64,000 nucleotides of DNA. It comes from Chrysoperla carnea (lineage: Eukaryota > Arthropoda > Insecta > Neuroptera > Chrysopidae). Of this stretch, positions 1 to 64,000 are shown one piece after another; the stretch's first letter is position 1; each line of letters opens with the position of its first letter. The notes beneath the pieces were generated by a model. That model was not told where the DNA came from. It saw only the letters and a program-made list of their open reading frames with translations, and ran no database searches. Location of the stretch: assembly GCF_905475395.1 (NCBI RefSeq), contig NC_058339.1, forward strand, positions 37,705,172 to 37,769,171, in the 5' to 3' direction. The translations under genes and the position numbers were made by a program.

Positions 1-2010
1 GCAGTGCAAACCAGGAGAGAGTACCTGTGTATACTACAGATATGAAATTTCACTTTTATAAAATGTTCTGGATGAACGCAACAATAAATGAAAATAAAGT
101 AAATTATTGTTCATTTCATATTATTTAATATTGTTTATTCTTTTTAAATGTTCGAACAATACTTATTTTATTGTCTCATGCTGTTCTTGTTGGTTACAAA
201 TTTTTAGGGTTCCATATAGGAAAATTTCATAAATAAATTAAAATTGATGTGCATACATTTTTTTGATTGATGAAAACTATAGTCTTAAACATTCTCGGTG
301 GCGAAGAATTGAATTTAATCCACTTATAAAAATAGATTGAGTAGTAAGTTGTAACTTCGAACATTCGAGAATACTCACCGATATATGGAAGATAAAAGAT
401 TATCAAGATCCAGGTTCCTGAGTCTTATAATAAGAATGGATAATCTTGAAAGAGCGATTTGGAGGCAAGCTTAAACGGGAAAGGAGCACGTGAGGTAGGA
501 GTGGTAAGGGACTACGTGGATAATTATGCAAAGGTTTAACGCTGCCATTGGTGGCTGCCATTCTGGCCATTGATAGCAGTAGGCCAAAGCACCTATAAAA
601 TAAAAGAAGAACGGATATTATGCTTAATCGCAGGAGTAATCAAGGAAACTGTATTATCGGTACCTCAAAAAATTGGCAGTTGCAGAAGACATCATATGTA
701 GAGGAATACAATGAGAATAAGAAAGAAAAAACAATAAAGCATCGCCTGTGTCGATTCTAGGACTTGCAGAACTAACGTTCTTACGTTTTGGACATAAGTC
801 TCTTCATGTTCTTATGTCTTTGGTGTAATTGTAATAGGGTCTGATATAGCTGATATTAGGACTTGTAGAGCATACGTTTAAGAGAGGATAATGAATTAAT
901 CATAAATATAGTAAAATTTAACAAACGGTTAACAGGGCTGACCGAATAGTTAAGCTATACATACAGGAATATCTGCAAACTGATGCTTTTTAAACTTTAA
1001 AGATAACTGATTTTCACACAATCATCACTGCTCCAAAAGGTTTAGAAAATCGATGTCAAATTTTCCCTTAATATTCTTCGTTACGGTAAAATTTATTAAA
1101 AGTTGCTTTTCTCTATCAAATGTAAAATAACTTATCAAATACTTTTTTGACAGAAATTATACAGCAAGATCTAAATAGTATAAATATAATTTGAGACTCA
1201 AAACACAGTTTTTTTGTCATGGTTAAAGTATTTCCAAACCGTTTTAATTCTATAACGTCAACTATTTGAACAAATATATTATTTCTATGACAACCTGTAA
1301 TTGATTCGTACAGAACCTTTGATGCATACGATTTCTTCAAGATTTATTATTATTGTATTTAGCTGCCATTTAACTTACTTTATAATTTTATTATTATTTA
1401 TTTATTTTATTGAATAATTGCATTATTTATTTTTATTGTTATTATTTTGTCTGGTTTTTAAGAGGGGTAAAAGGCGGTGCGATATTGATTGTAGATGGTA
1501 CATAATATGTATAATTAGCTAAGTGATTTGATAACAGTTTTTTTTAATATAAATACAATTTATTTCAAATAATTGTTTAGTTAAATTTATTACACTGTTC
1601 AATAATATACAAGACTAGCATAAACACTAATTGAATTGGATTTTCAATTTAAAAAAAAATTGAATGGAAAATGGAGATGAAAAACGTGGTGTGTTTCATA
1701 TTACATTATTTAATTTTGTGAATTTTATGTGTAGTGTTTTAGGAATTCATGTGTGTTTTAAGTGTCATAAGGGATTCGAGTCCCGGATAATCCCAAATCA
1801 TATTGATTCTTTTTCGCAAAATTATGTTTATTTCAATTTTAATATCTGGTTTTAAATTTTAATTTTCTCGAGAGCATGTTGTGAGATTCGAATTTGAAAA
1901 AAAAAAAAACTTTGAAATTTCGATATTTCGAAGGAAGTCACACAAGCTTTAATTTTCCAATTTTTTAATTATTTTTATTGGAATTAATAAAAATTCAATT
2001 TTTGTTTCAG
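1..2010. other. Non-coding upstream of the first His-rich gene
   Basis: I see no supported coding region here. The few short open frames are AT-rich and look random. The next feature is a signal-peptide exon at 2011 that needs an earlier phase-0 coding exon ending at a donor site. I searched this stretch for ATG plus a few codons followed by GTAAG or GTGAG in the right phase and found no convincing candidate, so the missing exon may lie before the window. A weak option is the ATG at about 73 followed by nine codons and GTAAAT. Confidence 0.5.
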
Positions 2011-4933
2011 ATTTTAACATCTTTATTTGTCCTATTCCTTATTGTATCAACTGCAAATTCTGGGTAAGCAATAGTTTAAGCGTAGGTTAAAACTGTACGC
2101 GTTGTCAAATAAAACAATCAATTAATTAAATACTCTTTGAAAGATTCAGTTATTTTTTAAAATAATATTACTAAATTATAAATCGCAAAAGGTCAATGAA
2201 TAATGAAAATTAAATATCATAGAAATAGGCCTCGTTGATTTCCTGGATGCCTTGTGGAAGTTTAAATTGTAAAATTTTTTCTCAAGATAAATGTTAAAAA
2301 TCAAGAAAATAGTAAAATTTTCGGCTTGAATATTAACATAAAAACTGAATAGTTTATCATAGTTTTTGTCTTTCTATACGCGCAATTTTCTATACGGTAT
2401 TTAGAAAAGAAATGTAACAGCGCAACGATTTAAGGGCGTTATATTTTCTTACTGTATCTAATCATATGTAGTCTGATTTTGATGGGCAAATTGTTTAAAA
2501 AATGATGACAATCACCGAAACTTCTTCTTGAGGTATTTCGATATCAAAAAATGAAAATGATCCAATAATTTTCAAATTTTATTTATCAACTAATCATTTT
2601 TTTATACGCCTTTTGTGGAAAATTCATATCAATACCTCCGCATTTTTATTTCTTTATACGACATCATGCATTGCAACCAAAAAAATTCTTAAAAAAATTG
2701 TATGCATCTGTTTTAGCTAGTGTTACCGCGAAACGAGACGAGACAAGCGAGAAGAGAAAGTCTTTTGTATTGTTTCGACTTCTTTCTATCATCTTGTTTC
2801 ATGCAGAAATAATTATAATTAATTTTCAATCGGTTTATGCGCTTAAAAAGAATTCAAAATAAAAAACAAGGCCTTAATAAGACCAAAATTAATCAGTTCC
2901 TGATTCAATAAATTTTGATTGGAAAATCTTTTGTCTGCATCTCGAATACTCTTCCTCTATTTATCTTCAGCATTCAAGGGAATCTCGTAAAAACCATTTA
3001 GGCCCCATTGTCATTTGTTCAAAAGTTAGTTGAATCTATAGAAAATAGAAAGTTAGTTTTCTTTTTTGTAAAATTCAGTTGCATTTTAATAATTTCACCA
3101 AAAAACAAAAAACTAAAGTCAATGACTTTGAAATGCATAAAAAATAATACTAAAAGTTTTTTTTTTGACCACCTAGTGAAATTTTGTGGTAAAATTGATT
3201 CAAGTTTTTTTTTATCATTTCTCCGAAAAAACTAACTAAAGTCAATAGCACTTTATGATTGACTTGAATCGTGTGTTATCATTTAGGTATTTTTTAGTTC
3301 CAACTTTTTTTATATTTAAATTTTATTTTAATGGAAAGTGTGTTTAGACTTATAGAGTAGATTACTGATAGGTACTACAGTAAAAGTATTCAATTATTTA
3401 AAAAATATATCTTGTATTTACTTTTTGTTTTGATATGCGTGAGAAATCAGCCGTGAACTTGAGAATTTGATATGGTTTTTTATTTTTATTTTATAGTATT
3501 TACTATGTCAAAAGTATAAAATAACACAATAAATAAGAGATCTATTCACATTGATAAAGATTTTAAAGATTATGAGAACCGTGGCCAGAATGGCACACTA
3601 AAGGAAACATCAATTTTTAAACAAAACTAATTCTCTTAACGAAAAACATTTTCAACGTCTTTAAAACAACTAAAGATTATTAATTTATTTAAATAAAAAA
3701 AAATTTAACCAGCAACTTGCTCAAAAATAGGTTCAACTGTGAAAATTGGTTTCAAATGGTCGATAACCCGTTTTGTAAAGTGCCGGAAAAAATCATTATT
3801 GCATTTGCTATTAAATTATTTTGCTATTTTAAACTTTTATATTCATTAATTTCGAATGTGGTGAGCAATTAAGTTTTCTAAACACCGCAAAAAAGCATTG
3901 CAATTTTTCTCAAATAAATAATGTCTGACGCTCGTCATACTGAGGTTGCGAGTTCTTATTTTTGGTAATCATTGATGAAAATTATCTCTGACACAAACTG
4001 TGGAATTGAAGGTTAAAAAAAAAGTAATAGCCCGTAGTTGAGCGGCCTAAATTTAGATTTACAAATACTTTCATTTTAAGGATAATCCTTAATCAGTAAA
4101 CTCAAGTTGTGAAGTTTTGTATAAGATATGACTACGCATTTGATAATTGTAGGTAGCCATAGGTATGAAAAAACGTAATGGATCCTAATAGAGTGTCTTG
4201 GGGTAGCAAAAACGTAATGGTCCGTTATTACGGGATGAAAATGTTAGATTTTCTAAAATTTTTATTTTATCGGCAATCCTTAGTTAGAAAACTCAAGTTT
4301 TGAAGTTTTATATAAGTTAAAATTATGAATACACATTTGATATTTGTTAGGCTCCTCACCAATTCTCGACTTCCTTGGTGGTATACTAAACAGGCCAGAA
4401 AACCATTACACCAAGTATTTTTAGCAGTTCCTGGTTATGTTTCTGCAGGCTGGAAAGAAATGATAAAGCTATTCAAATTTCGTTGACTTAATTGTAGCTT
4501 GAGGTACATAATGGGCCGTGATAGAGTGCCTTAGGTTGGCAAAATAGTAATGGACTTTGATCAAAAAGGTTAGATTAGAATTTCAAAACAATATTGCTAT
4601 AAATAACAAAAATATGAGGATGATCTTAAATGCGACACATTGTATAAGCTATGAGTGTACATTTGATATTTGTTAGGCTCCTCACCCATTCTCGTCTCGC
4701 TTGGTAGTAGACTAAACAGGCTAGAAATCCATTACACCAAGCTTTTTTTAGCAGTTCCTGGTTATGTTTCTGCAGGTTAGTTAAGACATGTCAAAGTTAT
4801 TTAAATTTCATTAATTTTTGTTTCAGTCATAAAAAAGTTGTTATCCATATACCATATACAGTAAAAAATGTAAAACACACTCATACCATTTATAAAACTA
4901 TACATCATAAAAAAGGCGATGGCAAACATGAGC

Positions 4934-4966
<33 letters not shown>

Positions 4967-5058
4967 TCGATGATCATCATGGACATAAATCATCATCGAC
5001 ATCAAGTCATAAAGAGAAATTAACAAGTAGTCATCCCTATCATAGACGTAGACGATAA
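2011..5058 (+). CDS. Secreted poly-His protein, 5' partial (His-rich paralogue 1)
   Basis: Two coding exons are visible. Exon 2011-2063 follows TTTGTTTCAG and ends at donor GTAAGC. It encodes ILTSLFVLFLIVSTANSG, a clear signal-peptide core. Exon 4827-5058 follows TTTTTGTTTCAG and ends at TAA. The junction is phase 2 (GG|T, Gly). The mature part opens with HKKVVIHIPYTVKN and then KHTHTIYKTIHHKK, the core shared with the genes at 15-18 kb and 24-29 kb. A run of eleven His follows, then a Ser/Lys/His stretch ending in four Arg. The visible product is about 94 residues. The intron is 2.76 kb and full of repeats. The first coding exon (phase 0, probably Met plus a few residues, as in paralogue 3) is missing. 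A secreted structural or metal-binding role is inferred from composition only. A possible AATAAA lies near 5370. Confidence 0.8.
4334..4776 (+). repeat. Two direct copies of a ~116-bp unit inside the intron
   Basis: Positions 4334-4449 and 4660-4776 are close copies, about 326 bp apart. They share TTGATATTTGTTAGGCTCC near the start and GCAGTTCCTGGTTATG near the end. The sequence before each copy (from about 4065, 4255 and 4600) also contains related stretches such as AACTCAAGTTNTGAAGTTTT, so this looks like a degenerate tandem array of about three units. It lies in the last intron of the poly-His gene and ends about 50 bases before the splice acceptor. Confidence 0.75.
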
Positions 5059-5790
5059 GAATTGAAATACAGAGTTTAACGTTTAAATTGGTAAAAACTG
5101 TTTATAGTCTAAGATCCCAATAAGGATCGACCTTTACCCATCTGTATCCTTGCAACGGGTTGCCTAAAAAAATGTTGTCTAGGCTACTTTTAGTGAAAAT
5201 ATCAAGAGTAAAATTTTTTGAAATTTTTCACTAACTTGTATATCTAACGAATTTTGATCTACTCGAAAGTAAAAGCCATAAAGTTAATTCATTGACTCGC
5301 ATATCTAAATAACGATAATTTTATTGCAAATTCGTTGCTATATGGTTGTCCACAAAATATCAGTCAAAAAATAAAGTTTACAAGCTTTCCAAGTTTTGAT
5401 ATTTTTATTAAAAGTTGTCTTGACCATAGATTTTTAAGGCAACCCATTACAGGGATATTTGTAAATATTATACATTTCATATAAAATAACTTTAATTCGG
5501 TAAACAGGTGAGTGAAGGTCGACCTTAATTCGTATCTTATACTATTAGATGAATAGATCATATAATAACGGGGATATAGTAATGGGGTAATTCAATAAAC
5601 GCCAGTCAATAGTATGCAGAACGAAATTTCATGGTTTAAGAAATTTTTCATGTAGTAATTATATTGTGGATTATATTTTGTTCGTTGAATATCAGAAAAC
5701 TTGAAACTATTTATGTTATACATTTATTAGTTCAGACGTTTCGAAATATACATGTTTCTTCTTCAGTTGGTAATAATAAAAATGTATAGT
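5059..5790. other. 3' flank and intergenic DNA
   Basis: This stretch follows the stop codon of the poly-His gene. AATAAA near 5370 could serve as its polyadenylation signal. The sequence at about 5730-5770 (CAGACGTTTCGAAATATACA) resembles the start of the dispersed repeat that follows. No coding region is seen. Confidence 0.4.
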
Positions 5791-5794
5791 TTAA

Positions 5795-6105
5795 TGAAAA
5801 AAAAAAAGATAGTCAGTCAGTGGGGACTGTCGATGGAAGTGAAAACTTAAAACTTTGTAATATCCAGCCTTCGGCCAGACTGGTCGTATATAGCTCTAAT
5901 AAATTCCTAATCACAATACCTGAATAATCATAAATAATACCATAAATAATCATAAATACTATTCAAATAGCTATTCGCATTTCTAGATAAATATGGTGGG
6001 AGCGCAAATAAATATATTTGAATAGGAAGATATAATGTGATATATGATTTATATGCGTTTCCACCATTTATTTCATATTTTTTTATTTTTTGGTTTCGGA
6101 ACCTT
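5795..6105 (+). repeat. Dispersed repeat R-A, copy 1
   Basis: This is similar over about 300 bases to the reverse complement of 34680-34995. Shared landmarks in order are AGATAGTCAGTCA, GGACTGT, CTAGATAAATATGGTGGG, AGCGCAAATAAAT and TTCCACCATTTATTT. The last third is an imperfect palindrome (ATGGTGGGAGCGCA at 5994 against GCGTTTCCACCAT near 6055), so it could fold. It is probably a non-autonomous element of unknown class. Confidence 0.75.
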
Positions 6106-9100
6106 TAAAAACATTTTGTACTGGATCGAATTTTGAATCTCGACCATTTTCGCATCCACTTGAACACAGACTTTGAAGTGTTCAACGTGCCAAAAGAAGT
6201 TTTCACTTCAAAAAATTACTTTATTTTATTGAAATATGATATTAATTCATGCATTTATTGTCAAATTTAGACTGAGGGAAAGAAATTGGAAACGTGTGAA
6301 ATATTAATTTTGTAATATAAATTGTTCCAATTCAATGAGGTTAGAATGAAATATAAGCAAATTTTTACTTGATCCAGACATGTAGTTTTTTGCATTTTGA
6401 ATGAAAAACGGCAATTTCCGGGACATGTTAGAGAATGGAGTTTGAAAAACCTATTTTGGCAATTATTTCATTATTAGATTAAGCGTGTAACTTATATTAC
6501 ATTAAAAAAAAGCAATAAAGAACAGAAAAACGAAATACAAAGTTAAAGAAAAAGCTACAACTTTACATTAAAAAAAATGTACATGAAATTTTGAAAATCA
6601 ACTGTTCGAAACCACTCAGCTATAGAAGCTATTTTTCACGACAATTGGCTACGAAGTAGTATTTTTATTCTTTTCATTATCGCCAATGGTTTTATCACAA
6701 TCGATGCTTATATTTCAAAAAGTGCAAAAAAGTAATTTACAACTTGCAAGGTACAAAAATCCTTTCACATTTGTAAGGTAAAACTTTTCATTGATTGGCC
6801 TTTTTTATGAATGATTCTCATAAAATTATTTTCACAAATTCAAAAAACTTGGTAAGCATTAATAGCGTACCTTCATTACTATACTAACAAATATTTTTTA
6901 CGAATATGTTTAATAAATTCTTTGACAGTGTGTTGTTTGTCAAACGCGTTTGATAACAGTATCGAATTTGCCAAGTGCATCGATCAAAATTTTGATAATG
7001 TATAGACCCATTTATTATATGATCATTTATCCAGGTTTTTCTCATTGATTTGAAACGAGTATGTTGTTTGCCACCGAGCCACAAAAATTTGGTCAAAGGT
7101 TAAAAATTATTTGTACGTGAGAAAAAATTGCTTGAAAGATTGAATTAAATTTCGTAATTATTATAAATATAAAGATAGTATTATGTTCCTGGTTTTATAT
7201 ATGACTAATTTTTCTAATTCTATTTGGCCAACATGTGAATTATGGTGGGATAAATTGATTCGAATAATGTAAACTGATAATATTTTACTAATATCTCCGA
7301 TTTAGCATTGTCTATAGCAATATTTTTATTTGAATCGGAGGTTTTTGTATTTTTTGTAACATTTTCAATGAAAATGTGCCCTAATTTATATTTAAAAATA
7401 CCAAAAATATATAATTTTAAAATTAAGTTGCTTTGTATATTTCGTTAAGTCATTATTGTATATTATGAACAAAATAAAAGATTTAACTTTTGTAAAATAA
7501 ATGAAAAAAAAATTTTTAATTCGTCTTTATAATTTAATTTCCATAAATCATGGCAAGACAATCACAAATGACTTTCTGTGAAAGTTTTTCAAACCAGCCC
7601 CAAAATTTTCATCGGATCGTTCTAACCAAAAGCTATTCCGACCACAAAATTTTTTTAACGAGTAGTTTTCGTTCCTTAGGCGATACACATATAATATAGT
7701 TATGTAGATTAGATAGGAAAATAGCTTTCTGTGAATCATTTTTCAAACCACCCCTAAAATGTCTTTGGATCAGAACGATCCGGCTTGAAAAAGTTTCACA
7801 GAAATCCATTTTCCTATTTAATCGTGCGGGGTTCTTTGATGATAAATTAAAGATAATTGCATCTTCCACTGTTATTTTGCTTCTAATAAGAAATATTTCC
7901 TTTATTTCTCCTTATTTGTAATTTTGACTTAGAATGAAGCCTTCGAGTACAAAAATATATTTTCGTTCAAAAAAGTGGTAGGTGATAGCTTTGAACAGAT
8001 CATTTAGTAAAAATGTGGTAGATTTAATTAGATTGTTGAAATTATTTATAATTAAAATGAAAATATGTTTTTTTTGATTTTTACGGCTTGCATTCGTTTT
8101 TTATGACAATTCGTAAACTTAAAAATTGAAAAAATTCAACAAACAGTTAGATTGTGTTTTTAGATTTTCTGTAGTATTTAAAACTTATGTCTATAGTAAT
8201 TATCGATCCGAAAAATCGATTTTCGTGTGTGATTTTGGAAAATTTATTAGAATCTATGCATTCGTCCATCAAATAACCTGCAGTCTTGGTTTCCAATAAT
8301 ACTGAAAAATGTCCATCCAGGCTTGCACCTATGTTGTCTAGGTTGTTATTGCCTCTGTGGGAAAAATATTCAACAAATGTGTGTTTACGATTAAACTTTA
8401 ACGTTTTATTAATTGTCATTTGCCAGAGACAAAAATGAGATTTCAATTCAAATATAGCATAGAAAAGAGCACATTGACATTTTAAATTCTATATTACCTG
8501 TGCAGTCTGTAAAAGTTAATAATAATTTGTACGCAATTATAATTATGTACATTTATACGCAATTCTATTTATCATTAAACGCAGAAATAATTTTCAATTT
8601 AGAAAAAATTATTACTACATTTTTTATGTTAAAAGTAAACAATAGTAGTTTTGTTATTTGAAGCGTAATATTTATTTAAAATTACCATATGAAATCGTTT
8701 AAAATCATAGACAAATCAATTAAATATTTATTACAATCGTTACCAATCCGATTATGTTATATTTATTTTGATATACCTACTTAGCTAAAAAAAATTTCAA
8801 CAAAAAATTTCCGTATTTATGAGGAAACACGCTTATTATTTAAAATTAGCTAACAGCCGAAAATTAAAAAAAAATTATATATACTTTCACTATAAACTTA
8901 TTACATTTAAAATAAAATCAATAAAATTAGATAATTGATAAAGAAACAAAAAAATATTAATATTAAATTATTGGAAATATTTATTGATTGTTTATTTGTC
9001 AAAATAATGTTGGATTCCGTAGCGCGAAAATTACTATTTTCGCACTCGCACTCTCGTTAAATTATCCGTAAATCGATTTGTACATGCAAATTTGTATAAA

Positions 9101-10890
9101 TGAACTGAATAGAGCTTTTACGTTGTTTAAGCAGTCTGCCCGGTGTATAGTAAAGTTTGTGTCGATTAATATAGTTCGATAAAATTTCGAAGAAACTCTT
9201 TTTCCTTTTGATAAAATTATGGTACCTTTTAATAAATACAATAGGTTGTTAATGATTGTTATAAATAGGGATGTGCTATAACTAAGTCGAGACCCCTGCG
9301 GACACCACGGTTACCTGTCTGCTGAGTGGTGAATATACTTCGAAAAGACTCACTGGAAAGAAGGGTACCTAAAAGTAAGCGATATTTCCTCAATTTTTAA
9401 AGCTACGGCCTCTTGATTTGTGATATGTGAGGTGTACGCATGGAAAGTAGTGAACTTTTTGTCGGAAGATCCCTTAAACATCTCGGCACCATAATTAACT
9501 AAGTCAACTTTGAAGTTAAAAAAGAAATATAAATGTGTGTTTCCGGCCGTTTGAGACAAGCAAAGTTGTTGTCTTAGATTAAAAAACTGAACAATTTTTG
9601 AACTTCAATTTTACCCATTCTAAGTTCGAAAGTTATTCTCGTGCACACGTTCATGCAAAAACTCTAACCTCATGCAAATTTTCTGTCTGAACAAGTTTTA
9701 TTCAAACCAAATTTTTCGTGATTTTTGGGTTTTTACTCGCTTGATTTGTGCAAATTAGTTTGAACAAACCAATTAGTGCAAAATTGCATGACCGTGTAAA
9801 TCAAGCCTTAAATTAATATCCAGCTAAGACGGAAGCGCAGTGAAAAAAAAGCACAATATTTTATAATAATTCTTTTAATTTTTTTTTATATAATTCAAAA
9901 TTGAATATGTCAGTAGTTCCAATCTACTTCATTAATTTTCAGCCCGTATATACTTCAAGAAATAAAAATTTAACGATTTTTTAATCGCAAATTGATTTCA
10001 TCTCTGGCGATGTCAACTATAAAAAATATAAAACCGAAACTCTGACTTGCGGATTTTTATATATTTTATGCAAGACTGTTAAACAAAGTTCTATACAGAT
10101 CGTTATATCTCGCAAGAAAAAAGTAAAAGAAAATCTTTAGAGTAATTTCGTTCAACTAGTGGTATGTATTTCGTATAAATCTGAGTCTCGATGTTTTTGA
10201 GAAGGTCCTCATAATATTATGATTCTGATTTTTCGGGCTACGCCGTAACAGTACACTGTCTTATAAATAAATTGAAAAAAATGATTTAAAAAAATTTAAG
10301 ATATGCTTACCTAACCTTTTTTATAGTGCATTCATTCACTCTTAGTCGAATATTTGTTTTATTTCTAAATAGATTGTTTATATTTTAATTGATCAATCGA
10401 TAATAATTATACAACAAAACCACGAGAAAAGAAATTTTCGGAAAAAAAAACAAACAATCAAAATATCATTATCCAAAATCTTTTAACCTATTTTAGTTAG
10501 TTTTTAAAATAATTTAATATATTGAGTATAAATCGATTTTAATATTGATTTCGATCTAAATTTAATATGTTTTGATAGAAAATATATAAACCACAAAATA
10601 AATTAAAATTCCTACGCACTTTTTACGCAAAGAAAGAATTAATTTATTTAAAAAAAAATTGTGGCTACATAAATTGATTAGCCGTTGGGTAAATCGATTA
10701 ACAAATATAGGTTTCTTCAAAAATGTTATAAACACACTATTTACTGCAATATTACAGAATTTTATGTGGTTTCAGCAGGGAACATTAATTCTGTGAAATT
10801 TTAAAAAAAAGATTTATTATATAGAGATTCCGACCCCTTTTAAATCTACTTCAAACAAAAAAGTAGTAGGTTATAAATTTGACTGTATTT
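6106..10890. other. Non-coding AT-rich stretch
   Basis: There is no gene I can support. Between 7565 and 7830 a short motif recurs: CTTTCTGTGAA followed by TTTTCAAACCA at about 7570 and again near 7728, plus an inverted relative (GGATCAGAACGATCC then TTTCACAGAAA) near 7770-7810. This suggests a decayed repeat. An open frame of 99 codons on the minus strand (8147-8446) is listed separately. The rest appears to be unique AT-rich DNA. Confidence 0.4.
8147..8446 (-). CDS. Unrecognised 99-codon open frame, possibly spurious
   Basis: Starting at ATG 8446, the frame encodes a fairly mixed protein containing HRGNNNLDNIGASLDGHF and KTAGYLMDECIDSN. It is less biased than the other AT-rich chance frames in the window, which is why I list it. 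I recognise no domain and see no signal peptide, splice partner or promoter. It could be a chance frame, one exon of a larger gene, or a relic of a mobile element. Confidence that it is a real gene is low. Confidence 0.12.
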   Translation of the reverse strand: MKSHFCLWQMTINKTLKFNRKHTFVEYFSHRGNNNLDNIGASLDGHFSVLLETKTAGYLMDECIDSNKFSKITHENRFFGSIITIDISFKYYRKSKNTI

Positions 10891-10896
10891 TTTTTA

Positions 10897-11100
10897 AATG
10901 TGTGTTACCTCAGAAATTTCGACTGGATGAAGCTAGTGCTTCCCGTGTGGTCCCATTTCATTTTGGTTCAGTTCTGAAGAGGACGAATAACTCAATATCA
11001 CGCCAACCGATTTCGACGGTTTTTTTTTCGTGACAAATTAGTTAGTGTACTTCAGATTCACTGAAATTCACAAAATAAAAAAAACTTTTAACAGCAATTT
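10897..11100 (+). repeat. Dispersed repeat R-B, copy 1
   Basis: This matches 30186-30470 in the same orientation. Common stretches are CTTCCCGTGTGG/GTTTCCCGTGTGG, CCCATTTCAT, AGAGGACGA, CTCAATATCACG, AACCGATTTCGA and AAACTTTTAACA. The copy here lacks about 70 bases present at 30290-30340. It looks like a non-autonomous repeat of unknown class. Confidence 0.7.
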
Positions 11101-12620
11101 TTTGTAAGCAATGTCATATTAGTATGTATTCAATATACATTATGCTTTTTTAAGTTGATATTTGCTTGGAACTCGAAAAATATCTGTTATCGATAAAAAA
11201 GCTTGAAAAAAAAATATTGGATGTTTAGTCGTACTTCTTACTCAGACATTATACTCGACCTAGGTTTTCAAGCTCAATGAAAAATTCACTCTTCTCCATA
11301 ACTGGTAATCGTATAAAGAACACTTTATGCTATTGATTAAAAAAATTACAAAAAATTAAAAATTTTTTTGGTTGAAACATAAAAACATGACCAATACTAA
11401 TTGATTAGAACAGTATGAAAAGATAAGCGATAGTACTTCTGAAGCCTTATGATGAGGAAAAAAAAATTCCGAAAGTTGAGAGTTAGCTCAAGATTTGCTT
11501 GATTAAATGGCAAATGAAAAATTTTATGAATGAAATATAGTTTACTAGGTTTGATGATATAAAGCAATTAATTATAAGTGCAAATTAGTGAAATTTAAAT
11601 CAATTGAATTTAATAAATCATATCAATTAAAATATTATAAAATTTTAAATAAATTATACATTAAAAGTGTACTACATGTTATTTTTATAGATAAATAATT
11701 TCATATTATTATTTTCTATAATTGCATCTAATTTTTCATATAATTTTTCGCATTTGATTTCAAGATTAAAATCTTTTCATTTTTTTTTTCTAAGCATATT
11801 GAAAGTTTTTACTACTATTGTTGTTGGTCAGCATAACAAGATAGAAGCATTTTATTTTATAAGCTATATTTTATGGTATGCTACTTTTTTCCATACCAAA
11901 ATTGTTCGTGCAAATAATCGTAAATATAAATTATATTATTTATAATTTAAGTTTTATTCACAATAAATTTATAAATATGTTATTTGTTTCTGTATAGTTG
12001 AGAAATGTTTTTATAATATTGTCTTATTAATTTAAAATATAACAATATTGAACATACTATGATGGTCCAGGCTCTATTATAGCCCACGTTTAAAAAAAAG
12101 TATTTAGTGACTAGTACTTTTCACATTTCATGGGCATGCGTAAAGTGGTTCCAAAAAGCTTTAATAGTTAAAATTATTTTGTTATGAGGAGTACATTTTC
12201 ATATCAAAACGTTTGGACATTGACTGAAAGGGAGACTTTTTTACCAGTCATTTATTACAATTGAGTAAGGTTGCATTTATTCCTTATATTTCGGTAGTGC
12301 GCACATGTCGATCTTATATAATAATTCTGCGAATGGGCTAGGCCTGAATGTATCAACCTCACCTAAAGAGACCTTATGTTTTGCAAGTGTGCACATTTTT
12401 GCCTAATATTTTTATAGTGCGTACAGATTTATGTCACTTCTGCACATTGATTGACCTTTAATACTACAACTGCGCATATATAGGCTTCACATTACCATTT
12501 CCGGAAGGTAGCGATGAAAAAAGCGTTACATGAAAGACATCACACCTTTCTAGCATGTTAAGAAGAAAAGGAATGGTTTTGGTCGATTTTTTCCCTATTT
12601 ACAAGGAATTATGTGTATCA
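11101..12620. other. Non-coding AT-rich stretch
   Basis: No gene, RNA or clear repeat was found. The segment 12060-12560 is a little richer in GC than its surroundings and has several short variants of GTGCGCACA/GTGTGCACA, but they do not form a repeat I can define. Confidence 0.35.
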
Positions 12621-12624
12621 AAAA

Positions 12625-12856
12625 CACCCGTCAAATTTTTCGGGTACGGAACCCTAAAATCGCACTTGAAATATATCTAAGAATACTCTTTATTAAATTA
12701 CTGCTTTCCTTAAAGCTTTTTTTAAACTGAATCAATTTTCAAGATCATCCCTAATTTTTTAGTTTTTCGGGTACGGAATTCTAAACTCGCAGACACACAC
12801 ACATAGCGGTCAAACTTATATCACCTCATTTTTTTAGTTCGGGGGTTAATAAAATT
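12625..12856 (-). repeat. Dispersed repeat R-C (CCCCGAAC...), reverse copy
   Basis: Read on the minus strand it begins TTAACCCCCGAACTAAAAAA, then GTTTGACCGCTATGTGTGTG, and later GGGTTCCGTACCCGAAAAA. The same phrases occur on the plus strand around 55100-55990 and, more diverged, in reverse at 49490-50073. This type of repeat, with its short TG/CT microsatellite near one end, is common in insect genomes. I cannot give its class from sequence alone. Confidence 0.7.
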
Positions 12857-14903
12857 AAACTTTTATGCTGTGACGAAGGTAAGGTTTGATTATTTTTACC
12901 CTTGCTACCCGTTACCTACCAAAGCTACCATCATCCAAACTTTACAGTCTTGGATCGTTCTTAACTGTATAGAAGACGAATACAGAGAAAAATTCTGCTA
13001 TTATAAAATAACAAAATTCAAATTAACCAAATCATATTAAATTTATCTAAAATTTATTGCTACTGATAATAAAAATTAATAAAATATCTTTGTTGATTTT
13101 GTTGATCAAATAATTAAGAAAGTTATTATTATTTATAATATAGGTATTAAATTACTTTCTTAATAAAATATTAAATTTCACAATAGATAAATATGAAGAA
13201 ATTATTATTAATAATAATAACTAATGACAAATACATTGATTTATTTTAAAAACAAAATAAAAACATTTTCTATGCTAATACATTTATGTATTTATTTATT
13301 TATTAAAAACTGCAACTAATAGTTGACGTGACTCTTATTACGATAATACATTACTTACTTACTTTTACTAAAATTCTCATAATCAAATAAGAAAAACATT
13401 TTTATTAAAAAAAATAAAAGTCTGAAAATATATCAGATCGTTTGAGGTAGCTAGTAAATTTTACAGTAAAAGTAAGTTTTATCGATTACGAAACTTTGTA
13501 TTAAAAAAAATTCATTTATCTCTTTGAATTTATACTTTGAATCATTTCCAGTTTTTTGCAAATCTTATTGTTTTTTCATACCCATTTCCATTGTCACTTC
13601 CAGACCATTCTGAAGATCTTGCATCAAGCATCGGCTCAACAGATAGTCTATTGATTGTTTCTACCTATGCAAGCTAGATCGTTCTTATGATTCAATGATC
13701 GCCTGGTCCTAGTGCAACCTTACTCTCGCAATCATCTTGATTCTGCTATTCCTCTCTTTCATTATTCTTTATGCTATCATCGACTTTATGCAGCTAACTT
13801 GGCAACTCTGCCTGCCTCCATTTTTCTGTTCACATTAGAATCCAGCATAGACAGATTTAAAATTCATCTCCTTCTTTGATCGAATTACTGACGCTATTCT
13901 TCAGCCTAAAAAAACTTTTCAATATCCAGCACCTTATAGTAGGTAAGTTTGTATAATTCATAAATTACTGCGTATTCTCAGCCCCATACGCTCTCTTAAG
14001 GGTATATGTACAAACACTTCCTTCAAGATAACTTTTGGCGATCGCAATGTACAAAGGACGGTTTAGGAACTCTGAATCTCAATAGGGAATAACAACTAAA
14101 CCATTATTATAGTAATTAATGTCTTTTTAATTACTTAAAATTAATTAATAAAAGTGCAAATTTAGTGAGAGAAATTCAAAATTTCTAAAACGGACATGCA
14201 TATTTTAAAACGGACATAACGTCATAGTTTTGGCTAGTCAATTTCGTTGACTTAGTGTATGGCATTAATTACTTATATTTTGTACGGTATTACATTGAGT
14301 TATATTATTCTACGACTTTTGATTAGAAAACTTAATACTTAACATAATAACGAGTGTAAATTCTGTGTTGTAAATTCATTTTTGTAAAGTATAAATTAAA
14401 CATTGAACTGTCACCAATTGACAGCTCACATATTAATACGTCATCAACAGAGAGCGCCAAGAGACTGCCCCAAATTTATATGAAAAACATATTTCCCTGC
14501 CTAAAAACACGATAAAATGGTAGCACTAGGTTTTCGCAATGGTTTTATCAGTGAAATTATCCAACAGTGAAAGTATTCTCGTTTTTTATCTACTAACCAT
14601 CAATAATAAAATAATAATAGATATTTTATTTTGGTGATGCATCAATGATTTAAATTACTACCACTTTTTTATTAAAAACATTTTTTTTTTCAAATATGTA
14701 TCATGAAACACATAAAACACCGAATTCATAAATAGCGTTCTACATTTATTTTTCTAACATTATCCAAACAAGATTAAAATTTAATAAAAATGCTTTTATT
14801 GTTAACAATTAATTATTAACTTAAATTTTCAATTAATTCAATATAAAATTAATCAAAAAATAAATAATATGATGCATCGAATAATAATCAGATTTAATTT
14901 CAT
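12857..14903. other. Intergenic DNA before the large His-rich gene
   Basis: No supported gene. The part 13550-13960 is less AT-rich than the rest and, on the minus strand, reads like a decayed open frame with several stops. It may be a worn-out retroelement piece, but no motif is intact. The rest is AT-rich. Confidence 0.35.
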
Positions 14904-14910
14904 TATAAAA
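14904..14910 (+). promoter_or_regulatory. Possible TATA box of the large His-rich gene
   Basis: TATAAAA lies 83 bases before the start codon at 14987. The spacing would put transcription start near 14935. The region is so AT-rich that a chance match is likely, and I see no clear initiator. Confidence 0.3.
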
Positions 14911-14986
14911 TAAATTCTTTCAAATTAAAATATTTTTTAATTATTAATAATTATTTAATATAAAAAAATTAAATTTAAGTTTAAAA

Positions 14987-17900
14987 ATGAAAATTATTTC
15001 AAATAATAATTTAATAGTTTTTGTGTTGTGTATTGTGTTTGACCTTGTGGCATCTGGTGGAGGCGGCGGTGGGAAAAATGAAAAGTAAGGCAAGCTTTTT
15101 GAAGTGTTTGTATTTAGTGATGGGAAACTTTTAATTTTTGTGCAAATGTTTACTGGATTATAACTAGTTTGGAAAACAAAGCTCATTATTCAATTTTTAA
15201 TTCAAATGAACGGCTAGGATTTTTTGCCAGATAAGGAATTGGGAATTGTTTTTATATAAAGTAGCCCATTATCGTAGAAAAAGTTTCTTCATTGGAAATA
15301 AATTGAAACGATTAAGAATGTACGAGAAGCAAGGCAATTTTAAATTAAAAGCTTGTTTTTTATATGAAGTTGGGTCAAATCTAAATCAATGCTGAAAATT
15401 TTAAATAAATGAATGACTTCAAAAGTAGTATTTAACATTGGTTTTATGGTAAAACGGTAGATGGATGATATGTTTTCATAGATTTCTTAAAACCTTAATA
15501 AATTATTGAAAAAAACAGGTTGTTCCCGACTAATTATGTATGAGCACGGTAGCACAAATTAAAAAAATATACATTTTCAATTTTGATGGTGAAATATGTT
15601 TTAACATGACAATATTAGACGAAAAGTAAGAATAAAATTTTTCAATATCTGGAGTAATTTTAAAAAAATCGAAAATTTTGTTTAATTATTTTGCTTTCGA
15701 TATTTCGAAAACCAAGGCAGATATCGAAAAATTTTATTTCTATTTTTCGTCTACATTCATGAAGTTATAACAAAATTCATCATTAAAATTGAAAATAAGG
15801 TGCAAATAATTTCAACCACAAGTCTAAACTGGCCTTGGCGCTCGTACTACCATAAAAATTCTAAAAACTTAATCGCTGTAGCTGATTATATGATGCTTTA
15901 CTGAGATTTATCATAATGAGAAAGTTTTCCATAGGATGGCGTTATTTGACGGCTTATCGTCATCACCCTACTAGGAAACTCTAGTTTTATCTATATGAAA
16001 TTAGTTTTATCTGTATTTTTAGCTGTATGAAACAGGATTGAATATCGTAGTTGCTACAATTTAGGTTGCCTATAATGAATTTTAATTATGTTTCAGGGTT
16101 CATTTCAAAATTCAAGTACCAAAATTTGTAAATAAACACACTCATACAAAAACTATTTACATCCATGTTCATGAGCCACCAAAGACACAAAAACATGAGC
16201 ATCACCATGCTCACGAACATGACCATCATCACGATACTCATCACGGTCATGGTCACGATGACCATGGTGGAGGTCATGGCCATGAACATTCCTATCACCA
16301 TTCATTTCATCATTCGCATCATGACGATCATGGATCACATCATCATACCAGTCATCATGGTGGTCATGACCGAAGTTCAACTGGTGGGCATCATCACAAG
16401 CCACCTGCACCAAAGCCTCCACCACCGAAGCCACATCACCATCATCCTGCACCACCTCCAGCACATAAACCAAAAGGTCATCCTCATCATGGGCATGGGG
16501 GAGGAGGAGATGGACATCATCATCATGCACCGCCAGTACACAAACCAAAGAAACCACCAGCGAAACATCCACCACCACCTCATCATCATCCACATCATCC
16601 TCATCATGCCCATCATCCAAAGCCTAAACCACATCCAAAACATCCAAAGCCAATACCAAAACCACCGGTACATAAGCATCATCCTATTAAACCTGTACAT
16701 GAGCATCATCCGCATGAAGCTCCACCTCCTAAGTATCCTAAAAAAGGTGGACATGAACACGTTGTACATAATCAAAAATATACTGAGCATTATACTGAGT
16801 ATAACAATGATGATTACGAACATAGTCCACAATACTATAAACAAATTGAGGAAGAAGCTCCATATTATGAAGCGGTTGAAGAACTGGAAGATCATGATGA
16901 TACCGAACATGATGTTGGTACACATGCTGGTTATATCAATCCAGATTATAGCGTGAAGTAAGTATCGCTTAAAGACTCGTTAATCCTTGTTTGGTTCAAA
17001 TATTTTTACTTTACTCTCAATTATCGGTTTTTCTTCGCTTTTCTTTTCGTGAAGTCGATGTCTTCTTCACATTTCAAGTTTCTTTTTTTAAAATTTCGTT
17101 CTTTTTTATATTTTTGATAAAATCTCAATTTCAAGCAAAGTTTGGCGATGGCCTTTCTTGTGGCAATGGCAGGTTCAATATCGTGGGCTAGCGGGGGGGC
17201 AAGAGTGACTGACAAGTTTAAGCTGCTCAGGCTCATCATTTTTGGAATCAACTCAATAGCTAAGAGTAGCTCTGCTCACTTCTGCGGTGTGAAAGTTGCG
17301 TCTGAACTCAACTCGGGTGGTAAGCTGGCATATTTACCAGTGCTGTAAGATAGGGCACGACTCATCACGGTAGCCATGATGGAAGACATACTAGAAGTTT
17401 TAGAAGTTTTGGCACGCTAACTTGGCGTATCCCAGTGGCCTTAGCTCTTTTAGAGGGTCTGTCTGACCTTGGGGGTTTTTTTATATTAAAAAATTTCATT
17501 AGTAAATTTTCACCGTTTGATTTCTTTTCTAGCAATCATCATGAAGAAGAGCCAACAGTTACTTACCCGGAAGAAACCCAACAAAAAACTTATCAAAATA
17601 ACTACTACCAAAACAATTATGAAAATACAATATTACCAGAAAATGAATCTGCCCTTTTACAAAATCCATACATCCATGCGTTCATCCATGGTAACACAGA
17701 TATGAGTAACCAACAACCAATCAGTCACCAACAATACAACCAACAACCGAATAATGTGTACTTACACCAAGCGCCCTCAACTGATGAAACTTATCTACAA
17801 AATGATGTCACTTACGATTCATACGGGAACGTTATCTCCGATCAGAATAAGAAAAATTTCTATAATAATTTTCCACCTCTGAATAATATACCATTCAAAC

Positions 17901-18145
17901 CCACTCCCACATTTTCAATACCCAATCCTTCACCACCGGTGACTAATGAAGAATTATATCGATCAGAAAATAATCGATACACTAATGCGGATAAACAAAT
18001 CGAGCAAGATTTTCATATTGACGCTGAATCCTTCAATCATTCAATTATTTATGACACACCTCCGCCTAGAACAACTAGTAAACCAAAAAGACATCGAAAT
18101 CCATCGAGTACACGCCATGGAAGTCGTTACAAACATAATAAATGA
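14987..18145 (+). CDS. Secreted His/Pro-rich and Asn/Gln-rich protein, 523 aa (paralogue 2)
   Basis: Three exons join in frame: 14987-15084, 16097-16957 and 17533-18145. Borders are AA|GTAAGG, TTTCAG|G, AA|GTAAGT and TTCTAG|C, and both introns are phase 2. Residues 1 to about 23 are a signal peptide (hydrophobic LIVFVLCIVFDLVAS), followed by a Gly run. Residues 33-58 hold the family core (VHFKIQVPKFVNKHTHTK, then IYIHVH). Residues 60-270 are dominated by His with Gly, Asp and, later, Pro and Lys (PPAPKPPPPKP type). Residues 270-320 are acidic and Tyr-rich. The last 204 residues, mostly exon 3, are rich in Asn, Gln, Tyr and Pro and end in a basic Lys/Arg/His tail. There is no enzymatic domain. 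I infer an extracellular structural or metal-binding role. AATAAA at 18426 could be the polyadenylation signal. Open frames on the other strand are shadows of the CAT repeats. Confidence 0.85.
15360..15555 (+). repeat. Dispersed repeat R-D in intron 1, copy 1
   Basis: This is similar to 25610-25845. Shared stretches include AAATAAATGAATGAC (AAATAAATAAATGAC in the other copy), TATTTAACATTGGTT, AAAACGGTAGAT, GATATGTTTTCATAGATTTCT and TATGAGCACGGTAG. Both copies lie in introns of His-rich paralogues but in opposite orientation relative to the genes, so they look like separate insertions rather than inherited intron sequence. Confidence 0.75.
15573..15796. repeat. Foldback repeat in intron 1, two 78-bp arms
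   Basis: Positions 15573-15650 are the imperfect reverse complement of 15719-15796, with a 68-base loop. Both arms contain TAGACGAAAA and AATAAAATTTTTC in the same order when compared. It would fold into a long hairpin in the pre-mRNA of the large His-rich gene. Confidence 0.75.
17140..17490. other. GC-rich insert in intron 2, unknown origin
   Basis: About 350 bases are clearly richer in G and C than anything around them, starting near GGCGATGGCCTTTCTTGTGG and ending near GGGTCTGTCTGACCTTGGGG. On the minus strand one frame runs without stops for about 46 codons (about 17394-17257) and contains SRALSYSTGKYASLPPELSS; other frames have stops. I do not recognise it. It could be part of a retroposed gene or a mobile element from a source with different base composition. 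Confidence 0.4.
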
Positions 18146-18425
18146 TATTGAAAATAATTTAAATTTTAAAATGGACATAAATTATTGTGATATATACTTT
18201 ACTAAAAAAGTAAGATAAAAATGTGTATTTTTTTATTTAAAAAAAGGCCATTTAAAATTTTGATAGCTGATTTGAATTTAGTGTGTCTAATATTCTAATA
18301 TTTAAATACAATAGTGTTCCAATTTTTTGACTAGAATTTTTCTAAGGCTTTATAAAAGAAATAGTAATGTTTTTCACTCGTCGTAAATTTTTTCCATTAT
18401 TAACTTGAATAGATAATGAAGATTT

Positions 18426-18431
18426 AATAAA
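18426..18431 (+). terminator. Possible polyadenylation signal
   Basis: AATAAA lies 281 bases after the stop codon of the large His-rich gene and directly before the foldback repeat. It is the first canonical signal after the stop that I found. In such AT-rich DNA the motif is weak evidence by itself. Confidence 0.35.
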
Positions 18432-18436
18432 TTGAT

Positions 18437-18962
18437 AAAATGGTCCAAAAGGAAACATGCTGAAAAAGATGCTTCTAAAAATGTAAAAGTAAGTTTAAGC
18501 ACTATGGCGTCAGTTTTTCCCGGTACAGATGAGTACAAGTGGAAATATGGATGTCAGACCCAATGGTATCTCACCCCTGCACAAGCAAATATGTACGGTG
18601 TTGCTGGATACTAACTCTCCATAAGTATTCGAAGCAAATGACAAAAATGCTGTACAGAAATAAACATGGGGGCTTCGAAAATCAAACGGACGGGAGATCA
18701 AAAATTTTTTGTTACTTCTAAAACCAAAGTTACTGGATTTATTTCTGTACGGAACCAATGTAATTCGCTTCGAATACTTATGCAGAGTTAGTATCCAGCA
18801 ACGCCGTATATTTTTGCTGCTGCAGGGTTAAGATACCAAGGGTGTGGCATCCATATTTTCAGATGTAATCACCTGTACCGAACAAAACTGACGCATGGTG
18901 ATAAACTTACTTTTACATATATAGGATCATGTTTTTCAACATGATTCCTGGTGGGTCATTTC
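18437..18962. repeat. Long foldback (hairpin) repeat, ~226-bp arms
   Basis: Positions 18437-18664 pair with the reverse complement of 18738-18962 over their full length, with a 73-base loop. Matching landmarks from outside to inside are AGGAANCATG, GTAAAAGTAAGTTTA, GTCAGTTTT, AATATGGATG, GTTGCTGGATACTAACTCT, ATAAGTATTCGAAGC and GTACAGAAATAAA. One arm carries a 60-codon open frame and the other does not, so coding is doubtful. If transcribed it would make a long double-stranded hairpin RNA. Its class is unknown; a foldback transposon or an inverted duplication are both possible. Confidence 0.85.
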
Positions 18963-19152
18963 ACTCGAAAAATTTCAGCATCGGCATGTGGTCTATAATA
19001 TTGTTGTATATTTTATATAATACCCTCCAAAAAAAAAAAACACAAAAATTGAGCTACGAACATTCATTGTATGTAAATATTGTACATAAAACAAAGACCA
19101 AATTTTTGCTTTGATTTACTTCACATCTTATAAGATTATAGAGGGCCTAGAG

Positions 19153-19434
19153 CAGGCATGGGGAAACGTGACTTACAAAAGTCTCTCGGACTTCTAACTT
19201 AACATACGAGTAACAAGTGACAACCTAACCAGTAACAACATAAAATACGAGTAAGACAGAGACAACATTTTTTTTTTCTACCTATCTCATTACTATGGGA
19301 GAAACTGAGCTAGGTAGAAGAGTCGTTTACCCGTCTCGCTTCCTCCTCTATGAGCAATGCGGACTTGTATAAGGAGATACACAATAAAGTTATAACAATG
19401 GTGACTTTGACTTAAACTAACTTGCCCATGCCTG
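19153..19434. mobile_element. hAT-like MITE, 282 bp
   Basis: The ends are inverted copies: CAGGCATGGGGAA at 19153 and, reading inward from the other end, CAGGCATGGGCAA. CAG-type ends and 8-bp target duplications are typical of hAT elements. The flanks GCCTAGAG (19145-19152) and ACCTAGAC (19435-19442) agree in six of eight positions, which fits an aged 8-bp duplication. There is no open frame, so it is non-autonomous. Confidence 0.75.
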
Positions 19435-19442
19435 ACCTAGAC

Positions 19443-21752
19443 TCTAGACTAAAAAATTGCGGATGAGGTATTCTAAAAAAAAAAGGAAACTAGAAACAAT
19501 TTACCAATGAAGATTACTTGACATTTTAATGAAAACGAGCCTACCTATTAGAGATGACATATTAATAGTACTCTTTAAATATAGGACTGACTACTCTATA
19601 AAATGACTTGACTTTTTAGAACATAATTTGACAAAATTCAATCATAGATTTCTTATTCTATAAAAAAAATAAGATATTTTTATGTATCAGTCTATTCCAT
19701 TTTCTTTTTTCGAATTTAATAAATTGATAAAATTGTTATCTATATATATTGTATATTCTATATAGTGGCTTCCGAAAATAACAAATCACACGAAAATATT
19801 TTTAAAAACGATAAATATTGTTTTTAAAATAAAACAAATTAAAAAATATTTTTTTTGAAAAAATTGAGATTCATTTGGAATGTGGTATTAAAAATTCCAT
19901 TTAACTGAACAATTTATAAGAACATGACATAAAAATTATAATAATTTTTATTTTTATGTTTTTTTTTTCTTTTTTGTAATAATTATTTATGTTAAAATGT
20001 TAATGGATTTTTATTTATTTTTGTTTTGTTAATTACGTATTTGTAATTATTATATATATATTTTTTTGTTTTGAAAAAGATTAAAAAACTTCCAAAAAAA
20101 TGTTTAGTTATTTTTAGTTTATTTCTATTATTTTCTTTTTATTATAGTGAAAGTAATATTTTAAATAATTTTACCATATATATCAATTATTTATAAATTA
20201 GTGCATTTCAACAATTTAAAATGTGTCTGATCTATTAATTGCAAACAGCGAAATTCGAATTAATTTAAAGAATTTGTCTTTCAATTAAATATTCTTATCT
20301 AGTTTTCATAGATTTCAAAGAAGAAGGTAGGTATAAGTATTTTATGTGGTCATAATTGGGTTTAAATGATATTACACAAAACTTGGAGATATTATTAATT
20401 GTAATTTTTTTGATAATCATTGAAGCTTTCATTAATTTTTCCTTTTTTGATAATCATTGCGGCAAAGGAGACACATATGTTATATAGTGCAACTATTCGC
20501 ACCGTGCGCGAGTTTCGTTTCCATGACAACGATACACTACATGTATGATGCATGTATAATTGTATGGGTTGCATTTATGATTTACATTGAAAATTTAATA
20601 TTATTGTCTCACATATTTAAATAAATAATTATGATAATTTACATTTGAAAAATAATATTTGTGCAATTTGATTTCTTATTTTCACAATTTTTAATGCATT
20701 AAGTTTAATTAATTAGTGTTTTTCAATAATTTTAATATGACAGTTTCTATAACATTAACATGTAAAGAATTGCAAATTAGTCATAACAGCCTCCTTTATC
20801 GCCAAAATTTTTCACTGGAAGCACTAGCATTGATTTTATTGTCCCTACCATGACTACGCACACAACGAATACTGAATACGCAACAACAACATAAAATCGG
20901 TGATAATCGGCTTACAGCATTTTTACTTTTGAAAATACCATTCAATCAAATCATATTCAAGAGTAGGAACATACAAGCTTTTCTTACGTGAAACAAGTAG
21001 TTATGTGATGTTGTTTACAAGATAACAATCCCTATGATAAACAGAATGGGTTTGGTAATTTCCGTAATTTTGAATGAAGATTGAATTTCCTCCGACAAGT
21101 AAGTAAATTAAGTCACATGCTTAGCCAAACAAAGGTGAGAAAAAAACAAGACTGTGGTGGTCAGCGGTTACTTGAGTTTTTTTTTTATACATTAAGTTTA
21201 ACCCTGATTTGAATATTTTATAACAAAAATCAAAGTATCTACTGATTAATTGCTTCTAAAATCAAAAATTTTAAACATTTTCCTAACATTTTTAGAATAT
21301 TGGATTAACCGAACTTCAAATTCCAAGTATCATTAAAATCAAATCCAATAAATTATCCCTTATTAAACATATCATTTTAAAAGAATCTACATAGAAATGT
21401 TGTTAAAAATAAATAAAAAGAACATAAAAAATATATATAATAATAAAAAAAAATATTTATTTTATATCAATTAAAAAAATATAATATAAAAAGTATTTTG
21501 TTTCATTCTCATCAACAACAAACTAAAAATATTTAATTAATAACAAAAATCAAAACTTAATTTTAATACAATCAAAAAAACAACAATATATTAGGTAGTA
21601 GGTAAAACAGTTCAATGATATATCAACATTAATAAAAGAAAATCTATAACGCATATAATATAAAACTCACAACTCATTCGATGAGATAGATTAGAAAATA
21701 AGTTCAATATTTATATATAAACAAATCAATATTAATTTATTTATGGAAACAG
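19443..21752. other. Non-coding AT-rich stretch
   Basis: No gene is seen. A 20-base AT-rich string at 18422-18441 recurs exactly at 19714-19733, bracketing the foldback and the MITE. Elsewhere the sequence consists of long A/T runs with occasional more complex stretches (20460-20560, 20790-21180) that I cannot assign. Confidence 0.35.
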
Positions 21753-21856
21753 TAGCGTAGCCAGAAAAATTATTCGTAAAATCTTTCACATACATTCTGA
21801 AATGTTTATTCATTATGTTAGTATTTTCAAATACTTTCTGGCTACACGCTTTGATT
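21753..21856. mobile_element. Possible very short hAT-like MITE
   Basis: AGTAGCGTAGCCAGAAA at about 21755 faces TTTCTGGCTACACGCT at about 21835, an imperfect inverted pair about 100 bases across. The start is similar to the CAGTGGCGTAGC-type ends seen in many insect DNA elements. No target duplication is evident, so this is tentative. Confidence 0.35.
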
Positions 21857-24178
21857 ATTTTTATAAAAATTGTGTATCAACAGAAATACGACACAAAAAT
21901 TGATTCTTTAATCAATAATAGTTTTTGTTTAAAAAAATGTTGTAGATGAATTTATTTAAATGTAATTTTAAAAAAATCTGGGCAATACGAGATTTGAACA
22001 AAACTGAATGAATAAAAACTATCAAATTTATAAAAATTCAAGAAAACTATATTTTTTGATAGGCAACTTGTATGACGTACTTGTTAAATTATCACGTATA
22101 GTTGTGTATCAAAATGATGCTTTGTTGATTTTACAGTTAGGTAGGTTTTATAAAGATTTTCTTTTTCCCGAACTAAATCAATGCTCTTTTACAAAACGAC
22201 GTTGTCACATAAGTAAATTTTGCTGGAAGTAAGCGATCAATCAATGCACAAGGCAATGAAGTTAGTAAGATCGTTCGATTGACATTTTTTAGCAAAATTA
22301 GAAATCCAGGCTATTGTCATGCAGAGTTATCTTGAATTTTCCGCCAGTTTTTTTTCATTTTGTATTTTTGAAGATATAAGTGAGAGAAAGGCCGAATAAA
22401 ATCTGAAATAATCCAATTCATTCAGCCAGCTAGCATTTCATAGGAACAATTTTTGCCAATCTAAAGTATAAGTTCATTTCCTGTGATTTTTTAGGGTATT
22501 TTGCCCCGATTAAAAATAATAATACCCAAACATCTAATTGAACAAGGATAAAATAATGGTATAGAAACATTTTTTTATAGATAACAATATAAAAACTATT
22601 ACTCTCTCATATATGCTAGCAAGCATGTTTTTTATTTTTCGATTGCGTGTAAGTGGCTAAGGTAGATGTTGTTGATATGTTCTTTAATCACAGGTTCACA
22701 TGTTTTTTTTTTAAAGAGTAGGTCTTCCACATAAGGAATGCAGCCAGTTTGTGTTGTTATTCATAGTCAATAGTAATTTCTTTCTAACCTATTAAATAAG
22801 TGTATAATCAGAACGTAAACGAAATGAAATACCTTCATCCATCCACATATATTCATTTTTGAAATGCATTCAAGCAATCATCTCTTCTCTCAATCTATCT
22901 CTCTTTAAAATTAACATTCTATTGATAAACTTGTTACATCATACATGTTCGATTGTCTTCTATTTTGATGGATTGATCATCGGTAATCAGACGCTTTGAT
23001 TTTTAAACAAAAATAACATTTTATTCCTTCAAAAAAATATTGTAGTATTGTCGATTTATTCATTTTCTTTTAAAAAGGCAGGAGGGCATAATTTGGCTGA
23101 AAGCCGGTTTATATTGGAGAATACTAAACAGAGATGTGCCTCTTTCTATAAAGATAAATAAAGATCCAACAAAAAACAAAATTTTTCGGACACGGCCAAT
23201 TTTTAAGACGATTTTAGTAGTCAATATTAATATCATTAACGACTGCTTAAAATAAATTTCCTATTTTCGAATAATTTTGTTCTGACGAGTCAAATAACGA
23301 GAATTGTGGCATTCAAAATTTAGAAAACCTACTCAAACCAATCTTACTTCGATTTGCAGTGTTCTGTAGTAATAAGAATCTATTCATTTTAATTGGAAAA
23401 TACTATAAAGAAGTTTGCCGGCTTTTTTATTCAAGATAAACTTTTTTGAAAAGAATATTAAATCAAATTTTGGATAATTCAGATACAATTATAAAGAATT
23501 TTTTTTTAAAATTAATTTTCTGGTTTAAATTAATTTTAAGCGTAACATAATTTCTTTATCCTTTCAAACAAAATCCTAATCACATCAATTTTTGTGAATA
23601 AACCGATATTTCTGTTGATAATCAATTGTTATGTATTTACGAATGTTTTCTTTTAAAAGTCCAGTTTCTCAGTTAATGAAATTCAATCAGTTTCTCTCAA
23701 ATATCGACTTAGAGATAAAACTGACTTTAATTTCAGCTTAAGAATATCTAACCGATTCTTTTAAACTACCAAAGACAACTATACTTTACAGTTTTTCGAA
23801 AGCCAGTTTTTCTGAGGTGTTTAAATGTGTACTCTATACGATTAATCCACTTTTGCACTGATAAACTGGAGTTTTTTTTAAGGCTTGGTTTCTCCAACTT
23901 TGATTAATTTTGATTGTTATTGAATTTATCTTCTAATCAAATATCATTTGAACTCTAGACTAGGAATTCTAATCAATGATTATCAAGTTAATCGAAGTTG
24001 GTATGTATAACAAGGTCTTTTTTAAAGTTGAATCAGTCTGAAATATTAAGCTAATGATTAAGTTTTGGAAGTAGGTAATCTAACTAAAGAAGTGACTAAG
24101 AAAAGAAAATGGCAGTATTACTTTGTAAGAGGTACACGTTTGATTTTACAACCCCCGTTTATAGGGGTGAAATTATTT
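21857..24178. other. Intergenic DNA downstream of the Gly-rich gene
   Basis: No supported coding region. It lies beyond the 3' end of the minus-strand Gly/His-rich gene. I found no AATAAA on the minus strand close to its stop; a TATAAA variant (minus strand) occurs near 24160. The remaining sequence is AT-rich without clear repeats. Confidence 0.35.
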
Positions 24179-27100
24179 TTAGTGGTAATGTCCACCACTG
24201 CTATGTTCGTCACCACCTCCATAACCACCATCGCCACCACCATGACCGCCACTATATTCAATGTGGCTGCTGCTTCCACCTCCGTAGCTACCGCCTCCAT
24301 ATCCGTGATCATCACCGCCTCCATAACCGCCATGACCACCACCGCCGCCACCTCCATGTGATACTTCAACACCACTATCAATACCTCCACTGTATCCAAT
24401 TACTTTGTAATATTCATGATCACCGCCACCACCATGACCACCACCGCCACCGCCTCCATGACCACCTACTTTTTTATAGATTGTATGTGTGTGATGGATG
24501 TGATGGATTTTGTATGGTACATGAATGATAATTTTTTTGTGGGACCTGGAAAGTAGGAAAAAAAGTTATTACGATATACAATAAGACCGTGGCTAGAGTT
24601 AGAGCCCTGGCTTATCTTGCGCTGCAGATCTTTTGTTTCTCCCTAAAAATAGTTCGTTAAACAAAATTTGTTGAGGCTAGAGGTAACATATAGAAACAAA
24701 AATAAGGTCACATTTTTTGTGCTAGGACTGCTTCCAGGTTGGAGTCCCAACAATCCTAAACATTCTATACTTGACTCTCTGTAAGCTATATAGGTGCAAA
24801 CAACAAGAAATGGTTAGTAAACTACGTGTCCATTCCCATCATCCCAGAAATAGTAAACTTAAATATTCCTATAAGTTGAAAGTTATAACATCTTTTTTGT
24901 GCCAAATATACAAATTATTATCTAAATTTGAACGTAAAGAAAGCAAATCGTATATTACGAAGTACAGATGGATCCAAAAAAAATTGTAGCTTGTCCATAC
25001 ATTCTTGTCATCCTAAAATCCACTTAAAACTTTATGTTTTCTGACCATCCAAACTTGTTACTTTCTAATTTATCTCAAATCTTAAATGAGACGATTGAAT
25101 TATATCAAAAAGCCTCAGATAAAAATCGTTTTATATGACTTTCAAGTAATCAGTACCTATCAGTATAAAATGAAAGGTAAATCAAAATTGATTTACAATT
25201 CAAATAAAAACGTATCATTGACAAATTTGATATAAAAAATAAATGAATAAATAATAAAGTACTTTCATTTAATAAGATTTAATAACAGTTCCCTTTTTTT
25301 GTAAAAAAAAAACTTCAAATTATGTATTTAGCTTTGCCATTGTGAAAGTATTAAATTTTATTTTTAAATTTTTGTTTGTTAATTGCTTTATTAAAGCGTA
25401 TTATGAATTTTGTTTATTTTTTTGGAAGTTTTATTTTTGACATTCATTTTTGGTGAAACTTACCCGCCTCCACCTCCAGCTGATACGCATAATATTCCAA
25501 AGACGCAAACAGCAGCGGCTGACAACAACTGAAAATAAATTTGAAAAAATACATTAACTTTAAAAATTGATTAAAGATTGCTGGAAATGTTATCGGATTT
25601 TTTTTACATATAAAGTTGGACTAAATAATCAATTTTAAAAATTTTAGGAAGTGTTGCCCGATTATTTAAATAAATAAATGACTTATTAAATAGCATATTT
25701 AACATTGGTTATATAGGAAAACGGTAGATATATGATATGTTTTCATAGATTTCTCCAAAACTAGTCGGTAGAAATTAAAAAAAACAAAAACTATTTCAAG
25801 TAAACTTAAGTACCCGACTAATTAAAGACGTATGAGCACGGTAGTGGAAACACAACTTATAAAATAAGTTAAGCTAGTAAAAATATGTCATTAATTCAAA
25901 TTTAATGCATTATGTGTATGATCTCAAAAATAAGTGACAAAACCGCTTTGATTTTCAATGGACATTCAAATTACAAAAAATGATTTATTTTGTTATTTTT
26001 GGTTAATTGAAATTTATGTATGAACACAAAGACCCTTTTTATGTTATATAATCTGTATTTCTAGGTGTTATAATTCCAAAATAGGAGGTTTTAAAGACCA
26101 TTATGTTTTTATTTTATTATTGTTATAAATTATAAAAAAAAAAATACAACTTAAAATCTAATAAAGCCCACCCTTAATTAAAAAGAAAAAAAAATTATTA
26201 AAAAAAATATCCACTCCCATATGATGTAAAATAAAAATTTTGTTCAATAAAAATTAATAATTAAAATTGTTTTTACACATATTTTTGAATACTTTCGTCT
26301 GAGGGTATATAACGTTAATATGACGTATTTGAACATTTATTCTGAATATGAAAAGTTTGTTTTCTGATCCAAGTTTTAATGTAACACGGTGGTAAAATAA
26401 ATACCACAGGCCATTTGATAAAACTTTATGCAATTTCCATAACATCTTCACCATCGTAGTATTAAACAAGTGAAAACAAACAATTGACTGAGTTAATTGT
26501 TGAAAAACCATGCATAGGCAGTGTTGATTACCCTTATCACATTACACATATACTCTTTTCCCATATAATACATACTATACAATTTACGCCAAACTTGCGC
26601 CCTCACGGGTAAACAGTGATGTTTACGAAAAAATGTTTCAAACAGAAGTTGTTTATTTTTTTACAAGGGATATTTTTTACATTTATAATTTTGTTATATC
26701 TATAACGGTTTACAAGATGGGTCCTATGGACCCAAGACCCAATTGACCTATGTTGCTCATTTACGAACTTGATCTCACTATTTACGTCCTGAGTACGCTG
26801 TAAAAATTTTAACTTGATATCTTTTTTCGTTTTTGAGTTATCGTGTTATTTGAGTTACCTATTTTGAATAATTAGGTGATTTTATAAACATCTATACCAA
26901 AATTTTGTTCGTAGCATCAATATTTTTAAGCGTTACAAACTTGCGACTAAACTTAGTATACCTTGCATATTACATATATGCATGGAATAAAAACTCTAGA
27001 GCAACGGAGTTCCATCGCTATTGTCATATTTCCGCATCATTATATATTTCTTATTATAAAATTTATTGAATTAGGATTTTTGTGTTTCAATGTTTATGAA

Positions 27101-29016
27101 AACATGAAATAACCCGAACTCAATTCATATACAAATTTTGAACAACTCCATTAAGAAAAAGTGGTTCTAAAAACTTGAAAAAACACGAAAAATATAAAAT
27201 TTTTTGGAATAAACAAGTGTGAAAGCAGAATGGAAAGTTGACTCCCCCAAAAGGCACCTCCTTGACATTAAGCCCACATATATACCGATTTTCAAACTTT
27301 TAGGTTAATTTTAGGCAACTTTACAGAAATTTAAAGCCATAAAAGCATCGAAAAACGCAGTTGATTGTATGAGGAAATTTGACTAAAAATTTTATTGGCA
27401 AAGAAAGTTTATTCATGAAAAATAAAATTTAGCAATTTCTTAGGAAAGTTTTTTCGGCGCAAATATAAAAATATCGATTTATTACATACTCCATAAAAGA
27501 AACTGCTTGGGATATCAAGTAGTAATGAGATTTTTAATTTACGTTTATTAAAAATAGCATAAGTCCAGAAAAATAAGATGGCAAATCAATTTGAAAATTA
27601 ATTTTTCCTTTATATGCTCAGAACACGAAAGTTACGTGAGTGCGTACTCATGAAGATTTTATTAAAAGCAGTACTTGTTCAACATTTTTAAGTGTATACC
27701 AATTTGCTTCTTTGGTTATTAAATGAAATTAATTGACGCTATAACATTTTATTAAAATATTTTTGTTATTAATTTCATATTAAAAAAAAATTAATAATAC
27801 CTTAAAAGTGTTAAATTAATTTTGGTAAAAAAAATTTAATCGATAATTTTAATATCGATTGAATTCCGTACTGTGACGATTCTATGCTATGGATTTAGTA
27901 TTGTATCCGTAGAATTGTATTAGTAGATAACTTTCCTTCTTATCTTTTTATTATTCGAAAACGTAAGCTCTAGGTATCCCAACGAAACTAAATAGTTTTA
28001 TTGATAAGGTTCAGTGGCGCAGCGAGGGGAGGCAAGGGAGTTCAGCATACCCCGGGTGCTACTCACAAAGGGCGCCAAATGGTCCACAAAACAAAAAATT
28101 GCTGAATAATTTTTATTTTTATTATAATTGATTTCTGGAAAATATATTTAAAATTTAATGCCAGTGTAATCTAACAAATGTTAATTCGTTAATAAATATA
28201 AAAGGAACTCTAAAAGTCTAAATCAAACTGAAATAATATGTTCATAATAGAAATGGCATGTTCATAATCTTTTCTACTGGCAGCGCTGACTCGACCTGTT
28301 TTCTATCAACACTTCCTTATGGCATCTACAGCTCCGTAAAGAAGCAATAGAAACGCAATTGAAAATTTGTCCCATTTGTCCCGTTTAGGGCAATTGATAA
28401 TTTGTACCATAGTTACAGCCCATAATTACAAAAGCTACTTTCTCAATGGCACCATTACTCAGTGGTTTTGGACTCTTTCTGAAGTACGCCTTTACACATT
28501 TTAATTTTTATCGAAAAATCATAATTCGAAACTTGCAAAATAAAAGGACTAGTAAGAGCCGTTTCATATTAATTAAAATTTCACATAAATGAAATGGATA
28601 ATTTGTTTCAGTTAACTTTGCTACAATTTTTTGGAATTAAATAGCTTTGGTCATTCTGAACATAATTTCCCTTGAAACGGAATCACAGAAAAATTAACAT
28701 AACCGTATTAGTTGCCAATTTTCGGAAAATTTTGTTTATCAGGACATTTGTTTATAGGTACAACGCCACTTCTACATTTGATTTACGTGAACTTCCGTTA
28801 AATTCATTGCACACTTTTGATTAACGAAATACAGTAAACAAAAAACACATATCGAGTAAAAATCCACACGTAATCCGTTGTTATATCCGCCTAATACGTA
28901 ATCCAAACCGTATATGGTATTAAACACTAAATCGTTACACTTTTTCCGGTAAAAATTGTTTTTGGTCAAAATAATGTAGTATCAAAACTCACCACAATAT
29001 TTTTTGTTGTTGCCAT
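24179..29016 (-). CDS. Secreted Gly/His-rich protein, 151 aa (paralogue 3)
   Basis: Three minus-strand exons join in frame: 29016-28993 (MATTKNIV, phase 0, donor GTGAGT), 25528-25464 (acceptor TTTTCAG, donor GTAAGT) and 24545-24179 (acceptor CTTTCCAG, stop TAA). The second junction is phase 2 (GG|G). Residues 1-25 form a signal peptide (LLSAAAVCVFGILCVSA). A Gly run follows, then the family core at 31-55 (SHKKIIIHVPYKIHHIHHTH, then TIYKK). Residues 57-151 are Gly-rich with His, Tyr, Asp and Ser (GGHGGG, GGYGGG) and end in GHYH. Introns are 3.46 kb and 0.92 kb. Composition resembles glycine-rich cuticle or eggshell-type proteins; that role is inferred. The plus-strand frames over 24109-24528 are shadows. 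This is the best-defined gene of the family here and shows what the missing first exon of the 2-kb gene should look like. Confidence 0.9.
25610..25845 (+). repeat. Dispersed repeat R-D in intron 2, copy 2
   Basis: Second copy of the repeat at 15360-15555, with landmarks TATTTAACATTGGTT, AAAACGGTAGAT, GATATGTTTTCATAGATTTCT and TATGAGCACGGTAG. It lies in the 3.46-kb first intron, about 80 bases upstream (in gene sense) of the signal-peptide exon, and runs antisense to the gene. Confidence 0.75.
26465..26989 (+). repeat. Microsatellite-bearing element R-M, copy A
   Basis: First of eight copies in the window of a roughly 0.5-kb dispersed element. Full copies start AACAAGTGAAAAC, carry AATTGACTGAGTTAATTG and ATACCATGCAT near the start, then CCTCACGGGTAAACAGTG, GATGTTTACGAAAAAATG, CTAACGGTTTACAAG, ACCCAAGACCCAATTGACC and TTTTACGTCCTGAG, and end in ATGCATGGTATA. 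This copy lacks the internal GACGGACA microsatellite, reading from TATCGTG to TATTTGAG instead, and ends CATGGAATA. No open frame, so non-autonomous. Confidence 0.85.
26990..28992. other. Rest of the long first intron of the Gly-rich gene
   Basis: The text around 28015-28080 (CAGTGGCGCAGCGAGGGGAGG) is a GC-rich island that resembles the end of an insect hAT-type element, but I could not find the partner end. An open frame at 28772-28969 (minus) looks like chance. The rest is AT-rich. Confidence 0.35.
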
Positions 29017-29110
29017 TTTTTTTTAAATATTGTTAATCCAAAAATTTGTATTAGTTGTTAACTAAACAGATCACTTTTTGAATTTGATGATTTACTAGGA
29101 ATCACAACAT

Positions 29111-29120
29111 TATTTATATA
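29111..29120 (-). promoter_or_regulatory. TATA box of the Gly/His-rich gene
   Basis: On the minus strand TATATAAATA stands 95 bases before the ATG. About 31 bases after its first T comes a CATCA sequence (near 29089), a reasonable arthropod initiator at the normal spacing. This supports transcription from about 29089 and the choice of the ATG at 29016, which is the first ATG after that point. Confidence 0.6.
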
Positions 29121-30185
29121 CTAAAAATAGTATAGATAACCCATCCACATATTCATTCATTAAAAACCTTTTGAAATGAAAGGAAAAAGGTATCATTTTC
29201 CTGAAGAATATCTATCTCTATGTACTTTGAAAGTTCATTGTTTTTGTTATATGATTAATCTTTCATTTGAGTATATAATATAAAAAAAATATATATAAAG
29301 TAATTGTATATTTTTAATGCTATTTTTATCTTTGTCACACTAAATGATATCAAATATAGAAGTGTATCTGTTTTTTTTTTCTTACGAATTTTTTTACAAT
29401 TTTTACTCATATTATACATTTTTATATGCACACATACAAAGAGTTTAAAAATTTACGTGTCATTATGATTTTAATTGTTCAGCTAAGGCTTTCATTAAAT
29501 GACCTGCAAATGAGCAGTCCATTTGCAGACTGATAGAAGGCTTAATTATCTGAAGACAATATTAAACTAAAATGACTACATGTTACCACCAAACGAGTTC
29601 TCCTTCGACTTTGTTATTTTGCTATTTGCAAAACAAATATCATTAGAGACTAAAGTAGAAAAATACTTTTAGACGCCCTAAAATAAGGTAAGGTTTTTGA
29701 AATACATAAATGTCATCAACTTGACATTGATCAAATTATACCTACGGAAGCCTGGCATTCATAATTTTATTTAGATGAATAGACAAAACATCAATTCGAT
29801 CTGAATCTGAAAATAGATATCATCAAAGTTTATTGATAATCTTAGGTCAAAAGTTTTGGAAGAATATCCTCTATTGACCCTGGCAACTTTTGGCTAGAGC
29901 ATTTCCTTCGAAAGCTGAAGGTTTGCAAAAAAATGGCTTAGATGAAAAATGTTTTTATTCTATATCTTACCGTTTAGGATCTAACTTGGCTATTTAAGAA
30001 CTCAACTTGTGTTCCAGTTATTTTTTGATTTTTTGATTGGTTAACTAAAAACGAGATATTAAGGTGTATAGATTAAAATGGCCCACCCTGTATATCTAAA
30101 ATTCTTTGCGTGGAAATCCACATTTGAATGATTATCATATTTCAATGTATTTAAAACTTTTCAATGAATTGGAGTCGATTACTCA
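29121..30185. other. Intergenic DNA upstream of the Gly-rich gene
   Basis: No coding region. The sequence is AT-rich and I see no repeat shared with the rest of the window. Regulatory sites may exist but cannot be named. Confidence 0.35.
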
Positions 30186-30470
30186 AATGTGTTACTTTTG
30201 ACTGGGTGAACCGATCTTGATGATTCTTTATCTACTTGAAAGCTGGTGTTTCCCGTGTGGCCCCATTTCATACTGGTCCAGTTCTGACAACGGCATCCAA
30301 GAGAAAACCATAAAAGTCTTAAATTTGCATTAAGTATGCACGGCAAGAGGACGATTAACTCAATATCACGTAAACCGATTTCGATTATTCTTTTTTTTTT
30401 AGTGAAAAATTAGTTATTGTACTTCATATTCACTAAAAATCAGAAAATAAAAACAACTTTTAACAAAAAG
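30186..30470 (+). repeat. Dispersed repeat R-B, copy 2
   Basis: Same repeat as 10897-11100, here longer. It runs from AAATGTGTTAC through GTTTCCCGTGTGG and CTCAATATCACGTAAACC to AACTTTTAACAAAAAG, where it meets the perfect inverted repeat that begins at 30472. The two may belong to one element. Confidence 0.7.
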
Positions 30471-30471
30471 A

Positions 30472-30686
30472 AAACCGACTTCAAAAGAAAAACTTTTCCA
30501 AAACAAATTAATATGCACTAAAAGCCAAGCTAATGTAGCAAACTGTTCTGTCAGAGTTGTTTCCTTGACTGACACCGACTCCAAAAATAACAATAATAAT
30601 TTTAAATACATTGTGTTATCGTTATTTTTTTACTTTTTAGTGCATATTAATTTGTTTTGGAAAAGTTTTTCTTTTGAAGTCGGTTT
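30472..30686. mobile_element. Element with perfect 52-bp inverted ends
   Basis: Positions 30472-30523 and 30635-30686 are exact reverse complements (52 of 52), separated by 111 bases. The outer ends read AAACCGACTTCAAAAGAAAA. A minus-strand frame across it (30414-30611) has no recognisable domain. Perfect identity suggests recent insertion, gene conversion or selection for a hairpin. The AACCGACTTCAAAA motif is common in insect repeats. Confidence 0.8.
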
Positions 30687-32157
30687 ACTTATTGTTTTTG
30701 TTTCCTATTTAATTTTAGTATAAGAATTGGTTTAACTTTAGTCTAAGATTCAAACAAAAGTTCGTAATAAAAAGTAAAGTCTTATCATTACTATGGTTTT
30801 TCTCGGTAATTCCACCATTCAGTATAATACAAATCAAAGTTCAAAAACTTGATAGTATTTTTTTATCTCGATACTTTTTAAATACATTGTAGTACATAGA
30901 CAGGGTCTGCAATACATAATAAAACAAAGTGGGGTAATTATAATATATTTATAAATAATAATATTAATAAAATAAATGTTCTGTAAACAAATAATAATAT
31001 TAATAATAACATGATAGCAACTTTACTCATATGTGCAATTTTTTTATGTGTTATCTTTGCATAACTATAAATGGTAGCTAATACCATGATGGATGCTTGC
31101 AGCTACAAAAAAAACAAAAAAATTCTCTTTCTTTTGCTTGAAATAATTATTACTTATGTATTTATTATATACTTATGTTTGTTTGAATTTGAAGTTGTTC
31201 GATCAGCTTCAATGAAAATAAACAATAATATTTGTCTTAAAAAATAAGTAAAGATATTAATTATAAAAATTTGATGTTGCTTCCAGAAGTTACAACTGTT
31301 TTCAGAAATGGTTATTAACATATTATCGAGTTGTCACTTTAAGGTAATTTTAATTAAAATGTAATAATAACAGAATCGGTTCTTTTACTAATAATAATAC
31401 TCTGAATATTTCAACAACAACAAAAATCTTTATTCAGTAGCTTTAAAATTAACGAAAAACCGGTAGCTTTCTTGTTCGATGGCCACAAATAAATTTTTGG
31501 TTCAGAAACCTAAAAGATCAGAAGGTATCAAGTATCTCAAATACAGTCCAGTATCAGTATCCGGAACCCCCCTGGTTATTATTGAATCCCGATTCTCGAG
31601 ACTCTACTGTATTTTTTTGTCACTGAGCTGAGAGAGTTTAGAAATTATTCTCGTATAGAGTGGCAATAATTTTGCACTAATTAAATATAATTAATACAAT
31701 AAATTCAAAAAATTTAAAAAATATATTTTCTATAATGCATTAACCAAAACTAAAAAAGAAAAAAAAAACATAAAAGTCGGAAATAGAACTTTTAATGAAT
31801 TATATATTACATTCTATAATTATACATATGAAGGGTTTTTCTTCGAGAGTGTCCAAAATTCAAAGTTATGTAGATACCTCGAAATTTTTTGTATATATTA
31901 GAGAGTTATATCGTATTTTGTTTTATATATTGTACTTGACAAATAGTACTTAACATCCATAATTTCGCTGATCAGAGCAATTATAAACTATTGCGAAAAT
32001 CATACAACATTACAGCGTATTATATGTTGAATCTCATACATAAATTGTTGACCTTTTTTTCTCCAAATGAGTGTTTTGGTATCGTAGAAAATTTTAAATC
32101 AACTGATTCAATAAATTTTATCAAAAAAACATGTGAAAAACCAAATTTATTACTTTA
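30687..32157. other. Non-coding AT-rich stretch
   Basis: No gene or defined repeat. The part 31440-31640 is somewhat less AT-rich but contains no open frame or repeat copy that I can match. Confidence 0.35.
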
Positions 32158-32715
32158 AACAAGTGAAAACAAACAATTGACTGAATAAATTGTTGAAATA
32201 CCATGTATAAACAGTACACATACATACATATCACAATACACATACATACATATCACACATATATAACTGATATTCCCATATAATACATACTATACAATTT
32301 GCGCATTCTTTGTGCTCTCACGGGTAAACGGTGATGTTTACGAAAAAATTTTGTTGTTTCAAACAAAAGTTGGTTATTTTTTTTATAATATTTTTTACAT
32401 TTAAGCTATTGTTCTGTCTCTAACGGTTTACAAGTTGGGCCCTACGGACCGAAGACCCAATTGACATGTTGTTCATTTACGAACTCGACCTGACTTTTTA
32501 CGTCCTAAGCACGCTATAAATTTCAGATTGATATCTCTTTTCGTTTTTGAGTAATCGTGATGACAGACGGACAGACAGACAGACAACCGAAAATGAACTA
32601 ATTAGGTGATTTTATACACCTATACCAAAATTTTGTTCATAGTATCAATATTTTTAAGCGTTACAAACTTGGGACTAAAATTAGTATACCTTGGTATATT
32701 TCATATACATGGTAT
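32158..32715 (+). repeat. Element R-M, copy B
   Basis: Full-length copy from AACAAGTGAAAAC to CATGGTAT. It has a small internal duplication of the CACATACATACATATCACA stretch (32215-32260) and carries GACAGACGGACAGACAGACAG at 32561-32584. Confidence 0.85.
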
Positions 32716-33127
32716 CAAAAAAGTTAAATAACTCACATAGAACTTAATTAAAGATAAAAGACACTATTAATGGAAAACCTTTTATCTAAGTGTTTTGATA
32801 TGTAATTATTAATTATAGTTAATAATTATATTCATTCATATTAACAATTTGCAATTTGCATTAATTATTATTTTATTTTCAAATTCAAACATTCACTTTA
32901 GTTGTAGTTTAATATCATCGAATAAATAATAAACATGTTCAATTCTATAATAGCTTGTGGCTTCATTCCGCGTAATAAATGCTGCAAATATGATTAATGA
33001 GAATTTGTTTTTTATGTAATTATGTAAGACAAGAAGTTAATATTACTCTAATATTAAATCTGAATAATACATTATTGAATAATAAAAAATTTCATTTTCG
33101 TAATTTATTTATTGTAATCCGAAAATT
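32716..33127. other. Non-coding AT-rich stretch before the SINE
   Basis: Nothing beyond simple AT-rich sequence was found. A 71-codon frame crosses from here into the SINE and is therefore not a gene. Confidence 0.4.
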
Positions 33128-33323
33128 GGCCGCGGTATACATAGGGTGGCGGGTTCGATTCCCGCCGTCGCATCAAAATTATTTAATTAATAGTTGTGAT
33201 GGGCTGGTGTAGTGCATGGTATATGCATGAAGGAGCTGCTCTCAGCCTCTGAAATTGACGAGCTGCTAAATGAAATTATCAGCGGAAAGGTGGTAAAACA
33301 CATATATGGTATCACAATGAGCT
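33128..33323 (+). mobile_element. tRNA-derived SINE (family S1), copy 1
   Basis: The head is tRNA-like: GGCGGGTTCGATTCCCGCC at 33149-33167 forms the T arm with an intact pol III B box (GGTTCGATTCC), preceded by a poor A-box region (TGGCCGCGGTATAC). The body then reads TAGTTGTGATGGGCTGGTGT, GGTATATGCATGAAGGAG, TCAGCCTCTGAAA, GAAATTATCAGCGGAAA and ACATATATGGTATCACAATG. The same body follows the same head at 36762. Confidence 0.8.
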
Positions 33324-33329
33324 CTATAG

Positions 33330-33690
33330 CCTGGTGACCAGAATGACTCGGCTGTACAACTTACCTACTGAATTATCTCAAAATTTTTATAAAATGCATC
33401 CAAAATAACGAATATGATGTCCAAATAGTCCTCGGTGTACCTGAGGACCAGAATACCCTGGTTGCAGAGTTCATCCCCAAAATTTTTCACCGTACACCGA
33501 GGAGTATTTTACACATCATATTCGTGATCAGCGACGTCGAAAATCCCCGAGTAATTATTTTGAATGCATTTTCCATGAATGCAAGCCCATAATTTCAATT
33601 TAGAGTCAATCCTGAAGATGGTATGTACAACCAGCTCGTCCTGGTCTCCAGGTGCAAACTTTTGAATATCATATTCGCGATCAGCTACCC
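33330..33690. repeat. Foldback cluster next to the SINE
   Basis: CGAATATGATGTCCAAATAG and TCCTCGGTGTAC near 33400-33440 return inverted as GTACACCGAGGA and CATCATATTCG near 33492-33530. Outside them, GACCAGAATGACTCGGCTGT at 33339 is related to the reverse complement of the text near 33630-33655 (ACCAGCTCGTCCTGGTCTCC). The whole block is an imperfect palindrome of about 350 bases made of recurring short motifs. It directly follows the SINE tail and is clearly richer in GC than its surroundings. Confidence 0.65.
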
Positions 33691-34679
33691 CTAAAATCCC
33701 GCAAGTAAAAAAATTTGGTCAATTTCGTTAATAACCTACCAATTAATAAATTTTTGCGAAGAAATTCATGGATTGTATATAATAAAATAGTTCACAATTT
33801 TTATAATTAACTTAATGGAAAAAACCGCATCTGAATCTTTCTATCCGGGAAAAAATCGATCTCAATTATGTGAAGTTCTTCTATATTTTTTGTATAAAAT
33901 CAAAATCAATACTTATTTAATGAAAGCATAATAATAATAATGTACAATATAACACAATATTATTAATTTTTAATTCATATAGTACCAATTTCCTTATAGA
34001 TAAACCTAATTCTTATTCATAATAATAATAATTATTATTATTATTTATTAAATTTGTGTCTAACAAGTATTACCGCATTTATAGAATTTATTTAATAAGC
34101 GTAACAAATTAAATATATTTTACTTTTAACAGAGGAAGAAGAATTCTGTTCTTCCGTTTATTTTTGTTGCATAACATAATTCTTATTTAATGAAAGTTAT
34201 ATAAATATTAGGTTTGGTTCATTTTTATTCTTATTCTAAGACATCTGTCCGTTATAAATTAACCTGACGGTATTTTACTAATTTTATTAGTTGTAAATTA
34301 GTAAGGCAGGCTTATTTTAAGCCATTATTCAGACGTTCACAATTTTTTTAATTACACGAATAAAATATCATCTTCCAAAGTTTTTCTAAGAAATTTTTAG
34401 AACTGCAAAAAATTGCCAATTTTGTAGACAGAAAATTTTTATGTGAGATTAAATTAATTTTAATAAATTACATTTATAGATTTTAACAAGTAAGTTACTA
34501 AAAAAGTGCTATTACACTTTTTGGGTGAACAAAAATCATGGAACTCGCGTCATCGCGTATTTGTAATTTTGAACTCTTCATGAACGGATGGACCGATTTG
34601 TATGAAATTTCGTGTGTGTGTGTTCAAGTCGAGACGAAGATCGTTTAGGTTCACAATTCGGTAAACTACAAAATGTTTT
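33691..34679. other. Non-coding AT-rich stretch
   Basis: Contains an ATT/AAT trinucleotide palindrome (34020-34050). Around 34580-34660 the phrase GGATGGACCGATTTGTATG resembles the flanks of common insect repeats. No gene. Confidence 0.4.
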
Positions 34680-34995
34680 TGAGAGTTTCGCACCAAAATA
34701 TTAAAACCCATTAAATAAATGGTGGAAGCGCATATAATTATATATTATATTACACCTTGCTATTCAAATGTATTTATTTGCGCTCCCACCATATTTATCT
34801 AGAATTGTGAACAGTATTGAGGTTTTATTTATTATTATTCAGGTATTTATTATAGCTATATGCGAGTCAAAGGGAGCTCTACTGTCGAAGACTACAGCTA
34901 GACCGAAGTCCAGGCCAAAAGCCAGTTATTCCAAAGTGTAAGTTTACACTTCCGTCAACAGTCCACATGACTGACTATCTTCTTTTTTTTTACTA
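34680..34995 (-). repeat. Dispersed repeat R-A, copy 2
   Basis: Reverse-orientation copy of the repeat at 5795-6105, with TGCGCTCCCACCATATTTAT and CATGACTGACTATCTTC as landmarks. As in copy 1, ATGGTGGAAGCGCA and TGCGCTCCCACCAT form a palindromic core (34721-34793). Confidence 0.75.
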
Positions 34996-36760
34996 GTTTC
35001 ACTAAGTGTAACAAAAATTGATTAACACAAAATACAAAAGTGTGTATTTACTTTCGTTGGTCGTTGTGGACGATATAATGGCCTATAATTCCCATGAATA
35101 TTGGACTCTATAACTGATGTTGTTATAGGCGATACCTTCATATATGTGTTTATTCGGAATTAAGTCGGGAACTTAATTGCGTCGTAATAACCGGTTCGTT
35201 GTTAAAATTGAAATCTGGTTGAAAACTAACTGGTTTTCACTGTTCAGTGTTCTTAATTTTTGTTTACGAATTTGTAGAACGTCTTCTTAAGCATACAGCT
35301 TTGAGGTGATTCAACAAATTCCATACTTCTGAAATTAGAAGACATTATTGTTTAATTTTTTTTTTGGGAAAAATGATGGTATAAGATAAAGGTATAAACA
35401 AAAATTGTTTGATGAAGGATGAACATTTAATTTTGTAAATTGAATTTTCCAAAAATTTTTAATGAACACATTAGTTTACGTATATTTAAAAATCCGTCTA
35501 AAGAATATACGATCGTCTAGAATCGAAATGTTCTAGTAGAAGCATCATTATTCTACAATGTTAGTGCCGATTTTAAAATTGATATAATTATTTATGCTAT
35601 TGCTAATTAGTTTAAGTAATTAATTACATACAAAAGACATTCAACAAAATTTCTGTATACTACGAGGCTTGAACATCCCTTTTCAGTTCATGGTGTACCT
35701 GGCCACTTTTTTCTTCATTATATTAAAATTTCAACTTTGTCGAAATAATTTTTATTGCATATTTTGTTTTCGCCAAAATACCTTAAAATCTATAATTATA
35801 TGCAAGAAAACCCTATAGATATTTTTATCGAGTAAAACTCTAAAAACTTGAATGAATTAGCGAGTAAAAGTAAATGAAATAATTGCAAAATTGTAATTAT
35901 TCGGAAAATAACTTTCATCTATTTCTTCGCTAAAAAGTGAAATTTTTATTCATCTATGAATATTTTTATAAAGCATAGCACTCAGATTTTAATTTCATGC
36001 ATTTTTCATTATTTTATCTAAATCATTTTATATATGAATTTTATTGATTAAAATTATATCAGAATATTACATATAATACTTTATAATAAAGCTGAGCAAT
36101 ATTTTGAATGCGTTATTTTTATTTACAGTTATACCTACTTTTCAGGGCACTTTCCAGGGTAACATTTTCCTACAAAATCCCTCGTCTCTATTGCGATTGT
36201 GCCATTATGAGATTTGTCTAGTATTGTGCATACTTTTAAGAATTATCTTTCATTAGAGACGTGACTAATTAAAAGTTACTATCAAATAACTAATTTGCTC
36301 TGTTCATCTCATTTCTGTCCGCACTCTCAAAGTCGTATCCAGAGGTAATAATAGGCGTTAACACTGCCACGTAGCTCGTTTGTATTGTAATTGACCTGGC
36401 CAGAGAATCTTCCAAGTTCTGCCACTAGTTTGAACCAATTTTTAAATGTCAAACTATTAAAGTATGTTGGTCAATAATATTTGCCGGGTAGTTAGTGTGA
36501 ACTGATGCAACTTCGTTTTTCCTGTTGAGTTATTCGTACTGACTTATCTCTTACCCATTTGCCAACATATCAAGTGTATATCTTGTAATAACTTTCCATT
36601 ACTGAAATTTTTTAATGTTTCTTATTTTAGGTGCATTTAATTGAAACTTACCTCTACTGGACCAAACAGTTCCTCACAAATATGAAGAATATTTAGTATG
36701 CCTTGCATAGACTTGTAGGGCTTGATCATCGTCAAAATTTCTATTGGATGGTTACGTATA
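34996..36760. other. Non-coding stretch
   Basis: No supported gene. Segments 35030-35300 and 36130-36600 are less AT-rich but contain stops in all frames. No repeat partner was found within the window. Confidence 0.35.
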
Positions 36761-36761
36761 T

Positions 36762-36938
36762 GTCGATTCCCGCCGTCACAACAAAAATTTATTTAATTAA
36801 TAGTTGTGATGGGCTAGTGCAGTGTATGGTATATGCATGAAGGAGATGCACTCAGCCTCTGAAAATAATTGAGTAGCTGATAAATGAAATTATCAGCGGA
36901 AAAGGGGGTAAAAACACATATATGGTATCACAATGGGC
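36762..36938 (+). mobile_element. SINE family S1, copy 2 (5' truncated)
   Basis: Starts within the tRNA-like T arm (GTCGATTCCCGCCGTCAC) and continues with the same body as copy 1 (AATAGTTGTGATGGGCTAGT, GGTATATGCATGAAGGAG, CACATATATGGTATCACAAT). 5' truncation is usual for elements copied by reverse transcription. Confidence 0.8.
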
Positions 36939-37000
36939 TTATAAACTAAGTGTGTCCTTCGTGGACAACCAATGTAATTCTAAAAAAAAGTTCCCATAGT

Positions 37001-37382
37001 CACAAGTCATGAAAATGACAGGATTTCATGTTATAGCTAATTTAAAGTTGGAAAATGTACTCATTTGTATAATATATGCCTATGTGTGTATAGGCAAATA
37101 CATATACAGATATGTATAACTACATGCATACGTATGTTTTTTAATGTAAGGGTGTTGTTTTTTAATTCTTGTTTTTTTGAAGAATATGTTACGAAATTCA
37201 AAGAAGAAGCAGTGTTGTTTAGTGGATCAACTATATGAAATGTTTAGATCAACATTTTCATCTACATATATAGGTGTATGATTTTTGACAGTTAAATTAC
37301 AATAATTTTTTTATACAAATGAGTACATTTTCCAACTTTAATTTAGCGATAACTTGAAATCCTGTCATTTTCATGACTTGTG
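37001..37382. mobile_element. MITE with 72-bp inverted ends
   Basis: Positions 37001-37072 and 37311-37382 are inverted copies with only three mismatches in 72. The outer ends read CACAAGTCATGAAAATGACA. The 238-base middle has no open frame. The flanks share only the dinucleotide GT, so the superfamily is unclear. High arm identity suggests a recent insertion. Confidence 0.85.
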
Positions 37383-37878
37383 GTACATAAAATTTGCTCA
37401 GCATTTAAATACTAATATGCATTATATTCACTGAATACTGAATATAAAAACTTTACTTATAGTGTAAATAATTGTTTTATATATTTTGTTTTTTTTTTTC
37501 CGATCTTTAATTATCGTAGAATAATTTACTTATGAAAGTTAGGAAAAAAAACCTTATATATTTAAAAAACAATTTTAATAAATAATTAAAAAAGTTTTTT
37601 TATTAAAGATAAAATATGCAGGAAATAAAATAATATTCTTTGACAAATAGAATCAATGCCCGATGTATAGATATTAAAAGATTCATCATTCATTCAATTC
37701 TAAACTTAAGATTTGCATTCGTAGATGTTAATGAAATAAATTCTTATTATAAAAGTCATTGCAATTAAAAAAATTATTATAAAAAGTGTGAGACAAGACA
37801 ATAGCATTTAGTATTCAGACCGTTTGAATGTAGTTATTTTATTCAGATTAGATAATTTTGATTAGGAATGACTTAAAT
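37383..37878. other. Non-coding AT-rich stretch
   Basis: Nothing recognised between the MITE and the direct repeat. Confidence 0.4.
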
Positions 37879-38213
37879 AAAAAGTATAAAAATCAGGTTA
37901 ATTTAATGATTGGATGCAGAGTTATCGCAATAATTGGATCAATTTTAGTCCGTATCTCAAAAACTATTCGGCCAGTCATCAAATATACCCGATTTTTGTA
38001 CTTTTTGAGTAAAAATTACCTAATATACTGATTTTTATCAAAATTGGAAATATAGAGAATTTCTCGATTTTTTGCAATTTTTTTAAGGAGTATCCCTTTG
38101 TAAAAATCGAAAAAAAGCAAAAAAAAAAATTTTGTTTTCGAATTTGATGAAACTCAGTGGATGGGGTAATTTTGATCCAAAAAGTATAAAAATCAGGTTA
38201 ATTTAATGATTGG
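37879..38213 (+). repeat. 36-bp direct repeat flanking a satellite-like unit
   Basis: Positions 37879-37914 and 38178-38213 are the same 36 bases (beginning AAAAAGTATAAAAATCAGG). The enclosed roughly 300-base unit contains phrases such as CTCAAAAACTATTCGGCC and TGTACTTTTTGAGTAAAAATTACC, the second of which echoes TGGGGTAATTTTGATCCAAA near its end. This looks like one repeat of a longer-period satellite or a duplicated insertion. Confidence 0.75.
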
Positions 38214-39743
38214 ACCTATAGAAAGTTACAATGTCAGCGAGTATTATGGGCAGAACAAAAGAGTGGATAAGTGAGGGCTATAACGTCTAAAAAAAAAATT
38301 GACCAGACTTGACAAAATCATCTAAATTTTTTCAAAGGGTACCTCGTGAAAAACATATCCAAAAAATCGACTTTAGGTCAAAAAATTCAAATTTAACTCC
38401 GCAAAGTGATTCTTGGAGCAACTTTTGTAAAAGAGTGGATTTTTTAATTTCTCGGATTAAAATGACCGCCATTTAAAAAATAAGGTCTAGGTTATTATAT
38501 TAATGCTTAGAGAAAAAAATCAAATTATTATAAATAATATTTTATCTACACATTTAAATAATCACTAATGATAATTAAGTTTTATAACAAACGAGAAGAA
38601 AAAAGTATTGTTCAGTGATGCATATATTGGGACTTGAGAATTCTTTATTTTTTTGAACTTGACTTTAATCTTCATAGCGGTAATTTAAAACTTACTATCG
38701 ATAGTATAATTAATTAATGTATTGCATGATGCAAAAAAGTATCTAATTTGTTTTATTTAATTTTATAATGATTTAAAGAGCCGGGCAAAAATGAAACTAT
38801 CGAAGCTCTTAAAATAAACTTTTTTGGATTAGATGGCTTTTTTTTTTTTAAAATTAATAAACCAATTTTTTGATTTTTGAAAACTAGTGAAGATCCGTAA
38901 GATTTACATCTCGGAAACCAGGGCTACCCAATGAATCTTCATAAAACTGTTTGACTGCATTGTTAAAAACTGATCTAAAGAAGTTAAAAAAAAAAGTGTG
39001 TAACCTTGCCCAGGGAGTAGGAGCCACTTCTCTTCGAGGATGGGTAAATTTTTGCTGAAAATGACAACGAGAATCAATATAGGAAAGAATTCTGAAAAAA
39101 AAGTGTCCTTGAAATATTTATATATTTCGAAAAGTAAATACGTTCACAGTTATTGGCGAGTTATTGGAATATTTTTAACGTCAAATAATTGAAAAATTTG
39201 ATGTTTTTTGAAAAAAGTATCATACACTTTTTAAAGTACTATAAAAAACCTTGAAAATAAAAAAAGTTTCAAGTCATTTGCCTTACGGCTCTCTGTTAAA
39301 CATCTTTTTCTTTCTGATAACAACTATGTCAAATTTAACATTTGGATTCTGTTGGTTGATTGGATTTATAAGTCATAACAATCTTCATAATTAGAAGCTT
39401 AATCGTGGTAAATTACACTGCACTGCCCAGGTGAGGTACAAGTTTCTTATTGGCGAATTTTCTAAGAAATCAATTGGAAATATTTGTTGTGATGGTGAGA
39501 TTTGATGCCACAGACAGCAGTTGTTATCCAAATTTGGTGAATTTTATTTTCGTTAATTCGTTAATTATTTAAATATTCAAATTTTTTTTGCTAACTGGAC
39601 AAAAAGCTTAAAATATGCAATTTGGTTGCCGCTTTGGCTGAAATAATTCGTTTTGGCGTTGGTGCGGGACAGTCAAGAAAATTTTTTTTATTGTTTTAAA
39701 AAAAATTATAATCTTTGTTTTTTCATTGCCAATACTTTACCGC
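38214..39743. other. Non-coding stretch
   Basis: No gene. 38270-38480 resembles worn satellite-like sequence in style (ACTTTAGGTCAAAAAATTC, AATTTAACTCCGC), but no second copy is in the window. Confidence 0.35.
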
Positions 39744-39958
39744 ATGAATGGTGTAAGGTTAGGTTAGAGTGGCTGTCCTGGGGTGGGACACACTTAGACC
39801 ATAGGGTCCGTTGTGATACCGTAAAAGGGTTGGCCCATTCCCGGCCAGTACTCCATGAACCATTTGAAGCTGTTTAAGAACAGCAGGAGGGCTTTGACGT
39901 CGACTGACTTAAGGTCGGAGGGGTCGTCAAAGAGAGGCTGGCTCAATGAATGGTGTAA
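39744..39958. mobile_element. Short retroposed element with 13-bp target duplications
   Basis: The element spans 39757-39945 (189 bases). ATGAATGGTGTAA stands immediately before it (39744-39756) and again immediately after it (39946-39958), an exact 13-bp target-site duplication. The insert begins GGTTAGGTTAGAGTGGCTGT and is far richer in GC than its surroundings. Length and duplication fit a SINE or a truncated non-LTR element. A 74-codon frame that crosses it is not a gene. Confidence 0.85.
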
Positions 39959-40648
39959 AATTCAAACCATCGTTTAACTTGTCTGATTTTAATTTTCTCT
40001 CCTAACATAATGATTTTTTTTATACATTGCTCAGCTATACTTGTTAATTATGTAATTAATTTAAATAAGTATAATATTGATTGCCTATATTATAATAAAT
40101 TATTATAATTTTTTTTTTTCATTAACGCTCAAAACATGCTTTGTAGTGTCTGGCATTATCACATTTATATTTTATTATTATTATCATTAAGATTATACTT
40201 ATTGTTGAGTTCGTTCGTTCCTAAGCCGAAGATGATACAAAACGTTACCATATAAAACAAATAAATTTATATAAAAACCATAAATAATATTAATTTCCAT
40301 TTTATTTCAATTGTTTTCTTTGAATCAAGTTGAATAGTGATTTAATATTTAAATAAATAAATGGTTTTTATTGTTGATATTTGCATTAATTTACAATGAA
40401 TACATTTCACTTGGTAAGTTTTCATAATAAACTTATAGAAAATTTATTATCCGTAATATGCCTGCTCATAAAATTTTATTTGATAAATTTTAACAAATTT
40501 CGTATGATAAAATAGCCGTAATATTGTTTTTTTAATAACCCGAGCAATTATTTTTTCTAATAACTTTTTTTATCCTCTCGTTTCAATTGCTTTAGTCAGT
40601 GTTTGTCTGTTTGCTATACAAATCTTTCAATAAAACATTTGATTTATA
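39959..40648. other. Non-coding AT-rich stretch
   Basis: Nothing recognised; simple AT-rich sequence. Confidence 0.4.
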
Positions 40649-40941
40649 ATACCATGCATATATGTAATATGCAAGGTATACTAAGTTTAGTCCCAAGTTT
40701 GTAACGCATAAAGATATTGATGCTACAAAAAAATTTGGTATAGGTGTTCATAGAATCACCTAATTAGTCCATTTCTGATTGTCCATCCGTCTGTCCATCT
40801 GTCTGCCAACACGATAACTCAAAAGCGAAAAGAGATATCAAGATGAAATTTTTATAGCGTACTCAGGACGTAAAAAGTGAGTTCGTAAATGAGCAACATA
40901 AGTCAGTTGGGTCTTGGGTCCATCTTTAAACCGTTAGAGAT
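40649..40941 (-). repeat. Element R-M, copy C (truncated)
   Basis: Reverse-orientation copy of the 3' half of R-M, from ATACCATGCATATATG through the TGTCCATCCGTCTGTCC microsatellite to ACCGTTAGAGAT. The 5' half of the element is missing. Confidence 0.8.
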
Positions 40942-41937
40942 GTCTGATAGGTCTTGGCATATAGTAACGTTCTTACAATTATGCATATTGTTCTCGATCA
41001 CCTGGTTTGTAGAAAATCTCATTAAAGTACCTGTGATTTCAAAATCACCTACATATAACAGTCTAATATCAATTTAAAATATCTAAAATGAATCGGAACG
41101 CCTCATCTATTCCACATGCCTAATTATTTTGATTCATTCTTGATATTAAGTGCCTCAATCAACAAATTGTCATATATTAGTGACTCATGGGTAAAATTAT
41201 TTTCTACTTTTTATTACGATAAAAGCATGTCCCTTAAAAAGAATTTTTTTATTAAAATTTTTAATTTAAGACTAAAAAAATTTATATATATATATGGGAA
41301 AATCAGGACACCACAACCTTACCATGCATGCATTATCATCCAAAGTAATGCATGCAACATTTCAGATTAATCGGAAACTTCCCGGATCAAATTTGACTGC
41401 CGCTTCAATCAAAAAATATTTTTTCCCGTTGTTTGCACCATTATTTCTATTTTGTAGATTACTTTGAAATTCAAGACAATAACATTTTCGAAATTTCAAA
41501 CCCATACACTAAACATTAAATAGAAAAAAAATTGATTTAAAAATTTTTAAAAAGCGACATAAGCCAGATTGCCATATCGAAATCGAATAAGTAATGCATA
41601 AAATTTGATGGACACTACAGGTTCGATCTTAGATAAATATAGGTAAATTTTAAACGTATAGGCAAAAGTATTTGCATTTATGTATTACTTAATACATACG
41701 GAACCCTTTTTAAATAATTTCCATAAATAATAATAATAAAAAAAGATTAGTTGCAGTAAAAGTAAAAGTTACATGTCTGCATTTAATTTTTGTATTCAAA
41801 ATGATTTAAAAAATTTGAGTAAAATATATTTTAGAATGTAGTACGGAAATAGTAGTAACTAAGTTTAAAAAAAATTATTATCACACCTATGATTGTCTTG
41901 AATGTATAATGACCAATATATGAGGTCCGATGTCTAC
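40942..41937. other. Non-coding AT-rich stretch
   Basis: Two 60-80-codon frames (40889-41370) begin in or just after the repeat and have no recognisable domain. No gene is supported. Confidence 0.35.
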
Positions 41938-42560
41938 TAGCTATTTCAAGTCAAATGAGCTGTTCAATAATATAATAATTTTGAGTAAATAGTATATATT
42001 TATTTAGGAAACATTTGGCTAGGTAAATGTCAGTGGCTAAATTTCAGGGACCATTCAAAATTTACGTCACACGTTTTGAGGAGGGGAGGAGATAAGCGAA
42101 ATGAGACATTGTGTGACAAGGAGTATAAAGATCGAAACCTTTGTGACTTTATACGTTTCATACGACTTTATATTAATTCGAATGAAACTAAATAACATTC
42201 CGAAATTGCTATTTTAATTTGATCATTTCTACATAGGAAATTGAAAAATATCTGAGGTCACACTAGGAGGCAATAGCTATTTACAAAATTTTAACTGTCT
42301 ATAAAAGTCAAATGGGCTATTCAATAAAGAAAACGATTAGTTATTGGGGGGTATCATTCATAAATTACTTCACACGTTAAGGGCAGAGAAAAAGATCAAC
42401 GAAATGTGGAATAGTACCTATACAAGAAGAAGGGGATTAAACATTTTGGGACGTCACATGTCAAAATAATAAATTTGGACGCTACCGGGTAGAGATGGGA
42501 CGAGGTCAAAAAATCATAAAATTTGTGTGACACAATTTCTGGATGACCCCTTGCTGAACA
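41938..42560 (+). repeat. Two tandem units, one with MITE-like ends
   Basis: AAGTCAAATGAGCTGTTCAA near 41948 recurs as AAGTCAAATGGGCTATTCAA near 42307, and each is followed by a related phrase (ACCATTCAAAATTTACGTCA; ATCATTCATAAATTACTTCA). The second unit is closed by AGAAATTGTGTCACAC in reverse near 42530, giving inverted ends of about 28 bases at 42346 and 42551. The GGGGTCATCCATAAATTACG-type end is a common insect repeat motif. Confidence 0.6.
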
Positions 42561-43248
42561 ACCTTGTATTCTAAAGAACAAAACTTATATGCTCAAAAAT
42601 TCTAACCGAAGCGATACAAGGAACCGCCCTTTGTTCATAACACAGGAAGTATTATATCGTGATGAAATTCGACTACTCAAAGGAAATATCCATTTTGAGT
42701 AGTTTTGGGTCGATGTCTGCAGTCATATAACTCAAAAACAATTATAGAATGTAGAACCGAATTTTGAGATTTAGGTCTGTTTTAAAATTTAATCGTGTAC
42801 TCCCCTTTTTGTTCATTATAGGTACATTGAAATATGAATGCTAATTACTTTATAATCACACAAGGTATTTTATTCCACCTTAGCTTTTAATTTTGTATAC
42901 TAATTTTTCAACTAGTATTATTCTTATAGTTTATATTTGCTCTAATAGGAGAAGTCATCAACCTAGATGCTACAGCTAAAAAACTATTGTAAAAAAAAAT
43001 TGCGATTATTCACTTACAAAAAATTATTTTTATAAAAACTTAGTCTATAAACAGTACTTTCTTCTTTTCAATTACTTTGTACAATTACATAAGACATATG
43101 TAATCTATAAGTCAAAAACTTTTGACAAACCAAATTTTTTTGCAGCTATTCGTTTAATTTTTATTCGTCAAATATAATTATTTCAATTAATAGGCCCATG
43201 TAATTAAAAAAAATAATTGAAAATTAATTTAAATTTAAAAAAAAAATC
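42561..43248. other. Non-coding stretch next to the tRNA gene
   Basis: No gene or defined repeat. Downstream of the tRNA on the minus strand, RC-read T runs at about 43240 (AAAAAA on the plus strand) would act as the RNA polymerase III stop. Confidence 0.4.
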
Positions 43249-43368
43249 TGTCAGAAGTGGGATTCGAACCCACGCCCTCAGAGAGGACCAGAATTGCTCA
43301 CATAGCTGTTTAACACAGCCAAGGTAATACCTTGAGTCTGGCGCCTTAGACCGCTCGGCCATCCTGAC
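43249..43368 (-). tRNA. tRNA-Leu(CAA) with a 37-nt intron
   Basis: On the minus strand the 5' half begins GTCAGGATGGCCGAGCGGTC (acceptor strand, D arm and pol III A box) and continues CCAGACTCAAG with anticodon CAA at 43334-43332. The 37-base intron is 43330-43294. The 3' half resumes TTCTGGTC, has a long variable arm typical of tRNA-Leu, the T arm GTGGGTTCGAATCCCAC (B box GGTTCGAATCC), and ends CTTCTGAC plus discriminator A. The acceptor stem GTCAGGA/TTCTGAC pairs with a G-T wobble. The mature length is 83 bases. An intron right after the anticodon region is normal for animal tRNA-Leu(CAA). A T run on the minus strand just past the end fits pol III termination. Confidence 0.97.
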
Positions 43369-44235
43369 AGTTGACTAACTGAATGCATAAATATGTTCAG
43401 TATTTATGAATGTTAATTATTGATAATTTTAAAAGTTTATTATTACTATTTGTTAACGAACTAAATATAATAATGGCACTAATTTATATTTTTTATTAAC
43501 TTTATATACTAATTTTTATTTATATTTAGTTTTCAGCTATTTTTATGTGTGCACATCCAATCTACGCGTTAAATTTTTTTAACTTATTGTAAGTATCAAG
43601 AAAAAAATTTATATATATTATTATCAACTAGGGCCGCCAAGACTACGGCTTTTGAGGTGTGTCTCCGGTCCCCGGTTTTCGAAGAATAATATTCGGATTT
43701 TTATAAGAAACAAAATAAATCCCACAAATAGCTCTTTTATATTTGAAAATATTTCTGGCTAGATTAAATCTGAAAGTTGTTGTTCAGAGAAGCGAAAATT
43801 CGAATTTTTAAATTGTTGAATAATCAGTTTTAATTGAGTCTAACAAATGCGATTTAGGAACGCTGAATCGAATTAAACGAACCCCTGTGCAATGATGTGG
43901 CCGAGGAAGCAGTAATTTAGAAATCGTGTCATAATTAAGGGGTTTTTGGCCGTTAATTTTCATATAATTTACGACTTACTGGTTCCTAGATGACATTTTG
44001 ATGACAAGGCCCCAAATTCACACTGGAATTATGTAGTTGCTACAAGGTTACTATTAGACTAATTACAATTTTTGTTTCAAAAAATCGAGTAGGCCTAATT
44101 CAAAATTTTATACAGATATTGCGATTTTCCATACTTTAATAGTAAAATGTCAACAAATAATTTTAAATAGGTAATTGAAATTTTGAGATTAAAGAACATT
44201 TTTATATTCGTCAAAAATATTATTCAATATAAGAA
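43369..44235. other. Intergenic DNA before the 44-kb gene
   Basis: Holds the presumed promoter and 5' UTR of the next gene. I see no convincing TATA box. No repeat shared with the window. Confidence 0.35.
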
Positions 44236-45671
44236 ATGGATGTTTCAAGAATTCGAAATTCGTTACCACAATATTATGCATCAAATTTATTCAATAATTT
44301 TCAACTAAAGAAAAAACAACCAGATCGTTCAATATTTACAGCTAATGGAATTCGGGATAAATTATTCAAACAAAAATTACGTAATATAATTTATGATGAG
44401 TAAGCAATAAGAACTTGTGAACATTTCTGTCAAAAATACCTAAATATTTTTAGTAATTTTCAGCATCAACGAGCATTATCGGCTAGTTCATTACGTTATT
44501 TAAATGATTTCAGTGGTCGTGCACATGAAAATGAACAACAAAGTTCAATGGTATCACCATTATCTGTTCCAAGAACACCATTATCTTTAAATCAATTATC
44601 ACCCATGACACCACTTAACAGTGGAATGACACCTAGACCAATGTCATTACATGTGCAACGAAATCAAATTAAACGTCCATTTCGAATTCAATCTGGAAAT
44701 GTTATACGAACTATTCCTAAAGTGGTGGATCCAGGTTTTCGACAGTTGACGGTATGCTTATGATAATTAAATCTCTAAATTGAGATTGAAGTATATTTGA
44801 ATGCAATTAGTCTTATTGGACAGTATTTAACCCGACAATGGTTCGAAATTCCTAATGCTACTCTCATCAATCCCGATATGTGTTTATTTCGACAGATAAC
44901 GATACAATGAAGTCATTTTTCATCTTCTTCTTTGTTTAATTAGGAGTTTTAAACATTCATATTTTTCGTATTTCTAAAGATTTTCAAAAACCAACTTCAC
45001 TTTTCTGCCCATTCTTTAATAATCGGCGTAGGCAGTGAACTATTTTCAAAGATAAGAAAAGATTGGTTTCATTGGCGTTAGGATCCAACTCTCGACCCAT
45101 TGCCCGGTTACATCTAGTGTACTTACTAGCACAAATTTTTAAGATTTTGGACTATACATGAATTTATAAAAATAAAGAAAAATAAATTTTCCAAAAGTAA
45201 TTTTTTATATTAAAGGTAACACCAGTGACATCTATTTATACAGCACTGCAAACAAGACCAATACGAATTGTGAAGTATCCTATAATATTTGGTACGCGTC
45301 TTGAATTACAAGAACCACAACCAGGTGCAATACGAAATTATAACAAAGAAGATACACGTTTTGTTACACCAAAGCGGCAATATTTAAATTTTATTGATAC
45401 ACAACCGACATATTTAAATGACGTAAATACTGTAAAACCAAAACGTGTTCAATTTGTAACTAACAATGTAGATGATTCACCTGAATTATACGCAATCACA
45501 ACAACACGCTTGAATAGTGAGTTGTCTAGTAGTACAGAAGGTTTCTCACCAAGTGATGATATAAAACCTGTATATGAAATTGTCGAAGAGGATGAACCTC
45601 AAGGTGATGCATTTCAGTTTCGTGTAAATGGTATTGTTCAAAATCATAAAATAAATGAAAAAAAGAAATAA
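44236..45671 (+). CDS. Unrecognised 305-aa protein
   Basis: Three exons join in frame: 44236-44399 (donor GA|GTAAGC), 44454-44751 (acceptor ATTTTTAG|T; donor ACG|GTATGC) and 45216-45671 (acceptor TTAAAG|G, stop TAA). Introns are 54 and 464 bases. For exon 2 the TAG at 44451-44453 is the acceptor that keeps the frame (GA|T AAT TTT CAG); the later TTTTCAG would break it. The protein starts MDVSRIRNSLPQYY, has no signal peptide or membrane segment, and is hydrophilic and probably largely disordered. Residues 85-125 hold a cluster of Ser/Thr-Pro sites (VSPLSVPRTPLSLNQLSPMT). Residues 155-230 have a denser mixed region (IVKYPIIFGTRLELQEPQPG). The C-terminus is acidic, then ends in Lys. I do not recognise the family. 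An intracellular regulatory or scaffold role would be guesswork. AATAAA near 45785 may end the transcript. Confidence 0.8.
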
Positions 45672-47760
45672 TTTTTGTATATAATTATTTATTGTGTGTG
45701 TTATTTAAAATATATATTTATTTATTTCAAATTCTATACATTGTGTTTTTTTTTAAACAGTTTTAGTCCGCAGGACTATGTCAAATAAACGTACTGATTA
45801 CATCATCATTGAGATTTGAATATATGCCCTTTGTATGCTTACTGCCAGCATGTCACCATAAAAAAAATGTTTGGTAGCAGGAAGCAAGCTGCAAATTGGA
45901 AGATATGCAATTTCCGACTTTGTTTTTATTCTGTCAGAACGATAATCTAACAAAATACAAAGGAGTGGCCGTTGACCGACAACTGAAAAATTTCAATTTT
46001 CAGAGTTTTGGTTAACGAACACCTTGTTATATAGAAGGGCGGGGAAAATAATTTTTCTTTTGTTATTCGATTATCTTTCTGTAAGAAAAAAAAGAAACAA
46101 AACAAAAAAAGATCAAAACTGTCTAAAATAAACGGATATCTTTTTTTTTTGAAAATGAGGGGCACAATTGAAAATATTTTGAACCCCTAAAAAAAGAAAA
46201 CCGTGGTAGTAACGGGCCATTACCGATTTGTTTTTTATGAGACGCTGGCTTTTGGACTATTTGTATACATTGCCAATTGCTGGACATTGATAAGATATTT
46301 TTAACTGAATCGAAACAAGTTTTGCCTACAGCATTGTTCTCATGGTGTTCTCATACAAACTCTCAAAGTAGAGTGCATTGCGCAAACTGTAACTTTTTTA
46401 TTATTAAAAATTAAAATAGATACAACTTATATAACAAATCTGCTCTGTTTTTGCCTATACTATAAGATATAATGAATTTTTATTTCATACAAATCTCATA
46501 GTATTTCATACAAAAGTCATAGTTTTTGTATTATGAAACCAATTTTTATGTAAGGCAAAGGCTTTCAAACAAGTTATTTTTAATAACTTTTGTCATTTTA
46601 ACACATTATACCACATAACCTTTTGAGGACGGGACTACTAAAGCATTTTTTAAAATAATTCATAATTTTTTCCAAATCTTAGTTTGTTTTTAAATATGTA
46701 TAAAAATAATTTTTTTTATGATAATAATTTGATCAATTTAAGAGATTAACAAGATTAATGTTTGATAATTATGTAACAGTTCAATGCCATTAAAAGTAAC
46801 ACTCAAATATTTATTCTTATTATGACCAAAGTCATTTTAGCTGTGATACATGTTAGCTACGATTATATTGTTAAAGAAAGTTTAATGTATGTATATCAGA
46901 ATGACTGGGAACATGAAATTTACTTTTACCAGAGGTACTTTTTTTAAAGTTAAGGTTATTTTATTATAAACTTGTAAATTTTTAAAAACATAAACCAATA
47001 AAGGTACAGTTTTTATATTTCAGGTTATTCAACTTTATGGAATATTAAATGTAGGTATATCAAATAATATATTCATATTTTGGGGTGTTTTGAAATGTGA
47101 GTTGAGTCATATAAAAGATGGACTTCATTGATGAATTTATTTTTTTTTTTATATAAAGATCGTTATAAAAGGGGAAATTAAGGATGTTGTCTCGCTATGG
47201 GCATAGTGTCAGTAAATTTAAAATTTTTTAATTATTAAGGATATTATAATAAAATTACTATAAAAATTTGAAGTCGATGTGTTTGATCCCGGAAAAATCT
47301 CACAGAAAATTCCTGCTAATAATTGTAAAATCACCATTCTAAATCATCGGGGTATTTGTCTCTTCCAAAAAGTAACGAAGTCAGCTAATTTAAAAAAATC
47401 AGTAAATAATTTCCCATGGAAAGTACCTACTTAGTCAAAATGGAATACCTCAAATAATGTTTTCATCATCATGGCACAATTGTAGATACGCGTTATCTAG
47501 CTCAAAATAAGGAAAATGTCCGAAAAAAAACACATCCCTTGATTTTGAATTTGTAACGGTATTGTTCAACTCAAAGTATCCTCTATAATAAATAGCATAA
47601 TTGGAAGCCATGGTTACTTCTATGAAAACTTGAATCAATGAAATTAGATGGACAATTTACACCGAGCAAACAACATTTTCATCCAATGTATTCAAATATA
47701 AAAATTATTTGTGTTATGTATTACGATAATAAATTATTTAAATATATACTACGACTTTAG
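45672..47760. other. 3' flank and intergenic DNA
   Basis: AATAAA at about 45784-45789 is the first canonical polyadenylation signal after the 44-kb gene. The rest has no supported gene; a 72-codon minus-strand frame at 45947-46165 is A/T-run driven (poly-Phe/Lys) and not credible. Confidence 0.4.
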
Positions 47761-47764
47761 AAAA

Positions 47765-47845
47765 TGATTTCGATACCTGGAATCGAACCCGAACCTTCTG
47801 GGTGAACATCTAATCTAACCTCCTGATTAACAGCTCGCTTAAGAG
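47765..47845 (-). repeat. tRNA-like fragment (possible SINE head)
   Basis: On the minus strand GTTCGGGTTCGATTCCAGG resembles a T arm with a pol III B box, followed by GTATCGAAATC. Upstream TTAGATTAGATGTTC lacks a good A box and the cloverleaf cannot be closed. It is probably a SINE or tRNA relic rather than a gene. Confidence 0.4.
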
Positions 47846-47953
47846 AAAAATAAATCCTTCTGTATATCGATAAATATTTTGAAGCACGCTGTATATGATA
47901 TGCGTTCGACATTTTAAAAATTAAGTGTGATTTATTTTTTTTTACAGTTTTTT

Positions 47954-48464
47954 ATACCATGCATATATGTAATATGCGCAAGGTATACCAAGTTAAGTCC
48001 CAAGTTTGTAACGCTTAAAAATATTGATACTATGAATAAAATTTTGGTATAGGTGTACATAAAATCACCTAATTTGTCCATTTGCGGTTGTCTGTCTGTC
48101 TGTTGTCTATCTGTCGTCTGTCTATCCGTCTGTCATCACGATTACTCGAAAACGAAAAGCTGAATTTTTTATAACGTGCTTAGGTTGGTCATCTTGTAAA
48201 CCGTTAGAGATAGAACAAAAGTTTAAACGTAAAAATGTTTCATAGAAAAAAAATAAACAACGTTTGTTTGAAACATTTTTTCGTAAACATCACTGTTTAC
48301 CCGTGAGTGGGCAAATTATGCGCAAATTGTATAGTATGTATTATATGGGAATATCAGTTATATATGTGTGACATGTATGTATGTGTAATGTGACAGAGTA
48401 ATCAACACGGTCTATGCATGGTATTTAATCAATTAATTCAGTCAATTGTTTGTTTTCAATTGTT
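47954..48464 (-). repeat. Element R-M, copy D
   Basis: Full-length reverse copy, from ATACCATGCATATATG to CAATTGTTTGTTTTC. It carries a TGTC/TGTCTGTC microsatellite (48085-48135) and lacks about 70 bases present in other copies between the GTCCTGAG and ACCGTTAG landmarks (the segment with GACCCAATTGACC). It lies head to head with copy E, 187 bases away. Confidence 0.85.
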
Positions 48465-48651
48465 CTTTATTAACTGCGTTATTATCTCTAACCGTATTAA
48501 CTGCAATGCATAATTTATTTAAAAAAATAAAATATTACTTTCATTTTCATAAGTGATTTTTTACATAGTCATTCCACACACTATAGCAGCCAGCATTCAC
48601 TTAATATTAATAAAAAAAAAACCAGTTACTATTTATAAATTTATTATTAAA

Positions 48652-49280
48652 AACAAGTGAAAACAAACAATTGACTGAGTTAATTGTTGAAATACCATGC
48701 ATAGCCAGTGTTGATTTCTTTATCACATACACATACAAACATGTGACACATACATAACTGATAATCAAGTATAGCACATATTATGTAAATGACTTTATAG
48801 GTTTCTGCATTACCGACCGACATTTAGTGTATAGTTTGTACACATATTATAAAATTTCCGCCTAATTGGCGCCCTCACGGGTAAACAGTGATGTTTACGA
48901 AAAAATGTTTCAAACAAAAGTTGTTTAATTTTGATAAGGAACATTTTTTACATTTAAACTTTTGTTCTATCTCTAACGGTTTATAAGATGGGTCCTGCGG
49001 ACCCAAGACCCAATTGACCTATGATGCTCATTTACGAACTTGACCTCACTTTTTACGTCCTGAGTACGCTGTAAAAATTTCAGCTCGATATCTTTTTTCG
49101 TTTTTGAGTTATCGTGTCCACAGACGGACGGACGGACGGACGGACAACCGGAAATGGACTAATTAGGTGATTCTATGAACACCTATGACAAAATTTTTTT
49201 TCCTAGCATCATTATTTTTAAGCGTTACAAACTTGGGACTAAACTTAATATACTATGTATATTTCATATATACATGGTAT
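48652..49280 (+). repeat. Element R-M, copy E
   Basis: Forward copy from AACAAGTGAAAAC to CATGGTAT. It has an extra stretch of about 80 bases (48765-48850, TATTATGTAAATGACTTTAT and following) not present in other copies, and a perfect GACG run (GACGGACGGACGGACGGAC) at about 49124-49145. Confidence 0.85.
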
Positions 49281-49489
49281 AAAAAATTGTTTGATGCATA
49301 TTTAAATATAATTTATGAACATATGATTTAACGTATTATTGTATTTCAACGTATTTGTATTTTAAATTACATCAATTTATGTATATTAATTTCACTACAA
49401 AAGCGACCCACGCGCTATGCCATTCGAAAAATATTAGCAATTTATTTGAATAATATTAAATTAATAATTTAAAGAAACCCCCGACATAA
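49281..49489. other. Non-coding gap between repeats
   Basis: Nothing recognised. Confidence 0.4.
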
Positions 49490-50073
49490 AATCAGGTCTG
49501 ATCGATTCGTTTGTGTTATTGTGTTGCATTGTAGCTCCCAAATTGAGCTACAATTATCGAGAGTATCATTAGCTATGATTCAAAAAAATATACTCAGCCG
49601 TTTAGAGGATGGAACCTTAAACTTGCACTTGAAAGATATTTAGGAAGCTAAAAACACCATCACGATAAAATTACTTTACCAAAAAAAAAAAAAATCGATT
49701 GATCCGCTTAGCAGCCACGATGCCACAAAATCAGGTTTGAACTATTCGTTTGTGGTGTCGTAGCTCCTATACGGATGAACCGGATGACTTTTTTTTTGGA
49801 AGGTAATTTGTTTGAGAGAGTTCTTTGGGATATTTCAAGAAAATCTGCTCTTCCGTTAGAATATCATCACCTCTTTTCTAGCTGTTATCGGGAACGTAAC
49901 AATAAACTCCGACTTGAAACATAGGTAAGAACATTTTCAAAATCTAAAAATTGGATAGTCCATTCAGGAGCTACAATGCCACAGATATACACACAAATAC
50001 ACAGATACACAACTAAATAGATTCACCGACACGTTATGCGTATATGACCCCCGCTTTTTAGTCGGGGTTAAAA
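49490..50073 (-). repeat. Dispersed repeat R-C, reverse copy (diverged)
   Basis: Read on the minus strand it starts TTAACCCCGACTAAAAAGCG and has a CA-rich microsatellite (GTGTATCTGTGTATTTGTGT), then GGCATTGTAGCTCC. Two internal stretches (ATCAGGTCTGATCGATTCGT near 49491 and ATCAGGTTTGAACTATTCGT near 49720) are direct copies about 230 bases apart, so the element is internally duplicated or a nest of two copies. Confidence 0.6.
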
Positions 50074-50629
50074 AACACAATGCGTGTGGTACTATAAAAT
50101 CAAATTCAATTTGTAAAACATAAATGTTTTCATTATAAGCTATTATTTAACTGCAACATTATTCGTATGGTGTTCTTCAATTTCAAATTTGTAGTTAATT
50201 TTTTTCCCTTGTTCCATGCTCTGATAACACTTGTATAATAGGATTCGAAAATTCAGACTGAATTGAAACTTTGGTGGGAGCGCTGTGAAGACTTAGAAAA
50301 GGGAAAAGTTGATAATTAGTTTGCTTTAGTTCCAAAACATTTGAGCATAAAAAAAGTTTTAGACATAAAATAAATTAGAAAAAAATCAAAATTTGCAATT
50401 TTCAAGAAATTGATATTTATAAATAATCACTTATGTAAATGATGATAAATAATATTTCCCATCAAATATTCGAAGGCGATTGTTGATTTTTAAGAATGTA
50501 TTTTTAGGTGGAAATGACAAGATGGCTGTTTTTTCGACTTTCAATCAAACCTATGAAAACATTAAATTTTGGTGAAAATTGAACTGTTTTTCTTAAATGT
50601 TGTTAAAAAGCGTGAGTAAATTTCGATTT
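50074..50629. other. Non-coding AT-rich stretch
   Basis: Nothing recognised. Confidence 0.4.
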
Positions 50630-51107
50630 AACAAGTGAAAACAAACAATTGACTGAGTTAATTTTTGAAATACCATGTATAGACAGTGTTGATTACTTTA
50701 TCACATTACACATCCATACATGTCACACACATATAACTGATATACCCATATAATATATACTATATCATTTGCGCATAATTTGCGCTCTCACGGGTAAACA
50801 GTGATGTTTACGAAAAAATGTTTCAAACAAAAGTTGCTAACGGTTTACAAGACCCAATTGACCTATATTGGTCATTTACGAACTTGACCTCACTTTTTAC
50901 GACCTAAGCACACTATAAATATCAGCTTGATATCTCTTTTCGTTTTTGAGTAATCGTGATGACAGACGGACAGACGACACACGACAGACAGACAACTGGA
51001 AATGGACTAATTAGGTGATTTTATACCAAAATTTTGTTTAAAGCATCAATATTTTACAAACTTGGGATTTAACTTAGTATACCTGGGTTATATCATATTC
51101 ATGGTAT
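50630..51107 (+). repeat. Element R-M, copy F
   Basis: Forward copy with the usual ends. It has an internal deletion that joins AACAAAAGTTG directly to CTAACGGTTTACAAG and shortens the AAGATGGGTCC stretch, and a GACAGACGGACAGACGACA microsatellite near 50960-50985. Confidence 0.85.
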
Positions 51108-51848
51108 AGTAATGACAAAAATAACTGCCCAAAAAGGTATAACATTACTTTGGTTTAATAAAAGGTTAAACAATTTACTTATCAAATAAGAGAAATTTTT
51201 ACCATTAATAAATAATAATAATTTACTTCAATATAGTACCAAATTTGGAATACAAAAACCTTTAGACATTTAATATAAACTAACATCCACACTTTTATAA
51301 CATCTAAATTATTTTTTTATAAAACATATTTATTAAATTTTAATAGCCAGAAAAACAAAATATACTAGTCACGATTCTTTTAAAAATGTTTTATTTATCA
51401 ATCAATTAATTATTATGTTTATTTTATTTATAATATTTCCTAATTTTTCCCATCTCATTAAAAAAAAATTTGGTAAAAGTAAATTATCACAAAATTTTCT
51501 CATTAGTAAGCTTAATGATTCAAAGGAGCTACAACTAGAGATGAAAGTATTTCATATGAAAGTTTACTTCGTTAAATTTTAATTATTGTGATAGAAAATA
51601 TGACTAAATTAATTTAAATTTAAATAAACATATTTTTAATTATTAACATTTGAATTATTTTAATCTCATAGGAAAAATAAATATTAAGCCCCTTCATTTA
51701 GTAATATAATCAATGTATAATTTCTAATCTGTGTAAAATAATTTTCTTTAATCTTTATTATAAACAAGCAAACCTGACAAACTTATCCAAAGGCTTTAGT
51801 TACGTATTATAGTTCTAGTGATATCAGCTTCACTGGAAATTTATATTC
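51108..51848. other. Non-coding AT-rich stretch
   Basis: Nothing recognised. Confidence 0.4.
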
Positions 51849-52325
51849 AACAAGTGAAAACCAACAATTGACTGAGTTTATTGTTGAAATACCATGTATA
51901 GACAGTGTTGATTACTCTGTCACATTATACATACATACATGTCACACATATATAACTGATATTCCCATATAATACCTACCACACAATTTGCGCTCTCACT
52001 GGTAAATAGGTATGTTTACGAAAAAATGTTTCAACCAAAAGTTGTTTATTTGTTGATAAGGAACATTTTTTATATTTAAACTTTTGTTCTATCTCTAATG
52101 GTTAACAAGATGGGTCCTACGGACCCAAGACCCAATTGTCCTATGTTGCCTATTTACGAACTCGACTTCCTTTTTTACGTCCTAAGCACTTTATAATAAT
52201 TTCAGCTCGATATCTCTTTTCGTTTTTGAGTCATCGTGATGACAGACGATATACCAAAATTTTGTTCATAGTGTCTATATCATTAAGCGTTACAAACTTG
52301 GGACTAAACTTAGTATACATGGTAT
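51849..52325 (+). repeat. Element R-M, copy G
   Basis: Forward copy. The microsatellite has collapsed to GACAGACGA and about 60 bases that normally follow it (ACTAATTAGGTGATTTTAT region) are gone. A 63-codon frame inside it is not a gene. Confidence 0.85.
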
Positions 52326-52407
52326 AATGAAGTGTATCGTTATTCAATCGGAGAGCATTACACAGAATGTCTTTGAATAGAAAGTTTACGATTAATTTTT
52401 TCAAATA

Positions 52408-53171
52408 CAGTAGAATCTCGATAAGTTAAAGTCCAAGGGAAACAAAAAATATTTTAAGTTATAGAGGTTTTTAGTTATCAAGGGTCTATGTTATTGAATG
52501 CATCAGAAGGATGGGATGTTCTAAATTAGGGAATTCGGCATTTTTTTGTCTTTTACATTGAAGATTTCCTCCTGATTCTTGTTTCTTCAAGATTTCAGCT
52601 TCTTTTTTAATGATGAGAGACAATGTACTCTCATGTATTCCAAATTGAGCCGCAACTTCTTTCCTTTTCAATCCATTTTTCACTGCTTCTATAGCTTTTA
52701 ATTTATCAGCGTAGGTGAGGGTTGTTAGTTTTCTTTTTGTACTCATTTTAAGACAGTTTTATCACACAGTAAGTAAAGCGATGTTTCCAGAACAACAATC
52801 AAAAAACTTATGATGCAAGTAAGTCGTTGTCACAAAGCTAACCACCGCAAAGCTTTGAAGAATTTAGATAAAGCAAACAATAGGTAATGTTATTGTTTAC
52901 GTTAACAAGTAAAAACGTGCAAGCAATAAATATCGAAACCATTTGTTTTGACACTCTTTCAAAATGACTCATTCACAATTTTATGTTATAGAGGTTGTGG
53001 AAACATTTCTTTTAGTTACTGAGGGCCTAACAGAAATTATTTATTTAAGTTATAGAGGTTGCGTATTTTAAGCTATAGAGGTTTTGGGCTCTGATGGGAA
53101 GGGAACGTAGTATTTTTTGAAGTAACTAAGGTTTTTATGTTACCGAGGTTTAACTTATCGAGATTCTACTG
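52408..53171 (-). mobile_element. Non-autonomous pogo/Tigger-like element, 764 bp
   Basis: The ends are exact 23-bp inverted repeats (CAGTAGAATCTCGATAAGTT plus AAA), each bordered by TA (52406-52407 and 53172-53173). CAG ends and a TA target duplication fit the pogo/Tigger branch of Tc1/mariner. Inside both ends a short motif, TTATAGAGGTT and variants (TTACCGAGGTT, GCTATAGAGGTT), recurs at least five times, as in subterminal transposase sites. The element keeps only the first part of a transposase frame (52746-52486), so it is an internally deleted copy. Confidence 0.88.
52486..52746 (-). pseudogene. Pogo/CENP-B-type transposase N-terminus (truncated)
   Basis: 86 codons start at ATG 52746. 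The protein opens MSTKRKLTTLTYADKLKAIE and continues with NGLKRKEVAAQFGIHESTLS, a classic CENP-B N-terminal helix-turn-helix (psq-type) with the KxxVAxxFGIxxSTLxxI pattern. The second DNA-binding domain and the DDE catalytic core of a normal pogo transposase (several hundred residues) are absent, so it cannot catalyse transposition. The reading frame of the helix-turn-helix is intact, which fits a recent deletion derivative or, less likely, retention for DNA binding. Confidence 0.8.
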
Positions 53172-53173
53172 TA

Positions 53174-53735
53174 CCATTGAAAATCGTGCTTCTTCCAATC
53201 TGATATTCTTAAATAATAGAATTAAAATTTATATCATTTACAATATTTCTACAAATTATTTATTGTCAATATCACGACCTTGATGATGCTAACATCAACC
53301 TTGCAAAAATAAAGCAGTTAAAAAAATTATTAAAAAAAGTGCAAAAAAAAAAGATAAATAAAGACATCATTAAAAAAAACTAATAAATAATAAAACTTCT
53401 AAGTGAAAAAAATGTAATTATTGATCGGAATGTTTTAAAGGTATTTTAAATGTAATTAAATCTATTTCAATTTTTTTATATTTTAATATCTATAAGAAGT
53501 TAAAGATAAACCAATCACTTTTAATAATTAATTATTATATGCTTCATAAATTATTGAAGGTTTGTTTTAACTTTTTACGGTTTGTTAAAATATTAATCAA
53601 ACTTTCTTTTCAAAGTTGTTAACAATTATAAACAAAGTGTTTTCGTTAATGGATATAATTATGCATACATATAATTTATTAATAAGGGCTAAACTTATTA
53701 GTTTAAAGTTTGCAACGGGTCGAAATAAAATATAA
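53174..53735. other. Non-coding AT-rich stretch
   Basis: Nothing recognised. Confidence 0.4.
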
Positions 53736-53739
53736 TAAC

Positions 53740-54118
53740 AAGCGGTCAATCATGTCAAGACATGAATCTAAGAAGTTCGGGTTCGAGTCCTGGTTCCAGT
53801 GTATTTTTTTTAATTCTCTTTAATTAAGACTACCAGACAAGATATTTGTCAATTTAATTTATGCTGTATGTATCATATTAAAAACATCAATTATAATCGA
53901 GAGATCATGATGTAAATAAATATCGTATATACATGATTAAAGTAAACAATAACAAAAAGTAATAATAATAAATAAGTGAATAAACAAAGTAAAAATACAA
54001 ATTCAATGAGTTGAAAAATTGCACTCTGTGTCTAGAACTCGAATAGCCTAATTGGTAGGGCGCTTGACATGAATCCAATAAGTCCGGGTTCGAGTGTATT
54101 TTTTTCAATTCTCTTTAA
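53740..54118 (+). repeat. Two tRNA-like SINE fragments
   Basis: The first ends GTTCGGGTTCGAGTCCTGG, then a T run and AATTCTCTTTAATT (about 53740-53824). The second has an A-box-like TAGCCTAATTGGTAGGGCGC, then GACATGAATCC, GGGTTCGAG, a T run and AATTCTCTTTAATT (about 54040-54118). Both share GACATGAATC plus the B-box region and the same tail. They look like two copies of a tRNA-derived SINE; neither forms a full cloverleaf, so I do not call functional tRNAs. Confidence 0.5.
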
Positions 54119-55099
54119 TTCTTAATTCTATATATCTTCTTATAAACTTAATTTTTTTATAATTTGTAACATTAGCCGCATGTTAAATTTTAAAATATTT
54201 CTATTGTTTAATTTAAAAGCTCCCAATGTTAATAATTTTGAAAAGACTAGAATGGGATTACTTCGTTCCTGTGGTAATTTAATTTTGCAAATGGGTAGTT
54301 CAAAACTGCGGTTAATATCTGAGACACAGTTATGAAAGTCTTTGGTCGATATGACATCATCTGTTTGAAATGTGAAAATAAGTTAATTCGTGAGATTTTA
54401 ATTAAAAAATTTTTTATAAAGTAAAACAATCATATGAAATGTGTTGCTTCGCATATTTAATAAAAAAATAAATCGTTTACTCGTTTAACTTACATCACGG
54501 AGATATAATCGTAATATTTTTTAATTGATACTTACATCCAACATTTATATATTTTACATCCTAAAAGAATTATTTATTATCTCAGTTGGACAGTGAAAGG
54601 TCTTTCTTTACTTTTATAATAATAATAATGTCTGAGCTGTTTATGTATAAGTGTATATTGTAAACTTATTTATAACTTACACTTACACTCTTATGAACTA
54701 ATAAAACCACTTTCATCTTCGTAATTTTTGTGGTTTCCACAGATACAAAGATCAATATATTCTGGTTTGCATGTAAATATGGTGCATTTATAATATTAAA
54801 TATTGTTAATTTTATAAAATGAAATTTCAATTGCACAAAATAAGGAAGTAATGATAGATATACATCTTTGTTTTGTGTTTACAAATTCTCAGTAGCATAT
54901 GGTTAAAGGGGCTAAAACTGATACAATTTCTTTTTTAAGATTAAATTATCATACAGTGAAACTACTGAACTTATTGAAATGGAAAATTTTAATAAATTTA
55001 TTATTCGTTTCAGCAATGAATATATAAAATAGCCATTCTTAGGAAGTCCTCAATAGTAGCTCCGATTTTAATAATTTTTTTAAAATGTTTCTTTTTTTA
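54119..55099. other. Non-coding AT-rich stretch
   Basis: Nothing recognised. Confidence 0.4.
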
Positions 55100-55990
55100 T
55101 TAATCCCCAAACTAAAAAAAGGGGTGTTATAAGTTTGACCGCTATGTGTGTGTGTTTGTCTGTCTGTGGCATCGTAGTGCCAGAACGGATAAACCGATAT
55201 TAATTTTTTTGGTTTCATATGAAAGGTAATTTAACGGAGAATTGTTCTTAGCTTTGTGTTAAGTGCGAGCTTAGGTTTTCGTTCCCGAAAAAACTAAAAT
55301 ATTGGCGATGATATTGAAAATTGATTCAGTTTGGAAAAGGATTGACATATAATTTTAATATATAAATAATTACTATGGAAATGATTGGTCAAATAACTCT
55401 GATTCAATTTATTTCTAAAAGTGAAATGGTAAAATAATTAGATAATTCAAAACAATAATTCAAAAGAACAAAGTCAACTCAAATATTTCAATTTCAATTA
55501 AAATATTTCCAAAAATTTGTCCCAAAAAAATGATAGCTCTCTAAGTGTCCTTTTCATCTCATCTGATGTCCTTGACCAAAACTTTGATATTGATTAAAGA
55601 AGGAGTGTTATAAGTTTAAAGTGTTTATCTGTGCGTCTGTGTGTTTCTCAGTGGCATCTGCATCGTAGCTCCTAAACGGTCGAACTGACTTGGTTGAGAA
55701 CATTTTTAACCCCCGAACTAAAAAAATGCGTGTAATACTTTGACCGCTATGTGTGTGTGTCTGTCTTTCTATCTGTGGCATCGTAGCGCCCGAACGGATA
55801 CAAAGATTTTAATTTTTTGGTTTCTTTTGAAAAGTTCTTTAACGGAGAGTGATTTTAGCTATGTTTCAAGTGCGAGCTTAGGGTTCCGTGCCTAAAAAAA
55901 TGGCGACAATCTTCAAAATGCTTTAAGGAAAAAGGTAATTTAATGGAGAGTGTTCTTATATGTGTTTCAAGTGCAAGTTTGGGGCTCGCT
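55100..55990 (+). repeat. Dispersed repeat R-C, cluster of three forward pieces
   Basis: Pieces at about 55100-55310, 55595-55690 and 55707-55990. Landmarks are TAACCCCCGAACTAAAAAAA, GTTATAAGTTTGACCGC, TATGTGTGTGTGT, CTGTGGCATCGTAG, TTAACGGAGAGT and AAGTGCGAGCTTAGGGTTCC. The third piece has a second, partial copy of the inner part (GTAATTTAATGGAGAGTGTTC). The clustering suggests nested insertions or tandem duplication. Confidence 0.75.
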
Positions 55991-57680
55991 TCACTTTTAG
56001 CTTATAATCATCGACCTCAACAAATTCATTAGCTACCTTTGCCAATACTGTCAGAATTAGAACAAAAATTTTTAGTTTTTGATTAAAGCTTATATATCTA
56101 AATTTGGAAAATAAAAAAACATATTTTTTATTTAAAGCGGATCAAATTTGGTTAATCGAAATAAATTGATTTTGGTTGACTTTCAGAAAAAAGCCAGGCA
56201 CAAAATTGATTGATTTTTAATATAGGTACAATGATAATTCGCTGTAAGGCTTAGAATCAAAATTTGAAAATTATATTTATTAGTAAAAGGAAAAGTAGTT
56301 CTATATAGATTTTAATGAGATTCTTGCCGTATATCATCAACAACTGGTTTTTTAATTTTCACACAATGAAAAGATGAGTCGCGTAATTTAATCGCGGTAA
56401 AAGTTTTTGAAAAGACAAAGTTAGTACAACAAAATCAATTAAAATAAATTATTTCTCTTATGGTAAACAATATTTAAATATATGTTTGTTTGTTATGAAA
56501 AATTGTTGCGGTATAAATCTAAAAAATTATCTAAACTTGGTAATTCATACTTGGAGGCATTCATTTGTTATTCATTTAACTTTGAAAACAAATTTATACT
56601 TCATTTAAAAATATTTTATATCATTTAAATAATATACTCTTGAATGTGAAAAAAATGAGCCTATCTTTCTTCAATTCTTAATGAATTATGCGTTATCGTT
56701 TTATAACCTGTGTTCAAGGGAAAAGTTTAATTTCTTGGGCCATAGTGCGCTCATAATTTTGATCCCGTTTCTTCTATTTTTACCCTGTATATGAAATATA
56801 TCAGAGTATATTAACTACAATAGTCAATCAAAATTTTAGTATAAGTGTTATACTAAAATGAAGCTCGGTTTGGACTATTTTAAAAGTTAAAATTCCGAAA
56901 ATGATACCTTAAAGGTTTCCCTATTTGGAATTTTGATCAAGGTGGCTATATCGACCTGTACCCGAAATTTTAAGAATTTTAAGCATGCCATATCGAATGA
57001 TACATGTACAGGATCCTTTGTCCACAAATATTAATGTATATTTGGTAAGAGACTAGTTATGCATTAAAAATTAAACTACAGAAGGAATCACAGAAAGCTA
57101 TGCCGTCGGAGTGAACCTTGAAAAATATGAGTCCATAACCGGCAACATACGATAGGTATGCAAATAATAAGTAGAAGATACGAATTATATGATCAGTCAA
57201 TTTCTGTCTAAACGATTGGCTGTGGAAAATGATGAAGAAACCTACAAATCATCCACTCCTCTTTTAATATGTCTGATAATAATTTTTTTTTAAATAAGCT
57301 AATGGTGTCCGACTTTTTTGATTACAAGTGTGCTAATAAAAACACTCTTACTTAAGCTGTGTTTTAGAAGTAATGAGTTAGTAATAATGTCTTCTTATAA
57401 AAATAATATAATAATGAAAGTTTATAAAAAGAAAACCACACTCTAATTGTAATATATTGTTTATGGTTAATACGAATATAAAAAAAACTGACCAGGGCAT
57501 TTAACTTTTTATAAAAAAAAAAAAATGAAGCTAAGACGAAGATGGCCATTAAGACAGATCAATAATATTTCAATTAAATGAAGTATTTATTAAGTTTTTT
57601 GGCGATAGTAAGTATCAAGCTAATTGTGCGTAATTAATTGAATAATAAAAGCAAAAACTGTTTTGTTGGGATAGTATTAG
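55991..57680. other. Non-coding AT-rich stretch
   Basis: Nothing recognised; short open frames are A/T-run artefacts. Confidence 0.4.
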
Positions 57681-57689
57681 AGTAACAAA

Positions 57690-57800
57690 ACAAGCCGTGG
57701 CCGGGGTGGGTCTGGTTCGATCCATGAGGTCCACACGAATAACTTCTCAGTATAATAAAGAAGTACTTGGATGACCGAGCTTTGCTCTGAGACACAAATT
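57690..57800 (+). repeat. Possible SINE-like fragment
   Basis: A GC-rich patch, GCCGTGGCCGGGGTGGGTCT, leads into GGTTCGATCC (B-box-like). About 40 bases on comes GTACTTGGATGACCGAGCTT, a phrase that often follows insect repeats and forms a small hairpin (CCGAGCTTTGCTC). No second copy is in the window, so the boundaries are unknown. Confidence 0.35.
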
Positions 57801-60800
57801 TTATCACTAATATAAGTACCGTTTTTAAATGGCTTCACACAAATATCAATGTCCCGGTAATGAACTTTATTTCGTTAACTACGATAGACACCAATAGATG
57901 TCAGGCAAAGTCGTTTTTGCAGTTTGTTTCAGTTTTTTCACGGACTAAACGAAATTTTCTAAAAACTAAACCTAACTAGATCGATTTTTCGCCCCAAAAA
58001 ACCGTTGCATATTAATTTTCATGAAAATCGTTGGAGCCGTTTCCGAGATTGCTGACACCAAAGTTTTATGATATAAAATATTTTTGTAAATATTAGACTT
58101 AAATTTGTTCGGGAGCTGTCTTGCGACGAAAATAAGACTAGCAGGTATACAAGAAGCAGGTATTTATGAATTCTAGACACCTATAAACAAATAGTTGCAA
58201 AGAGCAACATACAACTTTTTTCGATATTCAAGTTGAGTATAATAACTTTCTACCAGGAATTTAATAGAATAATTACTAAACAAAAAAAAACAACCTACAC
58301 TTATAATGTGATGTAAAACAAGTATTATAAATTTAAAAATTCATTTTTTTATCTGTCTATAAAATATTTAACTTAACTTTCTTCATGGACGTAAAAGTAT
58401 GAAGTAATAGACAAAAGGTCATCATTTTGAAATTTAGCTCCACAATTTTAACTGTAAAAAAATATTGATACATGAATAATTTAAAATATTTTATTTGGCA
58501 AATTAAATTTATTACTTACTACTGAAATTTATGGCTGAAAGAGCAGAGCTTGTCTTTTGCTTTCACCATTCATTCTGTAGATATTATATCCCTTAAGGAT
58601 GTCAAAATATCCTACTTTGTTGTTTAAATAGTAAATCTCTTACCATTTTTATAATCAAATTAGAGAAAAATCTTCTAAAAAACCCTCCCTTTAACATCAA
58701 CCTACAGCTACGTTGAACGATGGCTTTTGAACTCTCATAAATAATAAGAAAATTTGGGGTAGTGTCTGTGCCATAGGTAGTGAATATTTTTTTAAATGGT
58801 GGAAGCAATGTGAAGCCAAAGAAGTTTATAGTATATTTACATAGAAAAAAATGTTTCGAGGATAAAGTAACGCTTAACATTTGAGTTTTTTGGAAACCAA
58901 TATCTGAGAAAGTTTGTCTCTTGAAAGATTTCTACAAGTAATGTTGTATTACTCGTTTTAATTATTCAAGAAAGTTTACAAAAAAACTTACAAAATTGAT
59001 TCAAAAATTAATTTTCTACAATTAATTGTTTAGAAGATAATTGTTTACATGAGTTAAATAAATTTAACAAAAAATGATTTTCAATAAAGTTTCCGGTAAT
59101 TTAATATAATCGATTATTGTAAAAATAGATTAATTAAATGGTTTAGTAAATTAATTCAATATTAAATTACACGTGTAAATAATATTATAAATATGTTTTT
59201 TAATTATACTTATAAATAAATCATCTTAACATCAGTTTAACTGAATTAAATTATATCAAAAAATAATTAATTCATTTTTATATTATTTAAATAAATATTT
59301 TATTTCAATTCTGAATGAAATTGTTGCAATATTACTTTTTAATAAAATAATACAAAAAGGATACTAATTAAATGTTTTATATTGAAAAATTAGACTAAAT
59401 ATAACGTAAATTTAGATCTTTCTTGCATTTCCATAAACTACTGCCGTGTAAACTTCTGCAGCGGGACAAACCCTGGGAGATATATTCGGACATGCAACAA
59501 TTTTCATAGATACTTGAAGAAGTGACTATCGCTGTACCTTCGCAGAAGTCATGTGCCAATGGAAATTGAACGCTCTAGTTATATAATATAGAATTAGTAC
59601 ACAGCATATTCCAAGGCAAAAAATCTTATAAAGGTAGTTATCTTTGTACAATATTGTAAAAATAGTGTACTACATCATACAGCAGTGGTGTGTACATATG
59701 ATATGCTTAGCACACTCAAATAAATATTAATTTTAACATGCTTTTAACTCAACTGTCCATTTATCACGTATTCTGTATGATAATAGCATGATAATAAACA
59801 TCTGTAATTCTGTATATAATAGACATCTCTCTTACACTACTTATACTCTAAATATATATACATGCACAAATTCTTGAATGTTCAGTTAGTTTTTTGAAAA
59901 TATCTTAAATCTAGTTTTTTTTCTATAATTAAAAAACTTATTAAAAACACAACAAAACGCAACCTTTATCCTATGCTCTTCATGTTAATTATCCGAACTT
60001 TAATTGTATTTAAGTCGAGTTACAGACGGTCAATCGACTTCAAATTTTTTTGGTTAATGTATTATTATATTCCTAATAAGTATACACAAGTTTAGAATTT
60101 TCTGTCGATATGCCCATTGCAAGACAACAACTTTAACCGAATACAAACGCGGAATAATGATTTAAATTTAAGTTATATCATATCCATTATCCAATATGCA
60201 TTAAATTTATAAAGGAAATACTTCAGACACTTTTCGATTTAGTAATTCATTAATGATTATTTTTACGCTTAAAGCGAGATCTATAAAAATTTTACAACCG
60301 TTTAAAAAAAAGAACCAATTCACTATATCATGATGGTGTACGGAAATTGTTAAAATAGCTGAGAAAGTATTTATAATATTTAATATTAAATTTAATTGCT
60401 ACTTGAATAAAAGTGTAATTTATTGTAAAATTTTCTCTTATGATGACCATCATAATATTTAAACAGATATAGATACATACATAGATACAAAAAGATATTT
60501 AAATATACATACAAATATGTATCTTATATAATTGTAAATAATATCTTTTGTAGTGTAGGCAGTTTTATCAAATACAAACAGTAATTTTATTTCTTGAAAT
60601 AATAATTTAAATAAAATTATAAATGTAGCTGGGCAGAAATAAACTCTACTTCGAGTATAATATAGGTTGAAAAAAGTATCGAAATGTTATCACCATTAAG
60701 GTGATTGTAAACCAACTGTATTGAAAAAAAGTTTTGGTTTATTGCACGGTACATGCATATAAACCAAATGCATGCTTTATAGTAAAGTAATAAGTTATTT

Positions 60801-61183
60801 TTGGCTTTACAATACCACGCAACTACAAAAGTATATAATATATTGTGTGCAAGCGATGATTATCAATTTGATAATAGAAATTTCTCTCTTCAATCATCAA
60901 TACTCTAACTATAGTCGTCTCTGTTCATCAAATGATGGATCTTCATGAACTCGTAATAAAATTTAAATTTTGTTGTTATATCATCGGCAACCTTATATTT
61001 TTATGGTACCTATTACTATTAACTACAAGATTGTCTAAATATTTAAGATAAAAAACACTTTTTAGATTTTTTGATATAGAAATATCCAATTGAAAAAGAT
61101 CCTATATAATACATCCTTTTTTCTATTCTAACTTTCTTCTAACTTTGAACAATAAAATAACAATGAAAAGCCCAGTGATCTAG
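57801..61183. other. Non-coding AT-rich stretch
   Basis: No supported gene. A 92-codon minus-strand frame at 58602-58880 is rich in Phe, Leu and Lys and has no recognisable domain. Otherwise simple AT-rich DNA. Confidence 0.4.
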
Positions 61184-61546
61184 GGTCACACACACATAAT
61201 TGATATTCCTATATAATACATACCTAATATGCACCCTCACGGGTAAACATTGATGTTTACGAAAAAATTTTCCAAACAAAAGTTGTTCTTTCATTCTATA
61301 TCTGACAGTTAATTGACCCACGACTCAATTGACCTATGTGGCTCATTTACGAATTTGACCTAACTTTTTACGTCCTAAAGAAGCTATATAACTTTCAGCT
61401 TGATATCTCTTTTCGTTTGAGTTATCCTGTTGACAGACTGAAAGACGGACAAACAGACAGACAGTACTAATTAAGTGAATGCACACACATATGAAAATTT
61501 TGTTCGTATCATCAATATTTTTTAGCATAACAAACTAAAAATGGTA
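61184..61546 (+). repeat. Element R-M, copy H (5' truncated, diverged)
   Basis: Starts at the TCACACACACATAATTGATA stretch, so the first 120 bases of the element are missing, and runs through CCTCACGGGTAAACATTGATG, TTTTTACGTCCTAAAG and GACGGACAAACAGACAGACAG to AACAAACT. It is the most diverged copy. Two 60-codon minus-strand frames that cover it are not genes. Confidence 0.75.
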
Positions 61547-64000
61547 AAAATTTTCTACATGACATTATTTATCGATCTTTCCTTCTTCATATTTCTATTA
61601 ATCATTACTAAATAATTTATTTTTGACTTTCATTAGAAAAACCGTTAATTTTATCAGAAAATACAATTTTCTTAAGTCTTTCTATAGCAATTTGAGGTGA
61701 AAAGTTTAACGATCAATATACAAATTTATCAAAAAACCGTAAAATTAAACAAATCCAGAAAATTAGTAAGAGTAAAATTTTGTTGAGGTTCCAATGACAC
61801 CAGGTCAAAAAATTGGACAAGTTTTAAACGGTATGTTAAATTACTTTTAAGAAATATTAATCAATTTTGTATTACTTGTATATTTATTATTATAAAACAG
61901 TTTTGCTCAGCTTTGTTAAAATATTTGCAAATAATAATAAGAATAGTACAAAAGGAATTGTAATGAATTTGAATCACGCAAAAAAATATGATAAAATATA
62001 TACGTACAAATTTAGACAAATATTAATTATTTATGTGTTTAATGTATTATTATTAAATAATGTTGTTAAGTATATTTAAAAAATAATAATTACTTTCTTT
62101 ACTTTAATAAGTAACTTCTTTAATTATTATTTATTTAACACAAAATGTTAACATCTGTACTTATTTATACATTTACAAATATTTATTTGATACTACATGT
62201 ATTTTACATTTTGATATTGAATTATTTAAATTTTTTATTGTTTTTATGATAATTGATTGAAATATGCTTTAAAAGCACAACAAGACTACTACAAGAAACA
62301 AAAACTTGTTTCTGATGAAGCAAAAAATTTGTCTTGAACCTTAATGTTATCAATGAATCTTTCAGTAAAGTATCTAAGGAAAATGCAGTTTAATTTTGAT
62401 AATTTATCTGATGTCGTAATAAAATTAAAGAACACGCTACAAAAAACAATTATGACGGAAGCGATGTGAAGAACACTGAATGGCACTGGTGAAGCAAAAT
62501 TGATTTTTAGTATTAAATAAAAAAATTTTACTCTAAAGGTCTTGAATGAATGAATGTTAAATGAATTATTTTTGCTCATAATTACACTATATTAATTAAT
62601 ATGTTTACTTTGTACTCGGGAGAAAGAACTAATTCTATAATTAACCAAAAAATTAACAATAAGAATTAAAAGTAAACATAGTGAATTTTAGCAATAGGGA
62701 ATTTATTGAAATGAATCATTATTGCGAGCGAACCTATGGACAAAAGCTAGTATATCATAATTATGTGAAGTAATTAAAATCAACAGTCTGTACCCAGATA
62801 TTTTAATCAACAAAAAAAATATAATAATTAATTTATAAAAAATTTTTAATAATTTTATTAGTATTACATTCAAAAAGGCGAAATGTATGCTTATTCACAA
62901 AGAAACAAAATATAAATTAATATTAATTGGAGAAATTATTCTTTAATTATTTGATTTACCAAATTTATTTAATTGTTTTTTTAAAATAACAAACTTATTA
63001 TTGTTTTGCATTTTTTAACTTTCCGAGGAATAAATTTGCAAAGTTAAATTCCGAAAGCTATTTGAAGCTAAAATTAATGTATTCAAAATTTCATAAATTA
63101 ATTTTTTATCTCATTATTAAATAAGTAATGTATATTATATACGTGTTGGGAAAAATTTATCAAAACCTTTCTTTAAAGCGGATAGACATAAAATATTCAA
63201 TAATAAAAAAAAATTTAATTATACGCAAATATTTTGTAAATGTGGAAAAACCGAAAATATGTTATAAAATTATTAACATGCGAAGTTACTGATCTGTTCG
63301 AATTACTAGGAAAAGTTTGGTCTGATTTACAAATTTAAATTTTATGTTTTCTTACAAAACCAAAAAAATATTGTGAAAATTAAAATAATAAATTTGGAAA
63401 TTCGAAAGCAAAATAACACAATTAAATATGTTCTACAATATTCCATTTCGAAATGATGATCTTTAATTCCGAATTTTATAAATCAATTACCTATTAAACT
63501 TTATAATTTTTACATTCCCTAAGGAAAATGAACAACATTCCTAAAATTCAAAATAATAAGCCAAATAGAAACTATTGGCCGGACATTTACATGAATGCGA
63601 TTTTCGTAAATTTTGGATCAAATTGATTTTAGTAGATAATTTTGATTAAAACTATGAACCCAAAAATGTTTACCCTTAAAATATAAAAAAAAAGTAATTG
63701 CCTGCTATTTAAATACAATGAATTCTGTGAAACCGATACAATCTTCTAGAATGTGATCTTATTTATCGTTTTCAAGATCAGCCCTTCAAAATTTGAATAT
63801 ATTTTAGATTCTCTGAATAATCAATTAACATACGGATACTTAAAGAATGCAAGTTATCAATAATAAAATTAATTATAAGTAAGCAAATTATTCACGCAAG
63901 AAAATAAATAACATTCTTTAAAATTTGTTATATTAAAAAATTGTATATACATTGTTAATTAATGCATAATTAATTGATTAAAAATAATATTAAAAATACC
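61547..64000. other. Non-coding AT-rich stretch to the window end
   Basis: No gene, RNA or defined repeat seen. The 96-codon minus-strand frame at 62289-62579 is of ordinary AT-rich composition, with no domain I recognise. Confidence 0.4.

Follow-up and report, generated by a model that had tools for sequence, protein, structure and literature searches.

Introduction

Histidine-rich cuticular proteins of the BmorCPR152 type, known from silkmoth scales, combine a leader with His clusters and a His content of 6–45%, and a cuticle protein with 45% His is cross-linked by laccase with NADA or NBAD, according to PMC8062583. For the mosquito cuticle, PMC5395146 describes insoluble proteins as richer in His than soluble ones and HH-containing peptides as seldom recovered, with no significant overall relation between His content and solubility. 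The CPG, CPH and CPLCX proteins, as characterized in PMC12426002, have a leader and a low-complexity tail, with Gly repeats. The egg-stalk silk proteins ChryC1-3 and MalXB1-2 likewise have a leader and are Gly-rich; according to PMC5485732, MalXB1-2 are rich in Ser, Gly and Ala, ChryC1-2 have a 16-residue period, and a C-terminal Cys/Asp motif is common to every ChryC.

Here we describe four genes, A to D, of Chrysoperla carnea, the species from which ChryC comes. Three lie in the window (the whole stretch of DNA analyzed, 64,000 nucleotides) and the fourth, D, which encodes 465 amino acids, lies 9 kb beyond it; all fall within 76 kb on chromosome 3, near 37.70–37.78 Mb. A to D resemble the BmorCPR152 type in their predicted leader, His content and His clusters, and by analogy with the account in PMC8062583 would suit laccase/quinone cross-linking; they differ in that the R&R chitin-binding domain was not found in them and that their location in cuticle is putative. 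Their leaders and low-complexity tails, with Gly repeats in C and D, are shared with CPG, CPH and CPLCX, but A to D are without the AAP[AVL] motif and have behind the leader a short conserved core for which the available descriptions in PMC12426002 hold no counterpart. The likeness to egg-stalk silk lies in the leader and in the Gly-richness of C and D. Egg-stalk silk was nevertheless set aside as a candidate, since by comparison with its description the composition of A to D (Ala 0–3.2%, no Cys) is unfit.

Results

The gene models are open, splice-consistent and equipped with hydrophobic leaders, with all splice sites predicted from the DNA (Table 1). Leader, phase-2 intron and core are present in each of A, B and C, and the junction codons are GG|T, AA|G and GG|G, respectively, just as a sequence-only reading of the window had described them. 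That reading also placed the start of gene A at 2011; its exons from there on hold, but an earlier coding exon had been overlooked.

Table 1. Genes A, B and C and their predicted exons, in positions of the window
Feature	Position	Strand	Content	Donor and remarks
Gene A	1671-5058	+	three predicted exons, hydrophobic leader then core then tail	
Gene A exon 1 (probable)	1671..1688	+	MEMKNV, leader start	phase-0 donor GTGTGT; spotted by eye
Gene A exon 2	2011..2063	+	remainder of leader	phase-2 donor GG|
Gene A exon 3	4827..5058	+	core HKKVVIHIPYTVKNVKHTHTIYK, His/Lys tail, stop	
Gene B	14987-18145	+	three predicted exons, 523 aa	
Gene B exon 1	14987..15084	+	leader uninterrupted by an intron; Gly run	phase-2 donor AA|
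Gene B exon 2	16097..16957	+	core VHFKIQVPKFVNKHTHTKTIY, His/Pro/Lys tail	
Gene B exon 3	17533..18145	+	Asn/Gln/Tyr-rich C-terminus, stop	
Gene C	29016-24179	-	three predicted exons, hydrophobic leader then core then tail	
Gene C exon 1	28993..29016	-	MATTKNIV	phase-0 donor
Gene C exon 2	25464..25528	-	remainder of leader; Gly run	phase-2 donor GG|
Gene C exon 3	24179..24545	-	core SHKKIIIHVPYKIHHIHHTHTIYK, Gly/His tail, stop	

In A, C and D an intron of phase 0 splits the leader (MEMKNV|ILTS... in A, MATTKNIV|LLSA... in C), a layout reported for cuticle-protein genes; it is absent from B, whose leader lies in a single exon and which has an additional phase-2 intron at 16958-17532. The position after the first few leader codons, characteristic of CPR genes, is found in A, C and D, not in B, and also in E, a neighbor outside the family at about -6.9 to -3.3 kb, which likewise shows a leader/phase-0/phase-2 layout, without a His/Gly core. 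The shared place and phase of the intron had been offered as a sign of common descent; both are indeed present in A, B and C, yet the argument is weaker than proposed because the layout recurs in E, which lacks the core. A TATA-box argument was dropped, as TATAWA averages 0.92 per 250 bases in this DNA.

Among 525 phase-2 acceptor-like sites scanned across 264 kb, each followed by at least 30 amino acids of open frame, seven fit hydrophobic-x-hydrophobic-x-hydrophobic-P near the start; A to D are four of these seven, a count to be read with the fact that they were originally chosen by their cores. A core-blind scan of the same 264 kb (11 sites) gave no further His-rich coding exon except part of B's own tail.

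Each pair of cores was compared against 20,000 shuffles. The A–C score of 101 was reached by none of them, the two genes lie 20 kb apart, and 6 of the 14 identical core residues are encoded by different synonymous codons, which fits selection on the protein. That A and C are paralogues, clearly sisters by local duplication, is well supported by these sequences. The B–D score was reached by 52 shuffles, and the remaining four of the six pairs are weak (A–D, 213; A–B, 547; B–C, 1,352; C–D, 4,776). When only the first 12 core residues were compared, B–D was matched by 3 of 20,000 shuffles, and the other pairs tested gave no signal (A–D, 2,165; C–D, 3,574; A–B, 6,699; B–C, 11,315). The strand periodicity of the core was not above that of shuffles (764 to 3,104 of 5,000), and an amphipathic strand for the whole core was dropped on this ground; in the first nine residues periodicity is weak (214 to 742 of 5,000).

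Genome-wide protein searches score a few first-look candidates, so that distant members can escape. With A as query, for which 5 candidates were scored, the strongest hit beyond A itself was C (E 0.11, 20 kb away), followed by C3:14.84 Mb (E 9.5). The search with B recovered B and a second site, C4:44.02 Mb (E 0.94); the one with C recovered nothing but C at E 0.001, and the one with D, at E 10, nothing but the two exons of D; the B–A, B–D and A–D pairs were absent at E 10 from the searches with A, B and D. A tblastn search of the 264 kb with A ranked two unrelated repeat places above B (23.5 versus 21.6 bits). The better A–B score obtained with longer queries (35 bits) was rejected, as it included the shared His run and was made with composition correction off.

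Local duplication had been proposed for all three genes in the window. It is well supported for A and C, and B is probably a relative because of the B–D resemblance, the shared junction and the location; the A–B and B–C similarity is by itself only suggestive and does not join B to A or C. With D as a probable member, the family would extend beyond the three genes. The opposing view, that B is no paralogue, its core likeness being that of a basic His/Thr-rich segment behind a leader and its phase-2 intron one common in local secreted genes, is rather unlikely in our estimate. It draws on the A–B and B–C scores over the core and over its first 12 residues, on the phase-0 leader intron missing from B, on the identical layout of the core-less E, and on the search with B, which scored 2 candidates and gave no A, C or D at E 10. 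Against it stand both B–D comparisons, the core-blind scan, and the confinement of all four genes to 76 kb.

Pattern searches of the genome placed A and C among 17 matches to [VI][VI]IH[VI]PY (16 in control), and none of the other 15 places, all translated, runs into a His-rich core-like frame. One of these 15 (L060) has a HIHTHT stretch, past a stop. B and D are two of 16 matches to VH[IF]..xVP (5 in control), and the 6 of 14 other places that were translated, over 20 to 30 residues, include none that is His/Gly-rich. Several VH[IF]..xVP matches share VHFRMSVP or VHFRILVP, like repeat copies; the excess over control is explained only in part. The pattern HTHT[I/V][Y/F] was uninformative (150 matches versus 143 in a reversed control).

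Pfam gave no family at E up to 1 for exon 3 of A, B or C or for exon 2 of B, nor at E up to 0.1 for D exon 3, and the same exons of all four genes lack the R&R chitin-binding consensus (PF00379). The exons of A, B and C had no match in NCBIfam, and the C core had none in the PDB; in viral contigs 589 stretches matched the seed of the C core and 0 were confirmed. A literature search with core peptide words returned no match.

With cleavage sites placed by eye, the mature proteins contain 31.2 (A), 18.0 (B), 14.3 (C) and 11.2% (D) His, all within the 6–45% range of His-rich cross-linked cuticular proteins, together with 5, 6, 42 and 48% Gly and 0, 3.2, 0 and 1.8% Ala in the same order, and no Cys. 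Adjacent His steps (HH) number 28 in B, 12 in A, 5 in D and 2 in C. GGxG occurs 0, 6, 18 and 60 times in A, B, C and D, which suits a CPG assignment for C and D, not A, and a predicted leader and low-complexity sequence, as in CPH and CPLCX, are present; the motifs AAP[AVL], GYR and YLP occur in none of the four. The sequence-only reading proposed rapid replacement of the tails; those of C and D are of like kind, with GGGHGG blocks in C (2) and GGGHGGG blocks in D (15), the latter a Gly-rich multiblock with repeated VTIVEEHS-like segments between the blocks. Acidic residues outnumber basic ones (Lys plus Arg) in B, C and D; A is small with net positive charge, and C is small with a Gly/His composition.

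Discussion

The clustering and composition of A to D, together with the A–C homology, lead us to favor, at somewhat better than even chances, a small family at one locus, encoding secreted low-complexity structural proteins of a hardened material, most likely cuticle. Cleavage of the leader would yield Cys-free mature proteins rich in His, Gly or both, to be deposited in the extracellular material as it hardens. The N-terminal core, in which hydrophobic residues alternate with His or Lys before a Pro and a His/Thr stretch, may serve as an assembly or anchoring segment, the His of the tails would be covalently cross-linked by laccase-made quinones, and the length of the tail and its Gly:His ratio would tune the material.

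Two further proteins, Nvjp-1 from Nereis jaws and tenecin 3 from beetles, have a Gly/His composition like that of A to D. Tenecin 3 and holotricin 3 are antifungal peptides of beetles, and it is conceivable, if very improbable, that A to D are antimicrobial Gly/His-rich peptides of this sort; the small size and Gly/His composition of C and the small size and positive charge of A would fit, but B and D are long, the surplus of acidic residues in B, C and D runs the other way, and no family match was obtained. Worm-jaw proteins rich in His and Gly provide a precedent for hardening by metal. A metal-binding matrix, as in zinc or copper hardening of mandibles, would account for the His clusters of A and B but not for the scarcity of adjacent His in C and D, and we hold it to be highly doubtful.

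Cuticle remains the favored material over a gland product, that is, a larval or adult silk, glue or oral secretion, which we regard as unlikely. The multiblock tail of D would be at home in such a product, and lacewing glands make silk (PMC5485732); the Cys/Asp motif and the Ser/Gly/Ala-rich relatives that the same description gives for egg-stalk silk find no parallel in the Ala-poor, Cys-free A to D.

A more speculative reading, improbable in our judgment, is that A to D represent a family that has no name yet and may be confined to Neuroptera, in which a short conserved core exon behind a constant phase-2 intron acts as an assembly tag while His-, Gly- and Pro-rich tails are swapped freely. 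If true, the locus would hold matched parts for one composite material, and E would be a sibling that lost the core. Low-complexity structural proteins evolve so fast that kinship among them is usually erased. The survival of core and intron markers in a 76-kb cluster would give a handle for tracing the family across Neuroptera, and the cluster of A to D lets one ask whether the properties of the material depend on the constant segment or on the variable tail. Since the genome is publicly available and C. carnea is a commercially produced biocontrol agent, expression and knock-down work on these genes is feasible.

Gene models and core similarity

The window corresponds to G000:C3:37705172-37769171 of the genome assembly (G000), and the models of genes A, B and C were deduced from the DNA sequence with predicted splicing. 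Each joins a leader (a hydrophobic N-terminal stretch, the predicted signal peptide) through a phase-2 intron to a short core and a low-complexity tail; the frame stays open, all junctions are GT-AG, and the junction codons proposed in the sequence-only reading (GG/T in A, AA/G in B and GG/G in C, the slash marking the intron) recur in the models. For A, the two exons of that reading were borne out, whereas exon 1, whose donor GTGTGT is unusual, had been overlooked. With this exon recognized, A and C share a second, phase-0 intron inside the leader. B lacks this intron, and its second phase-2 intron, further downstream, is particular to B. Since three acceptor-like sites (4752, 4755 and 4776) read into the frame of A exon 3, a longer alternative exon would be possible there.

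The cores of A and C are identical at 14 of 23 residues, with a synonymous codon change at 6 of the 14, and none of 20,000 shuffles reached their alignment score; A and C are certainly paralogues. The corresponding counts for A-B were 547/20,000 (428/20,000 with slightly different ends) and for B-C 1,352/20,000 (2,569/20,000). When the window and its flanking DNA (264 kb) were searched by tblastn with A, two repeat places scored 23.5 bits each, above B at 21.6 bits, and with C as query the B core was absent from the 14 best matches. Given these counts and ranks, sequence alone would not join B to A and C.

A fourth gene and the intron argument

The best non-self match of B in the 264 kb (tblastn, 23.1 bits, E 0.033) was VHIRVHVPEIIKESHHHKEIIQYEHH at 75.7 kb, which is preceded by a leader exon (74695-74756) with a phase-2 donor and, further upstream, by a phase-0 first exon (73120-73137). 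This gene, D, thus has the same two introns as A and C, and because D had been chosen beforehand by the likeness of its core to B, their presence is an independent agreement with A and C. The product has 465 residues. Gly makes up 48% and His 11% of the mature part, in which VTIVEEHS-like segments interrupt 15 overlapping GGGHGGG blocks. Shuffling gave 52/20,000 for B-D (3/20,000 for the first 12 residues), 213/20,000 for A-D (2,165/20,000) and 4,776/20,000 for C-D (3,574/20,000), so that by alignment the core similarities appear as two pairs, A/C and B/D, weakly linked to each other. B and D are probable members of the cluster.

The shared intron, together with the shared core, had been taken in the sequence-only reading to mean common descent; for B, the intron part of this argument is insufficient by itself. 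Among the 14 rows of a leader-exon scan of the 264 kb is gene E, left of the window, which has no His/Gly core yet shows the same two-intron leader layout as A, C and D (its first exon was identified by eye, and the donor GTTCGT is unusual). The layout either predates the His/Gly family or is common among secreted lacewing genes, and either way the same intron alone is no proof of the descent of B.

Features in and around the window (window coordinates; L011 to L015 are flanking stretches)
Feature	Position	Strand	Description
Gene A	exons 1671-1688, 2011-2063, 4827-5058		100 aa; sequence reading
Gene B	exons 14987-15084, 16097-16957, 17533-18145		523 aa; sequence reading
Gene C	exons 28993-29016, 25464-25528, 24179-24545	-	151 aa; sequence reading
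Gene D	73120-77003 (L012/L013), 9 kb past right end	+	Probable fourth member; MASKII / LACTLLSLSSVSRATFGGTE / core VHIRVHVPEIIKESHHHK and Gly-rich tail
Gene E	about -6.9 to -3.3 kb (L011)	+	MESWLRTM, phase-0 intron, ITVLILVVISTISEAFFLNWGTTE, phase-2 intron, Gln/Ser/Pro-rich protein, end LVPCLCPISQDDIEKASEIYSVKNNQ (LVPCLCPI...)
Gene between C and D	about 44.2-45.7 kb (44200-45690)	+	Probably two or more exons
tRNA	43249-43368	-	Rfam, 50.1 bits; 120 bases vs 71-base model
Open frame	52486-52758	-	Presumably akin to DNA-binding part of Tigger/pogo-type transposase
His-rich acceptor-like site	16352		Inside tail; 264-kb scan
His-rich acceptor-like sites	24165, 24288, 76972, 76804, 76447		Antisense to C or D; 264-kb scan
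His-rich acceptor-like site	13552		Elsewhere; 264-kb scan

Search for further members

On both strands of the 264 kb, a scan gave 525 phase-2 acceptor-like sites that lead into an open frame of at least 30 residues. Seven of them carry the pattern hydrophobic-x-hydrophobic-x-hydrophobic-P near the start, namely A to D and three non-members (66662, 106158 and 143194). As A to D had been chosen by their cores, this count gives a background rate rather than an independent test. Eleven of the 525 are His-rich in the first 50 residues, including the four core exons; as the others lie in a tail, antisense or elsewhere, no further His-rich coding exon was recognized within the 264 kb. Pattern and protein searches across the assembly (559,487,470 bases, 337 contigs), with a few first-look candidates scored per protein search and, for the pattern that matches B and D, 6 of its 14 other hits read, yielded no further proven member. 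Weak matches to A (E 9.5, G000:C3:14844869-14844994) and to B (E 0.94, G000:C4:44015990-44016097) perhaps arise through composition.

Neighboring genes and repeats

Left of the window, a large gene spans -34 to -22 kb, which we take from its sequence to be UTP20-like. To the right, a SpoU methylase lies at 102.7 kb, and at 82-98 kb on the minus strand (L013-L015) is a row of frames resembling 7tm chemosensory (gustatory-type) receptors, one of which was checked in Pfam (PF08395, E 4.9e-07). Two frames of the gene between C and D gave no Pfam match. The tRNA perhaps contains an intron, given its length relative to the model. Related dispersed repeats of one family occur at 26462-26993, 32143-32722, 40642-40923, 47938-49290, 50618-52326 and 61312-61536, one copy sitting in intron 1 of C. 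Intron 2 of A holds two copies of another stretch (4324-4481 and 4650-4809, 86% identical), and a self-complementary stretch in intron 1 of B (15573-15796, 74%) resembles a small inverted-repeat element.

Probable role

Searches of Pfam with A to D and of NCBIfam with A to C found no family. Egg-stalk silk, compared by its description in part of PMC5485732 rather than by sequence, was rejected, as its composition and the absence of cysteine here do not match. Judged by their composition, the leader intron after the first codons, their clustering and the absence of cysteine, these are probably structural low-complexity matrix proteins. His-rich cuticle proteins with 6-45% His are described in a portion of PMC8062583, where laccase with N-acetyldopamine or N-beta-alanyl-dopamine forms films from a 45% His cuticle protein, and cuticle protein families are enumerated in a section of PMC12426002. 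In mosquito cuticle, according to passages of PMC5395146, histidines are fewer in soluble than in insoluble proteins and HH-containing peptides are rarely detected, although the overall relation between His content and solubility is not significant. The core, in which strand periodicity is weak at best, may be an assembly or anchoring segment. Overall the cluster, a small set of His/Gly-rich proteins with leaders, is genuine, local and of an ordinary kind.
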